NCBI GenBank assembly: GCA_010093605.1
Contig: MU004199.1
Coordinates: forward strand, 937,609 to 1,001,608
Length of the DNA stretch: 64,000 nucleotides
Source of the DNA: Lophium mytilinum
Lineage: Eukaryota; Ascomycota; Dothideomycetes; Mytilinidiales; Mytilinidiaceae
Reading direction: 5' to 3'
Under the pieces are notes generated by a model. That model worked only from the letters and a program-made list of their open reading frames with translations. It ran no database searches and was not told the origin of the DNA. This document shows positions 1-64,000 of this stretch, piece by piece. The first letter of the stretch is position 1. The number at the start of each line of letters is the position of its first letter. The position numbers and the translations under genes are program-made.

Positions 1-641
1 TTCAGTTCTGATGCCTGTGGTATCGTCGTGCCCTATGATTTCGGATGGGTTTGGTGCTTCCAACCCGGGGTTGTCATCAGAACCATCAAAGTCATCCTCG
101 GATCCGGGATCAGCCATCCTACGAGAGCTTGTAGGATTGACATTGCAGGCAGCTCTCGAAGGGGCAGCTTGATTAACGACAGGGAGTGTCAACTCGGCCT
201 GATCGCGCTGAAGAGGTGGCGTCGCAAAATTTTGCCGATGCGGGACTTGAGATTTGCGGAGTGCGCGCTCTCGCTTTTTGAGGACCTAAAACCACAATCA
301 AGGTTAGTGAAGAGACGGAAGGGCTCGTTCATAAAGTGACTGACAAAAATCTGTCTCCCAATGTCCTGGAAAAAGGTCAGCAATTCATACTGAACTCAAC
401 ACGTCAGAGCCGGGATGAGACCCACAAGCTTCCTCTCTTCGATCTTCTCCAATTCATCCTCAAGTTCTGTATCCCGACGGATTAAGTCTGCTTCTCGTTT
501 CTGGAGCTTCTTGAGCCTCGCAGATATCCGTTCGGTATGCCCTCGTATCTTATGCAGCGCTGTTGACTTCTGCTCGAGAGAATCACTCAATTCGGCGAGT
601 TGGCTGCGCAATGTATCATATTGGGTAATAGGGTCTTCCAT
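1..641 (-). CDS. Coiled-coil/zinc-module family protein, copy A (5' part only, runs off left end)
   Basis: Partial gene with its 3' part outside the window. Exon 1 is 641-426 (72 codons, start MEDPITQYD); a 140-bp intron (donor GTGGGT at 425, acceptor TTTTAG at 286) leads to exon 2, 285 to beyond 1, open to the edge. Residues 1-90 form a charged heptad-rich coiled coil that resumes after the splice as VLKKRERALRK. This matches the junction in the three other copies here (ELRKQLREG, AIRKQERT, EKSKRLRAIK). The end of the visible part is acidic (EDDFDGSDDN), like the acidic linker that precedes the first zinc module in the copy at 21173. The zinc modules themselves are not in view. Family assignment rests on start, coiled coil, splice position and linker. 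Function unknown. Confidence 0.7.
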
Positions 642-1678
642 TTTGTAATAAGGAGGGTTTGAATGAAAATTGCAGGGAGATGGAGGACGGGGAAGCCAGA
701 ATCTCTAGAGTCCAAGTCCGGAGAACGGCCAGCATACCTATCTACGCGCTAGCTGTTTAGAAGTGACGTGTAACATTTAGATGAGTTACCGCTCAGCTGC
801 ATAATGGACCCATATTTCATCTGCGCCTCCCGTAGATATGCACTCACCCAGTCGCTGATCCCTAGCTGCTGCTCATGTGTCACTAGAGTCTTCAAGCCAG
901 TGGAAGGCTGACTTCAACTACATATTGGGCTCGGGCGTCTACGCTTTCACTACCGTGGAGTGTCGGAATTCATCGGCTGGTCAGCAAGATGCCCAATTAG
1001 AAAAGGATGTACGCAGCCTCTAGACGTATCTCTTCGTTATCGTTGCGAGTAGGTATGGTGGCAGGATGGCTTTGGTTCCTAAGAAAGGGCTGATTTGGAC
1101 CAATGGGCTCGAGCTCACGGACTTCCGCCCGTGTTTCCCATTAAACCGCCTGCAGACTGACCATAGGATGCGTCTAAGGGCTGTTGGTTGTTGCCTACGT
1201 ACAGCGACAGCCCGTCAGGTGTGTACCTTGTTGGCTTTCCTGTGTAACAAACGCGTTACATAGTGCAGGAAGCGGATTACGCCACCCAACTTCCACATAG
1301 GCGTTTCCAAGGACTAGACGCGATCAAGCAACAGGATCCCGGATAACCGACCACGCTTCGTGCACCGATATCTTAAAGGCAGTATCATTTAACAGTCAAA
1401 TCGCGGTCTCTAGAAGCCCATTCCAAGAGAGGAAGTTTTCTGATTGCAGGTTGCCTATAGAACCTTACCACCCCGTTGTCTCAAACAACTTGTTTCGGCA
1501 CCGTGTAAGACCATCAGGATCAAACTAGCCCAAGGATTTAGAGATCCCAAACAGTTCGACAACTTGCGCGACAACGCCGCTACAACTACCCCGTATCCAA
1601 CCCAATCCAGTGGGTCCAAATCTCAAGACATCTCCGCTGCACAATTCTTCCCAGTCATAGACGCCTAGAATGCGCGCG
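642..1678. other. Intergenic stretch, no supported gene
   Basis: About 1 kb between two minus-strand genes of the same family. Short open frames occur but none has a plausible start context, splice continuation or recognisable domain. It should hold the 3' region of the upstream copy B and the promoter of copy A. No repeat or RNA gene was recognised. Confidence 0.5.
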
Positions 1679-3610
1679 CTAATGCTGATTGCATACGTGC
1701 CCACGGAAAAGTGCTTGTCGAGCCTCAATGTCATCATGGCCGTAAAAGCAATAGCCGTTATCGTAGGCCGCACAGTTTGTGCTAAAGACCATCGACAAGC
1801 AGGTCGGGCGGGCGACGTGGTCGTGGGTAGCGCACTGGTTATCGTGTGTATCAAGCTATTGAGATGGGTAGTTAGATAGGACGTTCGGTGTTTGATTGGA
1901 TTTGCGACTTACAGTGCACACCTTGATGCCCATGCAGTTGCCGCCGCATGGATGTCCAGAAATGGTGCAAGGACAGTACAACATGAACGGATCAAATTGA
2001 TCAATGTCGAAGCTTGGCATCTCGAAAGTTTGGACCTCGTCGATGTCTTGAGGGATGCTAGGATCAGGGGTCTGAACGTCCGAGCCATGCTCGGGCATGC
2101 TGCGACGAAGTCGCTTTGACTGGCGACGAGTTTGCGATGAGCCAATCATAGTGCCCGTGCTTCCATCACCCGCATCAACGGCCGCCTTGCCGTCGCCAGA
2201 GCCATTAGTTCCCATTTCCACATCCTCAGAGGGCTCCTGAGCTTTGCTGAGTTTATCAGGGTCCTCGAAGTACTTGACTATGTAATCGTTAGCCTGTGGT
2301 CACAACCAATTCTCGGGGCGAACGTCATGCATACCTTTGTACCCTTCCGCGCCTTCGACTTTGAGCCTTTCCACCTCTTCCTGCGTGAGCTTCCGATACG
2401 TGCACATCTGGATGGCCCATTCGTTCCTGGTCAGAATCGGATCCTCGAGATCCTGGTAATACTGGCTATGGGTGTTTCGGAGATGCGCAATGAAACCTTC
2501 TACGCCCTTGTAGAATCTGAGGCTGGCAGAACCATAGCAGTTCGCGCCGCATAGACAGCAGCGCAGTTCGATCATCGACCCGTCGGAGAATCTGACAATC
2601 GTTGGTAGCCCATCAACTATGCCTAGTAGCTTGACTGGCGTGTCAGCTTCCTCCACCTCCTTTGCTTCGATCTTGTCGGTAGTCTTGCTCCGAATCTTCT
2701 CGATAGCCACGGCGCCGGGAAGGCCGTGGCAAAGTGCGCGTATCTCCATGGGAGACAACTGGCGGATAGCACATAGACGGACTACCTCATCGTCGGGAGT
2801 TATGCCCTTTCCGTCTGTTTCGGAGATGTCTGCGACCTTCACGTCATGGCAGTGCGCCAAATGCTTCCTCATGCCTAGGGTGCCGTTGATATAGCTTCCG
2901 GTTCGAACAGTCGTGATCGTGTTACCACCACATATATAACATCTCAATTCGTACCAGATGCCCTTAGCATAGACAACGATGCCGCACGCCTTGAGGTAGG
3001 CTCCATTCTGGCTGCGGGTGACGAATTGAATGTCCACGGGGAATTCGCTTTGCTTGTCACTCATTGACTTCTTACGAGTCGGCTTGTCCGGACTAGTCGG
3101 TGGCGTGAAGCCTGCAAATCCGCCATAGTTCCCGTCCTGTTGGCGGCCATGTTGAACTATGCTGGAGCCGTACAAGGGTGTCGAGTGCACAGTCAAAGAC
3201 AAATGCCGGCCCTCTCGAAGCTGCTTACGCAGTTCCTAGAAACGAAACACCGTCAGAATTGAAGCGCGAAAGACAATGACGCTGACGACAGAGCGCAAAT
3301 CAGACTAGCTGTCCCATGCGTTTGCACGCCCTCATCACCCTCTAAGCCTCCCCAGACGGTGGCGTCGAAGAAGCAATAAGAGAGCCACAGAGCAGCGATC
3401 TGACCTCCATTGGAGCCACTGATCCATATGGCGCTGTGAATTGGGGCGGGTGTGACTTACGAATTCCCGCAATGACAGCTGCTCTAGCTCATCCTCGATG
3501 AGCGATTGCTTCTGAAAAGTCTCTTGTCGCAGTGCTTCCAACTCGGCCATCTTCTCCTGCTTAATGCCAAGGACATTGGAAAGCTCCTGCTGTACCCACG
3601 TTGAATCCAT
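1679..3610 (-). CDS. Coiled-coil, two C2H2-like modules, CCCH-like finger; family copy B (apparently intact)
   Basis: Four exons: 3610-3461, 3235-2335, 2277-1913, 1834-1679; the phases fit exactly and give 523 residues. Introns begin GTAAGT, GTATGC and GTAAGT; the second has a CTAAC branch point and ends ACATAG. Residues 1-60 are a coiled coil. Module 1 has C149-x2-C152-x22-H175-x4-H180; module 2 has C276-x2-C279-x21-H301-x4-H306. Each is introduced by an ELRC motif; the first is followed by an RQLSPMEIRALCHGLPGA tail and the second by a related tail ending GAEGYKG. A basic/acidic linker follows, then CPCTISGHPCG (452-462), then a CCCH-like finger C484-x8-C493-x7-C501-x3-H505. The zinc ligands suggest nucleic-acid or protein binding, but I do not recognise the family. 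It is the best complete copy in the window and a reference for the three damaged or partial ones. Confidence 0.78.
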
Positions 3611-4600
3611 GATCGTTGTCTGAGGTCGCGAGCGACTCGTAGGCGAGGTGGTGTAGGAGTAAAGAAGGACAAGAAGCAGAAGAAGTACATAAAGGTCACC
3701 GAAAGGGTGAAGTGAACTAGCGCCACTTAGTGCAATAAGTGTGCCCGTAATGGCGTGATAAGCGAAGACGGTAGAGAGGTGAAGAATTTCACTTGGACTG
3801 AACGGTCACCCATAGGAGGTGAAGATGAATGATCGGAAAGGAACAACTTAGCTGCCGACCTACCTATGTAGGCACGCTGGGCATGGAAAAAGTGGCACAC
3901 TCAGCAAGCATCCTGCCGTCTGTGGTTGTGTGTACACCTGTCTGCCACTGCTTGGAGTGCTTCAGCAGGTTTTCACATAGCCCAAAGCGAAGGAGATTTT
4001 ATCTCTTTCACAGTCTGAAAGTGCATTGAAGCACCACAAGCAGCGGCAGACAGGCGTAGAACCATGTAAGGCGGAATTGTGCTCAGCGTGGTAGGCAAAT
4101 CTTCTGGAGTCATGCAAGTCATGCGGATGGAAAATTGATAGAGAATGAACGAAAGAATGAGTTTAGTTGTCCGAACTCTCACGTCCTTACGGATCTCCCG
4201 TTCGGACTATCATATTTCACTCCACCGTCAAGCCATTAAAATACTAATATAGCTCTACCTCGAAGGAAAACAAGCGCCGTTGAGGGCGCTGAAACTGGGT
4301 ATCTCGAAAAGATTGCCTTTTAATTCCTTCTCCTGTCCACGTACTTCGTTTCTATCATACCTTCATCATGAGCCGTCAAGGTTGAATAGACGCCTGCCAA
4401 TGCAATATGTGAGAAATCACAACTTTTACCCCTTCTGGTTGACGAAGGGGTCCCGGTGTTGAATGCAACCGTTTCAGAGGGTCGCCGCCCTCTAAGATGC
4501 TAAGAAGTGGAAACGAGATCCTACAAACGCCGTATAAGGTGGGCTAATAGAGGTATTGAATGTTTTGAAAAGAAACCGGAAAAATGTTTTTTATGCGGTG
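3611..4600. other. Intergenic stretch, no supported gene
   Basis: Upstream region of copy B (minus) and downstream region of MET13 (minus). Short frames on both strands lack domains, start context or splice continuation. No repeat or RNA gene was recognised. Confidence 0.5.
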
Positions 4601-6583
4601 CTAGTTCTTGAGTTCCTGACCGTTAACGCCGTTGGTATGAGCAGCTGCGCCATTAATGGAGGACTTCTCATCTCCATTTACGACCCTAGTCGAATGGAGA
4701 GGCTTTGCCATGTCTTCAACTTCGAGTCCGTCGAACAGAGGGAAAATACCGTGCGGAACATGGAAATCGTTGTGGACTATGGCGACTATCAGTATATGTC
4801 GTGGAGAAGAAGGGAAAATTGCGCCAAGAACTCACCAATGTTGACAAGATACCAAGTATCCATCAAGTCCTCCACAACGTAACGGGACGGGCTAACCGAG
4901 CTGTAGCAATTTGCCCAATCTTGACCAAGTCGGAAGAACTCGTCCTTCCAGGCGAGGAAGCTGACAGTCTCGACAATGGTAGGCTGTACAATCTCTTTCC
5001 CGGGGAATACACCCCAGGTCACAGCATTTGGTCCATCTCCAGGTGCATTCGTCTTGAGGTCACCGGCCTTGTTGACAGCGTAATACGTCATATCGGGATC
5101 TCGCTCGATTCTGGTGATCACCTCTGCAATATACTCCGGGGAGACAAAAACCTCGAGGTAGGCCTTCTGGTAGACGTATCCATTGTGAGGGCCCCATCCA
5201 AGGACAGGATCGGAAGATTTGATGCCATCCACAGCAGGCTGGGAGTTGATGGTAAGGAAACCTCGGGTATTGAGATTGATAAGATCTGTTTGAAGACTCT
5301 CGGCTTCCTTGGAGATTGGTGCTTCGCTCCAGGGTAAACTGTCGAGTTTCCCGCTCATGTAACGGACGAAGAGATTCGCAATATCCTTGACTGAGGTGGG
5401 GCTTCCCCAGAGCTTGATGTTCTGCTCATTGGTGCCCTTGAGACCGACACCATACGCATCAAGTTCGCCAAAAGCGGGAGAACGAGCGTCACCCCAGCGA
5501 CCGTTGGGGAATTCGTCCCAGTCCTGGGTTCTGGCAACGTAGGACCTGTTCCTGTTTCGCCAGAAGATTGGGCGTACATTCTCCTCTCGGCGGTTGAGTC
5601 CGAGAGATGGTCGCCATGGTAGAGGCTTATCAATTGGGGATGACATGTCGGGCATCAAGTCCAGTTCTTCTAGCACCATACGAGTGGTTTGAGCGAGGTT
5701 CATGGTGTAAAAGTGAAGATGAAGAATGCCGGCCTCGAGAAGCCGTCGACACATCTCTGCAATGAGAGTCTTCCCGACCTCTCGTACTTGGGCGTCATCG
5801 TTCTTGATTGGCTCTAGTGCTTTGGTCCATGCTGTCGGGATGTTGCATTTTGTCCACGTCGCTCGCCTCATGAAAGCGGCATGAGTGTGAATTGGCATGA
5901 TACCGGGGATAATAGGGATGGTCACACCCCTCGCTCGAACCTTGTCGACCCAGTCGAGGAAGATGTCAACGTCATAAAACATCTGAGTGACAATGAAGGT
6001 AGCGCCGGCATCAACCTTTTCCTTCAGATGTTCTAGGAGAAGCTCGTGGTCGTCTTGGTCTTCACATCCTTCCGAGTACCCTGCGACTCCGATATCGAAG
6101 TGGTTGCCGTAGGTGTCCCGAATGTATTTAACAAGGTCCTTTGCGTAGCGGAAACCACCAGCTGTGGCCTCCCACTTCTCTTTCTCGCGAGGAGGGTCTC
6201 CTCGTAGGGCGAGAATGTTTGTGCAACCTGCCTTGTATGCATCCTTCAGTGCCTCGTCAATCTTTGATTTTTCCATGTCTGTACATGTAAGGTGCATGCA
6301 AGTCTCGAGTCCGTAGACAGATTGGGCGACCTTGACCATCTCGCTCGTAAGGTGTGCCATGCGGCCGCCGGCGCCCCAGGTAATGTCGATGAAGGTAGGT
6401 CCGAAGCTGTGCATGCGGTCCATACGGTCGTAGAGATTTTGAACGCCCTGGTGATTTGAGTATTTGCTCCACTGACTGGTCGAGTGCTGGACTTACCTGA
6501 GCTGTCTTCGGCGGGAAGAACTCGAATGAGAAGGTTGACTTGTTCTTCCGCCGCGACTGCTCCAGCATCTGAGAGATATGCAT
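4601..6583 (-). CDS. met13: Methylenetetrahydrofolate reductase (MET13 type)
   Basis: Reduces 5,10-methylenetetrahydrofolate to 5-methyltetrahydrofolate for methionine synthesis, with FAD and a reduced nicotinamide cofactor. Three exons: 6583-6497, 6447-4836, 4785-4601; phases fit and give 627 residues, normal for eukaryotic MTHFR. The N-terminal catalytic barrel shows SFEFFPPKT (19-27), GVQNLYDRMDRM, FIDITWGAGG, ETCMHLTCT and ILALRGDPP (107-115). The C-terminal half is the eukaryotic regulatory (AdoMet-responsive) domain, with PIFWRNRNRSYVART, FPNGRWGD, LPWSEAPI, TINSQPAVDGI and GWGPHNGYVYQK. Without the last intron the frame would end in a non-family tail; splicing GTGAGT to TGATAG restores IVHNDFHVPHGIFPLF, the usual MTHFR end, followed by a low-complexity tail. 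The similarity is closer to yeast Met13 than Met12. Divergent from the gene at 7370. Confidence 0.95.
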
Positions 6584-7369
6584 TGTGAATGGAGAGAAAC
6601 TTGAATTGTAGCAATGGGTATGTGAAGGAGAGTCGCCACGCTACTGAATGTTCTTGAGCAGACGTTAGCAATGATGGAGTGAGTCACCAATTGGTTTCGA
6701 ACCGTGGTTGAGTATCAATTCACCGGAGTCGGTGTCGTGTCAGCTTACCACAGGACTGGTATAGGGAAGAATCGTTCGTCCGCACTCCGCCGGGGTGTTT
6801 CCACTGCTGAGGGCTGCACGGTTCCGTGTGTGTGCCAGCGCCAGCTATCCAAAGTACCGCGCACGAGCCCAACGATCAGCAAGCTGCCGATGCATGTACC
6901 GCAAACACCGGTCCGAATATCGAGCGAACAGGCGGGTCTGGGGGATATGGGGGGATATGGGGGGGTTTGTGTTGTAGTGTTGGAGTGGAGAGATTTCGGA
7001 GTTTGAATCGGAGGTCAAAGAATGACGCCGATCGGGCCGCTAAAGACGGGAAAAGTCCTGCAAAGTGTGGGGTGCGCTGGCCCTGTCGCCCACGTCGAAT
7101 AAACATGACAGCAATCTTTGGGCGTCCAGGGACCGCTTCAGCCATCAAGACTCATTGGCTCCCATGTTCAGTGTGCCTGGAATGACCCCGCCATTCTCGC
7201 ATTCGTGAAGAGCACGTGATCAGCCGGGATGCCAAAAACAGACTCCCGAATCCTCAACATCGTCACATTCAAACACCACAATTAAACCACACAACGCATT
7301 GAACAACAGCAACGCATTGGTACAAGATCTGCTCAGCACTGTAATTTCCAGCCCGTCTAAATAAGCATA
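6584..7369. promoter_or_regulatory. Bidirectional promoter between MET13 and the TIM-like gene
   Basis: Divergent 786-bp intergenic region. A CACGTG E-box at 7213-7218 reads GATCACGTG on the minus strand, the core of sites bound by Cbf1-type bHLH factors that control methionine genes in yeast. It lies about 150 bp upstream of the TIM-like start and about 630 bp from the MET13 start, so which gene it serves is unclear. A short G-rich tandem (GGGGGATAT twice) lies near 6942-6962. The regulatory reading is inference. Confidence 0.35.
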
Positions 7370-8140
7370 ATGACAACCGCCACCACTCCCTACCGCCGCC
7401 TCGTTGGCGTCAGCCTCAAAATGTACTACGACCTGACCTCCACCCTCCGCTATGTCCAAGGCGTGCTCGAGCTCGACGGTCTCGCCTGGAATTACCGCGT
7501 CGACCTCTTCGTCATTCCCGATTTCGTGTCCCTCGCCGACTCCGCGCGCATTCTCGAGCCCTCCTCTATAATCCTTGGCGCACAAGACTGCTTCTGGGAA
7601 GACTCCGGCGCATACACCGGCGAAGTCTCGGCTCGCACCCTCCAGCAAGTCGGCGCGCGCATTGTCGAAATCGGCCATGCAGAGCGACGCGCAATATTCA
7701 AAGAGACGGACGCGCAGGTTGCGCTGAAGGCGGGTGCGGCGGCGCGGAATGGGTTGATTCCGCTGGTGTGTATTGGGGAGCGGACGCATGGGAATATAGC
7801 ATCAGCGGCGGTGGGAGCGGCGGTCGAGGAGTGTAGGACGCAGGTTGAGGCAGTTCTAGCCGCCGTGCCAGAGGAGGCTGAGGTGATTCTGGCGTATGAG
7901 CCGGTGTGGGCAATTGGAGCGAAAGAGCCTGCGGACGCAGATCATGTTGTTAACGTAACGAAAGAGGTTAGAGCGATGGCAAAGGGCAGGAAGGGGGTTA
8001 CGAGGATAGTATATGGAGGTAGTGCGGGACCGGGGACGTTTGGGAAGATAAAGGACGGCGTGGATGGTTTGTTCCTAGGGAGGTTTGCGCATGATATTCA
8101 GAATTTGAGGAAGGTCATTGAAGAGATTGGTGAGTCGTAA
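7370..8140 (+). CDS. Triosephosphate-isomerase family protein (paralogue, probably not the housekeeping TIM)
   Basis: Single exon, 256 residues, the usual TIM length. The TIM-barrel catalytic set is present: Lys in GVSLKMYYD (about residue 17), His in EIGHAERR (about 103), Glu in AYEPVWAIG (about 182) and the phosphate-binding YGGSAGPGTF. The active-site lysine motif is GVSLKMYYD rather than the GGNWKMN of classical glycolytic TIM. In family knowledge, such variants occur in TIM homologues that isomerise tetrose phosphates such as erythrulose phosphate, so that is the more likely activity class; the exact substrate is inference. Start context CATAATGAC, 786 bp from MET13 and divergent from it. 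Cytosolic by absence of any targeting signal. Confidence 0.85.
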   Translation: MTTATTPYRRLVGVSLKMYYDLTSTLRYVQGVLELDGLAWNYRVDLFVIPDFVSLADSARILEPSSIILGAQDCFWEDSGAYTGEVSARTLQQVGARIVEIGHAERRAIFKETDAQVALKAGAAARNGLIPLVCIGERTHGNIASAAVGAAVEECRTQVEAVLAAVPEEAEVILAYEPVWAIGAKEPADADHVVNVTKEVRAMAKGRKGVTRIVYGGSAGPGTFGKIKDGVDGLFLGRFAHDIQNLRKVIEEIGES

Positions 8141-8275
8141 TCGATATTAGTAAGTTGAAAAGTGCTTTGAATTTGACTGGCGTACGTTGTTTTCATGTGT
8201 ATATGTAAGTAAGTAGGTAGGCAAGTATGTTCCAGGTTGTCTCAAATGCTCTCACCAATCAAACGGACCCCAACA

Positions 8276-8661
8276 GGAAAGTGTTCACGACACTCTCTGC
8301 CAAGAGTTGCCAGGAAGAGAAACTCCGCAACTTCGTTCTGCCGTCGCCGAGAAAAGATATTTCCACGATCTCGAGCCCACCGCACCCTTTTAATAGATAG
8401 CTCCACAACCACACCCCGGACCAGGAATCTGACACCGGGAGGTGATTCGCACGGTTTACTACTATTTTTAAGGGGCTTTTTAGGGGTTCGTCACCTCAGC
8501 TCGTTGACATAGAGGGGGGTCTACAGGACTCCACACTTTTTAAGCTCTTTACAGCTGCCAAGAGTTGCCCAAAGAGGTAGTCCGCGATTTCGTTCCGCCG
8601 CCGCCGCTAGATAGATTCTCGTGGGTTTAAGCGTCCTGTACCCTTTTCAACGTATAGCTCT
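8276..8661 (+). repeat. Diverged direct repeat of about 135 bp, two copies
   Basis: The units at about 8276-8410 and 8526-8661 share CTGCCAAGAGTTGCC, TCCGC.A.TTCGTTC.GCCG and CACCC or TACCC-TTTT...TA..TAGCTC in the same order. They are about two-thirds identical by eye and about 250 bp apart. The second copy ends exactly where the MULE transposon is inserted. No coding potential was recognised; the remaining bases up to 8668 hold nothing else I can name. Confidence 0.5.
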
Positions 8662-8668
8662 ATAAGTA
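8661..8668. repeat. Left target-site duplication of MULE (TATAAGTA)
   Basis: The 8-bp TATAAGTA at 8661-8668 is repeated exactly at 11521-11528, directly flanking the inverted-repeat element. The 8-bp length fits the 8-11 bp duplications of Mutator-like elements. Confidence 0.7.
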
Positions 8669-8803
8669 GGATAAGCCTAATTATTACCCCCCTTTTTACT
8701 ATATATTACCCCCCTTTTTACTCTATATTACCCCCCCTACTTTTAACTAGCTCCGGGCCCGTATTTATATTATTCTACTAATTAAACTTACTTATTTAAC
8801 TTT
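8669..8803 (+). repeat. Left terminal inverted repeat of MULE
   Basis: About 130 bp, inverted relative to 11389-11520. It contains three subterminal units of the form TATATTACCCCCCTTTTTAC at about 22-bp spacing and the unmutated GC-rich core TAGCTCCGGGCCCGTATTT. Differences from the right copy are almost all transitions. Confidence 0.8.
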
Positions 8804-11388
8804 ATAGAAGGCTGCGTAAAATAGTAAGTATATATTATAAAATAGAAAGACTATAGTATACTAGCTATTAGAAGTCTATTTACTCTATCTATTAAAGCTA
8901 GTCTAGAAGCGGAAGGTACCTAGATAGCTACTATTTAATTACTAGCTAAAAGAAATACTAACTAGGCCTATATACTATAGCCTTATACCTAAATATTCTC
9001 TAGTTTCTTTACTATAGGTAGCTTCTTTCTTAGGTATAGATATAGGGGTATTTTTAGGGCCTAGTTAGCTATTAGGGACTAAGAAAATTAAGCCCTAAGT
9101 AGCTATTAGAGTATCTATCTATCTAGTAGAGTAATTTAGCGCTATATTTATAAACTATATAGAATTATTTAATACCTAGATAGTCTACTTAATCTCTAGC
9201 GTGCCTATAGAGACGCCTATTATAGTAATTTAGCTACTCTATATTCTAATCTATATTAATTAAGTTAATTTCTATCTACTTATAATACTTACTACTTATT
9301 TTATATAAGTAGTAGCCTTTTAAGCTTACTAAAGATATAATATTCCTCTATATAATTCTAGCCCTCTACTATATTATTATACGCGCTAAGCTATACTTAC
9401 TAGATTCTATTAAGTATTATATTTAAATTAAGATAGATTATACTAAGTTATATTTATAGGTATATAAATATAGCTATAGCTATAGCTACGCGTAGTTTAA
9501 TAAGATATAGTAGAGCCTATTAGCCGCCCTTTATAGCGTAGTATAATAGCTAGAGCCTTAATAAAAAGAAGAGAATCTATAGATAAATCTATCTTATTTA
9601 GAATAGGCTACTTAAACTACTAGTACTAATAAATATCCTCTAGAATAACTATATATATAGAGGTTATAGTAGTATATAGTTTTTAGTATATTTTATAATA
9701 GTATAGTATACTATATATCCCCCTAAATATCCCGTTATATACTAGGTTAAAATTATTAGCTTTTACCTTCTTAATCTAGCTAGTAAGTAGCTTTAGGCTC
9801 TACTTAGTAACCTTCTAAAGAACCTTATTAAACTTAGAAATCTAAATACTATACTATAGAGCTCTATACTAGTAGCTAAGCTTATTCTTTAGCTCTATAC
9901 TCTAGTAGTAAATATATTAAGAGAGAAGAGTAATAATATTATAGAGGTTACTAGTTAAGATCTAAAGATAGAACTTAATACTACTATTTAAGCCCTCTAG
10001 GCGTAAGATTATAGTATTTCTAAAGTATAGTAGAAAAGTAGTATAGTACTTAGTAATCTACTATTAAAAAGGCTACTACTCTTTAGTAAGGTAATTAACT
10101 AGATCTTATTTATATATATAGTTTTCTTCTATCTTCTTCTAGATAGCTTTAAACGCGAGCCTTATAGGTTTTATAAGGTAGAAATTAAACTTATTAATAA
10201 ACTTCTTTCTATTTCTCTAAATAGCTTCTATCTTAGCTACTATTAAATCTTAAGAGGTATATACTAGAGCTTATATATTAATAGTATTAGTTACTTTCTA
10301 CTTATCTACCTTCTAAATAGCTATAGTCTTACTAGTAATATTCTTTTATATGTGCTATTTATATAGAATTTAAGAAATAGTAGAAAAGAACTTAGCTAGT
10401 ATATTTTTAAGTATAAGCTCTTTATCTATAATAAAAACGCCTAGTAAAACTCCTAGGCGCTAGTATATTAGGTAAAGCTATTATACTATAAAGATATAGT
10501 TCTTTTCTTCTTCTTCTAGAAGGAAATAATAGCTAAGCTTATAGTTCTTACCCTAATTATTAATACTATTAATATAGAGGAGCGGCATCTTAAAGTAATT
10601 AGTTTTATAGGTATAATTAAGAAGAATAATATCTAGATAGTATTAAAATATCTTAATACTCTAAGAATATATAAAGTATAAGTACTTAACTTAGTTTACT
10701 TTATCTAGCTTATATTTATAGTAGTAATAAGTATCTAGGTTATTACTACTATATTTCTTAAGTACCTTAAGTATAGCCTAAGTTAAAGTAAGGCTCTAGA
10801 GCTTTATTTTCTTCTACTATATATGCTTATTATAGAGGTTCTTTATAGTTATATCTTTACTTTTAGCTAAGAGGTTATTAAAGATAGCTTCTATAGGCGT
10901 GCCTCTATTAAGCTAATTATAGATAGTTTAAATAGTTTTTTTATTAAGATCTTAATATATAGCTAGAGTTCTATTCTTAGTATTATACGCCTTATAATTA
11001 TAAGCTAAAACCTTAATTTTAAAGAGCTAATTATCTTATAGTAGGTCTCTTATAAAGGCCTCTTTTATAAGGTAATTAGACTTCTTTAAATAGGTTAGGC
11101 GCTTTCTATTAGCTAGCTTATATTCTTCTATATATTTATATTAAACTATTACCTTATATATCTAGAGAGGTATATACTTATCTATTTTTTTATTATATTT
11201 AATAATTATATAGCCTTTCTACTTTATCTATATATTAATAGACTTTATACCTTCCTCTATAGAGGCGTAGAGGCCCTAGAGGGGCAGCTATAGAGGTATA
11301 GTAATAAAGTAATAAAGTAGAGAAAGTAGTATTAATATATTAAGAGAGAGAATATATAGATAATTAAATTTAAATTAAGTATAAGAGG

Positions 11389-11520
11389 GCTAAGTAAGTA
11401 AGTTTAATTAGTAGAATAATATAAATACGGGCCCGGAGCTAGTTAAAAGTAGAGGGGGTAATATAGAGTGAAAAGGGGGGTAATATATAGTAAAAAGGGG
11501 GGTGATAGTTAGGCTCGTCC
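11389..11520 (-). repeat. Right terminal inverted repeat of MULE
   Basis: Reverse complement of the left terminus, with the same C-rich subterminal units (here GGGGGG-rich on the plus strand) and the same AAATACGGGCCCGGAGCTA core. It is slightly less mutated at its outer end (CGTCC, GGTGATAG) than the left copy. Confidence 0.8.
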
Positions 11521-11528
11521 TATAAGTA
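11521..11528. repeat. Right target-site duplication of MULE (TATAAGTA)
   Basis: Exact copy of 8661-8668, marking the right edge of the transposon insertion. Confidence 0.7.
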
Positions 11529-13423
11529 TGCATTACACCACAGATCTAACAATAAAGGGCACTTCCTTAGCTAGGAAGTATGATTAAGGGTATCTTGGAG
11601 AAGTGATTGCTCTATTTTGTTGCATTAGAGGGGTTCCTACAGCGCTCTACACCTTTCAAGTCCTCTCCAGCCACTATAACCAGCAAGAATCGGGACGAAT
11701 ACAGGACATGTGCGAAATGCATATCGATTGCGAGTTATGCCCCCTATGCGCGGCAGCAGAGTCCAGGGGGTAGCTAGTCTTAAGTAGACCAACTCCAACT
11801 CCTCAGCCTTCGTCCCACAATTTCTAAGCCCAACATTACATCTGACATATGCATATATTTAAAGGCTACACTAACTAGGATCCCAGGGTTTCAGGCGTTC
11901 ACACAGCTAACCGCCTTAAATAGTCTCCACATGAAGCGAGTAACTGACTGGCCATGCTCACTAAACACTCCCGGGACCAACCCAACGGCTCACGTTCTAG
12001 GCACTGTCTCGTACGTACTGGTACTCACCAAGCTACTCGCTGGGCAATTTCTACAGTACCCTGCCCTTTTGGCGCAGAGAGTTCAATCTCAGGAACGGCA
12101 AAGCGATCTCAGCAAACACCACCAGGACCACCCCAATCACGCACGCTGCAGTCTCAAGCCTGCATTAGCACCCACCTAGCTGCTCGGCGATTCCACCAGC
12201 GCCCTTCCATGCACGTCCCAATCCAGGAACAGAATCGTTCCCTGGCCCAACCCCAGTCCGTCTCTCTACCCACGCCCACGGAGTCTAGCCCTACCTCGCC
12301 TCGACACTCACTCCCCAAACGGCTGGCGAGCCAAGTCCGCAATTCGCAATCCCGTATCTCAAACGCCTACCCGCCCGTGTCTCAACGCTTCACGAACAAC
12401 TCATCTCCGCACATCAACCGTATTCACCTGGCACATCCTAATCTCAACCCCCTTCTCCCTCTTCATCCCCTGGCCTCACCGCACCATCATCTCCGAACCG
12501 CAGAACACCACCAATCTGCATCCCCATCAAACCCTGACCCTTATTCCCGTGGGTGGGCGTTCTCCAATACAATCTAAAAATACCCCCATCCCCTTACCGA
12601 CCCCCCGTCTCACTCCACTCCACCACACCCCATGATCCCACACACCCCGTATTCGCTGCCCCATCCCCTTCGTCACACAACACACCATCTAGACGTTGCC
12701 CGGCACACTGCATAAACAGTCTCCTTCGCTGCATGCACGCGATGCGCCTCCTCGTCATCCCTTTCCCGCGATCCCGCACCGCGTGTCGCCCCATCGCATC
12801 GCCACGGCGCGTGTCCGTGCCGGCTACCCGGCGGCGGCGGCGGCGGCGCGCGCTGCAGCTGTTGCGGGTGCGCTCAGCCTTGTGGGATGGAGGGGGCAGG
12901 TGGTGCCTGGGTGAGGCTGGTGGGAGATAGCCCGCCCACCCAGGGATCAGTGAGGGAGTCTGGGGGAGGTGGGGATAGGGATGGTCCCAGTCTCCATTTG
13001 CCAATGCTACTAGCGGCTATCATTGCTTCTGTGAGGGTTTCAGGAGTCTGGGGGTTGCGGTTGAGCGCAGTGGTGGTGGATTGAGCGATGGTAAAACGGG
13101 TCACGTGAAAACAGGTGAGAGAGGTTATGATCATAAGGTAGCAAACACCAAATTATTTGTTGTCTCTAGCTACATCGCAAACTCATAGATCAAGTTCGTG
13201 AGAGATCAAAGCCCGTAGGCGGCCGTCGAGGAAACGGTTCTGGGAGGCCGCGGAAGTCGCCCAACCTCAGATAACCCCCCTATCCCTCCCGAACACCCAA
13301 AACACCCGCTGAAATCCCTCATTAAAAGTGATGACAATCAGAAGACCCCCCATCCCCCCTTTTCGCTTCGCTTCGCAAAACAGGGACAGAACAACAAAGA
13401 CACGAAAGCATGAAAACATGTCG
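11529..13423. other. Gene-free stretch, partly C-rich
   Basis: About 1.9 kb with normal base composition. The plus strand is strongly pyrimidine- and C-rich from about 12100 to 12750, which opens long frames lacking any domain (for example 11954-12577); I do not accept them as genes. A (GGC)n-like run lies at 12830-12850. The right end is the 3' flank of the bZIP gene. Confidence 0.5.
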
Positions 13424-14275
13424 TCAAGTCTCACTCTTTACCCGTACCTCCCCGTGCAATATATCCAGCAACTTCCGCAGCGTGTCCGCATTACTCGGCT
13501 TCCGTTGCTGTTGCTGCTGGGCGCTCGGCGTCCCCCTCTCGCTCTCCGCGTCAACACTACTCTCCCCATCGTCGGCGGTCAGCAGCTCGATCGTCTTGCG
13601 CAGCTTGTCGTACGCCGCGTTCAGCTCCCCGTGCGACGACTCCAGGTGCCGGTACTTGTCCGTCAGCACGGCGAGCTGCGCTTCGAGGTCTTTGGCGTGC
13701 TTCTCCTTGCGCTCGCGGAAGGCGCGTTGCGCGGCGCGGTTTTGGGCGCGGCGGCGCTGGAGATGGGTCAGCTGATGTAGCTCGGTTGGGTCATGTGATG
13801 GGGGACTTACTCCGCTGGTCGTGTGGGTGCGTTCGGCGGGTTGGGGCGGGGGGTAGCTGAGCTCGGTCTGCCGCGGCCGCGGACTGCAGTAGGGGCTCTC
13901 GTCCGCGCTGCCGAAGTCTGAGGGCGTCATAGGGAGTTGGTAGGAGAAGTTGAGCTCGTCGGCCATGTGGGGGTATTGTTGTTGGTAGAGTTGGTGGGGG
14001 TGCGGTTGCGGGATGGAGTCGAAGGTTGCCGAGACCTTTTCGGGGTACTGTTAGGATCGTTGGTTTGTGTTTTTTTGTAGAGAGATGGGTTCTCGGGGTG
14101 AGAAGGAGGTGGGGATTGAGGTTTAGGGGGGAATTGGGGGAAGAGGGATGCTTACGGGTGAGTTGCTTAGGCTGGGGACTTGCGAGAGGTCTGCGGGGAG
14201 CTCGAAGACTTGCGTTTGGTGCGGGGGGAGGTAGTTCCCTTGCGCTAGCCAATAGTCGAATGATTGGGAGTCCAT
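13424..14275 (-). CDS. bZIP transcription factor (Yap/AP-1-like basic region)
   Basis: Nuclear DNA-binding factor. Exon 1 is 14275-14156 (40 codons, MDSQSFDYWLAQGNYLPPHQ); a 108-bp intron (GTAAGC...TAACAG) leads to exon 2, 14047-13424, for 247 residues. The C-terminal half has the fungal bZIP signature RRRAQNRAAQRAFRERKEKH followed by a leucine-zipper coiled coil (DLEAQLAVLTDKYRHLE...). The N-terminal half is proline/glutamine-rich. A perfect GTAAGT (13810) and a CAG (13772) define a possible 39-bp in-frame intron immediately before the basic region; excising it would remove 13 residues. I kept it as coding but cannot decide. The NRAAQRAFR core is typical of Yap-like factors in stress or metal responses; the specific target is unknown. 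Confidence 0.85.
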
Positions 14276-17200
14276 TGTGAGGTTTGGAGGTTGTGGAAGG
14301 GTGAGGTGAGGATGAGGAAGCAGAGCGGTGAAGAAACGTGGTTTCAACAAGTAGTGGAAATTGTCAAGAGCAGATCAGTAATTGGTATCCGGATCAGTAA
14401 TGGCAAGGCTATTTGTGGTAGGGCTGCTAGTGTTGCACTGTGGATAGATGTTGGGTGAGAGGACAAAGGGCTGATTGTAGGTGGTCAAGTCAAAAGAAGA
14501 GGCCGCGATCGATCTGAGGGACGGGCTCGATCTTATACAGCGTCAGACGGTGCTCCGGGCGTGAATGGCGGAATGTTCCCTCTGGTCGCGTTGACGGGGC
14601 TTGATGCAGGCGGGACATGGGTGCAGCAGGCCAGGGAAAGCTTAAGGGCGGCATCAACGACGCCGCTCTACCTTTCTGAGCCCTGCAGCGGGCGTGCCCT
14701 GGCTCTGCGCAAGCTCGGCGCGCTGGCGGACCCTCGGGGATAAAACGGTGGTGTTTATTCTTGTGACTGGGGCGCGCCAGCCTGAGTGGCCAGCGAGTGG
14801 TCAGTGAATGGCTCCCTGTGCCGCAACCATGCACCTCACAACGCTACACCCAACGTGGTATCTGATAAAATCGATCGCGCCATGCCGCATGAAGGCTCGT
14901 CTGCATCCCGTTAGTCAGTTGAGGGCAGATGAGTAACGCACAGACAGCGCAGTGACCGGCTTCGAGAAGCATCAATTGCCCGTTGCAGGCGGTAGGGCTG
15001 AAGGCCAGCCTGACAAGCATGGAAACAGCCCTGCGCTCACCACCATGCTATTCTCGCACCACTACGCAGCTATTCGCAAGAGACACCCGCATTAGTCCCC
15101 CGGAGCCCTTTCGTGTAATCTGGAGAAGCCGCCACGAACTGTCTGCCCGCCCAAGCAGCCGTCGCGATACTTTCCGTCACCGCCCGCCTATCCTCCACTC
15201 AAGCACATCACCCCTCATGCGTCTTTTGGTCCCTCACAGCCCGGGACACGCGGCCGCAGACAAAGAGCTCAACAGGTTTCGACGTTACGCCCACACGCCC
15301 GTCAGCTCCGGGTCGGTGGAGGATCAAGTTGCCTGTTGTCGTTACCGCCGAAAACTCTTTGTCGACAGCTGAAGCGTCCCCGCGACCGTTACTCGCCGCC
15401 GACGCGGTGAAGCTGCGGCAGCCCGTGCGCGGCTTGAGAGCTGCAGCCACAGCATCCAAAATAGAAACCGTATCAGCGGCGCTTCTCGCTTCTCCGCGCG
15501 CTGAACCATTTAAATAGGCATTTGCCGTCACGCCAAACGCCGTTTGAGCTCGCAGTCTCGGTAGGCTAGCATTCGCGAAGACACGGTGCCATCGAGGGGA
15601 ATGGCCACCTCCTGAGCTGCTCAAGAGACGGGATAGCACCAGCGCAATGATTGGTCGACACGAGCCAAAACGCCAGACGGCAGCGGTGCAGGCTCGGAAA
15701 CACCGCGTGCTCCGTCCCTACGGCGAGGACGTTCGAGTCGAGTGAAGGCGTGTGGGACGGCGTGTCGGACGGCATGCCGGATCCGGAGTACCGGGTACTC
15801 GAGGCTGGAAATAACTTTAAGAACAGCTGATGCCCGTCCTCCCTCCGCCGCTGCTGTTCTCGTCGTCTTAATCTCACTCGATCTGCCTCTGTGCCGTTGT
15901 CTAGCGCAACCCGAACAGCGCGAAGGCTCAAGACCCCGTCTGAAGTTGCCCGACGTGCCCATCTCTCCCCAACGCCCGCCGATCGGCCCGAAGGATTCGG
16001 GACGGCTGCATGGTGTTTTTCTGGAGCAGCCAAGCACAGGGCGCACTACCGCACCCGTCAAATGGCTAGCGCTGCCGGGGCCGAGGGTCGGGGAGAGTAG
16101 ACCTGCTCTACTCGTCTTATGCGGCATCTGATAGTAACCTTAACACGCCTTTAGACATGCCGCTATCTGCCTCGCTCCCATGGTCAACGCTTAGCCCTGC
16201 CCTCGTGGGTCTTAGCTTGTACGACTCGCTCCTTGCTCTTGGCCTACTCGGGCCGGGGTGCTGTCTCGTGCAGGACCGGACAGGAAATCTACTGCATTCG
16301 CCCACCTATTAATATAGCAGGCCTGGTTAACTTTCACCCAAAGCAGTATCCCACTATCCCCATCTCTATCCCATCGTCGACACACCGCGTTCCGTGTCAC
16401 TACTCGTCTAACCCTACGGTAACGCACCAGCGTGATCCTTCCCACGACCAGCCCTAATCCTTCCCGCCCTGTGGATGTGGAGAATCGCTTCTCGCGTGCA
16501 GATCAGGGTCTCGGGAAGAGTGGGTTTCACTGGCCGCCTGAATGAACGCTTGCGATACCGGCACCTCGGCTTTATTTTTTTCGACGCCGTGCTCTATGCG
16601 AGTTTCAAAGCCGACCGCCCTCGACTCGTTCTCAATCTCGTCGTCAAATATAGATCACTAGCGAGCAGCTACTGTACGCATCTTCCACGTCTACCAAAGC
16701 GCTATGGCTACGTCATGGCAGGAAATAGCATCGGATCCCGGCAACGTCTCCCGCTGTTTTGCTGCAATCATCAGGCCACCGCGCGATGTGGCGCCTCAAC
16801 GACTCCTCGGAAATCCCCAGTATCCAGCGACGCCGTGATAGGCTAGCCTTATGGGAATCAACCCCGCTCCCGAGGTCGTTGTGGTTGCACTATCCCGCCG
16901 TGGACCCTCTATCATATCATTAGGCTAACTAATCACCTCAGCCTTAACTAGTATCGCCTTCATGTGGTGTTTAGCTGCTCTGTCCATCACGCAGCCTGAT
17001 TAGGCCCTTGGTCGCAAGGTCAACACTGTATACGCTTGCATACGCTTGCATTTCTTTACATTTCATCGCATTGCTAGTTCCGCGACACGCGCGACTAGAT
17101 TATCACCGTCTCCATCTAGGACCGCAGATACGCATTCAGCATATAATAACCCCCAGAACCCTTGACCGCAGACACGCATGCATGCATGCCAGAACGCTTG

Positions 17201-17966
17201 GCTTTCAGATGCATATACAAGCACTCGCGTATCTTCTGCCCGGCACTATCGCACTATCACCCTCTATATCAGGCCTTATCCAGCGCACGCAGCATCAGCA
17301 GTCCTTGGCTGCATACCGGTATACACGCTACCACATGCCACATCTGCCTTGGCCGGCGCCGCGCAGCATCGAGCCCCACTGTTATCCGGCTAAAGGTGTG
17401 TGCGAGCGATGTTGCTGGTGAGGGGTGCGATCATGTCATCAGCTGTGCGGCTTTGGTCAGCGGGGTAGCACACAAAAAAGGGTAGGCTTGTAGGACCTAC
17501 CCCTCTATTGTTGGCGGCGGGCGGAAGCTATACTCGAGTTGGGGGATGCTAATTTGGGGCCCAACGCGTCGAGCTATTATGTACTGTACACATGCATGAG
17601 ACTGTGGTTTGTTGCACGTAGGGTTTCCACCAATGGTAGAGACTGGATGCGGTGGTTGATAGTAAGCTACTACGTTGTTGCTTTACTACACAACTATCCT
17701 TCCGGAATTCGGCCATCTATTTGCATACCTATTTCCGAATGCAGTGTCTTCGCTCTTGAACTGTCGATACCACTGTGAGGAGTGCTCTGGGTATCATACC
17801 TTTGATCAGGCGACAGGTAGTGTAATTTCCACTGCATTGTCCTTTACATTATATCAAGAGTTTCTAAAGCCTACTGCGGCCCCCCAAGCAGTCGCAAGGC
17901 GTGCCCAAACTTATACCACGATCTATTCAACGCGTTCTCCTATCCCCAACCGCACTCTCCCACCCC
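14276..17966. other. Long gene-poor stretch of ordinary base composition
   Basis: About 3.7 kb without a gene I can support. Overlapping short frames (notably 15208-16127 on both strands) lack domains, consistent starts and splice continuation. Small tandem pieces occur, such as ATACGCTTGC twice near 17030-17050 and CATG repeats near 17177. The composition is not RIP-like, so this is not simply a decayed transposon. The left end is the bZIP promoter and the right end the 3' flank of the dehydrogenase gene. Confidence 0.45.
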
Positions 17967-19280
17967 TCAATACAACCCCTTCACCAACGCAGCAACCTTA
18001 TCAAACAACTCCCCCTCCTCCAACCCCCCCGTCGCCCTCTTCACAATAATCCCCACCTGATCCTCACCCACCCCATACCCCCCCAACGTCTTCTCCAACC
18101 CCAACCCCCTCACCAGCTCCAAAATCCTATCCCCCACCTCCTCCGCATCCTTCCTATCATCCCCACTCGCCTTCCCCCCAATCACCGGCAGCACCCTCGC
18201 CACCTCCCTCGCCGCCCCTTGATCCGCCGCCGCCTTCAGCTTCACCACATGCCCCAGCGTCAGACACGACGTGATACCATGCGGGATCCCATACGGACTC
18301 CCCAACGCGTACCCCAACGAATGACTCAGCCCCAACCCGCCCTTCACATTCGTGCCGCGGAACCCTAGGCTCTCGAACGCCGCGAGCTGCAGCTGCGTGA
18401 TCGTATCTACATTCTTCGGATCCGCTTTATACAGCGGCAGATACTTAAACAGCGCCGCCGCCGCATTAATACTCATGACTCTACCCGGCATCTCGCTGAT
18501 CGTCTCGTGGTACAGCAACTCAACCGCGTGGTCCAGCGCGCGCAAGCCGGTCGAGAGAAACAGCGTCGGCGGCGTATGCAGCCCGAAACTCGCGTCGTAA
18601 AGAATCACCGCGGGCGCGAGGTGCTCGTCGCTAACGCCGGTTTTCACGCCGCTGGCTTCCGTGTAGCCGGCCATGTAGGTGCATTCCCCGGCCGACAGCG
18701 TCGTGGGGATGGAGATGTGATACAGCCATTTCCCTGTCCGCGCGTGCGTGCGGTGCGAGATTGCTTTGGCGGAGTCGATGGGCGAGCCGCCGCCGATGCT
18801 GATGACGGTGTCGATGGCGCTGTCCTCCGCGACGAGTTCGGTGGCGCGGTCGAGGTCGGCGACTGGGGCGTGTTGTTTGATGTTGGAGAAGGTGCCGGCG
18901 TGGTGGGTGGAGGTGAGGAGGTGCTCGACGTCTTTGATTAGGGGGGTTTTGGTCGCGAGGGAGTTGCCGGTTATGATGAAGGCTTTGGAGGTGGGGGTGG
19001 GGAGGGTGGAGAGGAGGTGCGTTTTGACGGAGCCGGGGCCGTAGTAGAGACGTGCGAGTTGGGTGGGTTTGTAGAGGCCGGTGAGGGGGGAGGTGGTGGA
19101 TTCGGTCATTTTGGGTTTGGTATGTATAGTGCGTGTGGAGAGATTTGTGATATTGGGGTTTTTATTGAGGCTGGGGATGGTTGCGGGATGGATGACGCAA
19201 TTGAAATTGAAGTTTCTTATTACGGTTGGTCGCGCGATGCTAAGTGCGAAGGTGATGGGGATACCAAGCTTCACCGACAT
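17967..19280 (-). CDS. Iron-containing alcohol dehydrogenase family / maleylacetate-reductase-like
   Basis: NAD(P)H-dependent dehydrogenase of the Fe-ADH superfamily. Single exon, 437 residues from the first ATG, or 380 from the ATG at 19109 (MTESTTSPLTGLYKP), which is nearer the usual family length. Numbered from the longer start, visible motifs are the nucleotide-binding GGGSPIDSAK (163-172), SIPTTLSAGE, ALDHAVE (249-255) and GLGLSHSLGYALGSPYGIPH (315-334), whose His320 and His334 are the paired metal ligands. The Leu-Tyr-Tyr-Gly-Pro-Gly start of the core and overall length fit maleylacetate reductases of aromatic (hydroxyquinol) catabolism better than short-chain alcohol dehydrogenases; the substrate is inference. 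The extra N-terminal 57 residues are basic and Ser/Thr-rich, poor in acids, and could be a mitochondrial presequence or 5' leader. No pathway neighbours are visible. Confidence 0.85.
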   Translation of the reverse strand: MSVKLGIPITFALSIARPTVIRNFNFNCVIHPATIPSLNKNPNITNLSTRTIHTKPKMTESTTSPLTGLYKPTQLARLYYGPGSVKTHLLSTLPTPTSKAFIITGNSLATKTPLIKDVEHLLTSTHHAGTFSNIKQHAPVADLDRATELVAEDSAIDTVISIGGGSPIDSAKAISHRTHARTGKWLYHISIPTTLSAGECTYMAGYTEASGVKTGVSDEHLAPAVILYDASFGLHTPPTLFLSTGLRALDHAVELLYHETISEMPGRVMSINAAAALFKYLPLYKADPKNVDTITQLQLAAFESLGFRGTNVKGGLGLSHSLGYALGSPYGIPHGITSCLTLGHVVKLKAAADQGAAREVARVLPVIGGKASGDDRKDAEEVGDRILELVRGLGLEKTLGGYGVGEDQVGIIVKRATGGLEEGELFDKVAALVKGLY

Positions 19281-20055
19281 GCGTGGTTTCTAAAGCTCTT
19301 TATGGGGTTCTCTCGGTGTTTTCGCTGGCCGCGCGGTTTGCTGATGTTTTGGAATCTTGAGCAATGTGGATGAGATTATGGCGTCAGCTATTCTATGCCT
19401 CGGTCAGGAGTGGATGAGATGCGGGGATGACTCGGGTATTGTGTCGCAAATAGCTGTACGTTCCGCGGCCGCTCTTTGTTGGCAGAGACAAAATGCAACC
19501 GCCGTCTAGATCAGGTCAATTTTCGAGTTTTGCTGGTGTGAGTATTGCTTCTGATGTTGGAGTGGCCTCGTTCTGAGATATGCCTTGAAGATAGTTGTTT
19601 TTGCAGGATTCGATTTGGACTTGATATTGAAGCTCTCTGAGCTCCTCAGCTTACGAGATAGACCATCTAAAATGAGATCAAGTAGGTTTGATATACTTTT
19701 CTATTCATACTAGTTGGTGAGATTGATGAAAATTTACTGTTCAGGCGACCAGGCAGACACAACCCACCACAATTTCTCCGTCGAACTAAGCTCGATCTGA
19801 CGCAAATACGTTCAGGTACCTACTTGTAATTGAGGCTGAACAATGGCTAGGTTACTGGTGCCTAGTATAGCCATAGCCTTCTTGAGGAAATGGAGGTCAT
19901 CGTTTTAAGCCTCGTTGGGGCCAAATCCTGCCAGGCGCAACCGCAGGGATTAGTGACATCAGTCGACATATCTTCACCGGAAACCTTCCATCTCATAAAT
20001 TCCAACCTCGATCCTCTTCTCTACACCAACCCATCTTCATCCACATTCCTCCACC
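19281..20055. other. Intergenic promoter region, no gene seen
   Basis: Divergent promoter region between the dehydrogenase (minus) and the membrane-protein gene (plus). The last 50 bp before the start at 20056 are pyrimidine-rich, a common feature of filamentous-fungal 5' leaders. Nothing else is supported. Confidence 0.4.
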
Positions 20056-20547
20056 ATGGCACCTCCCATAGCAATCCCCCAATCCGACACTACCAGCCTG
20101 GGCGCCGCGCTACAAGCCACCCTCTCCAAAGTCGTCTCCCTCCTCAGCTGGTTCCTCGGCATCCTCCTCTACATCCCTTGGATCGTGCTCTTCTTTGTCG
20201 CCCTAGCGCCCTCACTACTGGTCGCAGCTGTCACCATGACGGTCACTGGCAAATTGGTCGGCATTGACTTCCTGGCCCGGTACTCGTTTGCGCCGGGATT
20301 CATGGCGATTTGGATGGGCCATTTTGGGCTGTTTCTGGTCACGATCTTCTCGACTGGTGCTAAGGAAACCATCACACTGGCGCTTTGGTGCCAGAGCCTA
20401 GCTGTTGTTGCGATTACGTTGAGCATTCTGTGTGTTGTGGCTGGTGCACTTGTCGTGGCGGGGGTGTGGACGGCGAGGGGGATTCATTTCGCGATGGAGA
20501 GGAGGAGTGAAGGGGCCGCCGTTGCTGAGAAGCCGACTGAAGACTGA
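20056..20547 (+). CDS. Small integral membrane protein, unrecognised
   Basis: 163 residues, single exon, with a strong start context (CCACCATGGC). It has four hydrophobic segments at about residues 28-60 (VVSLLSWFLGILLYIPWIVL continuing into an Ala/Val stretch), 83-100 (MAIWMGHFGLFLVTIFS) and 110-140 (VVAITLSILCVVAGALVVAG), so three or four membrane passes, then a charged C-terminal tail (MERRSEGAAVAEKPTED). I do not recognise a family. Codon use and the start context support a real gene. Location is probably an endomembrane or the plasma membrane; no signal peptide is separate from the first helix. Confidence 0.7.
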   Translation: MAPPIAIPQSDTTSLGAALQATLSKVVSLLSWFLGILLYIPWIVLFFVALAPSLLVAAVTMTVTGKLVGIDFLARYSFAPGFMAIWMGHFGLFLVTIFSTGAKETITLALWCQSLAVVAITLSILCVVAGALVVAGVWTARGIHFAMERRSEGAAVAEKPTED

Positions 20548-21172
20548 ATCGAACGGTTTTTTATACGCTACCACCCATGGGCGAGTTTGTTCGAAGAATG
20601 AAAGATTAGTCATGTGAGCAGACCCGCCATGCCAGCTTCGGAAGTGGTTTGTCGGTCTATCGACATGTGAAGGTTTTGCGATAGAGTTCCGGTTGCTGGC
20701 ATCGAGCGTGTTAGCTACGGGCCGAGAGTCGCGTCGTTGGATATGATAGATCCAAAACACCTATGGTAGATGTTGGTCGTATCCGTAAGAGGCACCTGGC
20801 CTGTTTTCATTCTGTCAATTTCTAGTTCTTTGTCTGCCCCGCCGTATTCCGTCAATGCTGTCGAGACCTTGTCAAGTCGGTCAACCTACCTAATATGCAT
20901 TGCAAATCAACATATGTCCGTGTCTTTGGCTTGCCTAGAATTGACCTGCTTTTTCGCGACCACTAAGTCATTAGCCGTCTCCTCCCCGGATACAGGAGCG
21001 GTGTACGAGCAGACGGCAACCCGTATGATTGAGTGTCCGTTGCAAGTTTGCTCCTGTGTGCCTGTCTCTCATTCTACTTCATTGCCGCTAGCTCATCTGC
21101 TTGGCTCTTTTCCTTGTCACGCTTCTCACGTTGATCATCGATTCATCTGCGAACAATTTTGTGTCCCACACC
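20548..21172. other. Intergenic, upstream of family copy C
   Basis: The 3' flank of the membrane-protein gene and the promoter of copy C. The frame opening at 21101 runs into copy C, but the ATG at 21173 (ACCATGGAGGACCC) matches the MEDP/MEDV start of copies A and D and is preferred. No other feature is supported. Confidence 0.45.
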
Positions 21173-23723
21173 ATGGAGGACCCTGCAAGCGAGCTCAATC
21201 TCATCCGTGATCAACGCGCTAGCGTGCTGAGCTTACAAGAGCGCAAGTTTAGCAAATTTCAGAAGCTCCAACAGCAATATTTGCGTCTTCAAGAAGAATT
21301 GGATTCTCTAGAGGATGACTTGGAGCAAGGAGAAGTAGAGAAGGTTGTCACGGAAGCTGTAAGTTTCTGCGCAGTAGGGGCGTATTAGATCGTGACCTGA
21401 ATCTCGCTATAGGCAATTAGAAAGCAAGAACGTACAATTCGAGGCTCAAGCCTTCGCGAATCTCTGCTAGCAGCCCCTCCCAGTCTCAGGACTCCCACCT
21501 CGAAGCAATTGGAAACACAATCGCGAATCGAGAACGATCGTTTCGGCCCGTCGCAAACAAGCACGAATCGCTCGATACGAACACAAGGCTCTGCGAATCG
21601 GCTTGGAAGCCAATCATCCCGGGTAGCTTCAACGGATGAGATATTGCAGGCTCCATTCCCTCGGGCGTCAGCTCAATTGGGCATGGAAAGTGGCAAGAAT
21701 CAAGTGTCCCCGGCTCCACCACTGCTGTCCCGTTTTTCATCTTCCTCAGTACGAAATACTGCCAGCTCTACACCATCAAGAGCCTACGAAAATCCCGACA
21801 AAACGAGGGGGAATGCAAACCTGCAGGTGGGATACCATTGGGGAGCTCCAGTAGTCATCCCCACTGACGATGGAGTAATTGATCTTGGCGATGGAGACAA
21901 CGACTCAGACGAGTCAGCCGATTCAGGAAGAGAAGACGATCCAGATTACTCTCAACCCTCAAACGAGGACAGCCCACTTTCCCTTCCTGGGGTCACCGGC
22001 CAGCGTTCCTATCTGCCGAAGTATCCGCACGTTGTCTGCCTTCATGATGGAAGCTGGGTCGAGCTTGCATGCGACATCTGCGGCAGGAATTGCTTTGGTA
22101 CGAACTTTATCAGAGGGTTTATAGGTTTCCGCCGTCATCTTTGGGGCCATGATATTACAGCAGTCCTGGACTATCAGCACGTTATCGAACGCTGCAAAGT
22201 ACGAGAACTCTCAGCAGCCCAGGTTGAGGCGCTAGAAATGGGCCTACCCGGCGCTCCTGAGATGAAGATGAAACTTCAAACTCACCTGAGAAACGATTAG
22301 TCGAGGACCGCAAGAGCTAAGAAGAAGAGGAAAACCTCAACCCGCCTACAAATCGAAAAACCGAGACATACTAGAGTGCAGGTCTCAGTGGACAATTTCC
22401 CAGCGCTGCCAACTGTCGTCAAACGCTCCAACGGCAAGTATATTGAGCTAAGATGCAAACTTTGCAACGCGAATAGTTACCCAAAACACCCAAAACCATA
22501 CAACCTTCGTCCGTACAACAAATGGGTAAGTTTCCAACAGCACTTGCGACAGACACACAGAGAAGAATGGTACCAGAAGAAAGCTGCCATCAAGGCCGTG
22601 GGCCAAGGCGGGACGGACCATAATACTACTCTCCTGTTATGTTCTCAGAAGGTGCTTATTAGCGATCAACTGAAGGCTGTTAGGCAGCATGGGGCAAGCG
22701 CCTACGAAGGTAAGTTCTCCATGTGTGTCGCTTTATTTGTGCGCCCTCTGACGATCCACCAGTCAAGCTCAGTCCAACTCAAGGCTCGAAGCATCAGAGA
22801 GAAATAGGCATTGCGTCTACGGGCGCGAGAACGACATCCTAGACAATTCAGGAGATGAGGATACCGCCCGCTCAACAGACTACGATGATGACAGCGTGAT
22901 TGTGTCGCAATCGTTACCTCGTACTCGCGATCTTGAACGCAAACGACCCCGTCCGGATAATGAGCTCTTGAACGATACGCATAGGTAGGTGAATCAAAGC
23001 TTCCTGTCCATTGTACTTTCACGCACTCTTAATGCTTATCGTTGCTCACATCTGTAGGGTTGCCAGTAGATTTCCGCCATCCCACTTCTCTTCTCCGCAC
23101 AAACGATCAGAAACGCCAGACGACGAGATTGTGGTCCGCCAATCTCCCGCACGGTCGCCAATCGCAGACCAGATTACCGCGCACGCGTCACCAGTCCCAT
23201 CGCCGTCGAGCGAATTAGACCAGTGTCCCTGTACTCTATCCGGCCATCCTTGCGGGATGGTTGGGTGTGCAAAGATCAAGACATGTCAGGTTTGTCATCA
23301 GTGCTGTATTCCATTCCCAGTCTTGAGGATGTTCGCTAACGTCAGTGCAAGAATTACGAACATGATGACAATTGCATCATCGTTAATGAATGTAATGTTC
23401 GCATGACTTGTTACTCCGTCGTCCATGGACGAGAGTGCTTGGTGCGGGATAGAGGTTGCCCGTATGATCATGATGATCAAGAAGTTCGCCGGGAGATATA
23501 TAATCACTGTCATGATAGTCATGGACGCATACAGTTGTATCACGTGTACGGTACGGTGAGCCTCCTGATCGCTAGACGCTACGGGTATAGGGTATTAGTA
23601 TGTCTGGCTGGTAGATTCGAGGGTCGGACGGGGAATTACGGGTCAGTACGTTTAGCTAGTGGGTTATATCATAAAGATCCAGAGATGCAATATATCAAGG
23701 ACGCTTGTCGTCGTCGAGAATGA
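21173..23723 (+). CDS. Coiled-coil, two C2H2-like modules, CCCH-like finger; family copy C with one in-frame TAG
   Basis: Five exons: 21173-21358, 21413-22709, 22798-22984, 23058-23289, 23346-23723. All phases fit and would give 759 codons, except for one TAG at 22298-22300 (codon 358). Order: coiled coil (1-75); Ser-rich and acidic linker (GDGDNDSDESADSGRE); module 1 C282-x2-C285-x18-H304-x3-H308 with tail RELSAAQVEALEMGLPGA; basic spacer containing the TAG; module 2 C410-x2-C413-x25-H439-x4-H444 with tail ending GASAYEG; acidic stretch and RKRPRP; CPCTLSGHPCG box; CCCH-like C656-x8-C665-x6-C672-x3-H676; then a tail about 80 residues longer than in copy B. No intron removing the TAG keeps the conserved GLPGA tail, so it looks like a nonsense change (CAG to TAG, a RIP-type CpA change). 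Either a pseudogene or two shorter products. Confidence 0.68.
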
Positions 23724-24289
23724 GTGGGATAGAAGGGTTGTGCGTCTTGTCGGTAGGTTGAAGCGTGGAAGGGGATACGAATCTATATCATTATCCACTA
23801 CCTAGATTCATTCCATGACAACAAGCTGTATAAATTACAAGAGAGATTCCTTGCTATTTACGCTTCACTACTAAAGAGAATTCTTCAATGGTTACCTGGA
23901 TGACTGAAGAGATACGGAACAGTATTGGTTACCTGCACTCTATATATATTGACTGCTGAGCCGAAGTTTCCTTCTTCATCTTCTCCACTCCTTCAGCAAA
24001 CGAGCCTCAACCCAGTCTCTTCCTCTTTCCACTTTCATCGGCTCCTGGTCCTTGGGATAATACAAAAGTCGCTGCATCCGACGACTTGCGTAAGTGGTAA
24101 GCACCGTCCTCGCCCTATAGCCCCAAATCTTCAATCCAACCGCTCAAACCGTCGAACTGCTCTAACATACTTTCCAGGTCCTCATTTCTATCCCTCCACC
24201 ATTGCCAGGGAGTAGCAGCGAGGGTTACAGTAGGCGCACAGCGCCTCCTGTTTACAGCCTCACCGTCCTCCAGACCTCTTCTTCTCTAC
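23724..24289. other. Intergenic, no gene seen
   Basis: Downstream flank of copy C. Pyrimidine-rich stretches near 23970-24060 and 24250-24340 give short frames with no domain. No RNA gene was recognised. Confidence 0.4.
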
Positions 24290-24925
24290 ATTATCAGCAT
24301 CCAATACATCACGTACACGGCCTACAGCTCCTTGTTTCGTAATAGTTGACACCTCACTGCCTCCTCATGGATCTATGGACACAGAATTGCCGCGGTCTGT
24401 GGTTCTTTGAGGAGTCTCGGGAATCCGGAGCACTTATCGATTTCGGATGTGTACACTTTACTTAGCCGCCTGAGACACCCTCGCTGGGAATCCACTTGCT
24501 CCAAATGGTGAAGCTTCATCAGCCTCAAACATCGGAAATCGTATTGGAGCATTTCCAGCAGTGTCAGAAAACCAGCAATATTTCATTCGCCAGACTCAAC
24601 TTTCCGAGGCGTGTGCTGTTCCGGATGGGGAGGGGCCTCAGAGCTGCGGGAACCCCTCCCCATGTATGCGTACATCTATTACCACCTGCCGAGGTGCCCT
24701 GGCAGGGAATCCGACTTCTGGGGGTGGTGAAACTTCACCGGCCTTCGACATCTAAAAGCGCATTGGAGCACCACAAGCAGTGCGAGAAGACCAGTATGTT
24801 TTCCTTCGCCAGTCTGAACCTTTTGCGGCCAGTCCTGTTCTGGACGGGAAGCGGCATCGAACTGTGGGACAGACCTCCCATCTCTGTGTACACCCGTTAT
24901 CGCCGTCTAAGGTGGCCTGGCACGT
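24290..24925 (+). repeat. Three diverged tandem units with 219-bp period
   Basis: Successive units share ...TGGGAATCC.CTT......GGTGAA.CTTCA.C, ...TTGGAGCA...CCAGCAGTG or CAAGCAGTG...GAAAACCAG, ...TTCGCCAG.CT.AAC.TT...G.C..TGTTC.GGA.GGGA. The GTGAA(G/A)CTTCA boundary recurs at 24508 and 24727, exactly 219 bp (73 codons) apart; an earlier unit ends at 24508. Units 2 and 3 lie in one open frame (24496-25053), giving VKLH.P.TS...LEH..QC.KTS twice. That frame has no recognisable domain and ends at the LTR boundary. It may be a repeated relic gene or non-coding tandem DNA interrupted by the Gypsy insertion. Confidence 0.55.
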
Positions 24926-25044
24926 TTGCTGAAATCGAAGAAGTTTTGTTTCGATCTTTCTCAAGCTTTAGAAAGGGCATCAAGCCACCTCAGACGGCGG
25001 TGGAGACGGCGGTGTGCGTGCCTCGTGGCAATTCACTTGCCAAG

Positions 25045-25050
25045 TATTTG
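25045..25050. repeat. Left target-site duplication of outer Gypsy element (TATTTG)
   Basis: TATTTG directly precedes the left LTR (TGATATTTCC...) and is repeated at 41935-41940 directly after the right LTR (...ATTCCACA). One base is ambiguous, so the duplication may be 5 bp. Confidence 0.75.
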
Positions 25051-25253
25051 TGATATTTCCGATCACGTGATGTAAGAATTTAGAGGACAATAGATGTCAA
25101 TTCTATATAGGAATCTAGCTAGGCTATATATATATTAGAGAGGCCTATATAGGCCTTAATTATACTAGATCTATATAGAAAAGTATTTCTATAGTAGATC
25201 TATATATTATATATATAATATCTAAATATTAACTATATATTAAGAATTTTATA
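25051..25253 (-). repeat. Left LTR of outer Gypsy element (3' LTR)
   Basis: 203 bp, TG...(C/T)A ends on the plus strand. It is aligned base for base with 41732-41934 and almost all differences are C/T or G/A. The outer (left) 70 bp are nearly unmutated and keep the palindrome ATCACGTGAT at 25061-25070, while the inner end is heavily RIPped. Confidence 0.88.
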
Positions 25254-26585
25254 TTCTTCCCTTCTAGATCTAATTTACTATTAAATTATATTTATAATAG
25301 TATATTACGCTTACTACTTTATACTATACATTATTAGTATATTAGGCTATTAGCTTTTTTAGAAGCTTTAAAGCTTCTAGAGGTATATAATACTATAAAA
25401 GGTGCATTAGTAGGTAGTAATATTATAGTAATATTATCTAAGAGGGGTTTAGAATTCTTTAGAGGCCTACTACTATATTAGTAGAGGGAATAATAAAGGT
25501 ATTAGGATATTTAATAGCTTAATAGTAAGAAAGAATTAGAAGAGATTATAAAGTATTTATAATAGAGGGAATTATAAGGTAATATAAATATTAGTATACT
25601 AGCGCGCATTAGGTTCTAATACATAATTAGAGCTATAATAGCTAATAATAGGCTTATTAGAGATCTTATAAAGTTTTTTATAATCTAGTAAGAAGCTTAT
25701 AATCTTATATAGGTTTAAGAAGCTATTAGTATATTATAGAGTAGTAAGTAGTAATCTAGAAGTAATAGATTTAAGAATCTAGAGTATATATAAGGCCTTC
25801 TTAATACTCTTATACTCTTTCTTTTATACTTAACTTTCTTTTTTAAGGTTTAAGCTTCTTTTAACTTTAAAGGTTTATTAAAGACTCTTATAGCTTCTCT
25901 TCTTATTACTATTATTTTTCTTTATTAATTTCTTTATTAGAACTCTCTCTCTCTTAGTTTCTAAGCTACTTCTTTTTACTTTAAGTAAGTATTATAATAT
26001 TACTTAATACCTAGCCGGGTTCTATAGCCTCTAGCTTACTCTATAGAAGAGGTAGAGATAATAGAGGTAATAATTCTTTAAACTCTAGCTATAGTTATAA
26101 GGTTCTACACTCTTATAAATACTTAGGTATTTTAGCTTATAAAGCCTTATAGGCCTATAGTAAGTTTCTAATAATAGTTTAGCTCTTTCTCTTAATAAAG
26201 CTAATAAGATCTAGTTACTATTATACTTATATTAATTATTAACCTTCTAATAGTCTAGAGGTTCTATAATCTATACTATATATAGCTAATAGCCTTTAAT
26301 AACTCTATTTTACTTTCTTAAGCCTTTTAATACTATGCTATAGCTTCTAATTATTTAAACTATACTAAATACCCCCTAAAGTTTAAAGGTAGTAGTAGAG
26401 CTTAGAAAAATATACTACTTTAAGGGTTTCTTAGTAATATTAGAGATAATAAACTAATTTTAAATAAGAACTATAGCTATACTTTATACTTTATAGGGCT
26501 TCTTAAATAGTATTTAGGCTTAAGAGTAGATTATAGTAAGAATTCTAGGGCTTCTTCTATCTTTAGGGCCTATAACTACTACTTA

Positions 26586-26590
26586 AAAAC
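26586..26590. repeat. Left target-site duplication of nested element (AAAAC)
   Basis: AAAAC precedes the nested left LTR. AAAAT at 33742-33746 follows the right LTR and differs by one C-to-T transition, as expected after RIP. Confidence 0.65.
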
Positions 26591-26790
26591 TATTAGGTTT
26601 ATAGCTAAGAAAAGAGTTATATTTCTATTAATAAGGTTGCATAGAAAGAAGAGAGGCTCTAGCTACAAGCCTACTATATAGTTAAGTGCGCGCTAGAAGA
26701 ATTCTTAGCCTAAAGATTATATAACGTCCGTGCATATAATAACCCCTAACCTTAATAACTACTAAGAGAATACTAAGAAATAATATAATA
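26591..26790 (-). repeat. Left LTR of nested element (3' LTR)
   Basis: 200 bp, TATTAGG...TATAATA, matching 33542-33741 with few differences (for example GCATAGAAAG vs GCGTAGAGAG and CTAGAAGAATTC vs CCGAAAGAACCC), all transitions. The near identity of the two LTRs indicates insertion not long before RIP stopped both. Confidence 0.88.
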
Positions 26791-29700
26791 TATACCCCCC
26801 CTTTAAAACCTAAGCTTCTATAAGAACTAGATATAGAAAAAGACTTACTATTTAAACTTATATATTAGATAGCTAATATAGGCGTAGCTCTATATATAGA
26901 TAGAGCGTGCTAATAAAACTATATAGGTAGGCGTTCTTAGTTAAATTAATTCTACTATCTAATAGCGGCGCAGAATCTTAGTTTATACTAGACTATTATA
27001 ATAATATAGTAATATTCTAGAGGTTCTACTATATAGGTAGAGTCTAGTCCTTTAGTTTAATAAAGTAAGTAGGTAGTTTAGGTTTCTATAGGCTATAATA
27101 ATAGAAGTTAAAAACCTTATAGAGGCAGCCTTTAAGGTTTCTAGATAGTTACTAGAATTAATAAGGCCTTATACTACTAATATAGTAGACTTTATATTAA
27201 ATATTATTATTCTTAATATATAAGTTAATAATTTAGGCAACTATAAATTCCTCTACTAGCTTATTATTATCCTCTTATTAGATTAGCTCTAGTAGTAGTA
27301 TAGATTCCGGGTAATTCTAGCCCTTAATAGGCTTAAATATATTAAAATAGAGTAGTAATAGATAAAAGACATTATATATCTTTATATTAGATAGTAAGTC
27401 TAGTTAAAAGGCGGCGCCCTAATTAATAACCTTATTAATATAGAAGGGGCCTATAAATTTATTATTAAGCGCTTTCTTAGCGCGATCTAGTTTAATATTT
27501 TTTACATTAAGCTAGACTATATTATTAATGCGTATATCTACTACTATATTCTAGTAGTAGTTAGCTTAGTAAGCTTATTCTTTCTAAGCCTATATAATAT
27601 AGTTCTATAGGTAGATCTTAATATCCTTTAGGCGTTAAGCTATATTATTAGCTAGCTCGCGTTTAATCTCCTTATTTTTAGATATCTTTTTATTATTAGT
27701 AGTTAGTAGCTTAAGCTCTAAGTAAGAAGTATAGCTATAATTAGTAAAGAATAGTAATAGGCCTATAGTAGCTAATATATAGATATTTATAATAAGTTCT
27801 ACTAAGAGTAGTAAGTTATACTAATTATTCTATATATAGTTAATATAGGCTTATAGATACTTCTTTATATTAGTATTAGCAATTTCTATTTAACTATCTA
27901 TTTCTAGGTGGAAGGCGGTGGACGTATTAAGCAATAATTATAACTAATAGTAGAGGTGTTGCTAGAACTTAGAGGTAAATTATATGCCTAGATTACTAGT
28001 AATAGATATTAGTAGCCTATAGAGTTAATAGATCTATTAGAAGTAGACCTCTATAAGCTTATCTACTTCTAGGGAAGTAATAGGGAGAAAGTAATATTTC
28101 TTTAAGAGTCTATTAATTATAACTAGTATATAATAGTACTTACGCCTATAATATTTATAGATAGGCAGGTTAACTATATAGTCTATAGCAATATTACGCT
28201 AGTAATAGAGGGGGATAGGTAATAGGTATAGAAAGCCTTACTTAGTAAAATTAGAAGGCTTAATATTATAATAACATTAATAGGTATTAATATATATTAT
28301 AATTAATTTAGTAAACCTAGGCTAGTAGTAGCTAGGGTAAATCTATTATAGGTAATTAGCGTAGCCCCTATATCCTGCGCTAGTATAGTTATAGCCTAGC
28401 TATAAGATTCTTAGCTAGAGTGCGGCTAATTATAGTATAAATAGTTATCTAGATTTCTTATAGAGGACCTATAGCTTATTATTAGTAACCTCTAGCTTAC
28501 TTATTAATAGCTGGACGCGCTTATCTTTTAGAATATTGCGTGGCAGCTTTTAATTACTGCGCTGCTTAAGCACTATAATATAGTAGACTAGGTAGTTATT
28601 TAACTTATTATCGGGATTACTACCTCTTTCTTAGAAAGCGCTTTTATCTATATTATAGGCCTCTTTAATAAGTTTATATAGAGGCTAGGTATAATTTATA
28701 ATATCTATAGTATAGATATAGAGTTCTTTTAATACCTTAGAGGTAAGATTCTTTATCTTAATTATAGTTTACTACTAAAATAGGAATTATTTATTATTAT
28801 TAGATTATAGAAGGTCCTAGCTATAATATATAAGACTATTTAGTTTAGTTTCTAGGTAGCTAGGCTAGTATATTAGAACGTAATTAATTTCTAAAAGAAT
28901 CTATAGCTAGCGTATCTATCGCTAATTAAGCTATTACATAGTTATAAAGTATAGCAGATTTTAGTAATCTATTAGTACTTAGATAGGGTTCTAGTATCTA
29001 TTACCTTAGTACTATAGTTCCTATTCTTTAAAGGTAAGAATAATAGCAAGTAACTTCTTATTATAGATCTTATAGTTACACTCTACTAGTATTATCTTAT
29101 AGAAGTAAAAGGTAACTAGGTACTATATACTATTATTATATAGCTATAAGAATACGCCTACGGCTATATAGTTAGATGCATCTATTTTAATATATAATTT
29201 CCTATTAGGATTAAAGTATTTAAGATAGGGCGCAGTAGTAAACGCTATTTTAAGGTCGTTAAAGGCCTTTTAGTAGCTTAATATCTATTTAAAATAGATA
29301 CGCCTATCTAGTCCCTTTTATAAGAGGTTAGTAAGCGGCTTATATAGTTATAAGAAGCCTTAGATAAATTACCTATAGAAGTTAGCTAAGCCTAAAAAGG
29401 CCTAAATATTCTTAAGGCATATAGAAGTAGCCTATTTAGTAACTACTTTAACTTTCTCTAGATCTATCTTAACGCCCTTAGTTATAATAATAAGGCTAAG
29501 GTATTTAATACGCTTAATAAGAAATTTATACTTATTAATATTAAGAAAGAGGCCTACCTTATATAGTTAGTCTAGAACTTTTTATATATAGATAATATAG
29601 TCCTCTTTAGTTCTATCTATAAATACTAGTATATTATCTATATAAGCTAAATAGAAGTTATCTAAATATTTACGTAATATATTATTAATAAATATTTAGA

Positions 29701-32700
29701 AGGTGCTAGGGCCGTTATATATACTAAATCCTAAGACTTTAGATTAGAATATTCTGTACTATATAATAAACGCCGTTTTCTATTTATTACTAGATTTAAT
29801 ATATACGCGATTAAAGGTAGAAATAATATTTAATTTAGTATACTATTTAGCCTTATAGAGGCGGTTAAGCGTTTTCTAGATAATTAGAATTAGGTATTAA
29901 TTCTTTATAGTAATAGCGTTAAGGCTATAATAATTAATATAGAACTAGTAGGTTCTATCTAGTTTCTTAATAAGAAGTACAGGCGCGTGCGTAGAAGAGT
30001 TGCTATTCTTAATAAAACTATTACCTAGTAGCTTCTAGAGTTTATTATAGATAATACAGTTCTTTTCCTCTAATACTGCTCGGGTCTTATATTTAAGTAG
30101 TAGCGCGTCTAGCTATAGAAGAATTATATAGTTATAGTTATAGTATAGGGGTAGGTTTTCTACTTCTTATTATAACTATATATTAACCTAAGAATAGAAA
30201 CGCTTATCTAACTATTTCTAAAGTTTATTAGATAAATACATCCTTTATTCCTTTATAAACTTATTATATTTATTAACTAATAAGGTATAGAGCTTAAGTG
30301 TGCCGCCCTCTTCTAGAACGCTTATAACGTATTCTATTATAGGTATATTAAATAAGAAGTTATCTAGTATAGAGATAAACTCTAGCCTATAGATCTAAAT
30401 AAGGTCTTTAGACTTAGCGCGGTAAATATAGCGTTCTATAGAACTAATAGATATTATAAATAGAAATATAGACTAAAGTTTAACTAGCCTAGTAGGTTAT
30501 ATAGCGCCCTTATAGAAAATCTTTATAGGTACGCTATTACTATAGTAGTATAGATTACAGCATTATAATTAATAGAAGTAGAAGCTTTTCTTAATAAAGT
30601 TAATTTCTAGATTATAGGTTTTATACTAATCTATTCTAAGAACTATAGGTATATAGCCTAGGTCTATAATATAGTAGACTAGTTACTTTATATAGAAGCC
30701 TATAGTAATATTAATAATTACTATATATATAATAGATTATAAGAAGTTAGAATTATTAATATATATTAAGTAGTAAGGGGAATTAAGAGGGATATAATAG
30801 ATTTTATATTTACGCGTAAATAATTAATTAATAAAAAAGAATATTATACTATTATTAGAGAGAGAGTAAGTATAAATAATTTAATTACTATCTAAGGCTA
30901 TAGAATAAGAAAGTAAGTACTAACTACCTTTCTTTAGCTAGAGCTTTATAATATCGTGCTAAGTATATATAATAGCTGTGGCGGAAATATAAAGTTCTAG
31001 CTAGCTCTTATTATTCTTAATATACTCTAGCACCTTTTATAGCTAGAAAGGGGTATTAAACTAGGGTAGAGGTTTTACTACCTTCTTTATTTAGTACTTT
31101 TTAGGTGTTCTATATTTAGTACCCCTATAGCGGCTTTTATATAGTTTCTAGTTCTTTCTTTATAGTTCTAGAAGGTTATTAGTAGAAACTAAGTTACCAC
31201 ATTTAGAGAAAGTTAGTATAGAATAGGGGGAAGATAATAGGGTTAATAATAGGGTTAATAATAGGGTAGATAATAGGGTAGGTTTATAATTAATTATAAC
31301 GGGTCCTTAGGCGCGACTATACTTAAGAACTACTTATTTTTCTAGCTAGAAAACGTAGTATTAGTGGCGCGTAGAGAAAGGCCGCTAGTTATCTAGATAG
31401 AGAAGTTTTAAAGAGGGCAGTTATTATCCACTATATAATAACTAATGCAGCGGCAGTAGTTATAAGCGCCCGCTATATATATTCTCTTCTTATTAGCTTT
31501 AGTAAGCTTACTAATACTCTAGATATATACTAGTTTATCTACTAGATTTATAGCGTGCAAGCATTATTCTATACTAGCCGCGGCTATAATAGTAGATGCG
31601 CGCGGAGTAGTTAATAAAGTTATAGAAGAAGTTATTATAGTTATAGTTATAGTATTAGTATCTATAGTAGGCGTAGATAAGTAGCCGCTATAGCTGCAGC
31701 CACGGCCGTAAGTTAATTAAGTAGGCGTAGTTAATGCCGTAACCTAACGGGGCTAGAAGATAAGAATATTATACTTCTTAGCTTACTAGAAGGCTATATT
31801 CTATATATCTATAGTATAAATATATTATATAAAGTTATTAAAGTAATTATATATTACTCTATTAATAAGCTTAAATTATAGGTATAGTATAAGACGTATC
31901 TTAAACTAATAGATAAGCTTAGCGGCCCCCCGGTTAAGATTACTAGTAATATCTAGAAAGCGGTTATAAAATATAGTAAATAAATTATTATCTATATAAA
32001 GAGTTTCTAGCTATATTAGGGCCTTAGCCTTAATATTATATTTACTATATCTATTATCTAGAGAATAAAGGGCGTTAATCTTATTATAGATAACCTAATT
32101 ATAGCAGTATACCTAAATGCGCTTAAAGGGTTTATCTAAGAGGACGCTCTTAATATAATTAAGCTTATAGTTATCTATCTTATTAGAAAAGGCGTAGTAA
32201 ATCTTAGTAAGGACCTTACTATACTAGATTAAATATGCGTCTAGGTCCTCTCCATTAAATATAACCGGGTCCGGCCAGCAGTAGGTGCGCTAGTAGAACG
32301 TTAATAATAGTAGTTAAGTATATAGTAGAGTATAGCTATTATAGTAGCTATTATTATAATATTAGTTATCTAATTATTTATTATATAGAGAGGCGGAGCG
32401 GCGGGCTTAGTTACTACCGCTGTAGAGATTTATATATAGAGTAGAAGAAGTATATATAGGCTCTATATAGGTATTATTATTATAGCTATTATAACTAAAG
32501 TTATTAGGCCTATCTAGGGGTTATTCTCCGGCTCTACCGTTTATCCGCTAATAGTTAACGTTATTATTGCGCCGCTTATTATTATTAAAATAAACGGGTT
32601 CTTTAGACGTTATCTTAGCAGGTTTAGACTATTACTATTATTATTAGAGGTTGTATATGTAGGCTTATATAGCCTAGAGGCTAAGCTTAGAGTTATTAAG

Positions 32701-33541
32701 CTAAATCTTTAAGTCCCTAAGTTTCTTATTTATATTATTAAACTTTTTATAAAGGTTTATAGATATATATTTCTATTTCTCTAAGCCGGCACTATAGTTA
32801 TTAATATAGATATTAGTACTCTTAACTAGCACGCGTAGCAGTTTAAAGGCTTTAAGCGGCTTAGAGTTTACCTATTAATAGAACTTAAATAAGCTCTAGA
32901 ATATAGTACCTTCTAGCTTTATAGTTAGGTCCTTAATATTATATAAATTTAGAAGAAGGTTAAAGGTAATAGGGCTTTTAGTATTCTAGAAGTCTACTTT
33001 AATAGTATAGAAGTTCTAGGTATTAAGCGCCTCTACTATAGCTATATTAAGTAGCTTACTAACGCACTTACGCCACTTAGTTAGACAGTTTTATTAATTC
33101 TTTATGCGTAAGGCTAAGCGGTTAAGGTTTACTAGTAGTACTTTCTTATCCGCTTCTTTAAAGATGTCGCCCTAAGTATTATTCTATATCTTCTTAATAT
33201 TCTAGTAACTAACTCCCCCCTTACCTTATAGAATGTTAGAGTTATAGGGTTACCTACCGGGCGTATTATTAAGGTGGTTAGTTATACCTAGTTATTTATA
33301 GTAAGGCCTAGGCTTTATATAGTATAGAAAATAAGAAGAGAGTATTTAAGTAAATAAGTAAGTAAGTAAGTAAGTAAGAAAAGGAAATATATTAGTTTTA
33401 AGGTTAGTAATTAAGTAATTATATAGCTAAATCTTAAAGCTAGCAGCACCTATATAGGTGCGCGCGTATATAGCGGTATAGCTATATAAAAAGAAATTAA
33501 GGTTTCTATATTTCTAGGTTTTAAAGAATAACGCAACCTAG

Positions 33542-33741
33542 TATTAGGTTTATAGCTAAGAAAAGAGTTATATTTCTATTAATAAGGTTGCGTAGAGAGA
33601 AGAGAGGCTCCGGCTATAAGCCTACTACATAGTTAAGTGCGCGCCGAAAGAACCCTTAGCCCGAAGATTATGTAACATCCGTGCATGTAATAACCCCTAA
33701 CCTTAATAACTACTAAGAGAATACTAAGAAATAATATAATA
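33542..33741 (-). repeat. Right LTR of nested element (5' LTR)
   Basis: 200 bp partner of 26591-26790. It is slightly less RIPped, retaining CCGGC, GTGCGCGCCG, CCCGAAG and CATCCGTGCATG. Confidence 0.88.
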
Positions 33742-33746
33742 AAAAT
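33742..33746. repeat. Right target-site duplication of nested element (AAAAT)
   Basis: Partner of AAAAC at 26586-26590, with one C-to-T difference. Confidence 0.65.
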
Positions 33747-36700
33747 ATTCTTAAAAGACTATTAGTTTAGTAAATATATTTAAGCTTATAATCTAGATAG
33801 TTCTTCTCTCTACTAAGAATTCTATATAGAATGTTATTAGCAGGGTAGTAAGAAGACTTATTTATTCTAAGATAAGTTTAGCTTTACTTTTAGAGTATTT
33901 TAAAACTTAGCTAATATCTATTATAGAAGAATAGACTTTAATAGCTTATTAGAAGACTACTAGGGCTTATATTTAATAAGGTTACTATAATATTACTAAG
34001 TTTATATCTTCTCTTTATAACTAAGAATCTCTTAAGAACCTAGCTAAAAATATAGTATACTTAGCCTTAGCTATATAGCTACTAATAGAATTAATTTAAA
34101 GAAAGACTACTATACTACTATATAATCTAGGTATTTCTTATACTTCTAAATCTCTAATAGCTTAATATTACCTATAGGGCTCTAGTAGTACTTCTACTTA
34201 GGCTTCTAGTTTAAGATCTAGCTTCTAGTAATTATCTATAGCTGTATTAAGTTTAGAAAATATAGCTACTTTAGATTCTAGCACTTAAGGTCTAAGGTAA
34301 TACTCTCTAACCTCTCCTACTTAGCCTTTAACTTCTCTAACTTCTTTAATCTTTTATTATTCTTCTTTAGGTTCTTTATAGCGCTTTTAAGAGCCTACTT
34401 CTAATATACTATTAAGCCGCCGCTTATCTTAGTTATTTATTAGTAATAATAATAACTCTACTAGAGAGACCTCTTTAAACTCTACTTAGTATTAGATAGG
34501 CTCTTTAAATACTATTCTCTAGAAGAATAGGGCTAGTAAGTATAGCTAAAATATATTAACTTAGAGCGCGCCTCTAAAATAGCCTTAGAAGAATAATAAT
34601 AGCTATTCTAGTAGTAGTAGTAGCTATAGAAGTTCTAGTAGAAGAAGTTCTAGTAGTAGAATAGCTACCTAGAAGAACTAAGAGTATATTAGCTTAGCTA
34701 GTATTAATAGAAAAGCGTTAATTTTCCCTCCCCTTCTAGATATAAGAAGGGTTAAGTATAATAGAAGTATAAGCTTAGCTTAGTTAATCTCTAATATAGA
34801 TTCTTAAATTTATTATCTTTTTAATTCTCTAAAGATAAAATATAGCTAAATAAGTAATAATAAAGAATTAAACGCTTAAATCTAAATTAATAAAGGAAAT
34901 CTAGGTAATAAATATATAGAGTTCTTCTAATACTCTATTAGCTTAAGATAGAAGCGCTATTTAAGCTCTCTTGCACTTTCTTCCGCGCAACTCTATATTA
35001 AGAGCTTGGGTGGGTTATATTATAGGTGCATTAAAATTACTATTTAAATCTAACTTATAATTACTACTAGTATTCTTATTATCTTTAATATCTATTATAC
35101 TAGTATTACTACTAGAGAAGCTCTCTAATTATATATTAAAGCTAGTATTCTTATCTAAGAACTTATTATTTATATGCATTTTAGTATTCTTAGCTCTTAA
35201 GTTAATTCCTTTATTCTATAGCTCTGCAGCATTATTAGTTTAAATAATAGTATTACCCCTCGGCCGCATAATAATAGTATCCCTATTATACTTATTATTA
35301 TCTTAGTGCGCAGTATTAGATAATTAAGTAGTAGTATTTACACTCTTAGGTATTCTATTACTATTTTAAGCTATTTTTAATAGTTCTCTATTATTAGTAT
35401 CTATAGCTAGCACTAATGCATTATTAGGTTATTCTATAGGTGCTGCGTAATTACTAGTTCCCTATAGAATATTAAGCTTATCTTAACTTATCTTTAGCTT
35501 ATATATATAAACTTTCTAATAGGTATTTATAGTAGTTTTACCTGCATCTTTATATTATATAACTATAAAGCTAGTAACCTATACTAGTATAATAGTTAAT
35601 TAACCCTTCTTAGGTTTCTTTTTCTTAGTAGCCTATTAGTCTCTCTTAAGAACTCTCTCTTTAAAATCTCTTAGTATTTAATATAGCTTTAGTTTAGGCA
35701 GTTTCTAAGCATTCTTCTCCCCTTTCTAGAAGAGCTCCGCGCCCTTATACTGCTATTTTAATTAATACTTAGTAATCTTCTAATTCTATTCTACTTTAGA
35801 AATTATAGTAAACTTAGACTATAGCTTTCTATTAGTATTATCTGCATCTAATACATCTATAATAGCATTATTACTAGGTTTAACTTCTTCTTAATATATA
35901 GTATGCTCTTTATTAGTATTATTAAAATCCTCTTAGTTTTAAAGTACTTAGTTATCTTCTAATATATTATTAGAATGTTCTAAGCTATATTTAGAGTCTT
36001 TTTAGTTCTAAAACTTTATATAAGTATTAATGCGTGTATTTACTAACCTATTACTATAAATAAGGTTCTTTAATACTTAATTAGTAGGCGTTTAAAGTAT
36101 ATAGATACTAAGAGAATAAGTAGTAATAATCTTAAATAGACTAAACTATTTTACTCTAAATTTCCTCTTAACCTTATTTTAAAGAAGTATCTAGAAACTA
36201 ATCTTCTATTAAGTAACTAGATGCTTCTTAGATAAAGGTTATAGATTCTATAGGCCTACTATAATTACTTTCTTTAGTAGCTAATCTTCTACTAGTGCGC
36301 GCGTGTATTAAACTTTTCTAATGCGGGCTAAATAATACTTTAATTTAGCTTTTTTATCTGCAGTCTTATTAAGAGCCGGTACTAAAGTATTATTAGATAC
36401 TTAAGGACGTCTACTATATATAAGGTAGTAGGGAGTATAGCTATAGAAGGTATTTTAAGTATGTATTATATATATTATAGCTAGTAACTAGATATTCTAT
36501 ATAGCTATATCTTAATTAATTATTAGCTTTATAAGAATATTCTCTAAGACTCTATTAAGCCTCTCTATCTTACTATTTACCTAAGAGTAATATAGCATTA
36601 TAATATTATAGCAGGTCTTAATAAGCTTTTATAGTACTATAATAACTTTAGAAAGAAAGTTTAAACTATTATTAGAAGTAAACGCTACTAGAGAACTATA

Positions 36701-39700
36701 CTAGTAGTAGATTCTTTTATAGATAAATATTACTATAGTCTTAGCTTAAGTATTAGAAAGCGCTGCAGCTTTAGGCTAACCTATAGTGTAATTAATAGCA
36801 GTAATAATCTAGTAATTCCCATAGATTAATTATAGTAATCTACTAATTAAATTAATGCCCTATTTATTAAATAGATCTTAATCTTTAACCTAATAAAATA
36901 TTAGTTTATAAATAATCTTTCTTTTCTATACTAGCTAGTATAAGGTATACTTATAAGCGTATTTATTAGTATTATAACTTATTATTAGCTACTAGCTATA
37001 TACTTATAGGGCCTTCTACATGCCGTAGTATATAAAGTAGCCTAGCTAGTAGGTCCTATTAAGAATCTATTAATAATAGGAAGGTATAATATATAGTATA
37101 GTATTCTTAAGAGTATATAGATTTAGATTACTATTAGGTTTATAAAAGTAATAGCATAGTTCTTCTTTTAAAATTATAAAGTTTTAATATAGGGATAGAT
37201 AGATTTTTTAGTAGTAAAGCTAGTATTATTTTAATTTAGCCTCTAATAGCTATTTAGAGAGAGTAGGCTTAAGGCCTATTATAAGAAACTTTTTTAAATC
37301 TTTAATATACTCTATATTAGAATCTTTATTCTTAGAGAGGGCTATAAGGCATTCTTAGATAAAATTAGAGCGCCTACTAATTGCGTCTAGTACTATTATA
37401 AGGGCTTCTAAGTAATACTATATTATGGGGTTATACTGCTAGAAATTCTTAATCTATTAAGTAAGCCTTAGTAAGGCTTTCTTAGTGGTTTATAGGTATT
37501 ATAATAAGTAGTAATTAGTTATAATTATTAATTCTTTCTCTTAAATATAGTGTTACTAAATTCTAAGCGCTTCTTTAATTGCTAGAAGTTCTTTTTTATA
37601 AACTAGATAGTTTAATTTAGCTTTATTAAGCTTTTAACTGTTAAATATAATAGAGTACTACTTACTATCTTCTTCTTATTAAAGAAGGACTATTCTAATA
37701 GTAAAATTAGAAGCGTCTATTTTAATTTAAAAGGGCTTTAACTAGTTAATAAGGGCGAGCACAGGGCGTTTAATAAGCTTTTACTTAAGGGAGTTAAAAG
37801 TAATTTAATAGCTAATATTCTATATAATAGCTTAGTACTTTTTTTTTTATATTATAGCGTTACTTTTCTTTAGAAGCTTATAGAGAGGTGCTAATATATA
37901 GGTAAAGTTCTTAATAAACTTTTAATAGTATATTACTAGTCTAATAAACTATTAGACCTTATAGATATTAGTAGAAATAGGCTAATACTAAATAGTATCT
38001 AGTTTATTAGTTATTAGTTTTATAGTTCTATAAGAAACTATATAGCTATAGAACTTAATAGTTTCTTAGGTAATTAAGTACTTATTAGTTTTAGTAAATA
38101 GTTATTTCTTTCTAAGAGCTTTAAATAATAATTAGAGGTAGTTAAGATGCTCTTTTAATATTTCTAAAAATACTATAATATTATCTATATAGATAAGCAT
38201 AAATTAATATAGGTATAGTTATAAGGTATTATTTATAATAGCTTAAAAGGTAGTAGAAGCGTTATAGAGGCTAAAAGATATAACTAGAAATTTAAATTTC
38301 CCTTTAATTATATTAAAAGTAGTCTTCTAGATATCTAATTAATAAACGCGCAGCTAGTAATATCTAGAGGTTAAATTAATCTTAGTAAAGAACCTAGCCT
38401 TCCTAAATAACTATAGGCAGTTATTAATATATAGTAGAGAGTAGGTATTCTTTTAGGTTACTAGATTAAGTGCTCTATAGTTAATATATATTTACTACTT
38501 ACTATTTAGCTTTAGAATAAAAAGAACTAGAGATTTCTAGGTACTAATAGACTCTTAGATAAGGCCCTGTTCTAGTAGCTTATAGATCTATTAGGTCTAT
38601 TTCTCTATTTAATAATATAAGAGGCGGTATATAGTATTATTTACCAGCTTTATATCTCTAGTATTAATTAAATAGTTATATCTATACTTAGGTAGTAGAA
38701 TATTAGAAAGAATATTATAGAAATAAGGTCTATACTCTTTAAGAAGCTCTTAAAACTTCTCTTATATAGAAGTAGTAATATAATTAATTAGGGGTAATAA
38801 ATTCTTATCTTCTAATAGTAGATTAGTGCCGGGTTATAGTACCTAATCTAGTATTAGTTTATTAGAAGCTTTTATAATATAAAGGTAAGTAGAATTAAGC
38901 TTATCTACTAAGAGCCTCTTATACTTTTAATAGAATATTGCATTAATAAAACCCTAGTATTCTAGTTTAGAAAGACTAAGGTCTATAATAGGGCTTAATA
39001 TATTAAGCTAATAAGCTACTAGTTTAATCTTTAAGTTGCGGCTAACCTGCGTTTATAAGGTAACGGAATTAGTAAAGAAGTTAATAATAGCTTAGTATTA
39101 CTATAGCTAGATTATACTAAGAATATATTAATACTCTTTAAGGTCTAGAATATATATAGTTAGAGTATCTAATAGTATATAGATCTTAAATAGAATCTCT
39201 AAGGCTTTTATACTAATTATAGTTACACCTAAGAAGAGTTTAACTACCTTAGAGGCTATTATTTTAATATTTCTTAGCTAATATTAAGTATGCTTTAATA
39301 ATACGTAGATAAAATTAGCGCTATAGTTAATTAAGAAGGTAGTTCTTTTTTAATAGTTAGATAGTTCTAAAGTTCCCTTATATTCTAAAAGATATTTACC
39401 TAGGGAGTTAAGGTAGTAGATTCTTTCTTCTATTAATTTAATAATAATTTAGTTAGAAGAATTATTAAAGGGCGGCTAATCCTTTTCTATTATAAGTTTA
39501 TAAAAAGTAGAAGTCTTATCTTTTAGATTAGTTAGTTACTTTAAGGCTACTAACCCTCCTAGTTTTCTAATAGCTTCTTAGCTAGCTAAGTATAGTTACA
39601 TTTAATATAGCCCTTCTTACTATAATTATAGTACTTATATATATTAGTATTCTATTAAGTATTACCTTTACTATATCTACTATAGCCTTAACCGCGTTTT

Positions 39701-41731
39701 TAAGATCTAGTAGTATTTCTACCTTTAAAGGTATTAAGTTTAGTATTATCTTTAGTATTTAGATATTTATATTTATTAGAATTAATATTAGTTTCTTAGA
39801 AGTAATTATTATCTAATTCTTTATTAGCCCTAGAGATAGTATTAAGGCGGCTCTAATAGTCTCTTATTCTCTTATACTAGGAGATCTAATGCTTATTAGT
39901 AGTAGCAACCTACACTATCTATTTATTAAAATTAGAAGGGGCCTACGCTTAGGCGTTAATATAAAACTTAAGGCTAGGTTTTAAATCTACGCAGGCACGT
40001 TAATATACTTTAAGATTAAATAGAGCTATATTAAGAGAGTATATATAAGTAGCCCTAATAAGCTTATTAAAGAACTAATAAGTACTAGTTATCTATACTA
40101 TTTTATTAAAGCGGCGTTAGCGTTACTCTAGTGTATCTACGCTCTTATAGCGGCGGCTAAAGGTAGTAAAAAACTAATCTAATATAGTAAACTTAGTATT
40201 ACCTTAATAGTGCTATTAAATATCTTAGTTCTATTAAATAGCTATAGTTCTAGCTATATAGCTACCGGCTAGCTAAATCTTTTAAGTTTCTAGTATCTAC
40301 TAGTAAACCTATTAATAGGCGTCTACTTATATAGTAATAAAGTTATATATTTAAACTATCTAGATAGGGTATATATTATTATTAACTTCGCCTAACTATA
40401 TAGCGGGAGTTCTTATAAGAACTTTAGGTAGCGCTATTAAATAAGGTTCTCTTATAGCTAATATTCTTTTAAAGGCTTATTAAAGCTTTTATATAGTTTA
40501 TTTTAATATAGGCTTATTATAGTCTAGTATTAAATAATCTAAGAAAGTATTAGATAATAGACCCTAGAAGTTAGTAGTACTTTAAGAAGTAGGCTACTAC
40601 TAGAAGTTATCTAATATATTCTTAACACGGGTATAGTAATTAGGAACTATAGCTTATAGCTATTCTAGTATAGTAGTCTACTACTATTATATAGAAGAAG
40701 CTAATATAGAACTAAAGAGTTCTAGTCTCTAGTAATCTATTATATACTCTATTATAGGGGCTTAGAAGTATTAATAGCTATCTAAAGAAGGTATAAATAA
40801 TAGCCCTTAATAGGTAAGCCCTAGATTATAGGCTAGGGTACTACTATAAATAATTAGAGAACCTTAAACTAGTAGCTTAATAGGTTCTAGAGTAGTAGCC
40901 TACTTAGTCTATAAGGCTAATATTAGATTAGATAGATTATAAAATATAGTACTAAACTAAGAGAGCCTTTAGAAGAGTTCTTAAAGGTTAGAAGGTAATC
41001 TATTAGAATAATAATGTCTATTACTAGATATAAAAGAAAGCTAAGGGTTATAGAATATCTAAGAATAAGAAAGAGTAGAAAAGAGTTAATAACTATAATA
41101 TAATTAAAGTAAAGAGTAAGAAAAGAGTACTAAGATAGTAATATTAAGTTTCTTTCTTAAATACTTTCTAATATTCTATTAGAGAGGGAGAATTCTTAAA
41201 AGGACTCCTCCGCCTTTTTTTTATAATTAACTTATAAGGATTTCTAATTACTATATAATTATTAGGCTCTATTAAGCTATAATATTATTCTTCTTACTAT
41301 CCTGCTATTAATCTTGCTTTAGTAGCTAATAGAACGCGTAGTTAGTTACGTAGAAGTATTAAAAGGGATAGAAAAATCCTATAGTAATATTCTAGCTAAG
41401 GGCTCTTTAGATCTATACTATTTAATTTTTATAAGAATATTTATAATAGGTAGTTATACTATAACGCCGGCCTAATACTAATTAGGGGCTATTATTAATA
41501 GTTATTATTAATTACTAATTAGGTTAATTTTTAGAAACTATTAATACGGCTTAGTATTATTATAATAATCTAAAAATTCTACTAATTATAGAAGCTAATA
41601 TCTTTTATTATTACTAAGAGTTAATTATAAGAATATAGCCTTAGCTAGCTCTATACTATTAAGTTTAAGAACCTAATAGCCCTCTAAGGAGGCCTTAAAG
41701 GCGGCTAGAACTATAACTAAGCTACTAGATA

Positions 41732-41934
41732 TAATATTTCTAATTATATAATATAAAAATTTAGAGAATAATAGATATTAATTCTATATAGAAATCTAGC
41801 TAGGCTATATATATATTAAAGAGGCCTATATAGGCCTTAATTATACTAAATCTATATAGGAAAGCGTTTCTATAGTAGATCTATATATTACATGCACAAT
41901 ATTTAAATATTAACCGTATATTAAGAATTCCACA
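41732..41934 (-). repeat. Right LTR of outer Gypsy element (5' LTR)
   Basis: 203-bp partner of 25051-25253. Its inner end is RIPped (TAATATTTCTAATTATATAA where the left copy has TGATATTTCCGATCACGTGA), while its outer end is less mutated (CATGCACAAT, AACCGTATAT, ATTCCACA). Confidence 0.88.
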
Positions 41935-41940
41935 TATTTG
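41935..41940. repeat. Right target-site duplication of outer Gypsy element (TATTTG)
   Basis: Partner of 25045-25050. Normal-composition DNA resumes immediately after it. Confidence 0.75.
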
Positions 41941-42083
41941 CCCCACTCTTCTCGCTTCGCGAACTCTTTCGTGTGTGTTGTGGGATTTGCTTCCTCCTCG
42001 ATCACCACACTTCCATCACCACACTTCCATCACAGCACTTCCATCACCAACATTTAGAGGTGACAAGATCTTGGGTAGTCACC

Positions 42084-42808
42084 ATGGAGGACGTCCCGAC
42101 CGAAGAAGAACTGATCTTGATGAGGGAGCTGGCCGAGCTGTACGAGGCCAGAGAAGCCAACGCTGAGGGTTTTCGAGAGAACAAGGATCAATTCTCGAAG
42201 GGCCACGGTACCTTTGCAGCTATACAGCAACGTTACGACAATGAAACAAGGCGTAGGCTCACTCTGGATGATGACATCGAATCAGAAATATTCGTAAGTT
42301 CTCCTTCCGCGCTACAACTTGCTTCCAGAATCTGATCTTTGGGTGTGCGAAGGAGAAGAGCAAGCGCCTTCGCGCCATCAAGGTCTCCAAAGACCGCTCT
42401 TATTTGAGGCCATTCAACAACAAGTCTTCGCCGTTCAAGTTCAAGTCCGAGCCAGTGGACAGGGTGCAAGCGCACTCGACTGTTTCAGATGGGGTCCAGG
42501 CCTCTGTTTCCGAGCATCCGACCGAGTCACTAGCCCAGTCAACCTCTCCCGATACTTGTAGACGTGGCCTACACTCCAGCATGCAGGCTACCCCAGAGGC
42601 AGAGTGTTTCGGTAATACACCTATTCTGCGCTCTACTAGCGCTAGGAGTGGCCTTGTCAATCCAAATAGGTACCCTCCATATCTTGCGAAATACCCTCAT
42701 GTTTTAATGTATAGTCAGTCTGGGCACACTAAATTATTACAACTCGGCTCCAATCCTGCGCGGTTAATACCACTGGGAGGAGTAGCCTGGCTAATCAGCT
42801 GGCAGTGA
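42084..42808 (+). pseudogene. Truncated family copy D (coiled coil and linker only)
   Basis: Exon 1 is 42084-42293 (MEDVPTEEELILMRELAELY..., coiled coil, donor GTAAGT); a 59-bp intron ends GCGAAG at 42352; exon 2 is 42353-42808, for 221 residues. The coiled coil continues after the splice as EKSKRLRAIKVSKDR, at the same place as in copies A-C, and a Ser-rich linker follows. Near the end RYPPYLAKYPHVLMY matches RSYLPKYPHVVCL, which in copy C directly precedes the first zinc module. Beyond about 42715 the similarity stops and the frame ends 30 codons later with no zinc ligands. It lies 150 bp from the right LTR of the Gypsy element. It could still be expressed as a coiled-coil-only protein, but looks like a broken copy. 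Confidence 0.68.
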
Positions 42809-43511
42809 GGCAAGCAGCAGTCTAATCTAGACTGCCAGAACCTTGAAATCGCGCCTAGATGTCTAGAGGCTTATGAGATTACCCCAAGCAGTGGTGAACG
42901 CGTATATATGGGCTCCTAGCTTGCCACTATATGAGCTGATTGAGGTACCATACGCAGTGGTAAAAGAGACCAAAGCCGTCCATTCGAGCTTATTGCAGGA
43001 TCGCAGAGTTGAATCAGGGGACCCAACTGTTCATAAGTCTATTGTCGTCGCATAAGCTGTGTACACTCGCCAGTCGCTTATTACGTCACTCATAGCACGT
43101 CGTTCAACGGCACAGTGTTATGCAGGGACTCTATCTTGCCCTCTTGCGTGTCTTCAGCTGCGTCAAGTCTAACGAAGCCGTCAATCTCTTGTGTCTCAGA
43201 GTGAGTGTCTAGCCTGTGTGGTCGCGCTGGCGAGCCGATCGAATAGGTGCGGCTGTCAACCAATAATATTCCTCACGTCTCCATACCAAAACCTCGAAAG
43301 ATTTTCCCTCTATGCAGAGCGCTTGCAGCGAGCGCTATGTATACCCATGCACTTGTCCAATACACCGAAGAGCGGATATCGTGGCTGATGGACATGATTC
43401 ACGGTCCGATTTGGGAAGATATAGATGAGAAACGGGCCCATTCACGCTAGCCCACGACCAACTAGGGGCGATACCCGTTTCTGGTCTCTGTGGAGTTCTC
43501 GGATTGGAAAA
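42809..43511. other. Intergenic, no gene seen
   Basis: About 0.7 kb between copy D and the HET relic. No remains of the zinc modules, CPCT box or CCCH finger of the family are readable here. Short frames have no domain. Confidence 0.4.
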
Positions 43512-44263
43512 CTAGAAAAGACCCTTATGGACATTTCGTTCCCAAAGGCCAGAAAGGTAGCAGTCCTCTAGTAGTGATGTGAGACGTACGGAGAGTCCTT
43601 GCAGCGCGGGAAGCCTGTCGTCTGGGTTGCTTATAAGCCGCTGTGAGTACTCCTCCACGATACCATACCAATATTCGTAAAGGGCTTCGCGTTTTTCATC
43701 CTTAGACATACCCCAAGGTAATACTCCGGGGCCAACCCGATGACGAACGGCCCGGGTATAATATGAGAGGACAGCAGGTAGTCTTTTGGATAATTCAGAA
43801 ACCTTAATTTCTGGTAAGACATTATCCCAGCATTCATGATACAACTCTACTTCGCTTGTTCGAATACAGTTACACCGCCAGACGAATTGGCGAGATGTAA
43901 ATTGTATTAGGCGCGGTGAGAGTTCTCTCTCCTGTAAGCACCATGCTCGTTTATTGACCGGCGCATCATCCATCGCCTTGAAATCAGAAGGAAGCGTCGG
44001 ATATAATGTTTAACGTATCAGTTAGCTTCTTCATTGCTTTTCTTGTGCTTGTTGTTCGTAGCAGTACCTCTGATTTTTAAAACGAGCGTGAGAAATAGAA
44101 TGAAGGATACTCTTTACTTCTAGCAAGGGTAGGCTACATGAACAGGGGAACGAATGGATGGATACGTACACCCTGCATTATAGGGAAACTTCTCGAAGAG
44201 TTCCAAGGGAATACCCCTACACTCATCGCAGATAAACGTTGACGACATTGCAACACCTCCCAT
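43512..44263 (-). pseudogene. HET-domain gene relic with central deletion
   Basis: Two fragments of a heterokaryon-incompatibility (HET) gene. The 5' exon at about 44263-44171 reads MGGVAMSSTFICDECRGIP, the cysteine-containing start common in HET proteins, and ends at a GTACGT donor. The 3' fragment 43973-43512 begins DDAPVNKRAWCLQERELSPR and continues to QFVWRC, the conserved end of the HET domain (normally ...RAWTLQE..LSPR..F....W.C), and runs to a normal C-terminus. The intervening 200 bp cannot encode the central HET core (LSYCWG...WIDALCI...), which is missing. The neighbouring intact HET gene at 44890-46969 shares the same orientation and a related upstream repeat, so this is probably a decayed tandem duplicate. 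Confidence 0.65.
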
Positions 44264-44512
44264 TTCTGAGGATATCGACTATCTAGCAGGCATCGCGACT
44301 CAAAAGAAGAAGATGCCCAAGTGGGGCGAAGAGGCTGAGCCGGCAACAGCTTCAACCCCGCTCCTGTACTTGGTTTTTCCGCAAAGAGAGATTAGAGCGA
44401 TCTTGTGTAACACGCGGTTCAGGTTCTCACCCGCTTTAGCAGACCAGCATTTTCCTGATAGCTAGCGCAGTAACCTGCGGTGATATAAAGAAATGGTATG
44501 TACTTGAGTAAC

Positions 44513-44600
44513 GTGCCTCGTCAACTAAGTCTTCCCTCCTACCTTGCGAGTAGTTTCTTGACAACAACACTTCTCAATCAGCGATGTTGTTGAAACGGAG
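44513..44600 (+). repeat. Dispersed upstream repeat, copy 1
   Basis: CCTCGTCAACTAAGTCTTCC followed by CTCCTAC and TTGCGAGTA resembles 47176-47290 and, more weakly, 49370-49450. It lies about 250 bp upstream of the HET relic start, in its presumed promoter. Confidence 0.55.
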
Positions 44601-44889
44601 CTAACTGGAGTGGGGTGGAGTGGATGGATGACACAATTACTGCAGTAAAAATAAATCTTCATGACATACTCTAAACTAGAAAAAAAGTGTTGTTTTCTTG
44701 GTAGCTAATTTCATTCCTCTTTCCACGCAACACGCTTTTCATCCTCTGTCGAACTTTGAAAGTCATTGGACTATGTCTCACAGTTGCATACGGATTTAAT
44801 GTGGGAGGGTTAGATATTGACCTCATCAACGAAGAGACTAAGTACGTCGGTCTATGGTGTGGAGCAGAAATTCTTATGAAAGAGTGCAG

Positions 44890-46969
44890 CTACACAAGAA
44901 TCAACTCCATCATCTCGCCAACAGCCTCCCAATCTTCAGTGAAGTACCGACCGATCGCATCATTAGGGTATCCAACAACCAGCGCAACCCGATAATACTT
45001 TTCTAAGCTCTGCTTCCGCAGTAGAAGCCCGTACACGAGCGAGCGATATTGCGGATCATTTCGCGCTGGGCGATGAGATATGACGACTAGCAGGAAATAC
45101 CGTTTCCCGATCTCGATCTCCCCGTTCTCTTCGTAGGTGTCGCGGTATACCAGTGCGGTCGGCTTCCTGCTTTCTGCCGCGCGTTCACTGACGACGTAGA
45201 GCTGCCTCGTCGCATTTGTCTGCTGCAGAACGACGGGAACGACCGTTCCTTTGCAATGCAATTCCGCCGCACTCACGTTCCCGAATGGATTTAGCCCAGC
45301 TAGAGTACATGAGATGGAGAGGACGTTGAGCTTGATTTCTATTGGCGAATCCTTCGCGCCTTCATACAGGATCTCACGGTCCTGCAATGACATCTCTACG
45401 ACACTGGACACGGACGCCCAGGACCATGACGGGGCACAGTACTTCTCGAGTCTCTTGCTTGGAGGTTTCGCGCGAGCCGTCAACCCGGTACCCGGAGGTG
45501 TGAGTGCTTGCCAGCAAAGCCACATCGCAAGGCCTTCCTTCCATAAGCCAACAACGTACTCGTCCCCAGTGCTTCGCGTCTGCATCACTGCAGCGAGGCC
45601 GGATACAGCAGGTAGGCGGTCCGTTGCATGAGTTAGGTCTCGCTGTGTATAGTCATAAATGACTTGGTTCCACCTCAATATCAGTCCTTTCCTTTCGTTC
45701 GGAGTGTTGTCCTTGATTGCCGACCTCGGTATAGTGTTTTCGATAATCAACCGGTTTTTCAATCGCATCGGGAGAGGTTTATCTGGTACTAACTTGCACT
45801 CACAAGGCATTGCAGACGCACACTCCCAAACAGCCTCATACGCGCTAAAATGCAGTATTCGTGGTGAAAGAATCTGCTCTTGCAACGTCCATCCTCTTGT
45901 ATTGAGCGTGATCTTACCGCCATCCCGCTTGGCCATCGGCGGATGCGCACCATCAAGTGGCCACGCGCTGCAAGTTCGAACACGAATGGCGGAATCTTTG
46001 CCTTCGAAGACCACGGGTACGGCGGAAGAGAATCGTCGGTTGCCCCGAACGAAGCATCCAGTGTGGCTGTCCGTGGAGCCGTCGGCAGAGATTGTAACAA
46101 CATCGTTACTGTAATACTCACCCATTTTTCCAGCTTCGCTAGCCCAATCCTCGGAATCTTGAATGATGCAGAGAGCGTCAATCCAGAGGTAGGGTATTCC
46201 CAGCTCGCGGGTGATTATGACTGCATCTCGAAGCGTCTTCGGGAGTTCAGTTAACGAGATGCTCGTCGTACGATCTTCCAGTGTTGAAGGCGTCGTCTTC
46301 CAGTGGTGCGGAGGCGGGCCCCAACAATAGCTTAACGCGGCATACTTTCCCAATGCTCCATTAGTGACATGAAGCCTAGGGTTCATGGTGTCGGAGCCGA
46401 CTTGAAGCACTCTCGTAGGGAGAGAACTCTCAACGTATGCCGGGCATGCGGGATGTCCACTGAGACAATCTTTGAGCCAGCCTTGCGCCAGTGCAAGTGC
46501 CTCCGGGGACGAGGAGTCTTCGGATACATCTCTCTCGTAGCCAATGGCTGGCCAGACCAGCTGATCTCCTTGCGATTGCTCAGAAATTGACTCCCATGTA
46601 CCCATAGACGCTTTGAAACAGCTCGTGGACTCTTCTAAACCCTGTGAAATGAGGCTTACCTGGTCGTATGAAAAGCTCTAGATTCTTTACATACAGCGGA
46701 TCTTCGCCGGGCGACGTGTACCCGGTGGGCTCTAGAATTAAGGGGCCACCTACCGTTTTCGAAGACGATCGGAGCGATCGAATCTCCCTCATTCCGATGG
46801 GTTCAGGATAGGTGTCAAGGGCGCCTTGGATAGCGGCGCATGCTGTGCAGCCTTGTGACGCGGTTTGCTTGAGACTGGCAAGTTTGATCGTTCGGCTCAA
46901 GGCTGTATTTGAGTATTCCTGGCCAAATTCAAGATGGTGACAAGTCTCGCGTTTCGCGCCATCGCCCAT
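44890..46969 (-). CDS. HET-domain (heterokaryon incompatibility) protein
   Basis: Self/non-self recognition family protein of filamentous fungi. Two exons: 46969-46660 and 46610-44890, joined by a 49-bp intron (GTAAGC...CAAAG), giving 676 residues. The N-terminal part has a short Cys motif (GCTACAAIQGAL) typical of HET proteins. The HET domain shows YAALSYCWG (about 193), LPKTLRDAVIITRELGIPYL, WIDALCIIQDSEDW (about 246), a Thr/Ser-rich segment ending SHTGCFV, and RGWTLQEQILSPRILHF (about 347). The C-terminal region carries SWSWASV and no NACHT or WD repeats. In family knowledge the HET domain triggers cell death when activated; the partner allele is unknown. It is cytosolic and next to a broken tandem relative at 43512-44263. 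Confidence 0.9.
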
Positions 46970-47590
46970 CTTTCGATGCTTGAGTGAGGGGAAGGGAAAC
47001 CGGGATGTCAGTTTCAGCTGTTGTTGGCGAACACAGTTGAACTATTCCGGTCTATTGCTTATTCAGCACCTTCTATTCTTCTCTATCTACGTATACTACT
47101 CGCTCCAAATAGGCTGTTTGTATATAAATGATGAGATAGTACTTCATATAACAGCTAGTATACTTTATGTATATACCCTGCCTCGTCAACTATGTCTTCC
47201 CCCCTACGGTGCGAGTATTCACTTTGATAAAAAAAATATTTCATTGCTCGGAGTGTTTCAGCTCTTACAATACCAGTATGTTCAGCCTAGTCGGGCATGT
47301 TAGCGGACGTACTTTTACGTCTTGCTGCACGGACCCAGGTCTGAGCACGTGACACTAAGTGCTGTTCATAGGCTAGACCGACGTGGCAGCCCATGCATGG
47401 CACATACACTTGAAGGGCGTCTGTGCGAGGGCGCCTTCTCGAGGGCGCACACTCACGTCCTCAGTTTCTGAGCCTCCTTATCCTGCGTTCATTACAATCT
47501 ACTCTTCACGACCTGCCCAACTTTACTCGCAATAATCAATCACGTCTTCATTTTACCACCAGCAATCAAACTCGCAGCGGCCTTGGTACC
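46970..47590. promoter_or_regulatory. Divergent promoter region of HET gene and C2H2 factor
   Basis: The 620 bp between the divergent starts at 46969 and 47591 includes repeat copy 2 (47176-47290). The 3' part is rich in CTCACGTCC/CACGT-type sequence and pyrimidines (47440-47580), a typical fungal leader of the zinc-finger gene. No other feature is supported. Confidence 0.35.
47176..47290 (+). repeat. Dispersed upstream repeat, copy 2
   Basis: CCTCGTCAACTATGTCTTCC, then CCCCTAC, GTGCGAGTA, then ATTGCTCGGAGTGTTTCAGC. The first half matches copy 1 and the second half matches copy 3. It lies about 210 bp upstream of the HET gene start. Confidence 0.6.
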
Positions 47591-48934
47591 ATGTCTTCTG
47601 AACAATGGTATGACTTCTCTTATCAGCAATTCGTCGAAGACTACATGCCCAACCTCGAACTGTTTGGCGGGTCTCCCATCACTTCAAATGTCGATCCACC
47701 CTCCTACGATCTCGAAGAGAACTATCTAGCCGACTCTCAGCAAGCTGGACCGTCTTTGTGGAACAACATGGACACTCCCGCACAGAATCAACAGTTCGAC
47801 ATGATAGATGACGCCGCCGGGAACCTTGGAGTTGACCCATCTGGAACACCGCAGCACTCAGCTCTGGGCGCCTGTGCTCCAATGGACCGAGTAGCGAGCT
47901 TCGAAGGAACTGGACAGTGGGACCCTATTGCTGGAGATTTCCGCAGCCCGAACGACAGATTCCAGACGCTTGACAACTTCGCTGCTCAGTCTCAGATGCG
48001 GGGATTAGCGCAGCCTTCTCTTGGGAGTTTCTACAGCGTTCCTTCATCAACGAATCCGGCGACCCCCGAAGACGACGTGCCACAGGGCGCGCACGCTTCG
48101 CGAATTGGACCAATGGATGTGAGTTTTTTTTTTAAACAACGCTAACGAGGCGCACAGTGTAGCTCTAAACCCCGATCTCCAGGTCTTGCATACCTCGGCT
48201 TGATTGATGCATCTGGTCCAACCATGGCATTCAGTGCACATTGTGCAGCCACGGTAGCTAATGCATCTACCTCAACCATTGCGACTGTCGCAGAACTTGC
48301 ACCGGCCATTATCGACGTCGAGTGGTCTGGGCCGCAGAAATGTCACTGGCAAGGCTGTGCCTCGAAGGCAACTTTCCATTCTCCTTCAGCGCTGAAGGCC
48401 CACATCCGCAACATGCATGTCACTCCCCTGCTCTGCACGCATCCAGGTTGTTCTTACAAGAAGGCTTTCGGGAAGGCATGCGACCTGAAAAGGCACGCAG
48501 CAAGTATTCATGGCACTGAGTCTGAATATCCATGTCCTGAACGCGACTGCAAGGAGCTATTCTCCCGCAAAGACAAGATGATGAAGCATGCTAAGGAGAA
48601 GCACCAACTTTTCAAATGTTCTCATAACCATTGCTCTACAACAGTCTTCGCGGCTCAGCGAGAATCGCATATGGAGGATTGTCACGGCCGCTATGAGTGT
48701 GCGATGGGTTCTTGCAAATCAGGCCAAATGTCGTACTTTACGGAAAAGAATCTTAAAAGACATCTGCGCACCGGTCATAGAATGGAAAGTGAGCAGGTGT
48801 TCTATGCTCTTGACTACTCTAGGCCCAAGTATAGCAATTTCGAGGAAGACAAGGCTTTGTATGTTGGCGTTGGCTGGCCTTCGCCACTTCGCGATTGTGC
48901 TTCCTGCTTTTCCCAGAGCCATAATGAGCATTAA
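47591..48934 (+). CDS. C2H2 zinc-finger protein with five fingers
   Basis: Probable nuclear transcription factor. Exon 1 is 47591-48118 (176 codons, MSSEQWYDFSYQQFVEDYMP); a very short 39-bp intron (donor GTGAGT, branch GCTAACG, acceptor GCACAG) leads to exon 2, 48158-48934, for 434 residues. Without splicing, exon 1 would stop after ten codons; this intron restores the frame exactly. The N-terminal half is acidic, Gln/Ser/Pro-rich and resembles an activation region. Fingers lie at about 238-383: CHWQGC...H..NMH, CTHPGC...H.ASIH, CPERDC...H.KEKH, CSHNHC...H.EDCH and CAMGSC...H..TGH. The C-terminus is short. Targets are unknown. It is divergent from the HET gene. Confidence 0.8.
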
Positions 48935-49998
48935 TCGTGTGCTGATAGGTGCTGTCACTGTAAACATGTTCCTGAAGAATCAATTCGCTTCTAGGCTCAT
49001 GGGGTTTCATTATTCATTGGGTTGCTGGGTCTGTTATCCATCCGAATGTTTCTGTAGATTCGAAATGTGCGCTTGGCTTTGTTACAAACGGACGATAATC
49101 AGATGGCAACATCATGGGACACTGTCTCTTTCTAAACGCTAGGCAGCACTACGACGTTCGTTAATGATGCTCAAAGGATATTTCGGTTCTATATTGATGT
49201 CTGTGTCCACGTTAAGGTTACTTTGGCTACTTTCTTAACTGAAATAAGAGTATATCAGTCTGTCCCTAGTCACACAGTGTACCTCGTTGAGTCAAAAGCC
49301 TGTCGTAAATATGCCGCTTTTCTTGGTACATGAGTTTTCTCGGTACGTAGGGATGGATGTTGTTTCACTAGGTCCTTTCTCCCATAGGGCCAGTACTCTC
49401 TTTGACAACCACACTTCTCATTGTTCGGAGTGTTTCAGCTGTCATAATGCTCATTGGCCTCTTTGATACTTACCTTCTAGGCGAAGACTATCCTACCCGG
49501 AGATTGCGCAATCATGTCTTTGTCTTTATTTCGGCAAACGGCAAACTCCTCGTCCCCCACAGGCTCCGCACCCTGTATTCGAGTCTACGGCTATTGAGAG
49601 ATCGTAGAGCGTCTCTCAGTGATGCTTCCTATGTCGTTGGTACTGGGATCATACTGGTTATCTAAAGTCTGGACCTATTGGAATCGAAGAGGAATATCTA
49701 GATCCTACTTATGCATAGCACCCAACGTCGGAGCTGTATCAAGCTTTCATTGAGGCGATAGAGTTGCGTCTAGCCGCCGCCATGGCTTCGTAGTGGCTTC
49801 CATCGGTGGGTCATGTACAAAGACCTGGGCCACGCTTCCTTGGAACGATAGGCACATGCACAAGGAACACGTTTTTTGAAATGAACCTTCACGCCCCAAG
49901 CCCTTCTACTTCTTGAATTTGGTTTCTACCATACGTGCCCAGGTACTCACACTCGATTCTACGAGCTCGAAATAAACTCGTATGGCAACCTGATCAAA
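48935..49998. other. Intergenic, no supported gene; contains dispersed repeat copy 3
   Basis: About 1 kb. The frame 49402-49665 overlaps the repeat and has no domain. Composition is ordinary. The right end is the promoter of the cupredoxin-like gene. Confidence 0.4.
49370..49450 (+). repeat. Dispersed upstream repeat, copy 3
   Basis: CTTTGACAACCACACTTCTC then ATTGTTCGGAGTGTTTCAGC then TGTCATAAT matches the second half of copy 2 and the ACAACACTTCTCAAT of copy 1. No HET gene lies next to it, so it may be a leftover from a lost duplicate. Confidence 0.5.
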
Positions 49999-51269
49999 AT
50001 GGCTCCCTCACCTAGCCTCCTTACTATACTGTTCCTCGGTGTAGCCCAGCTTTTGCCATCTGGCTTCGCTCAGAGCACAGCGCAATCTAAATCCACATCA
50101 AAGACATCGTCAGCGGCAGCGCGGACTTTCACAGTTACAGTCGGAGATGGCGACCACAAGTTCAGGCCCGATGTTACACAAGCGAATGTTGGAGATGTAC
50201 GCTGGTCCCTATCCCGACGATTTCTTCTTCGAAGCTGACAAGCGTTAAAGATCATCGAATTCGACTTCTTCCCTCCCAACCACTCCGTCGTGCGCGCGGA
50301 GTACGAGCATCCATGCATCCCCTATGAAATGACCGGCAAAGGGAAAGTCGGTTTCTTCTCCGGCTTCCACCCCGTCGATGCCATCCTGTCAAGCGTAAGT
50401 ACAAGAAACAAGAGCTAGGCCTGATATTCCTTTACAGCGCATACACTCACCCGTCCGCATACTGACAACCCAATCCAGCCCCCAAAATGGACCCTCCGCA
50501 TCAACGACTCCAATCCCATCTTCTTCTACTGCTCCGCCGTCGGCTCCTGCATCGACTACGGTATGGTCGGCGTGATAAACCCCAACGCCACCACCTCCCT
50601 AACTACCCAACGCGACCTCGCTCTAAACTCCTCTTACATGCTCCAACCCGGCGACCCCTTTCCCCCTGAGTCTTCATCGCCTACTTCCCTCTCTTCCCCC
50701 TCCCCTAGCACCAGCACCATCACCTCTCCAACCGGCCAAACATCCGTGCCCACCCACCACGCCACCCTCTCCGCCGGCGCAATCGCAGGCATCGCCGTCG
50801 CCGGCGCCGTCGTGGTCTTCCTCGGCGCCCTCCTCTGCTTCTTCGTCGGGCGCTCACGCACGCTGAAGAAAGACTTAAGCAGGAGCCAAGCTACGATCGT
50901 GCGGCCAGATGGGGAGATAGGGATGGGTGCGGGGCCGATGTACGCGCCGGGCGCTATTAAGTACAATGGGTACACCGGGGTGAAGAGGGGGGCTAGTAGC
51001 GCAGGGGGGAGTGTGAGGGAGGTGGGGACCGAGTGGGGTGAGGGGCCGATGGGACCGTATCCTGTTAATGTGCCGCCGCGTATGAGGTGAGTGATTATCT
51101 TGAGTTGTATGAGTAGAGGTTTTGGTGGAATGCATTTGCTGACGATTGTTGTAGTAACGTGGGATCACCTATTTCGCCGCCTTTGTTTTCGCCGCGGGCG
51201 ATGATTCCGGAGAGGCCGGTGGAGATGGAGGGGAGTTCGCCGTTGGAAGAGCATAGGAGGAGGGTTTGA
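49999..51269 (+). CDS. Secreted-type cupredoxin-like protein with C-terminal membrane anchor
   Basis: Four exons: 49999-50196, 50251-50394, 50479-51086, 51155-51269; phases fit and give 354 residues. Residues 1-24 are a signal peptide (LLTILFLGVAQLLPSGFA). A cupredoxin-like fold follows: TVTVGDGDHKFRPD, IIEFDFFPPNHSVV (His77), PCIPYEM, FFYCSAVGSC (Cys132) and YGMVGVINP (Met143). In this fungal extracellular serine-rich family a His normally precedes the second Cys of the C-terminal loop (HC..GM); here it is Ser137, so the type-1 copper site looks incomplete. A Ser/Thr/Pro stalk (170-210), one transmembrane helix (about 213-238) and a cytoplasmic tail of about 115 residues follow. Probably a cell-surface protein; ligand unknown. 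Confidence 0.82.
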
Positions 51270-52208
51270 GGGATTGTGATGTCAGGGTTGGTTTTTACAT
51301 GAGTATAGTGATATCTACTGCCGTTCCCTGGAGTTATAAAGGAGACGGCAGTTTGTACGAGAATTTTGTAGCGGCGTTTGCTTTGCGTTGGTATAAATAT
51401 GCCCATACTGGTATATGTGGCTGTTCAGAGAGATGATATCCCAATTTTACTTTGTCCTGCTTTTTCGAGTGCAGTCCGTTATAGAATCAAGAAGATGTTG
51501 CGCAACGGCCCATACGCGAGTGATAATGAGCGGTGATACCAAGCGTTAAATGGTAATCTGCGTGATGTTATGGCGTCTAGAGATCGGTGAGTTAGTTGGG
51601 ACGATCAGCCTTATCATGGCTATGAGGAAGTATGTGGAATGAGAAATAGCCTAAGGATAGTTGGTTCACGTAACTAAACCATCGAGGTGCCGTGATCGAG
51701 CGCTTCGAGGTTCGAAAGAAAAAAACCCGAGATATCCGACCGAGTCTATAAATGCCCAAGTCCCAATGCTCAATGTCCAATGCAAAAATGCTCCCACCAA
51801 ACCTAGCCCATGACCTACTCCTGAACATGATATCGCTTCCTATTCCTCTTCTGTGCCCATGCACCCCAGTGACTGACCTTGAACTCCTTATAGAAAGGAG
51901 CGCCCGTAGTCCTTCCCATGATGCCCCTACCCAAACCCAGAATTTCAGGCGAAGAAAAGAACAGAATGAAAGATCCTTGCCAGATCAGTACAAACGTGAG
52001 TCCGAAAAAGTTGAGACTAAATAGAAATAAAAGAGCAATTGAAGGACTAGACGTGTTTTAATCAACCATGGAAGGCTATGTCCATGTGAGCAAATACTGG
52101 TCGTTCTCGAAAACGAGCCACGGAGGGATGAAGGATAGATAGAGCAAAAGGAAAGAGTGATTGGTGGTGAGAAAACGTAAATAGCTGGAGTATATGCATA
52201 TGCTAGCG
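51270..52208. other. Intergenic, no supported gene
   Basis: The 3' flanks of two convergent genes. Short frames such as 51592-51864 and 51752-52024 overlap on opposite strands and lack domains. No repeat or RNA gene was recognised. Confidence 0.45.
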
Positions 52209-53882
52209 TTAAGATTGAAAATTCACACTGCGGCCAAGATCGACGCGACTTGCACCCGTCGAACGTGAGCTTACAGAACTCATGTTAGGCGAATGAGCCC
52301 CCAAAGGGATGTCCGGATGGTTGTAAGTAATGCCTTGGTGGAAATGCTGCGATTTTTTGGATGACAAATTGCTCTTGACTCGCTTGACTGACTTCTTGAA
52401 CCGCTGACCGGGAGTTGACCGCGATTGCGTAAGAGGGTCGGCATATTGATAAGCCGGTTCGGTGACTGGGTGGGACGGTTGGCCTGGGTTGACGAAAGCT
52501 GTTTTGATAGTCGTTGGCTCTTGAAGTGGGTTGTGAGCGGCGATCACATCCACGTTTTCGATGGACTCTGAGGCGGGCCACGGTTCGTGAAGTACGTCGA
52601 GCACGTCGAGCATCGCGACGCTAACACGATGTTGGGACAAGGTATCATTCTGTATGGAATAGGGAATCTCGTCATGGTCGAAAGTGTCGTCCTGCAGATC
52701 CAAACCTGAAGTGATCTTATGCGTGTTGCCTAGTAGCGCTTCCGTGTCTCCATAAGTGTATTGATCGGGTACAGAACTACTCCTATTTAGAGGAATCGTA
52801 GGGTTATACTGCACATGAGGCTGTTGGGCTACGGATAGCTTCTCGTCTAGGGTAGCATGAAACCTAGGCGTAGCGGCGTCAGTGACCAGGACCCGGCCCA
52901 GTCCGAGCTCGACAGCATTGATGAAGAAAGTTTGGAGATGATCAATGTCATTGCACTCAAGTTTCTGCCGGAGTGTCCTCGAGGTCTTGGGTGTCCAGCG
53001 CAATTCGGTACGATCTACGTTGTAGATATAGCAGAAGTTGATGAGAAACCTCTTCCACTCTGCATGAATCGAATTTTGTCGTAGAAGATTTCGGATCTTA
53101 GTCGAGTAATCCCAGTGTGCGCCAGCAAAGAAGAAGGGACATTTGGCAACATGGGTGCACCGATCATCCCATTCGTACGACACGTATTTACAGCCCTTGA
53201 AGCCGCAACCAAACGCCACCCTTTCTGGCAGTTCCACTTTGACGTCGGTAGAGTATGGGGTACGTGGGTGCTCTCGCTGATGATGTCTTAGGAAATCGCA
53301 GTCACGGTCGAATATCCTGCAGCATCCGGGAACATCGCACCGCCACTCATATCCTGTTTCGTGGAAGTTCGTCTCATGCTTCTTCCAGTCGGACTTCGTT
53401 TTGAAGGTAATTGTCCTCTGAATACCTTGTTCGGCACAGAATGTACAGAATAGGAGCCTCTTTGGTTGTTCGCTCGTATCCTTGGGCTGCTGGATGTTGA
53501 CAGTAAGACTTTCAAGTAACGGCTGAGTCTGGCTTAGATGGCTAGTACTCGGGAGTGCGGAGTTTGCGCCATAAGGCTGAAACCCTGTCGGCTGTGTTCC
53601 GGGATCGTAAAGTGCTGGATCCGACCCGAGGGGAGACCGGTATTGGAGATGTGGTTTATGAGCGTATTGTGAGGTGACCGAGAGGTTGCTATTACTCGTG
53701 TCGCAGCTCCGACGAACAGGTTGGATGCTAGAGGCGCTGGATGCAGGATGAAATCCTGACAGAGACGAGTCAGACCTGAACGAAAAGGTCGAGACCGATG
53801 AATCTGGTCTAGAGGAGTGGACGGAATTTTGACCTGATATACTTTCGTCAGTTATCAGCAAACAGGGTCTCTTGATGGGCAT
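52209..53882 (-). CDS. C2H2-type zinc-finger protein with Ser-rich N-terminus
   Basis: Single exon, 557 residues. Residues 1-140 are Ser/Thr/Pro/Gln-rich and disordered. Zinc-binding modules: C146-x2-C149...H169-x4-H174; C182-x4-C187-x12-H200-x4-H205; and a variant C226-x4-C231...H244-x3-C248. The spacing of the second is classical C2H2. A helical region follows (FAGAHWDYSTKIRNLLRQN...), then a long low-complexity tail ending in a basic segment (RFKKSVKRVKSNLSSKKS) that could serve nuclear import. Such proteins are common in Dothideomycetes and related fungi; no specific function is known to me. Convergent with the cupredoxin-like gene. Confidence 0.82.
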   Translation of the reverse strand: MPIKRPCLLITDESISGQNSVHSSRPDSSVSTFSFRSDSSLSGFHPASSASSIQPVRRSCDTSNSNLSVTSQYAHKPHLQYRSPLGSDPALYDPGTQPTGFQPYGANSALPSTSHLSQTQPLLESLTVNIQQPKDTSEQPKRLLFCTFCAEQGIQRTITFKTKSDWKKHETNFHETGYEWRCDVPGCCRIFDRDCDFLRHHQREHPRTPYSTDVKVELPERVAFGCGFKGCKYVSYEWDDRCTHVAKCPFFFAGAHWDYSTKIRNLLRQNSIHAEWKRFLINFCYIYNVDRTELRWTPKTSRTLRQKLECNDIDHLQTFFINAVELGLGRVLVTDAATPRFHATLDEKLSVAQQPHVQYNPTIPLNRSSSVPDQYTYGDTEALLGNTHKITSGLDLQDDTFDHDEIPYSIQNDTLSQHRVSVAMLDVLDVLHEPWPASESIENVDVIAAHNPLQEPTTIKTAFVNPGQPSHPVTEPAYQYADPLTQSRSTPGQRFKKSVKRVKSNLSSKKSQHFHQGITYNHPDIPLGAHSPNMSSVSSRSTGASRVDLGRSVNFQS

Positions 53883-55300
53883 TACGAACGAGATTGATCA
53901 ATGCTGAGGATATGGCGACCCAAGCGACCCAGTTCGCCAATAGTATACCGATTGAGCAGTCCGTCGAGGATTTCTTGATCAGAAAGACCACTGAAATCAG
54001 CCATCGACAGAATCTGTTCGCCGCGGAGGTATGGGTTTTCGAAGCTCAGACGAATGACAGTGGTGGGCTTGTGTTGTGCCGATGCGGCAGTAGCCGGTTG
54101 CAGAACAGTTGCACAGAAAGGAGGGAGTTCAATGGGTAAGAATAATGAGCGACGAGAAGACTAGGCTAAAAATGCAGAGAGGAAGCGATGGGCGTGGAAC
54201 GACGAAAGAGCAGAAAAGAAAAGCGACAGGAAAGGTTTAGTATCCGTCCAAGATCTAATGTTCCTGAGCCATGACGCTACCGACCGCAATTCTACGCCCG
54301 TTGATAACGTCAGGGACAAGGCTAAAGGCTACGGGCCGTCCCAGGCACGCCCACACTATAGAGTGCATACCTGCGATTGCTTCGTGGGTGTCCGATCCAT
54401 TTTGGTTCGAAAACGAGCCAAACGCGCATGCTAGACTTGCGGCCCAGTTGCCAACCCACCACGGCCGCTTTGGCTTTGCGTCGCCATCATGAAGACGCTG
54501 GAAAATTGTTGAGTGGCACTGATGTGCCTGAGCTGTTGCCTACCTGGCCAAGATTACGCATGCTGCAGAAGGCAGATCAAGCTATGCACGGACGGTCCGC
54601 CGCAATATTGCGAACCGTGAACGCCCCTCGTGACGTCCCAGGCTCCACGCGGCCATCCGGCGAGACCACAGGGTTCCAGCTAGAAATATACGAAGTTGTT
54701 CCCTTCCTAAGCTCGTTCCTCTGCTATGCGGTTCCAGCGAGCGAGTAGAGTGGTAAGGACCCAGTCCCGGCCCCCTTCTGTGTATGGAATTTCGGTATTG
54801 GCGGAAATGTAGCAGTAGTTCTGCATTAAGACTCTCGCATTTGAATATCTCCTGATAGTTGAACGTGGGGCATGATGGTATTTATCTTGAGAGCGTTGAC
54901 GTCCGCTTTGAATTAGGGTTGCATGTACCCTTGTATAGGGGTTGATGGCGTTGTACGCATCCAAAGATCTCATTGGCTGCCTCGCTTTTCCAGTCTCGTC
55001 AACTGAAACCTGCGCCTAGCCAAGGCAAACATTTAAAATCAAATAATCGAAAGGGGTATTAGATTCCAAACTCAAAGATACCAAGTACAGGGAAACGTGA
55101 CATCGCCTTCTTAACCTCTACTCCTCCCCATAGGTCTGCTTGGAATGTTTCCCTCAGCCTACCGGCCATCAAGTTATGATGCCTGCTGGAGCTGTGGAAC
55201 CGCCCATCCTCCTAGCTATAGTGGTCATGGTAGTCGACCGAGATTTTGCGGTGCCACAACCAGCCATTACAAACCTATGGCAACAACTTTGTCCCTTGCA
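53883..55300. other. Intergenic, no supported gene
   Basis: About 1.4 kb: promoter of the C2H2 gene (left) and 3' flank of the membrane protein gene (right). Frames such as 54377-54748 and 55145-55621 have no domains; the latter is antisense to the 3' end of the coding gene at 55301-56626. No RNA gene was recognised. Confidence 0.45.
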
Positions 55301-56626
55301 CTACGCCAATTCATTCTTGTATCCCCCACTCTGCTGTCCATACTGCGCTGGCATCTCATACGCATACGTCGGCGGCACAGCCGGATACGCCTGTTGCGGA
55401 CTCGTGGCCTGTCCTCCAATCTCCGCCACCTGCGGAAAATTCTTCTCACTCCGGTACCCAGACGCTGGTGTTGGGGCTGGATAGGCTTTCCGATGCACAC
55501 TATCTGCTCCAAGCTCCATGGTGTTGACGTAAGGCTCAACATACTGACTCTTCTCCCTCGGCACCATTTCGATTCCCTGTCCGCCCATGCGCCCATTGGT
55601 TGCCAGAGTTTGCGGTGTTGACCCTGTGGGCTTCGTGCCGGGGCGTGAAGTGTCAGAGATAGCCTGGAAATTCTCCGCCGACTTTCGCCGCTTGTGGAGG
55701 AATATCAGGATCATGGCGAGGCCCGCGATGAAGGCTACGAACATGCTTACGCCGACGGCGATGGCTGTGGTATGAGTGGTGGACTTGTGCGTTTTGGCTG
55801 GGATAGCGGTGCCTGATGCGCTTAAGGTGGCAGAGGAGGTAGAGCCCGAAGCTGATCCTGAATGCTGAACCTTGAAGGTGACTGCGGCTTGGGTTTGGAC
55901 AACAATAGAGCCGCCTGCTGCGGTAACTGTGACGACTCTAGGAGTAGCTGAGCTGACGTTAGGAGATGAGGTTGGCTGGCCTGCAACTGAAGTTGTAGAT
56001 GAAGTGGGAGCTGCTGCGCTCGACTTTGCGGCTGCGCTCGAGGCTGGCTGAGCAGTGCTCGCGGCTGCTGTTGCGCTCGCTGCAGGCCCAACCTCAGTAG
56101 AAGCGCTCCATATGTTCGAGGAAGATGCTGATGTGGGCATGTATTGCCAGTAGTCGTCATTACCGGCTGATGCGCCGGGAAAGGCAAAATGGAATGCAGG
56201 CGCTTGCCCGTTCTTAAGGCTGGCAGTTTCTATAAGATGCCAGAACAGTGGAGACCCGTTGGAGTTTCGAGTCGCAATTTGGAAGGCTTCGTGGGGTTAG
56301 TGATTGGTGTGAGGCGCGGTAGGATGCTGCCAGTACTGACCTCCCTTGCCGTCGTTCCAGTCACAATACAGGTTAATCTGGCGCGTCTGGTCCTCCGGAG
56401 TGTACTCTATTATGATCACATCTTCCGGATATGCAGGACCAAACCCGGCAGCAACATCGCTCGTATCGTCTGTGGTGCCGGGCGGAAAGATCCATTGGAG
56501 GTTGTCTGCGTCGTCCCTCTTCTTGAGGTCTGTGGAATCTGCGAGTGTGAGGTTGTCCTCCTCGGGAAATGATCTGACCTCTATGAACTTGTTGTGGTTC
56601 AACCGTTTCGTCTTTGCTCCCAGCAT
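55301..56626 (-). CDS. Single-pass membrane protein with Ser/Thr/Ala-rich stalk
   Basis: Two exons: 56626-56341 and 56286-55301 (54-bp intron GTCAGT...ACGAAG), 423 residues. The N-terminal part (1-145) is a predicted extracellular domain with LQWIFPPG, DVIIIEYTPED, INLYCDWNDGKG, FQIATRNSNGSPLFWHLIE and FHFAFPG. It is followed by a Ser/Ala/Thr-rich stalk (145-260), one transmembrane helix (about 269-292, IAVGVSMFVAFIAGLAMILI) with a HKRRK stop-transfer, and a proline/tyrosine-rich cytoplasmic tail. No signal peptide precedes the ATG used here; a hydrophobic stretch in another frame just upstream (about 56700) suggests a further 5' exon I could not place. Family not recognised; a surface receptor or wall sensor is possible. 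Confidence 0.75.
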
Positions 56627-57575
56627 CTTGAGTGAAAATGAGTGTTAAAGCCTTCTGTAAAGCTGCGGTGCTACGCTGGTAGGGAACGAGAATAACGACG
56701 ATAATAAAGAGGGTTGGAGCGACAGTATGAAGCGACAGTAAGGATTGACAGAAACTTGCGTTCTTCAGCAAGGCTCCGATGGGGATGTTATGAATATGTA
56801 CGCAGTGGACCGACTGACCCCCTTACTAGCATATAAAAATTGTGGCGCCCAGGGGAAGTCAAAACATCTAAGAACGGACACTCGCTCATGCAATGCTCGT
56901 GTTGCGATATCTTCACCCTTGCATTTGGACATCTCGCGCTTCGGATGTCACAACCGAGCTGCTGCTTCTGCGATTTTCTTTGGTCCAATCTTCAACTTGG
57001 GGCCTCTCGGACGAGGCTTAGCTACGATTTACGCAGAGTATACCGGGGGGCCAAGACGAAGGCCTATCAAAAGCATATGTGGAGAGAAACTTGCTAGGGT
57101 ACCCGTAGGAAGAAAGTAAGGATGTGTTCACCGGAAAACACACCAGTGACTTTCTTTACGGGGTATTGCTGCCGCATTCGGAGAGGTGATGGGGAAATCT
57201 TCTTCTAGAGGGGGCTGAGGAGGCAGAGTAAATCTCAAGCGGACTGGTGAAAGCAGCCAAGCAGCCCAGGTAAGGTGCACCAAAGGTTGAAAGGGAAAGT
57301 CTGCCATCAAGACTACCTACGTCCGATTTGAGAGTCCGGTAGATCGATCGGGAAAGCTCCCAGCAGGCGCTTTCGAGGTTTTCTCCCTCCCAATTTCCAC
57401 CAAGCGCCGTTAGTCGGTGCGCTACAAGGATCACATACTAGCCCGAGCTGATCTGTCCAAGTTTTTTTCAGCCTTGCGACCCTTGCAGCGCCTCTTGAGC
57501 ACGCGGGAGATTATCCGGATGGCAGCAAGCACCGAGAATAGGCGAGGCTTAATCTGGCATAATTCTTGGTGCTGG
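56627..57575. other. Intergenic, no supported gene
   Basis: Upstream region of the minus-strand membrane protein gene and distal promoter of the HNWD gene. A hydrophobic frame near 56700 (minus, LFIIVVILV) may be part of an unplaced first exon. Other frames have no domain. Confidence 0.4.
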
Positions 57576-57770
57576 TGTGCAATCCTCGATCTTAGGTTGA
57601 CATCGTGTAACGTTACGGGATGTATTAATCTACTGTAGGAACGCTTTCCTACAATTGAGTCTAGTGAATATTAGGCCCGCACGGGCCCTTCCTCCGCGTA
57701 TATAGCCTTGCTAGATTCCTACCTGAAATCGAGTCCTCCAAATTTTTACATCACGTGATCGAAACCATCC
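57576..57770 (-). mobile_element. Diverged solo LTR related to the outer Gypsy element
   Basis: On the minus strand, CGATCACGTGATGTAA.AATTT.GAGGAC and AGGAATCTAGC..GGCTATATA match the left LTR at 25060-25130 in the same order. GTAGGAAAGCGTTCCTACAGTAGAT and a CA end follow in register with the LTR end at 41934. It is GC-normal (GAGGAAGGGCCCGTGCGGGCC), so it was not damaged by RIP. No clear target duplication. It ends about 200 bp upstream of the HNWD start codon. Confidence 0.72.
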
Positions 57771-57973
57771 CACCTTGGCCCGGATCGCCGCGCACTTGGC
57801 CTCAGATACGCCTCTTCGGCATCGCGCAATGCTTTGCTCTTATGGAGACGCATCAGTGCTGATCGCTGGACGGATACTCTGAACAGAAAATCGAGTTGCT
57901 GTGCTCACCTCTTGAGCTGAGCTACCGCATCACTATCCTTGCCGCATGTGCCGGTCAGAGCTCGACGCATACG

Positions 57974-60900
57974 ATGCGCCTTTTGCAATGCAACAATCAG
58001 GGCGGCTTCAATATCACTAAAGACTTGGACGGCAGTCATGCGATCCCCTCTTATGCGGTACTGTCGCATACCTGGGGAACGGATACCGACGAGGTCACAT
58101 TTGAGGACTTGACGAATGGCACCGGCAGCGAGAAGCCCGGCTATGCTAAAATACGGTTCTGTGGAGAGCAGGCCAAGCAAGACGGCTTGCAATACTTTTG
58201 GGTCGACACTGCGTGCATTGACAAGACCAACAAGGCTGAACTTTCGCACGCCATCAACTCCATGTTCCGCTGGTACCATAACGCAACACGATGTTACGTT
58301 TACATGTCAGACGTTTCTAGCTCCACACGTGAGCCAAGTAAGGAAGAGGCTAGTACCCCGAAGTGGGAGCCACAGTTCCGGCAAAGCAGATGGTTCACCC
58401 GGGGTTGGACGCTCCAAGAGCTCCTAGCACCAGATTTGGTCGAGTTCTTCTCTCAAGAAGGAACAAGGCTTGGTAATAAAGCATCGCTAGAACAGCATAT
58501 CCGCGCATCAACTAGTATACCCGTTGCAGCTCTTCGAGGTTCTCCCCTTACCCAATTCAGCGTTAACGAGCGACTGTCGTGGATCCAACACCGCCACACT
58601 AAACACGAGGAAGATAAAGCGTATTCGTTGTTGGGCATTTTTGGCGTCTACATATCCCCTGTCTATGGAGAAGGAACTAGCGGAGCGTTCAAACGGCTTA
58701 TGGACGAGATCGACAGGCTGAGCAGATGCATCCAAGACTTGCGCCTCACTGATCCTCGCGATGACAAGAAACGTATCGAAGACACCAAGGGCGGCCTGCT
58801 AAAAGACTCATACCGCTGGATACTTAGCAACGCCGACTTTCAACAATGGCGAGACGGTGAGCAGAGCCGACTGCTCTGGATCAAGGGCGATCCTGGCAAG
58901 GGCAAAACGATGCTTCTCTGCGGCATCATCGACGAGTTGCAGAGTTTCAAAGCTAAGCCGGATCTTCTTGCCTTCTTTTTCTGCCAGGCCACTGACTCGC
59001 GCATCAACAACGCCACAGCCGTGCTGCGAGGCTTGCTGTACATGCTTGTCGAGCAGCAGCCGTCGCTCGTCGCCCACATCCAGAAGAAGCACGATCACGC
59101 AGGCAAAGCACTCTTCGAGGACGCAAACGCCTGGGTTGCCTTGACTGATGTCTTCACAAACGTCTTGCAAGACCCAAATCTAAGCAATACGTGGCTCATA
59201 GTCGATGGACTTGATGAATGCATTGATGGCATGTCAAAATTGCTAGAATTCGTCACGCAACAAGCTGTGTCGTCTCGAGTCAAGTGGGTTCTCTCCAGCC
59301 GCAACTGGCCAGACATCGAGGAGCAATTAGAGGGGGTGGGCCATAAGGTGAGACTAAGCCTCGAGCTCAACGCACAGTCCGTCTCAACGGCCGTCAACGT
59401 CTTCATCGAGCAAAGGGTGTCTCGGCTAGCACGGGAGAAGCGATACAATGACAAGATACGGGCCGACGTGCAAGCGCATCTTGCGGCAAATTCGAACGAC
59501 ACTTTTCTCTGGGTCGCCTTGGTATGCCAAAATCTTGAAAAGGTCCCACAGCGGAATGTCATGAAGAAGCTAAGCGCCTTCCCACCCGGACTTGACTCAC
59601 TATACGAGCGCATGATGCAGCAGCTAAACAGTCTCGACGATGCTGATCTCTGTAAGCAGATCTTGGCTTCGGTCGCGATCGTATATCGACCCATCACGCT
59701 GGATGAGCTAGCCGTTCTCGTTCGCATGCCTGAGGATGTGGCTGACCCAGAGACGATACGGGAGATTGTTGGTCTTTGTGGTTCGTACCTTACCGTGCGA
59801 AATGACACGGTCTACTTCGTGCATCAGTCGGCAAAGGACTTTCTATTCGCAAAAGCATTTTATCAGGTCTTTCCCTGTGGAAGTCAAGCCGTTCACCACA
59901 GTCTCTTCTTAACGTCTCTCCAAATCCTGTCAAAGACGTTGCGACGCGATATGTACAGCTTGAAGGTGTTGGGGTGTCCTATAGAGCAGGTCGAGCAACC
60001 AAGTCCTGACCCGTTGGCAGCGTCGCGCTACTCTTGTGCCTACTGGGCAGATCACCTCTGTACCTCCTCGGCAAGCCACGCAGCTTGTCTGCTTGATGGG
60101 GGCGCAGTTGAAATGTTTTTAAGAACGAAGTTTCTCTACTGGCTGGAAGCTCTTAGTCTTTGCAAGGACATGTCTAAAGGTTTAGTCTCCATAGCAAAGC
60201 TGAACAAACTAGCCAAGGCAAGTTCGAAGCGGGCAACACAGTCCCATGTCACCCGAGTTAACGTCAGATAGGAGACAGCAGGTGCAGTTGCACTAGGTCA
60301 ACTGGTGCAAGATGCCCATCGATTCATAGCATTTCACAAGAGCGCGATTGAAAACAGCCCGCTGCAGGCGTATGCGTCTGCTCTGCTTTTCAGCCCATCA
60401 GGAAGCCTGATCCGACGTCTGTTCAAAGATGAGGAACCTACTTGGATCACGATAAAACCGGCAATGTTGGACGGATGGAGTGCTTGCCTGCAGACTCTCG
60501 AGGGCCATGAGAGCAGCGTCGCCTCTGTGGTCTTCTCACACGATTCAACCTGGCTGGCATCGGCCTCGAGAGACAGCACCATCAAGATCTGGGATGTGAG
60601 CAGCGGCACGTGCAAACAAACGCTCAAAGGCCATGACGATGAAGTCGCAACCGCGGTGTTCTCGCACGATTCGACTCAGCTGGCGTCGGTATCGATCGAC
60701 GCGGTCAAAGTATGGGATCTCAACAGCGGCGCATGCTTGCAGACAAAAGACCCTGGTGACAGGGCCCATTCGGTGGCCTTCTCACACGACTCAACTAGGC
60801 TTGCGGCAGCGTGTACGGATACGGTCAGGATCTGGGGTCTAACCAGCGGCACAAGCAACCAGACGCTTAAGGCCTATGCGTACACGGTGGCCTTCTCGCA

Positions 60901-62359
60901 CGACTCGACCCGGCTGGTAACAGCCGGGGGAAGCCAGATCTACGTCTGGGATCTTAGCAGCGGCGCATGCATCCAGACACTGGGCACAGACGGTTGGACC
61001 TACATGGTGGCCTTGTCACACGACTCAACCCAGCTAGCAGCACCGAGTGACGAAACGGTGAAGATTTGGGATCTAAGCAGCGGCGCATGCAAGCACACGC
61101 TCGAGGGCCATGACAACCGTGTTACCTCAGTGGCCTTTTCGCACGACTCGACCCGGCTAGCATCCGCCTCATGGGACAACACTATCAAGGTGTGGAATCC
61201 CAGCAGTGGCGGCGGCGCGTGCGAACAGACGCTTCAGGGTCATAGCGATGATGTCTACTCTGTGGCCTTTTCCCACGACTCAACCCGGCTGGCATCAGCA
61301 TCTAGGGACAACACCATTAAGATCTGGGATCTCGGCAGCGGTGTGCACAAACAGCCAATCAAGGGTCATATCAAGTCTATTAGAGCCCTAGCCTTCTCAC
61401 ACGACTCGATCTGGCTAGCGTCAGCATCGGACGACAACACTATCAAGATCTGGAACCTCTCTAGCGGCGCGTGCGAACAGACGCTAAAAGGTCATAGCAA
61501 AGAAGTTAGCGGCGTGGACTTCTCATACGGTTCAAACCAGCTAGCGTCGGCATCCTCCGATGGCGTGATCAAAATCTGGGATCTCAGCAGTGGTGCGTGT
61601 GAACTGTCGCTCGAGGGGTATAAATTTTCTGACACATATGTCTGGCTCGTGAGATTCTCGCACGACTCGTCCCGGGTAGCGACAGCATCGCCCGATCGCA
61701 ACGTTAAGATCTGGAACCTCAGCAGCGGCGCATGCGAGCATACTCTTAACCATGGGGAATATGTTTGGACCGCATGTTTCTCGCACGACTCAACCCAGCT
61801 GGCGTCGGCGGGGACGCACAATAACAACACCGTCAAAGTCTGGAACCTCAACAGTGGCAAATGCGAGCTAACGCTGCATGCCCATACCAATTGGAACGGT
61901 ACCAAACTCAGCGCCGTGGCCTTCTCGTGCGATTCAACTCGGCTGGCGTCGGCATCGAGCGACGGCATGGTCAATGTCTGGGATCTGGGCAGCGGTGCGT
62001 GCGTACATACAGTTGATACTGGCCTGTGCAGCGGTGCGTGCGTACATACAATTGATACTGGCCAAGACGTTGGTAAGATCTGGTTTGATATTACTGGGTT
62101 ACATCTCCGTACCGACATTGGTACCATTGCTCTCGCTACGCTCCCAGTCTCTTCGCCATCAGCGATCTCAGGTTCGCAGCATGTTCGTTATCTAGGGGGA
62201 GGCGTCAGCACTGACGGGACATGGATAACATACGAAAACAAGAACGTGCTCTGGTTACCCTCGGAGTATCGGCCATGTTGCTCAGCTGTGTCAGGGAACA
62301 CGGTTGGCATTGCTGTTGGCTTTGGAAGGGTGTGGATCTGTGAGTTCCACCCTGACTAA
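57974..62359 (+). CDS. HET-NACHT-WD40 (HNWD-type) NOD-like receptor
   Basis: STAND-family incompatibility receptor, 1443 residues. Exon 1 is 57974-60217; a 54-bp GC-AG intron (GCAAGT...GTTAAC...GATAG) contains the apparent in-frame TAG at 60269-60271; exon 2 is 60272-62359. The start MRLLQCNNQGGFNITKD fits family starts better than the upstream open frame. Residues 1-200 are the HET-type domain (YAVLSHTWG, KIRFCGEQAKQDGLQYFWVD, RGWTLQELLAP). The NACHT domain has a P-loop GDPGKGKTM (about 305), WLIVDGLDEC (about 407) and the helical part QILASVAIVYRPITLDEL. A linker (VQDAHRFIAFHKSAIENSPL) leads to 12 WD40 repeats (about 818-1330) with very similar FSHDSTRLASAS..NTIKIW cores, the ligand-sensing region in this family. 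Probably a cytosolic sensor that triggers incompatibility or defence cell death. Confidence 0.9.
60218..60271 (+). other. GC-AG intron of the HNWD gene
   Basis: The donor AAG|GCAAGT matches the GC-AG consensus, with GTTAAC as a branch-like site and TAG acceptor at 60271. Its length of 54 is a multiple of three; phase is 0 on both sides. Removing it eliminates the only stop between the NACHT half and the WD40 half. Confidence 0.6.
60475..62070 (+). repeat. Coding WD40 repeat array, 12 units, near-identical cores
   Basis: Twelve units of about 126 bp recur, most with GTGGCCTTCTC(G/A)CACGACTC and GGCGCATGC or GTGCGTGC segments. Units differ mainly at positions expected on the propeller surface. 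At the end, a 39-bp piece (SGACVHTxDTG) is duplicated in tandem at 61990-62065. Confidence 0.8.
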
Positions 62360-63229
62360 TCTAGATATCGATTCAGCGAGTCTTGCCAAAGTATTGTACG
62401 TAGCACGCCTGCCAATATAAGCTATCATATTTCATTTTATCTTACTTCGCATAATCTCTTTCACCGCTCTGATAGTCTTCGCTCATCCCAATCTCTTAAT
62501 CCAAGGAACGCGCCGGTCGGGTATGCCTATCTATGCAGTATTCCCGACATCCGTGCAGTAGGTAGTGACGTGTAGGAGTAGAAAGATGTAGGTTTCAGGG
62601 AAGCTTTGACGGGAGGAGTATTCTGATTGGAAACCTCAGGTGCAAAGTGATTTGTTGCAGTATTCATGTCGGAATTTAATATGCAGAATGCATATTGTAT
62701 GTTGGAACGATGAAGCAAGTGTTGGCCCTCGTAGGCGCAGATTTGTCGAACAGATGAGCTTTTCGTAATACTCGCTGTGCTAGTTCCGTGGTGAAAAGGG
62801 AAGTCAATGTGTAACATCTGTCTCTACGGGAGGAATGACAGCAGAGTGCCACAGAGATCTATCAGAGCTATTCACTCCTGTGAAATGGGAAGGCTTTCAA
62901 GAAGGCAGTGGAGGTTGGTGAGCACCGTTCAATCTAAGCGTAGCCGAACAGCCAATCAATCTATGTATTGCGATTACCTACGAACAGCGAGGTTTCTATC
63001 AGGCCAAAGCAGTTAACTGACTAAACTCACTTGCTTCAAACATAATAAGGGGTGACAGTAGAGGGAAACAAAAGTGAAACCTACGGTCGATTTAAGCTTA
63101 CACACAGCTCCGGTACCGAATCACGCTACCCGTTGTCCGGCCCCGATCTGACTCGCGTTACGCTACCCCTGTTTCCACAACATCAACACCACGCGCCCCC
63201 ATCATGAAGGCATAAACATTACAGCCACA
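62360..63229. other. Intergenic, no supported gene
   Basis: The 3' flank of the HNWD gene and promoter of the right-edge gene. Frames at 62527-62817 and 62807-63016 have no domain. No repeat was recognised. Confidence 0.4.
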
Positions 63230-64000
63230 ATGGCAGACATATCCTTTGCAGATTTGACCCCCTCGAGCCCCGCCGGATCTAACGCGCGACCGTCCCATCG
63301 ATCCTCCCTCCCTCTTACCTCCGATGCCGTCAGACCTCCAGCGCGATACATCATGTCTTCACGATCCTTCGAGCTGCAGCAATACATTGGCGCGCATTTC
63401 AGCCAGTTGAAGGGGGCAGACCGGAAGAAGGCGAAGGAGATTATTCGACGCGGGAACTTTGGGGAAGAGAGGAAGCTGGATCTGGGGCAGCTGCCGGCGG
63501 AGCACTTGGAAGAGTTGTTCAGGCATGTGCTCCAGGTTATCAAGCGGGGCACTGCGCCTTCGCATACTGGAGGGTCGAAGCACCTTGTTCAACCCAAGAA
63601 AGAGACTAGGGAAGACTCCCGGACACCAGACCAGACACAGCTGGACCGAGAACGGCGGTTGCAAGAAGACCGGGCGAGAAAGGGGTGGCAGGAACAAGAG
63701 CAGCAACGCATTATACGTGAACGGTTGCGAGAAATGCGCGTTAGCGGTCTACAGCAGTCTCAAGGAACCAACAGCCAACGTCAACAGCCCTCTACGAATG
63801 TCTATGTCCCTCGGCCAAGTCAACAGCATGCTCAGATCCCGAACAATCCTCTCCAGCAATCCTCAGTGAGCCTTCCCGTCCCCCAAACAGAGCAGTTGCG
63901 CAACGTTATCATGACCGCCGACGTCCTGGCCATCCGCGACGTCTTCCTCAACCTATGCTACTCTTCTCCATCCCTCGCCCGAGCAGCCGTTCGCTGTCTA
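63230..64000 (+). CDS. Unrecognised protein, 5' part only (runs off right end)
   Basis: An open frame of 257 codons from ATG 63230 (context CCACAATGGCAGAC) to the window edge without a stop. Residues 1-40 are Ser/Pro-rich. Residues 44-100 look like a compact helical domain (SFELQQYIGAHFSQLKGADR, RRGNFGEERKLDLGQL, EELFRHVLQVI). Residues 120-190 are a highly charged, probably helical region (RERRLQEDRARKGWQEQEQQ) and then Gln-rich. The last part is hydrophobic (VLAIRDVFLNLCYSSPSLAR). An intron may lie near 63870 (GTGAGC...CAG) but is not required. The family is not recognised. Confidence 0.65.
   Translation, partial: MADISFADLTPSSPAGSNARPSHRSSLPLTSDAVRPPARYIMSSRSFELQQYIGAHFSQLKGADRKKAKEIIRRGNFGEERKLDLGQLPAEHLEELFRHVLQVIKRGTAPSHTGGSKHLVQPKKETREDSRTPDQTQLDRERRLQEDRARKGWQEQEQQRIIRERLREMRVSGLQQSQGTNSQRQQPSTNVYVPRPSQQHAQIPNNPLQQSSVSLPVPQTEQLRNVIMTADVLAIRDVFLNLCYSSPSLARAAVRCL

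Follow-up and report, generated by a model that had tools for sequence, protein, structure and literature searches.

The window analyzed here is a 64,000-nt stretch of Lophium mytilinum DNA (GCA_010093605.1, contig MU004199.1, positions 937,609 to 1,001,608 of the forward strand). Among the family members that it contains, gene B (1679-3610, minus strand) was intact, with four exons encoding 523 aa. Exon 1 (3461..3610) begins MDST and encodes a charged, helical N-terminus, and exon 2 (2335..3235) holds two modules, module 1 (ELRCYICGGN ... HLAHCH ... GLPGA; 2693..3025) and module 2 (ELRCCLCGAN ... HLRNTH ... GAEGYK; 2336..2641), both located with a module profile. Gene modeling and an alignment of the C-terminal tails placed a linker, the basic patch QTRRQSKRLRR and a CPCTISGHPCG box in exon 3 (1913..2277), and a CCCH-like finger (C-x8-C-x7-C-x3-H), an HxCxxxH-like end and the stop codon in exon 4 (1679..1834; alternative acceptor at 1855).

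Gene C (21173-23723, plus strand) matched gene B except for one in-frame TAG between its modules (22298-22300), which was missing from the preliminary description of this DNA. Its modeled exons consist of a coiled-coil-like exon 1 starting with MEDP (21173..21358), exon 2 (21413..22709) with the TAG between module 1 (21995..22270) and module 2 (22382..22709) as delimited by the module profile, a linker in exon 3 (22798..22984) and, supported by the tail alignment as well, a CPCTLSGHPCG box in exon 4 (23058..23289) and a CCCH-like finger (C-x8-C-x6-C-x3-H) with a longer tail in exon 5 (23346..23723). The shared architecture described earlier was present in both genes: the start, the charged N-terminal exon with a phase-0 intron behind it, two ELxC-x2-C...H-x3/4-H modules with GLPGA following module 1 and GAxxY ending module 2, the CPCT(I/L)SGHPCG box and the C-x8-C-x6/7-C-x3-H finger.

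The other two copies showed this architecture only in part within the window. Gene A (minus strand) has its MEDP start, N-terminal coiled-coil-like exon 1 (426..641), the ensuing phase-0 intron and the first, linker part of exon 2 (1..285 in the gene model) inside the window, but extends past the left edge to C19:936232. In the neighboring DNA it is complete, and its two modules, CPC box (CPCSLSGHPCR) and CCCH-like finger (spacings x8, x4, x3) all lie there. The plus-strand copy D retains a MEDV start and an exon 1 that is helical by composition (42084..42293), a phase-0 intron with a weak acceptor, and a linker in exon 2 (42353..42808 in the gene model) that breaks off a few residues into module 1. 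The modules, CPCT box and finger earlier ascribed to it were not found: the module profile detected nothing, copy D lacked the C-x2-C...H-x4-H pattern, and inspection revealed neither box nor finger. This truncated copy borders a RIP-like block.

An N-terminal helical exon occurred in most copies of the family. When 14 N-termini were examined with a home-made heptad test, seven gave p<0.05, including those of genes A (p=0.006) and C (p=0.004); the coiled coil previously assigned to all four copies was supported by this test for these two, but not for gene B (p=0.34, not significant) or copy D (p=0.23). Intron phases were 0,1,2,0 in A and C, 0,1,0 in B and the paralog E2, and 0,2,0 in E1. Basic, NLS-like linker patches were noted by eye, with no statistics applied, in genes A (KRAR), B (SKRLRR) and C (KKKRK) and in copies on contig C4 (KRVRFDS, KRVKF).

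Although the family itself proved real, a count of four was far too low. Searches of the same genome, the genome-wide count proposed in the preliminary description, identified 35 modules across 23 loci which, together with three module-less relatives (E2, F' and D), gave ~26 family loci with one to three modules per module-bearing gene. Twenty-one of the ~26 fell into two clusters, one of 14 loci inside ~400 kb on C19 and one of seven that spans ~81 kb of C4 and lies about 50 kb short of the end of that contig, so that the suggested expansion, with local clustering, was seen in this one genome. A profile built from the 21 non-C19 modules recovered 14/14 C19 modules at E <= 4.5e-12 (next match, E 3.5), and the reverse profile, from 13 of the 14 C19 modules, recovered 21/21 of the others, 17 of them with E <= 4.2e-6 and the remaining four with values between 6e-4 and 7e-3 (next match, 0.75). 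The best match in a reversed-sequence control of the module profile stood at 0.63. Recovery of one another's modules by these cross-contig profiles places the module family beyond chance.

The module ligands C, C, H and H were invariant in 34/34 aligned modules, with C-x2-C in 32 (x4 in two) and H-x4-H in 33 (x3 in one). Aromatic residues occupied two positions upstream of the first Cys in 31/34 and 30/34 modules, and a C-terminal extension of roughly 40 residues carried a conserved C..R.L..E. BED zinc fingers have the ligand pattern C-x2-C-xn-H-x3-5-H/C, conserved aromatic residues ahead of the first Cys and a TSxLxxHLxxxH motif. The modules resemble them in the C-x2-C ... H-x4-H core, the two upstream aromatics and a GxxGFxxHLxxxH motif, and differ in a C-to-H spacer of 15-29 residues, the conserved extension, the presence of up to three copies per gene and the lack of a detected transposase domain. 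In Pfam, zf-BED (PF02892) was the commonest match (5/34 modules at E<=1, best 6.9e-5). Its curated cut-off of 20.6 bits was exceeded by gene A (21.9 bits) but not by gene B (10.9 bits) or module 2 of gene B alone (14.3 bits). BED therefore appears to be the closest Pfam family to the modules, though weakly so. In keeping with the preliminary description, which knew of no named family with this order of parts, Pfam scans of genes B and C, most of A, single modules and six tails gave no family that spanned the whole module or the tail. No PDB sequence matched the modules except a single one at E=1.4, and a four-sequence module model compared with known structures gave no clear match among the matches listed. 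A functional parallel, for which we do not claim homology, is Drosophila BEAF-32, in which a DNA-binding BED finger is paired with a leucine-zipper/BESS region for self-association (PMC5021357). There the BED finger is N-terminal, the reverse of the order seen here, and the abstract mentions no CPCT/CCCH tail; the present family, for its part, gave no BESS hit when scanned against Pfam.

In the six aligned C-terminal domains, 15 columns were invariant, eight of them Cys, and all six tails had CCCH-like spacing (C-x8/9-C-x4-8-C-x3-H). The CPCT/CCCH tail nevertheless had neither a Pfam nor a PDB match; none of the six matched a Pfam CCCH model at E<=1, and the one hit obtained was to TEX29 at 0.083. 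By these comparisons, the tail is not matched by classical CCCH zinc-finger models.

The paralog E2 (C19:920522-921888), ~16 kb to the left of the window, consists of a family-like coil, a bromodomain, a CPCT box and a CCCH-like tail, and its exon 2 starts with KLRKQLRE where that of gene B has ELRKQLRE. The bromodomain (PF00439; E=4.8e-16, 58.9 bits against a cut-off of 21.7) occupies the exon position where A, B and C have their modules. When compared with 12 fetched loci out of 15 bromodomain matches, E2 was 55% identical over 143 aa to the genome's own BET gene, which lies on C6 and has two bromodomains. Identity to the first of these was 62% over 92 aa and to the other 34%. The FN of E2 aligned with the FN of the BET paralog and the YN of BRD4, the Asn of which is that of the acetyl-lysine pocket. 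Despite this likeness to BET proteins of the fungal Bdf1/BRD4 class, E2 has a single bromodomain between coil and CPCT/CCCH tail rather than two.

Since E2 carries a bromodomain where its sisters A, B and C carry modules, the middle exon appears to be exchangeable, and a chromatin role for the family is hinted at. Our main reading, to which we assign a probability of about 0.48, is that these genes form an expanded fungal family of oligomerizing, nuclear chromatin or DNA adaptors with an exchangeable middle exon. The N-terminal helical exon would mediate oligomerization, the BED-like modules, numbering one to three, would coordinate zinc and make contact with DNA or a chromatin protein, and, in the C19 group, the CPC box and CCCH-like tail may bind a common partner or RNA. 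In E2, a BET-type bromodomain would have replaced the modules, making the middle exon a swappable targeting part between constant ends. The nucleic-acid-binding adaptor with a dimerizing coil proposed earlier fits the BED-like module core and the E2 bromodomain, the binding itself being presumptive. We also suggest, more tentatively, that duplicates of this undescribed family, with its fixed coil and CPC/CCCH ends, re-aim one machinery, in most cases with BED-like DNA readers and once with an acetyl-histone reader taken from the genome's own BET gene. If so, the family would represent a natural domain-swap series in which a single intron framework accommodates extended BED-like modules in some members and a bromodomain in another. 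The modules would gain a testable chromatin role, two unannotated cysteine-rich domains would be defined, and the family would illustrate how a large, strongly diverged set of paralogs is retained in a fungus subject to RIP-like mutation.

The CCCH-like spacing of all six tails would also suit RNA-binding regulators in which tail and CPC box bind RNA while the modules make protein contacts. We consider this unlikely, given the absence of any Pfam CCCH match and the E2 bromodomain, which points to chromatin. Searches with the tail also matched no C4, C5 or C6 gene, a weak argument because they likewise missed the tail-like end seen by eye in the C1 gene. Because hAT transposases, as well as transcription factors derived from transposons, contain BED fingers, and C and D adjoin AT-rich RIP-like blocks, the copies could instead be co-opted or relic N-termini of domesticated hAT-like transposases. 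This origin seems improbable: no transposase domain was found in Pfam scans of gene B, the two halves of C, most of A and single modules, and neither an RNase-H-like catalytic nor a hAT dimerization domain was matched in B, the C halves or most of A. Moreover, the six modeled genes have intron positions and phases in common, and paralog identities of mostly 25-43% (maximum, 50%) are unlike those of a recent transposon burst.

The role in genome conflict or self/non-self recognition raised in the preliminary description rested on neighborhood only. A HET gene begins ~2 kb from copy D and 21 kb from gene C, and farther to the right the window contains a HET-NACHT/WD40 pair, but genes for MTHFR, triosephosphate isomerase and Fe-ADH are also interspersed with the family copies. 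Proximity to HET/NLR genes is no evidence for such a role. A fast-evolving self/non-self or genome-defense family, variable through conflict with transposons or other strains, would accord with the clustered, birth-and-death-like pattern (14/26 loci on C19 and 7/26 on C4) with a truncated copy that adjoins a RIP-like block and lies ~2 kb from a HET gene, and with the HET-NACHT gene of the window, yet the conserved metabolic genes among the copies make it, too, an improbable explanation. Finally, the in-frame stop in gene C, the truncation of copy D and a weak family fragment with a stop codon (C19:819764-819901; E 0.008) would be expected if most members were decaying and had no present function. 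This appears very improbable, as the gene models of A, B, E1 and E2 are intact and other copies keep long open frames of up to 666 aa with the invariant ligands.

The preliminary description placed four family copies in the window (C19:937609-1001608), a count that held for three genes and for the front part of the fourth, but not for its rest. Gene B, on the minus strand, encodes 523 aa in four exons (3610-3461, 3235-2335, 2277-1913, and 1834-1679, with an alternative last acceptor at 1855) and has no stop inside its coding sequence. Gene A, also on the minus strand, lies mostly to the left of the window on contig MU004199.1 (C19:938249-938034, 937893-936915, 936845-936695, 936621-936456, and 936399-936232); it is open over all exons and contains two modules (zinc-finger-like units with C-x2/4-C...H-x3/4-H ligands), CPCSLSGHPCR and the CCCH-like end. 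The five plus-strand exons of gene C (21173-21358, 21413-22709, 22798-22984, 23058-23289, and 23346-23723) are open apart from an in-frame TAG at 22298-22300, between its two modules. Copy D (42084-42808, plus strand) has no more than the N-terminal exon and a linker, separated by a phase-0 intron, and stops a few residues into module 1.

All family comparisons were made within this one genome (43.18 Mb, 24 contigs), using protein queries against the genome and a module profile run over 1771 open frames from retrieved DNA. This yielded 35 modules from 23 loci, the weakest member (2.4e-12) standing well clear of the next match (2.7). These loci were located on C19 (11; 805-1202 kb), C4 (seven; 2349-2430 kb of 2482 kb), C6 (three), C5 (one), and C1 (one). 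Three modules occurred in two genes, two in eight and one in 13, when two overlapping frames at C4:2349-2350 kb were counted as one gene. Three extra C19 loci, namely D and the paralogues E2 and F' to the left of the window, have the front or both ends in common with the family and lack the module, giving a total of at least 26 loci, which is a lower bound in that only the best candidates per genome search were scored. Because a profile recovers its own members, a hold-out test was run. A profile of 21 non-C19 modules recovered 14 of 14 C19 modules (E ≤ 4.5e-12); in reverse, 13 of the 14 C19 modules recovered 21 of 21 others, 17 of them at E ≤ 4.2e-6. The other four (6e-4 to 7e-3) are the C-terminal modules of C4 genes that diverge most. 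The C19:859 kb locus, absent from the module alignment, nevertheless scored 9.2e-15 with the module profile. Identity between paralogues in the searches was 24-50%, mostly 25-43%, and the copies are therefore old; their clustered arrangement suggests local duplication accompanied by loss. On C4, seven family genes occupy ~81 kb (2349000-2430000), ~50 kb from the contig end, and in four of them (2350, 2363, 2366, and 2371 kb) the C-terminal modules form a divergent group.

Only the four ligands were invariant in the 34 aligned modules. Commonly shared residues were E-L ahead of the first Cys (26/34 each), N past the second Cys (28/34), and G-x2-G ahead of the first His (28/34 and 25/34), while the extension held a further Cys in 29/34 and R in 24/34. 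The predicted structure of gene C module 1 (pLDDT 77; alignment input, the four window sequences) consisted of three strands, a helix at residues 38-50, and then a helix, a strand and a helix; the first ligand His was placed inside helix 38-50 and the second two residues past its end. None of the solved structures listed as best matches resembled the module clearly. The strongest lead in Pfam was the BED finger, a sequence match that points to a fold class and to weak membership, short of proof for DNA binding.

By eye, 18 of the 26 loci clearly have a charged, Pro/Gly-poor N-terminal exon: A, B, C, D, the paralogue E1, E2, F', C1, C5, three on C6, four on C4, and C19 at ~925 and ~1166 kb. Three loci (C4:2350, C19:806, and C19:863) were doubtful, and in five others (C4:2420, C4:2429, C19:859, C19:1180, and C19:1201) no such exon was recognised within the retrieved DNA. 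In a home-made heptad test, seven of 14 N-termini gave p<0.05 (A, C, E1, C1, C5, and C19 at ~924 and ~1167 kb), with E2, F' and two C4 genes at 0.05-0.10 and B, D and C6:354 at 0.23-0.34. Intron 1 was in phase 0 in all six modelled genes (A-D, E1, and E2) and in the C1 model, and not in that of F', itself insecure. Intron phases were 0,1,0 in B and E2; 0,1,2,0 in A and C; and 0,2,0 in E1. At the other end, alignment of the cysteine-rich tail (A, B, C, E1, E2, and F') gave 15 invariant columns, of which eight are Cys. The tail had no PDB relative and its best Pfam match was only 0.083; it is interrupted by an intron, and six-frame matches among paralogues were weak. F' (C19:928111-929130) lacks the middle module and has a coil-like start, a CPC box and a CCCH-like tail; its first intron is insecure.

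E2, ~16 kb left of the window (C19:920522-920662, 920722-921379, 921439-921641, and 921706-921888), runs from a coil through KLRKQLRE, as at the start of gene B exon 2, to a BET-type bromodomain, linker, CPCT and CCCH-like tail; its exon 2-3 junction is a predicted splice picked from several candidates (GTACCT donor). The bromodomain scored 58.9 bits in Pfam (cut-off 21.7). Among 12 retrieved loci of the genome's 15 bromodomain matches, the closest was the first bromodomain of a two-bromodomain C6 gene (62% over 92 aa, vs. 34% for the second), and the likeness runs on to 55% over 143 aa. The plain reading is that a piece copied from this C6 gene, a BET gene, replaced the module part of exon 2. 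This links at least one member of the family to chromatin; a similar link for the remaining members is likely, not certain. The protein would oligomerise through its coil, the middle modules might read DNA or chromatin, and the tail could recruit a common partner or RNA; of this scheme, the architecture alone was observed. BEAF-32 offers a works-like comparison, with no membership claimed: its BED finger binds DNA and its zipper/BESS region mediates self-association (PMC5021357).

A self/non-self role had been proposed from the position of the copies among transposons and HET/NLR genes, and proximity by itself, judged on window neighbours, gives it no support. The window holds spliced genes, HET and NACHT genes, and AT-rich blocks whose dinucleotide indices are RIP-like, a combination that probably marks a filamentous fungus. 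Among the neighbours are MTHFR, TIM, Fe-ADH, a bZIP and a HET gene, and a HET-NACHT ORF with a WD40 ORF after it. Copy D lies on the margin of the block at 25001-42000 (GC 0.24-0.31; composite RIP index 1.16-1.96); a smaller block spans ~8001-12000 (GC 0.24-0.42; index 0.78-1.81). No match to 5.8S rRNA was found in the assembly searched. Two ORFs (48146-48931 and 52212-53897) have C2H2-like cysteine/histidine patterns by eye and gave no match in a Pfam scan at 1e-5. The HET-domain gene (44890-46677; Pfam 2.5e-27) lies ~2 kb right of copy D, and the ORF between them (43512-44009) appears HET-like by eye. The triosephosphate isomerase-family ORF (7361-8140; Pfam 1.4e-56) is a single exon adjoining MTHFR. 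At 57863-62359, an ORF made up of very regular WD40 repeats comes directly after the HET-NACHT ORF, an NLR-like arrangement.
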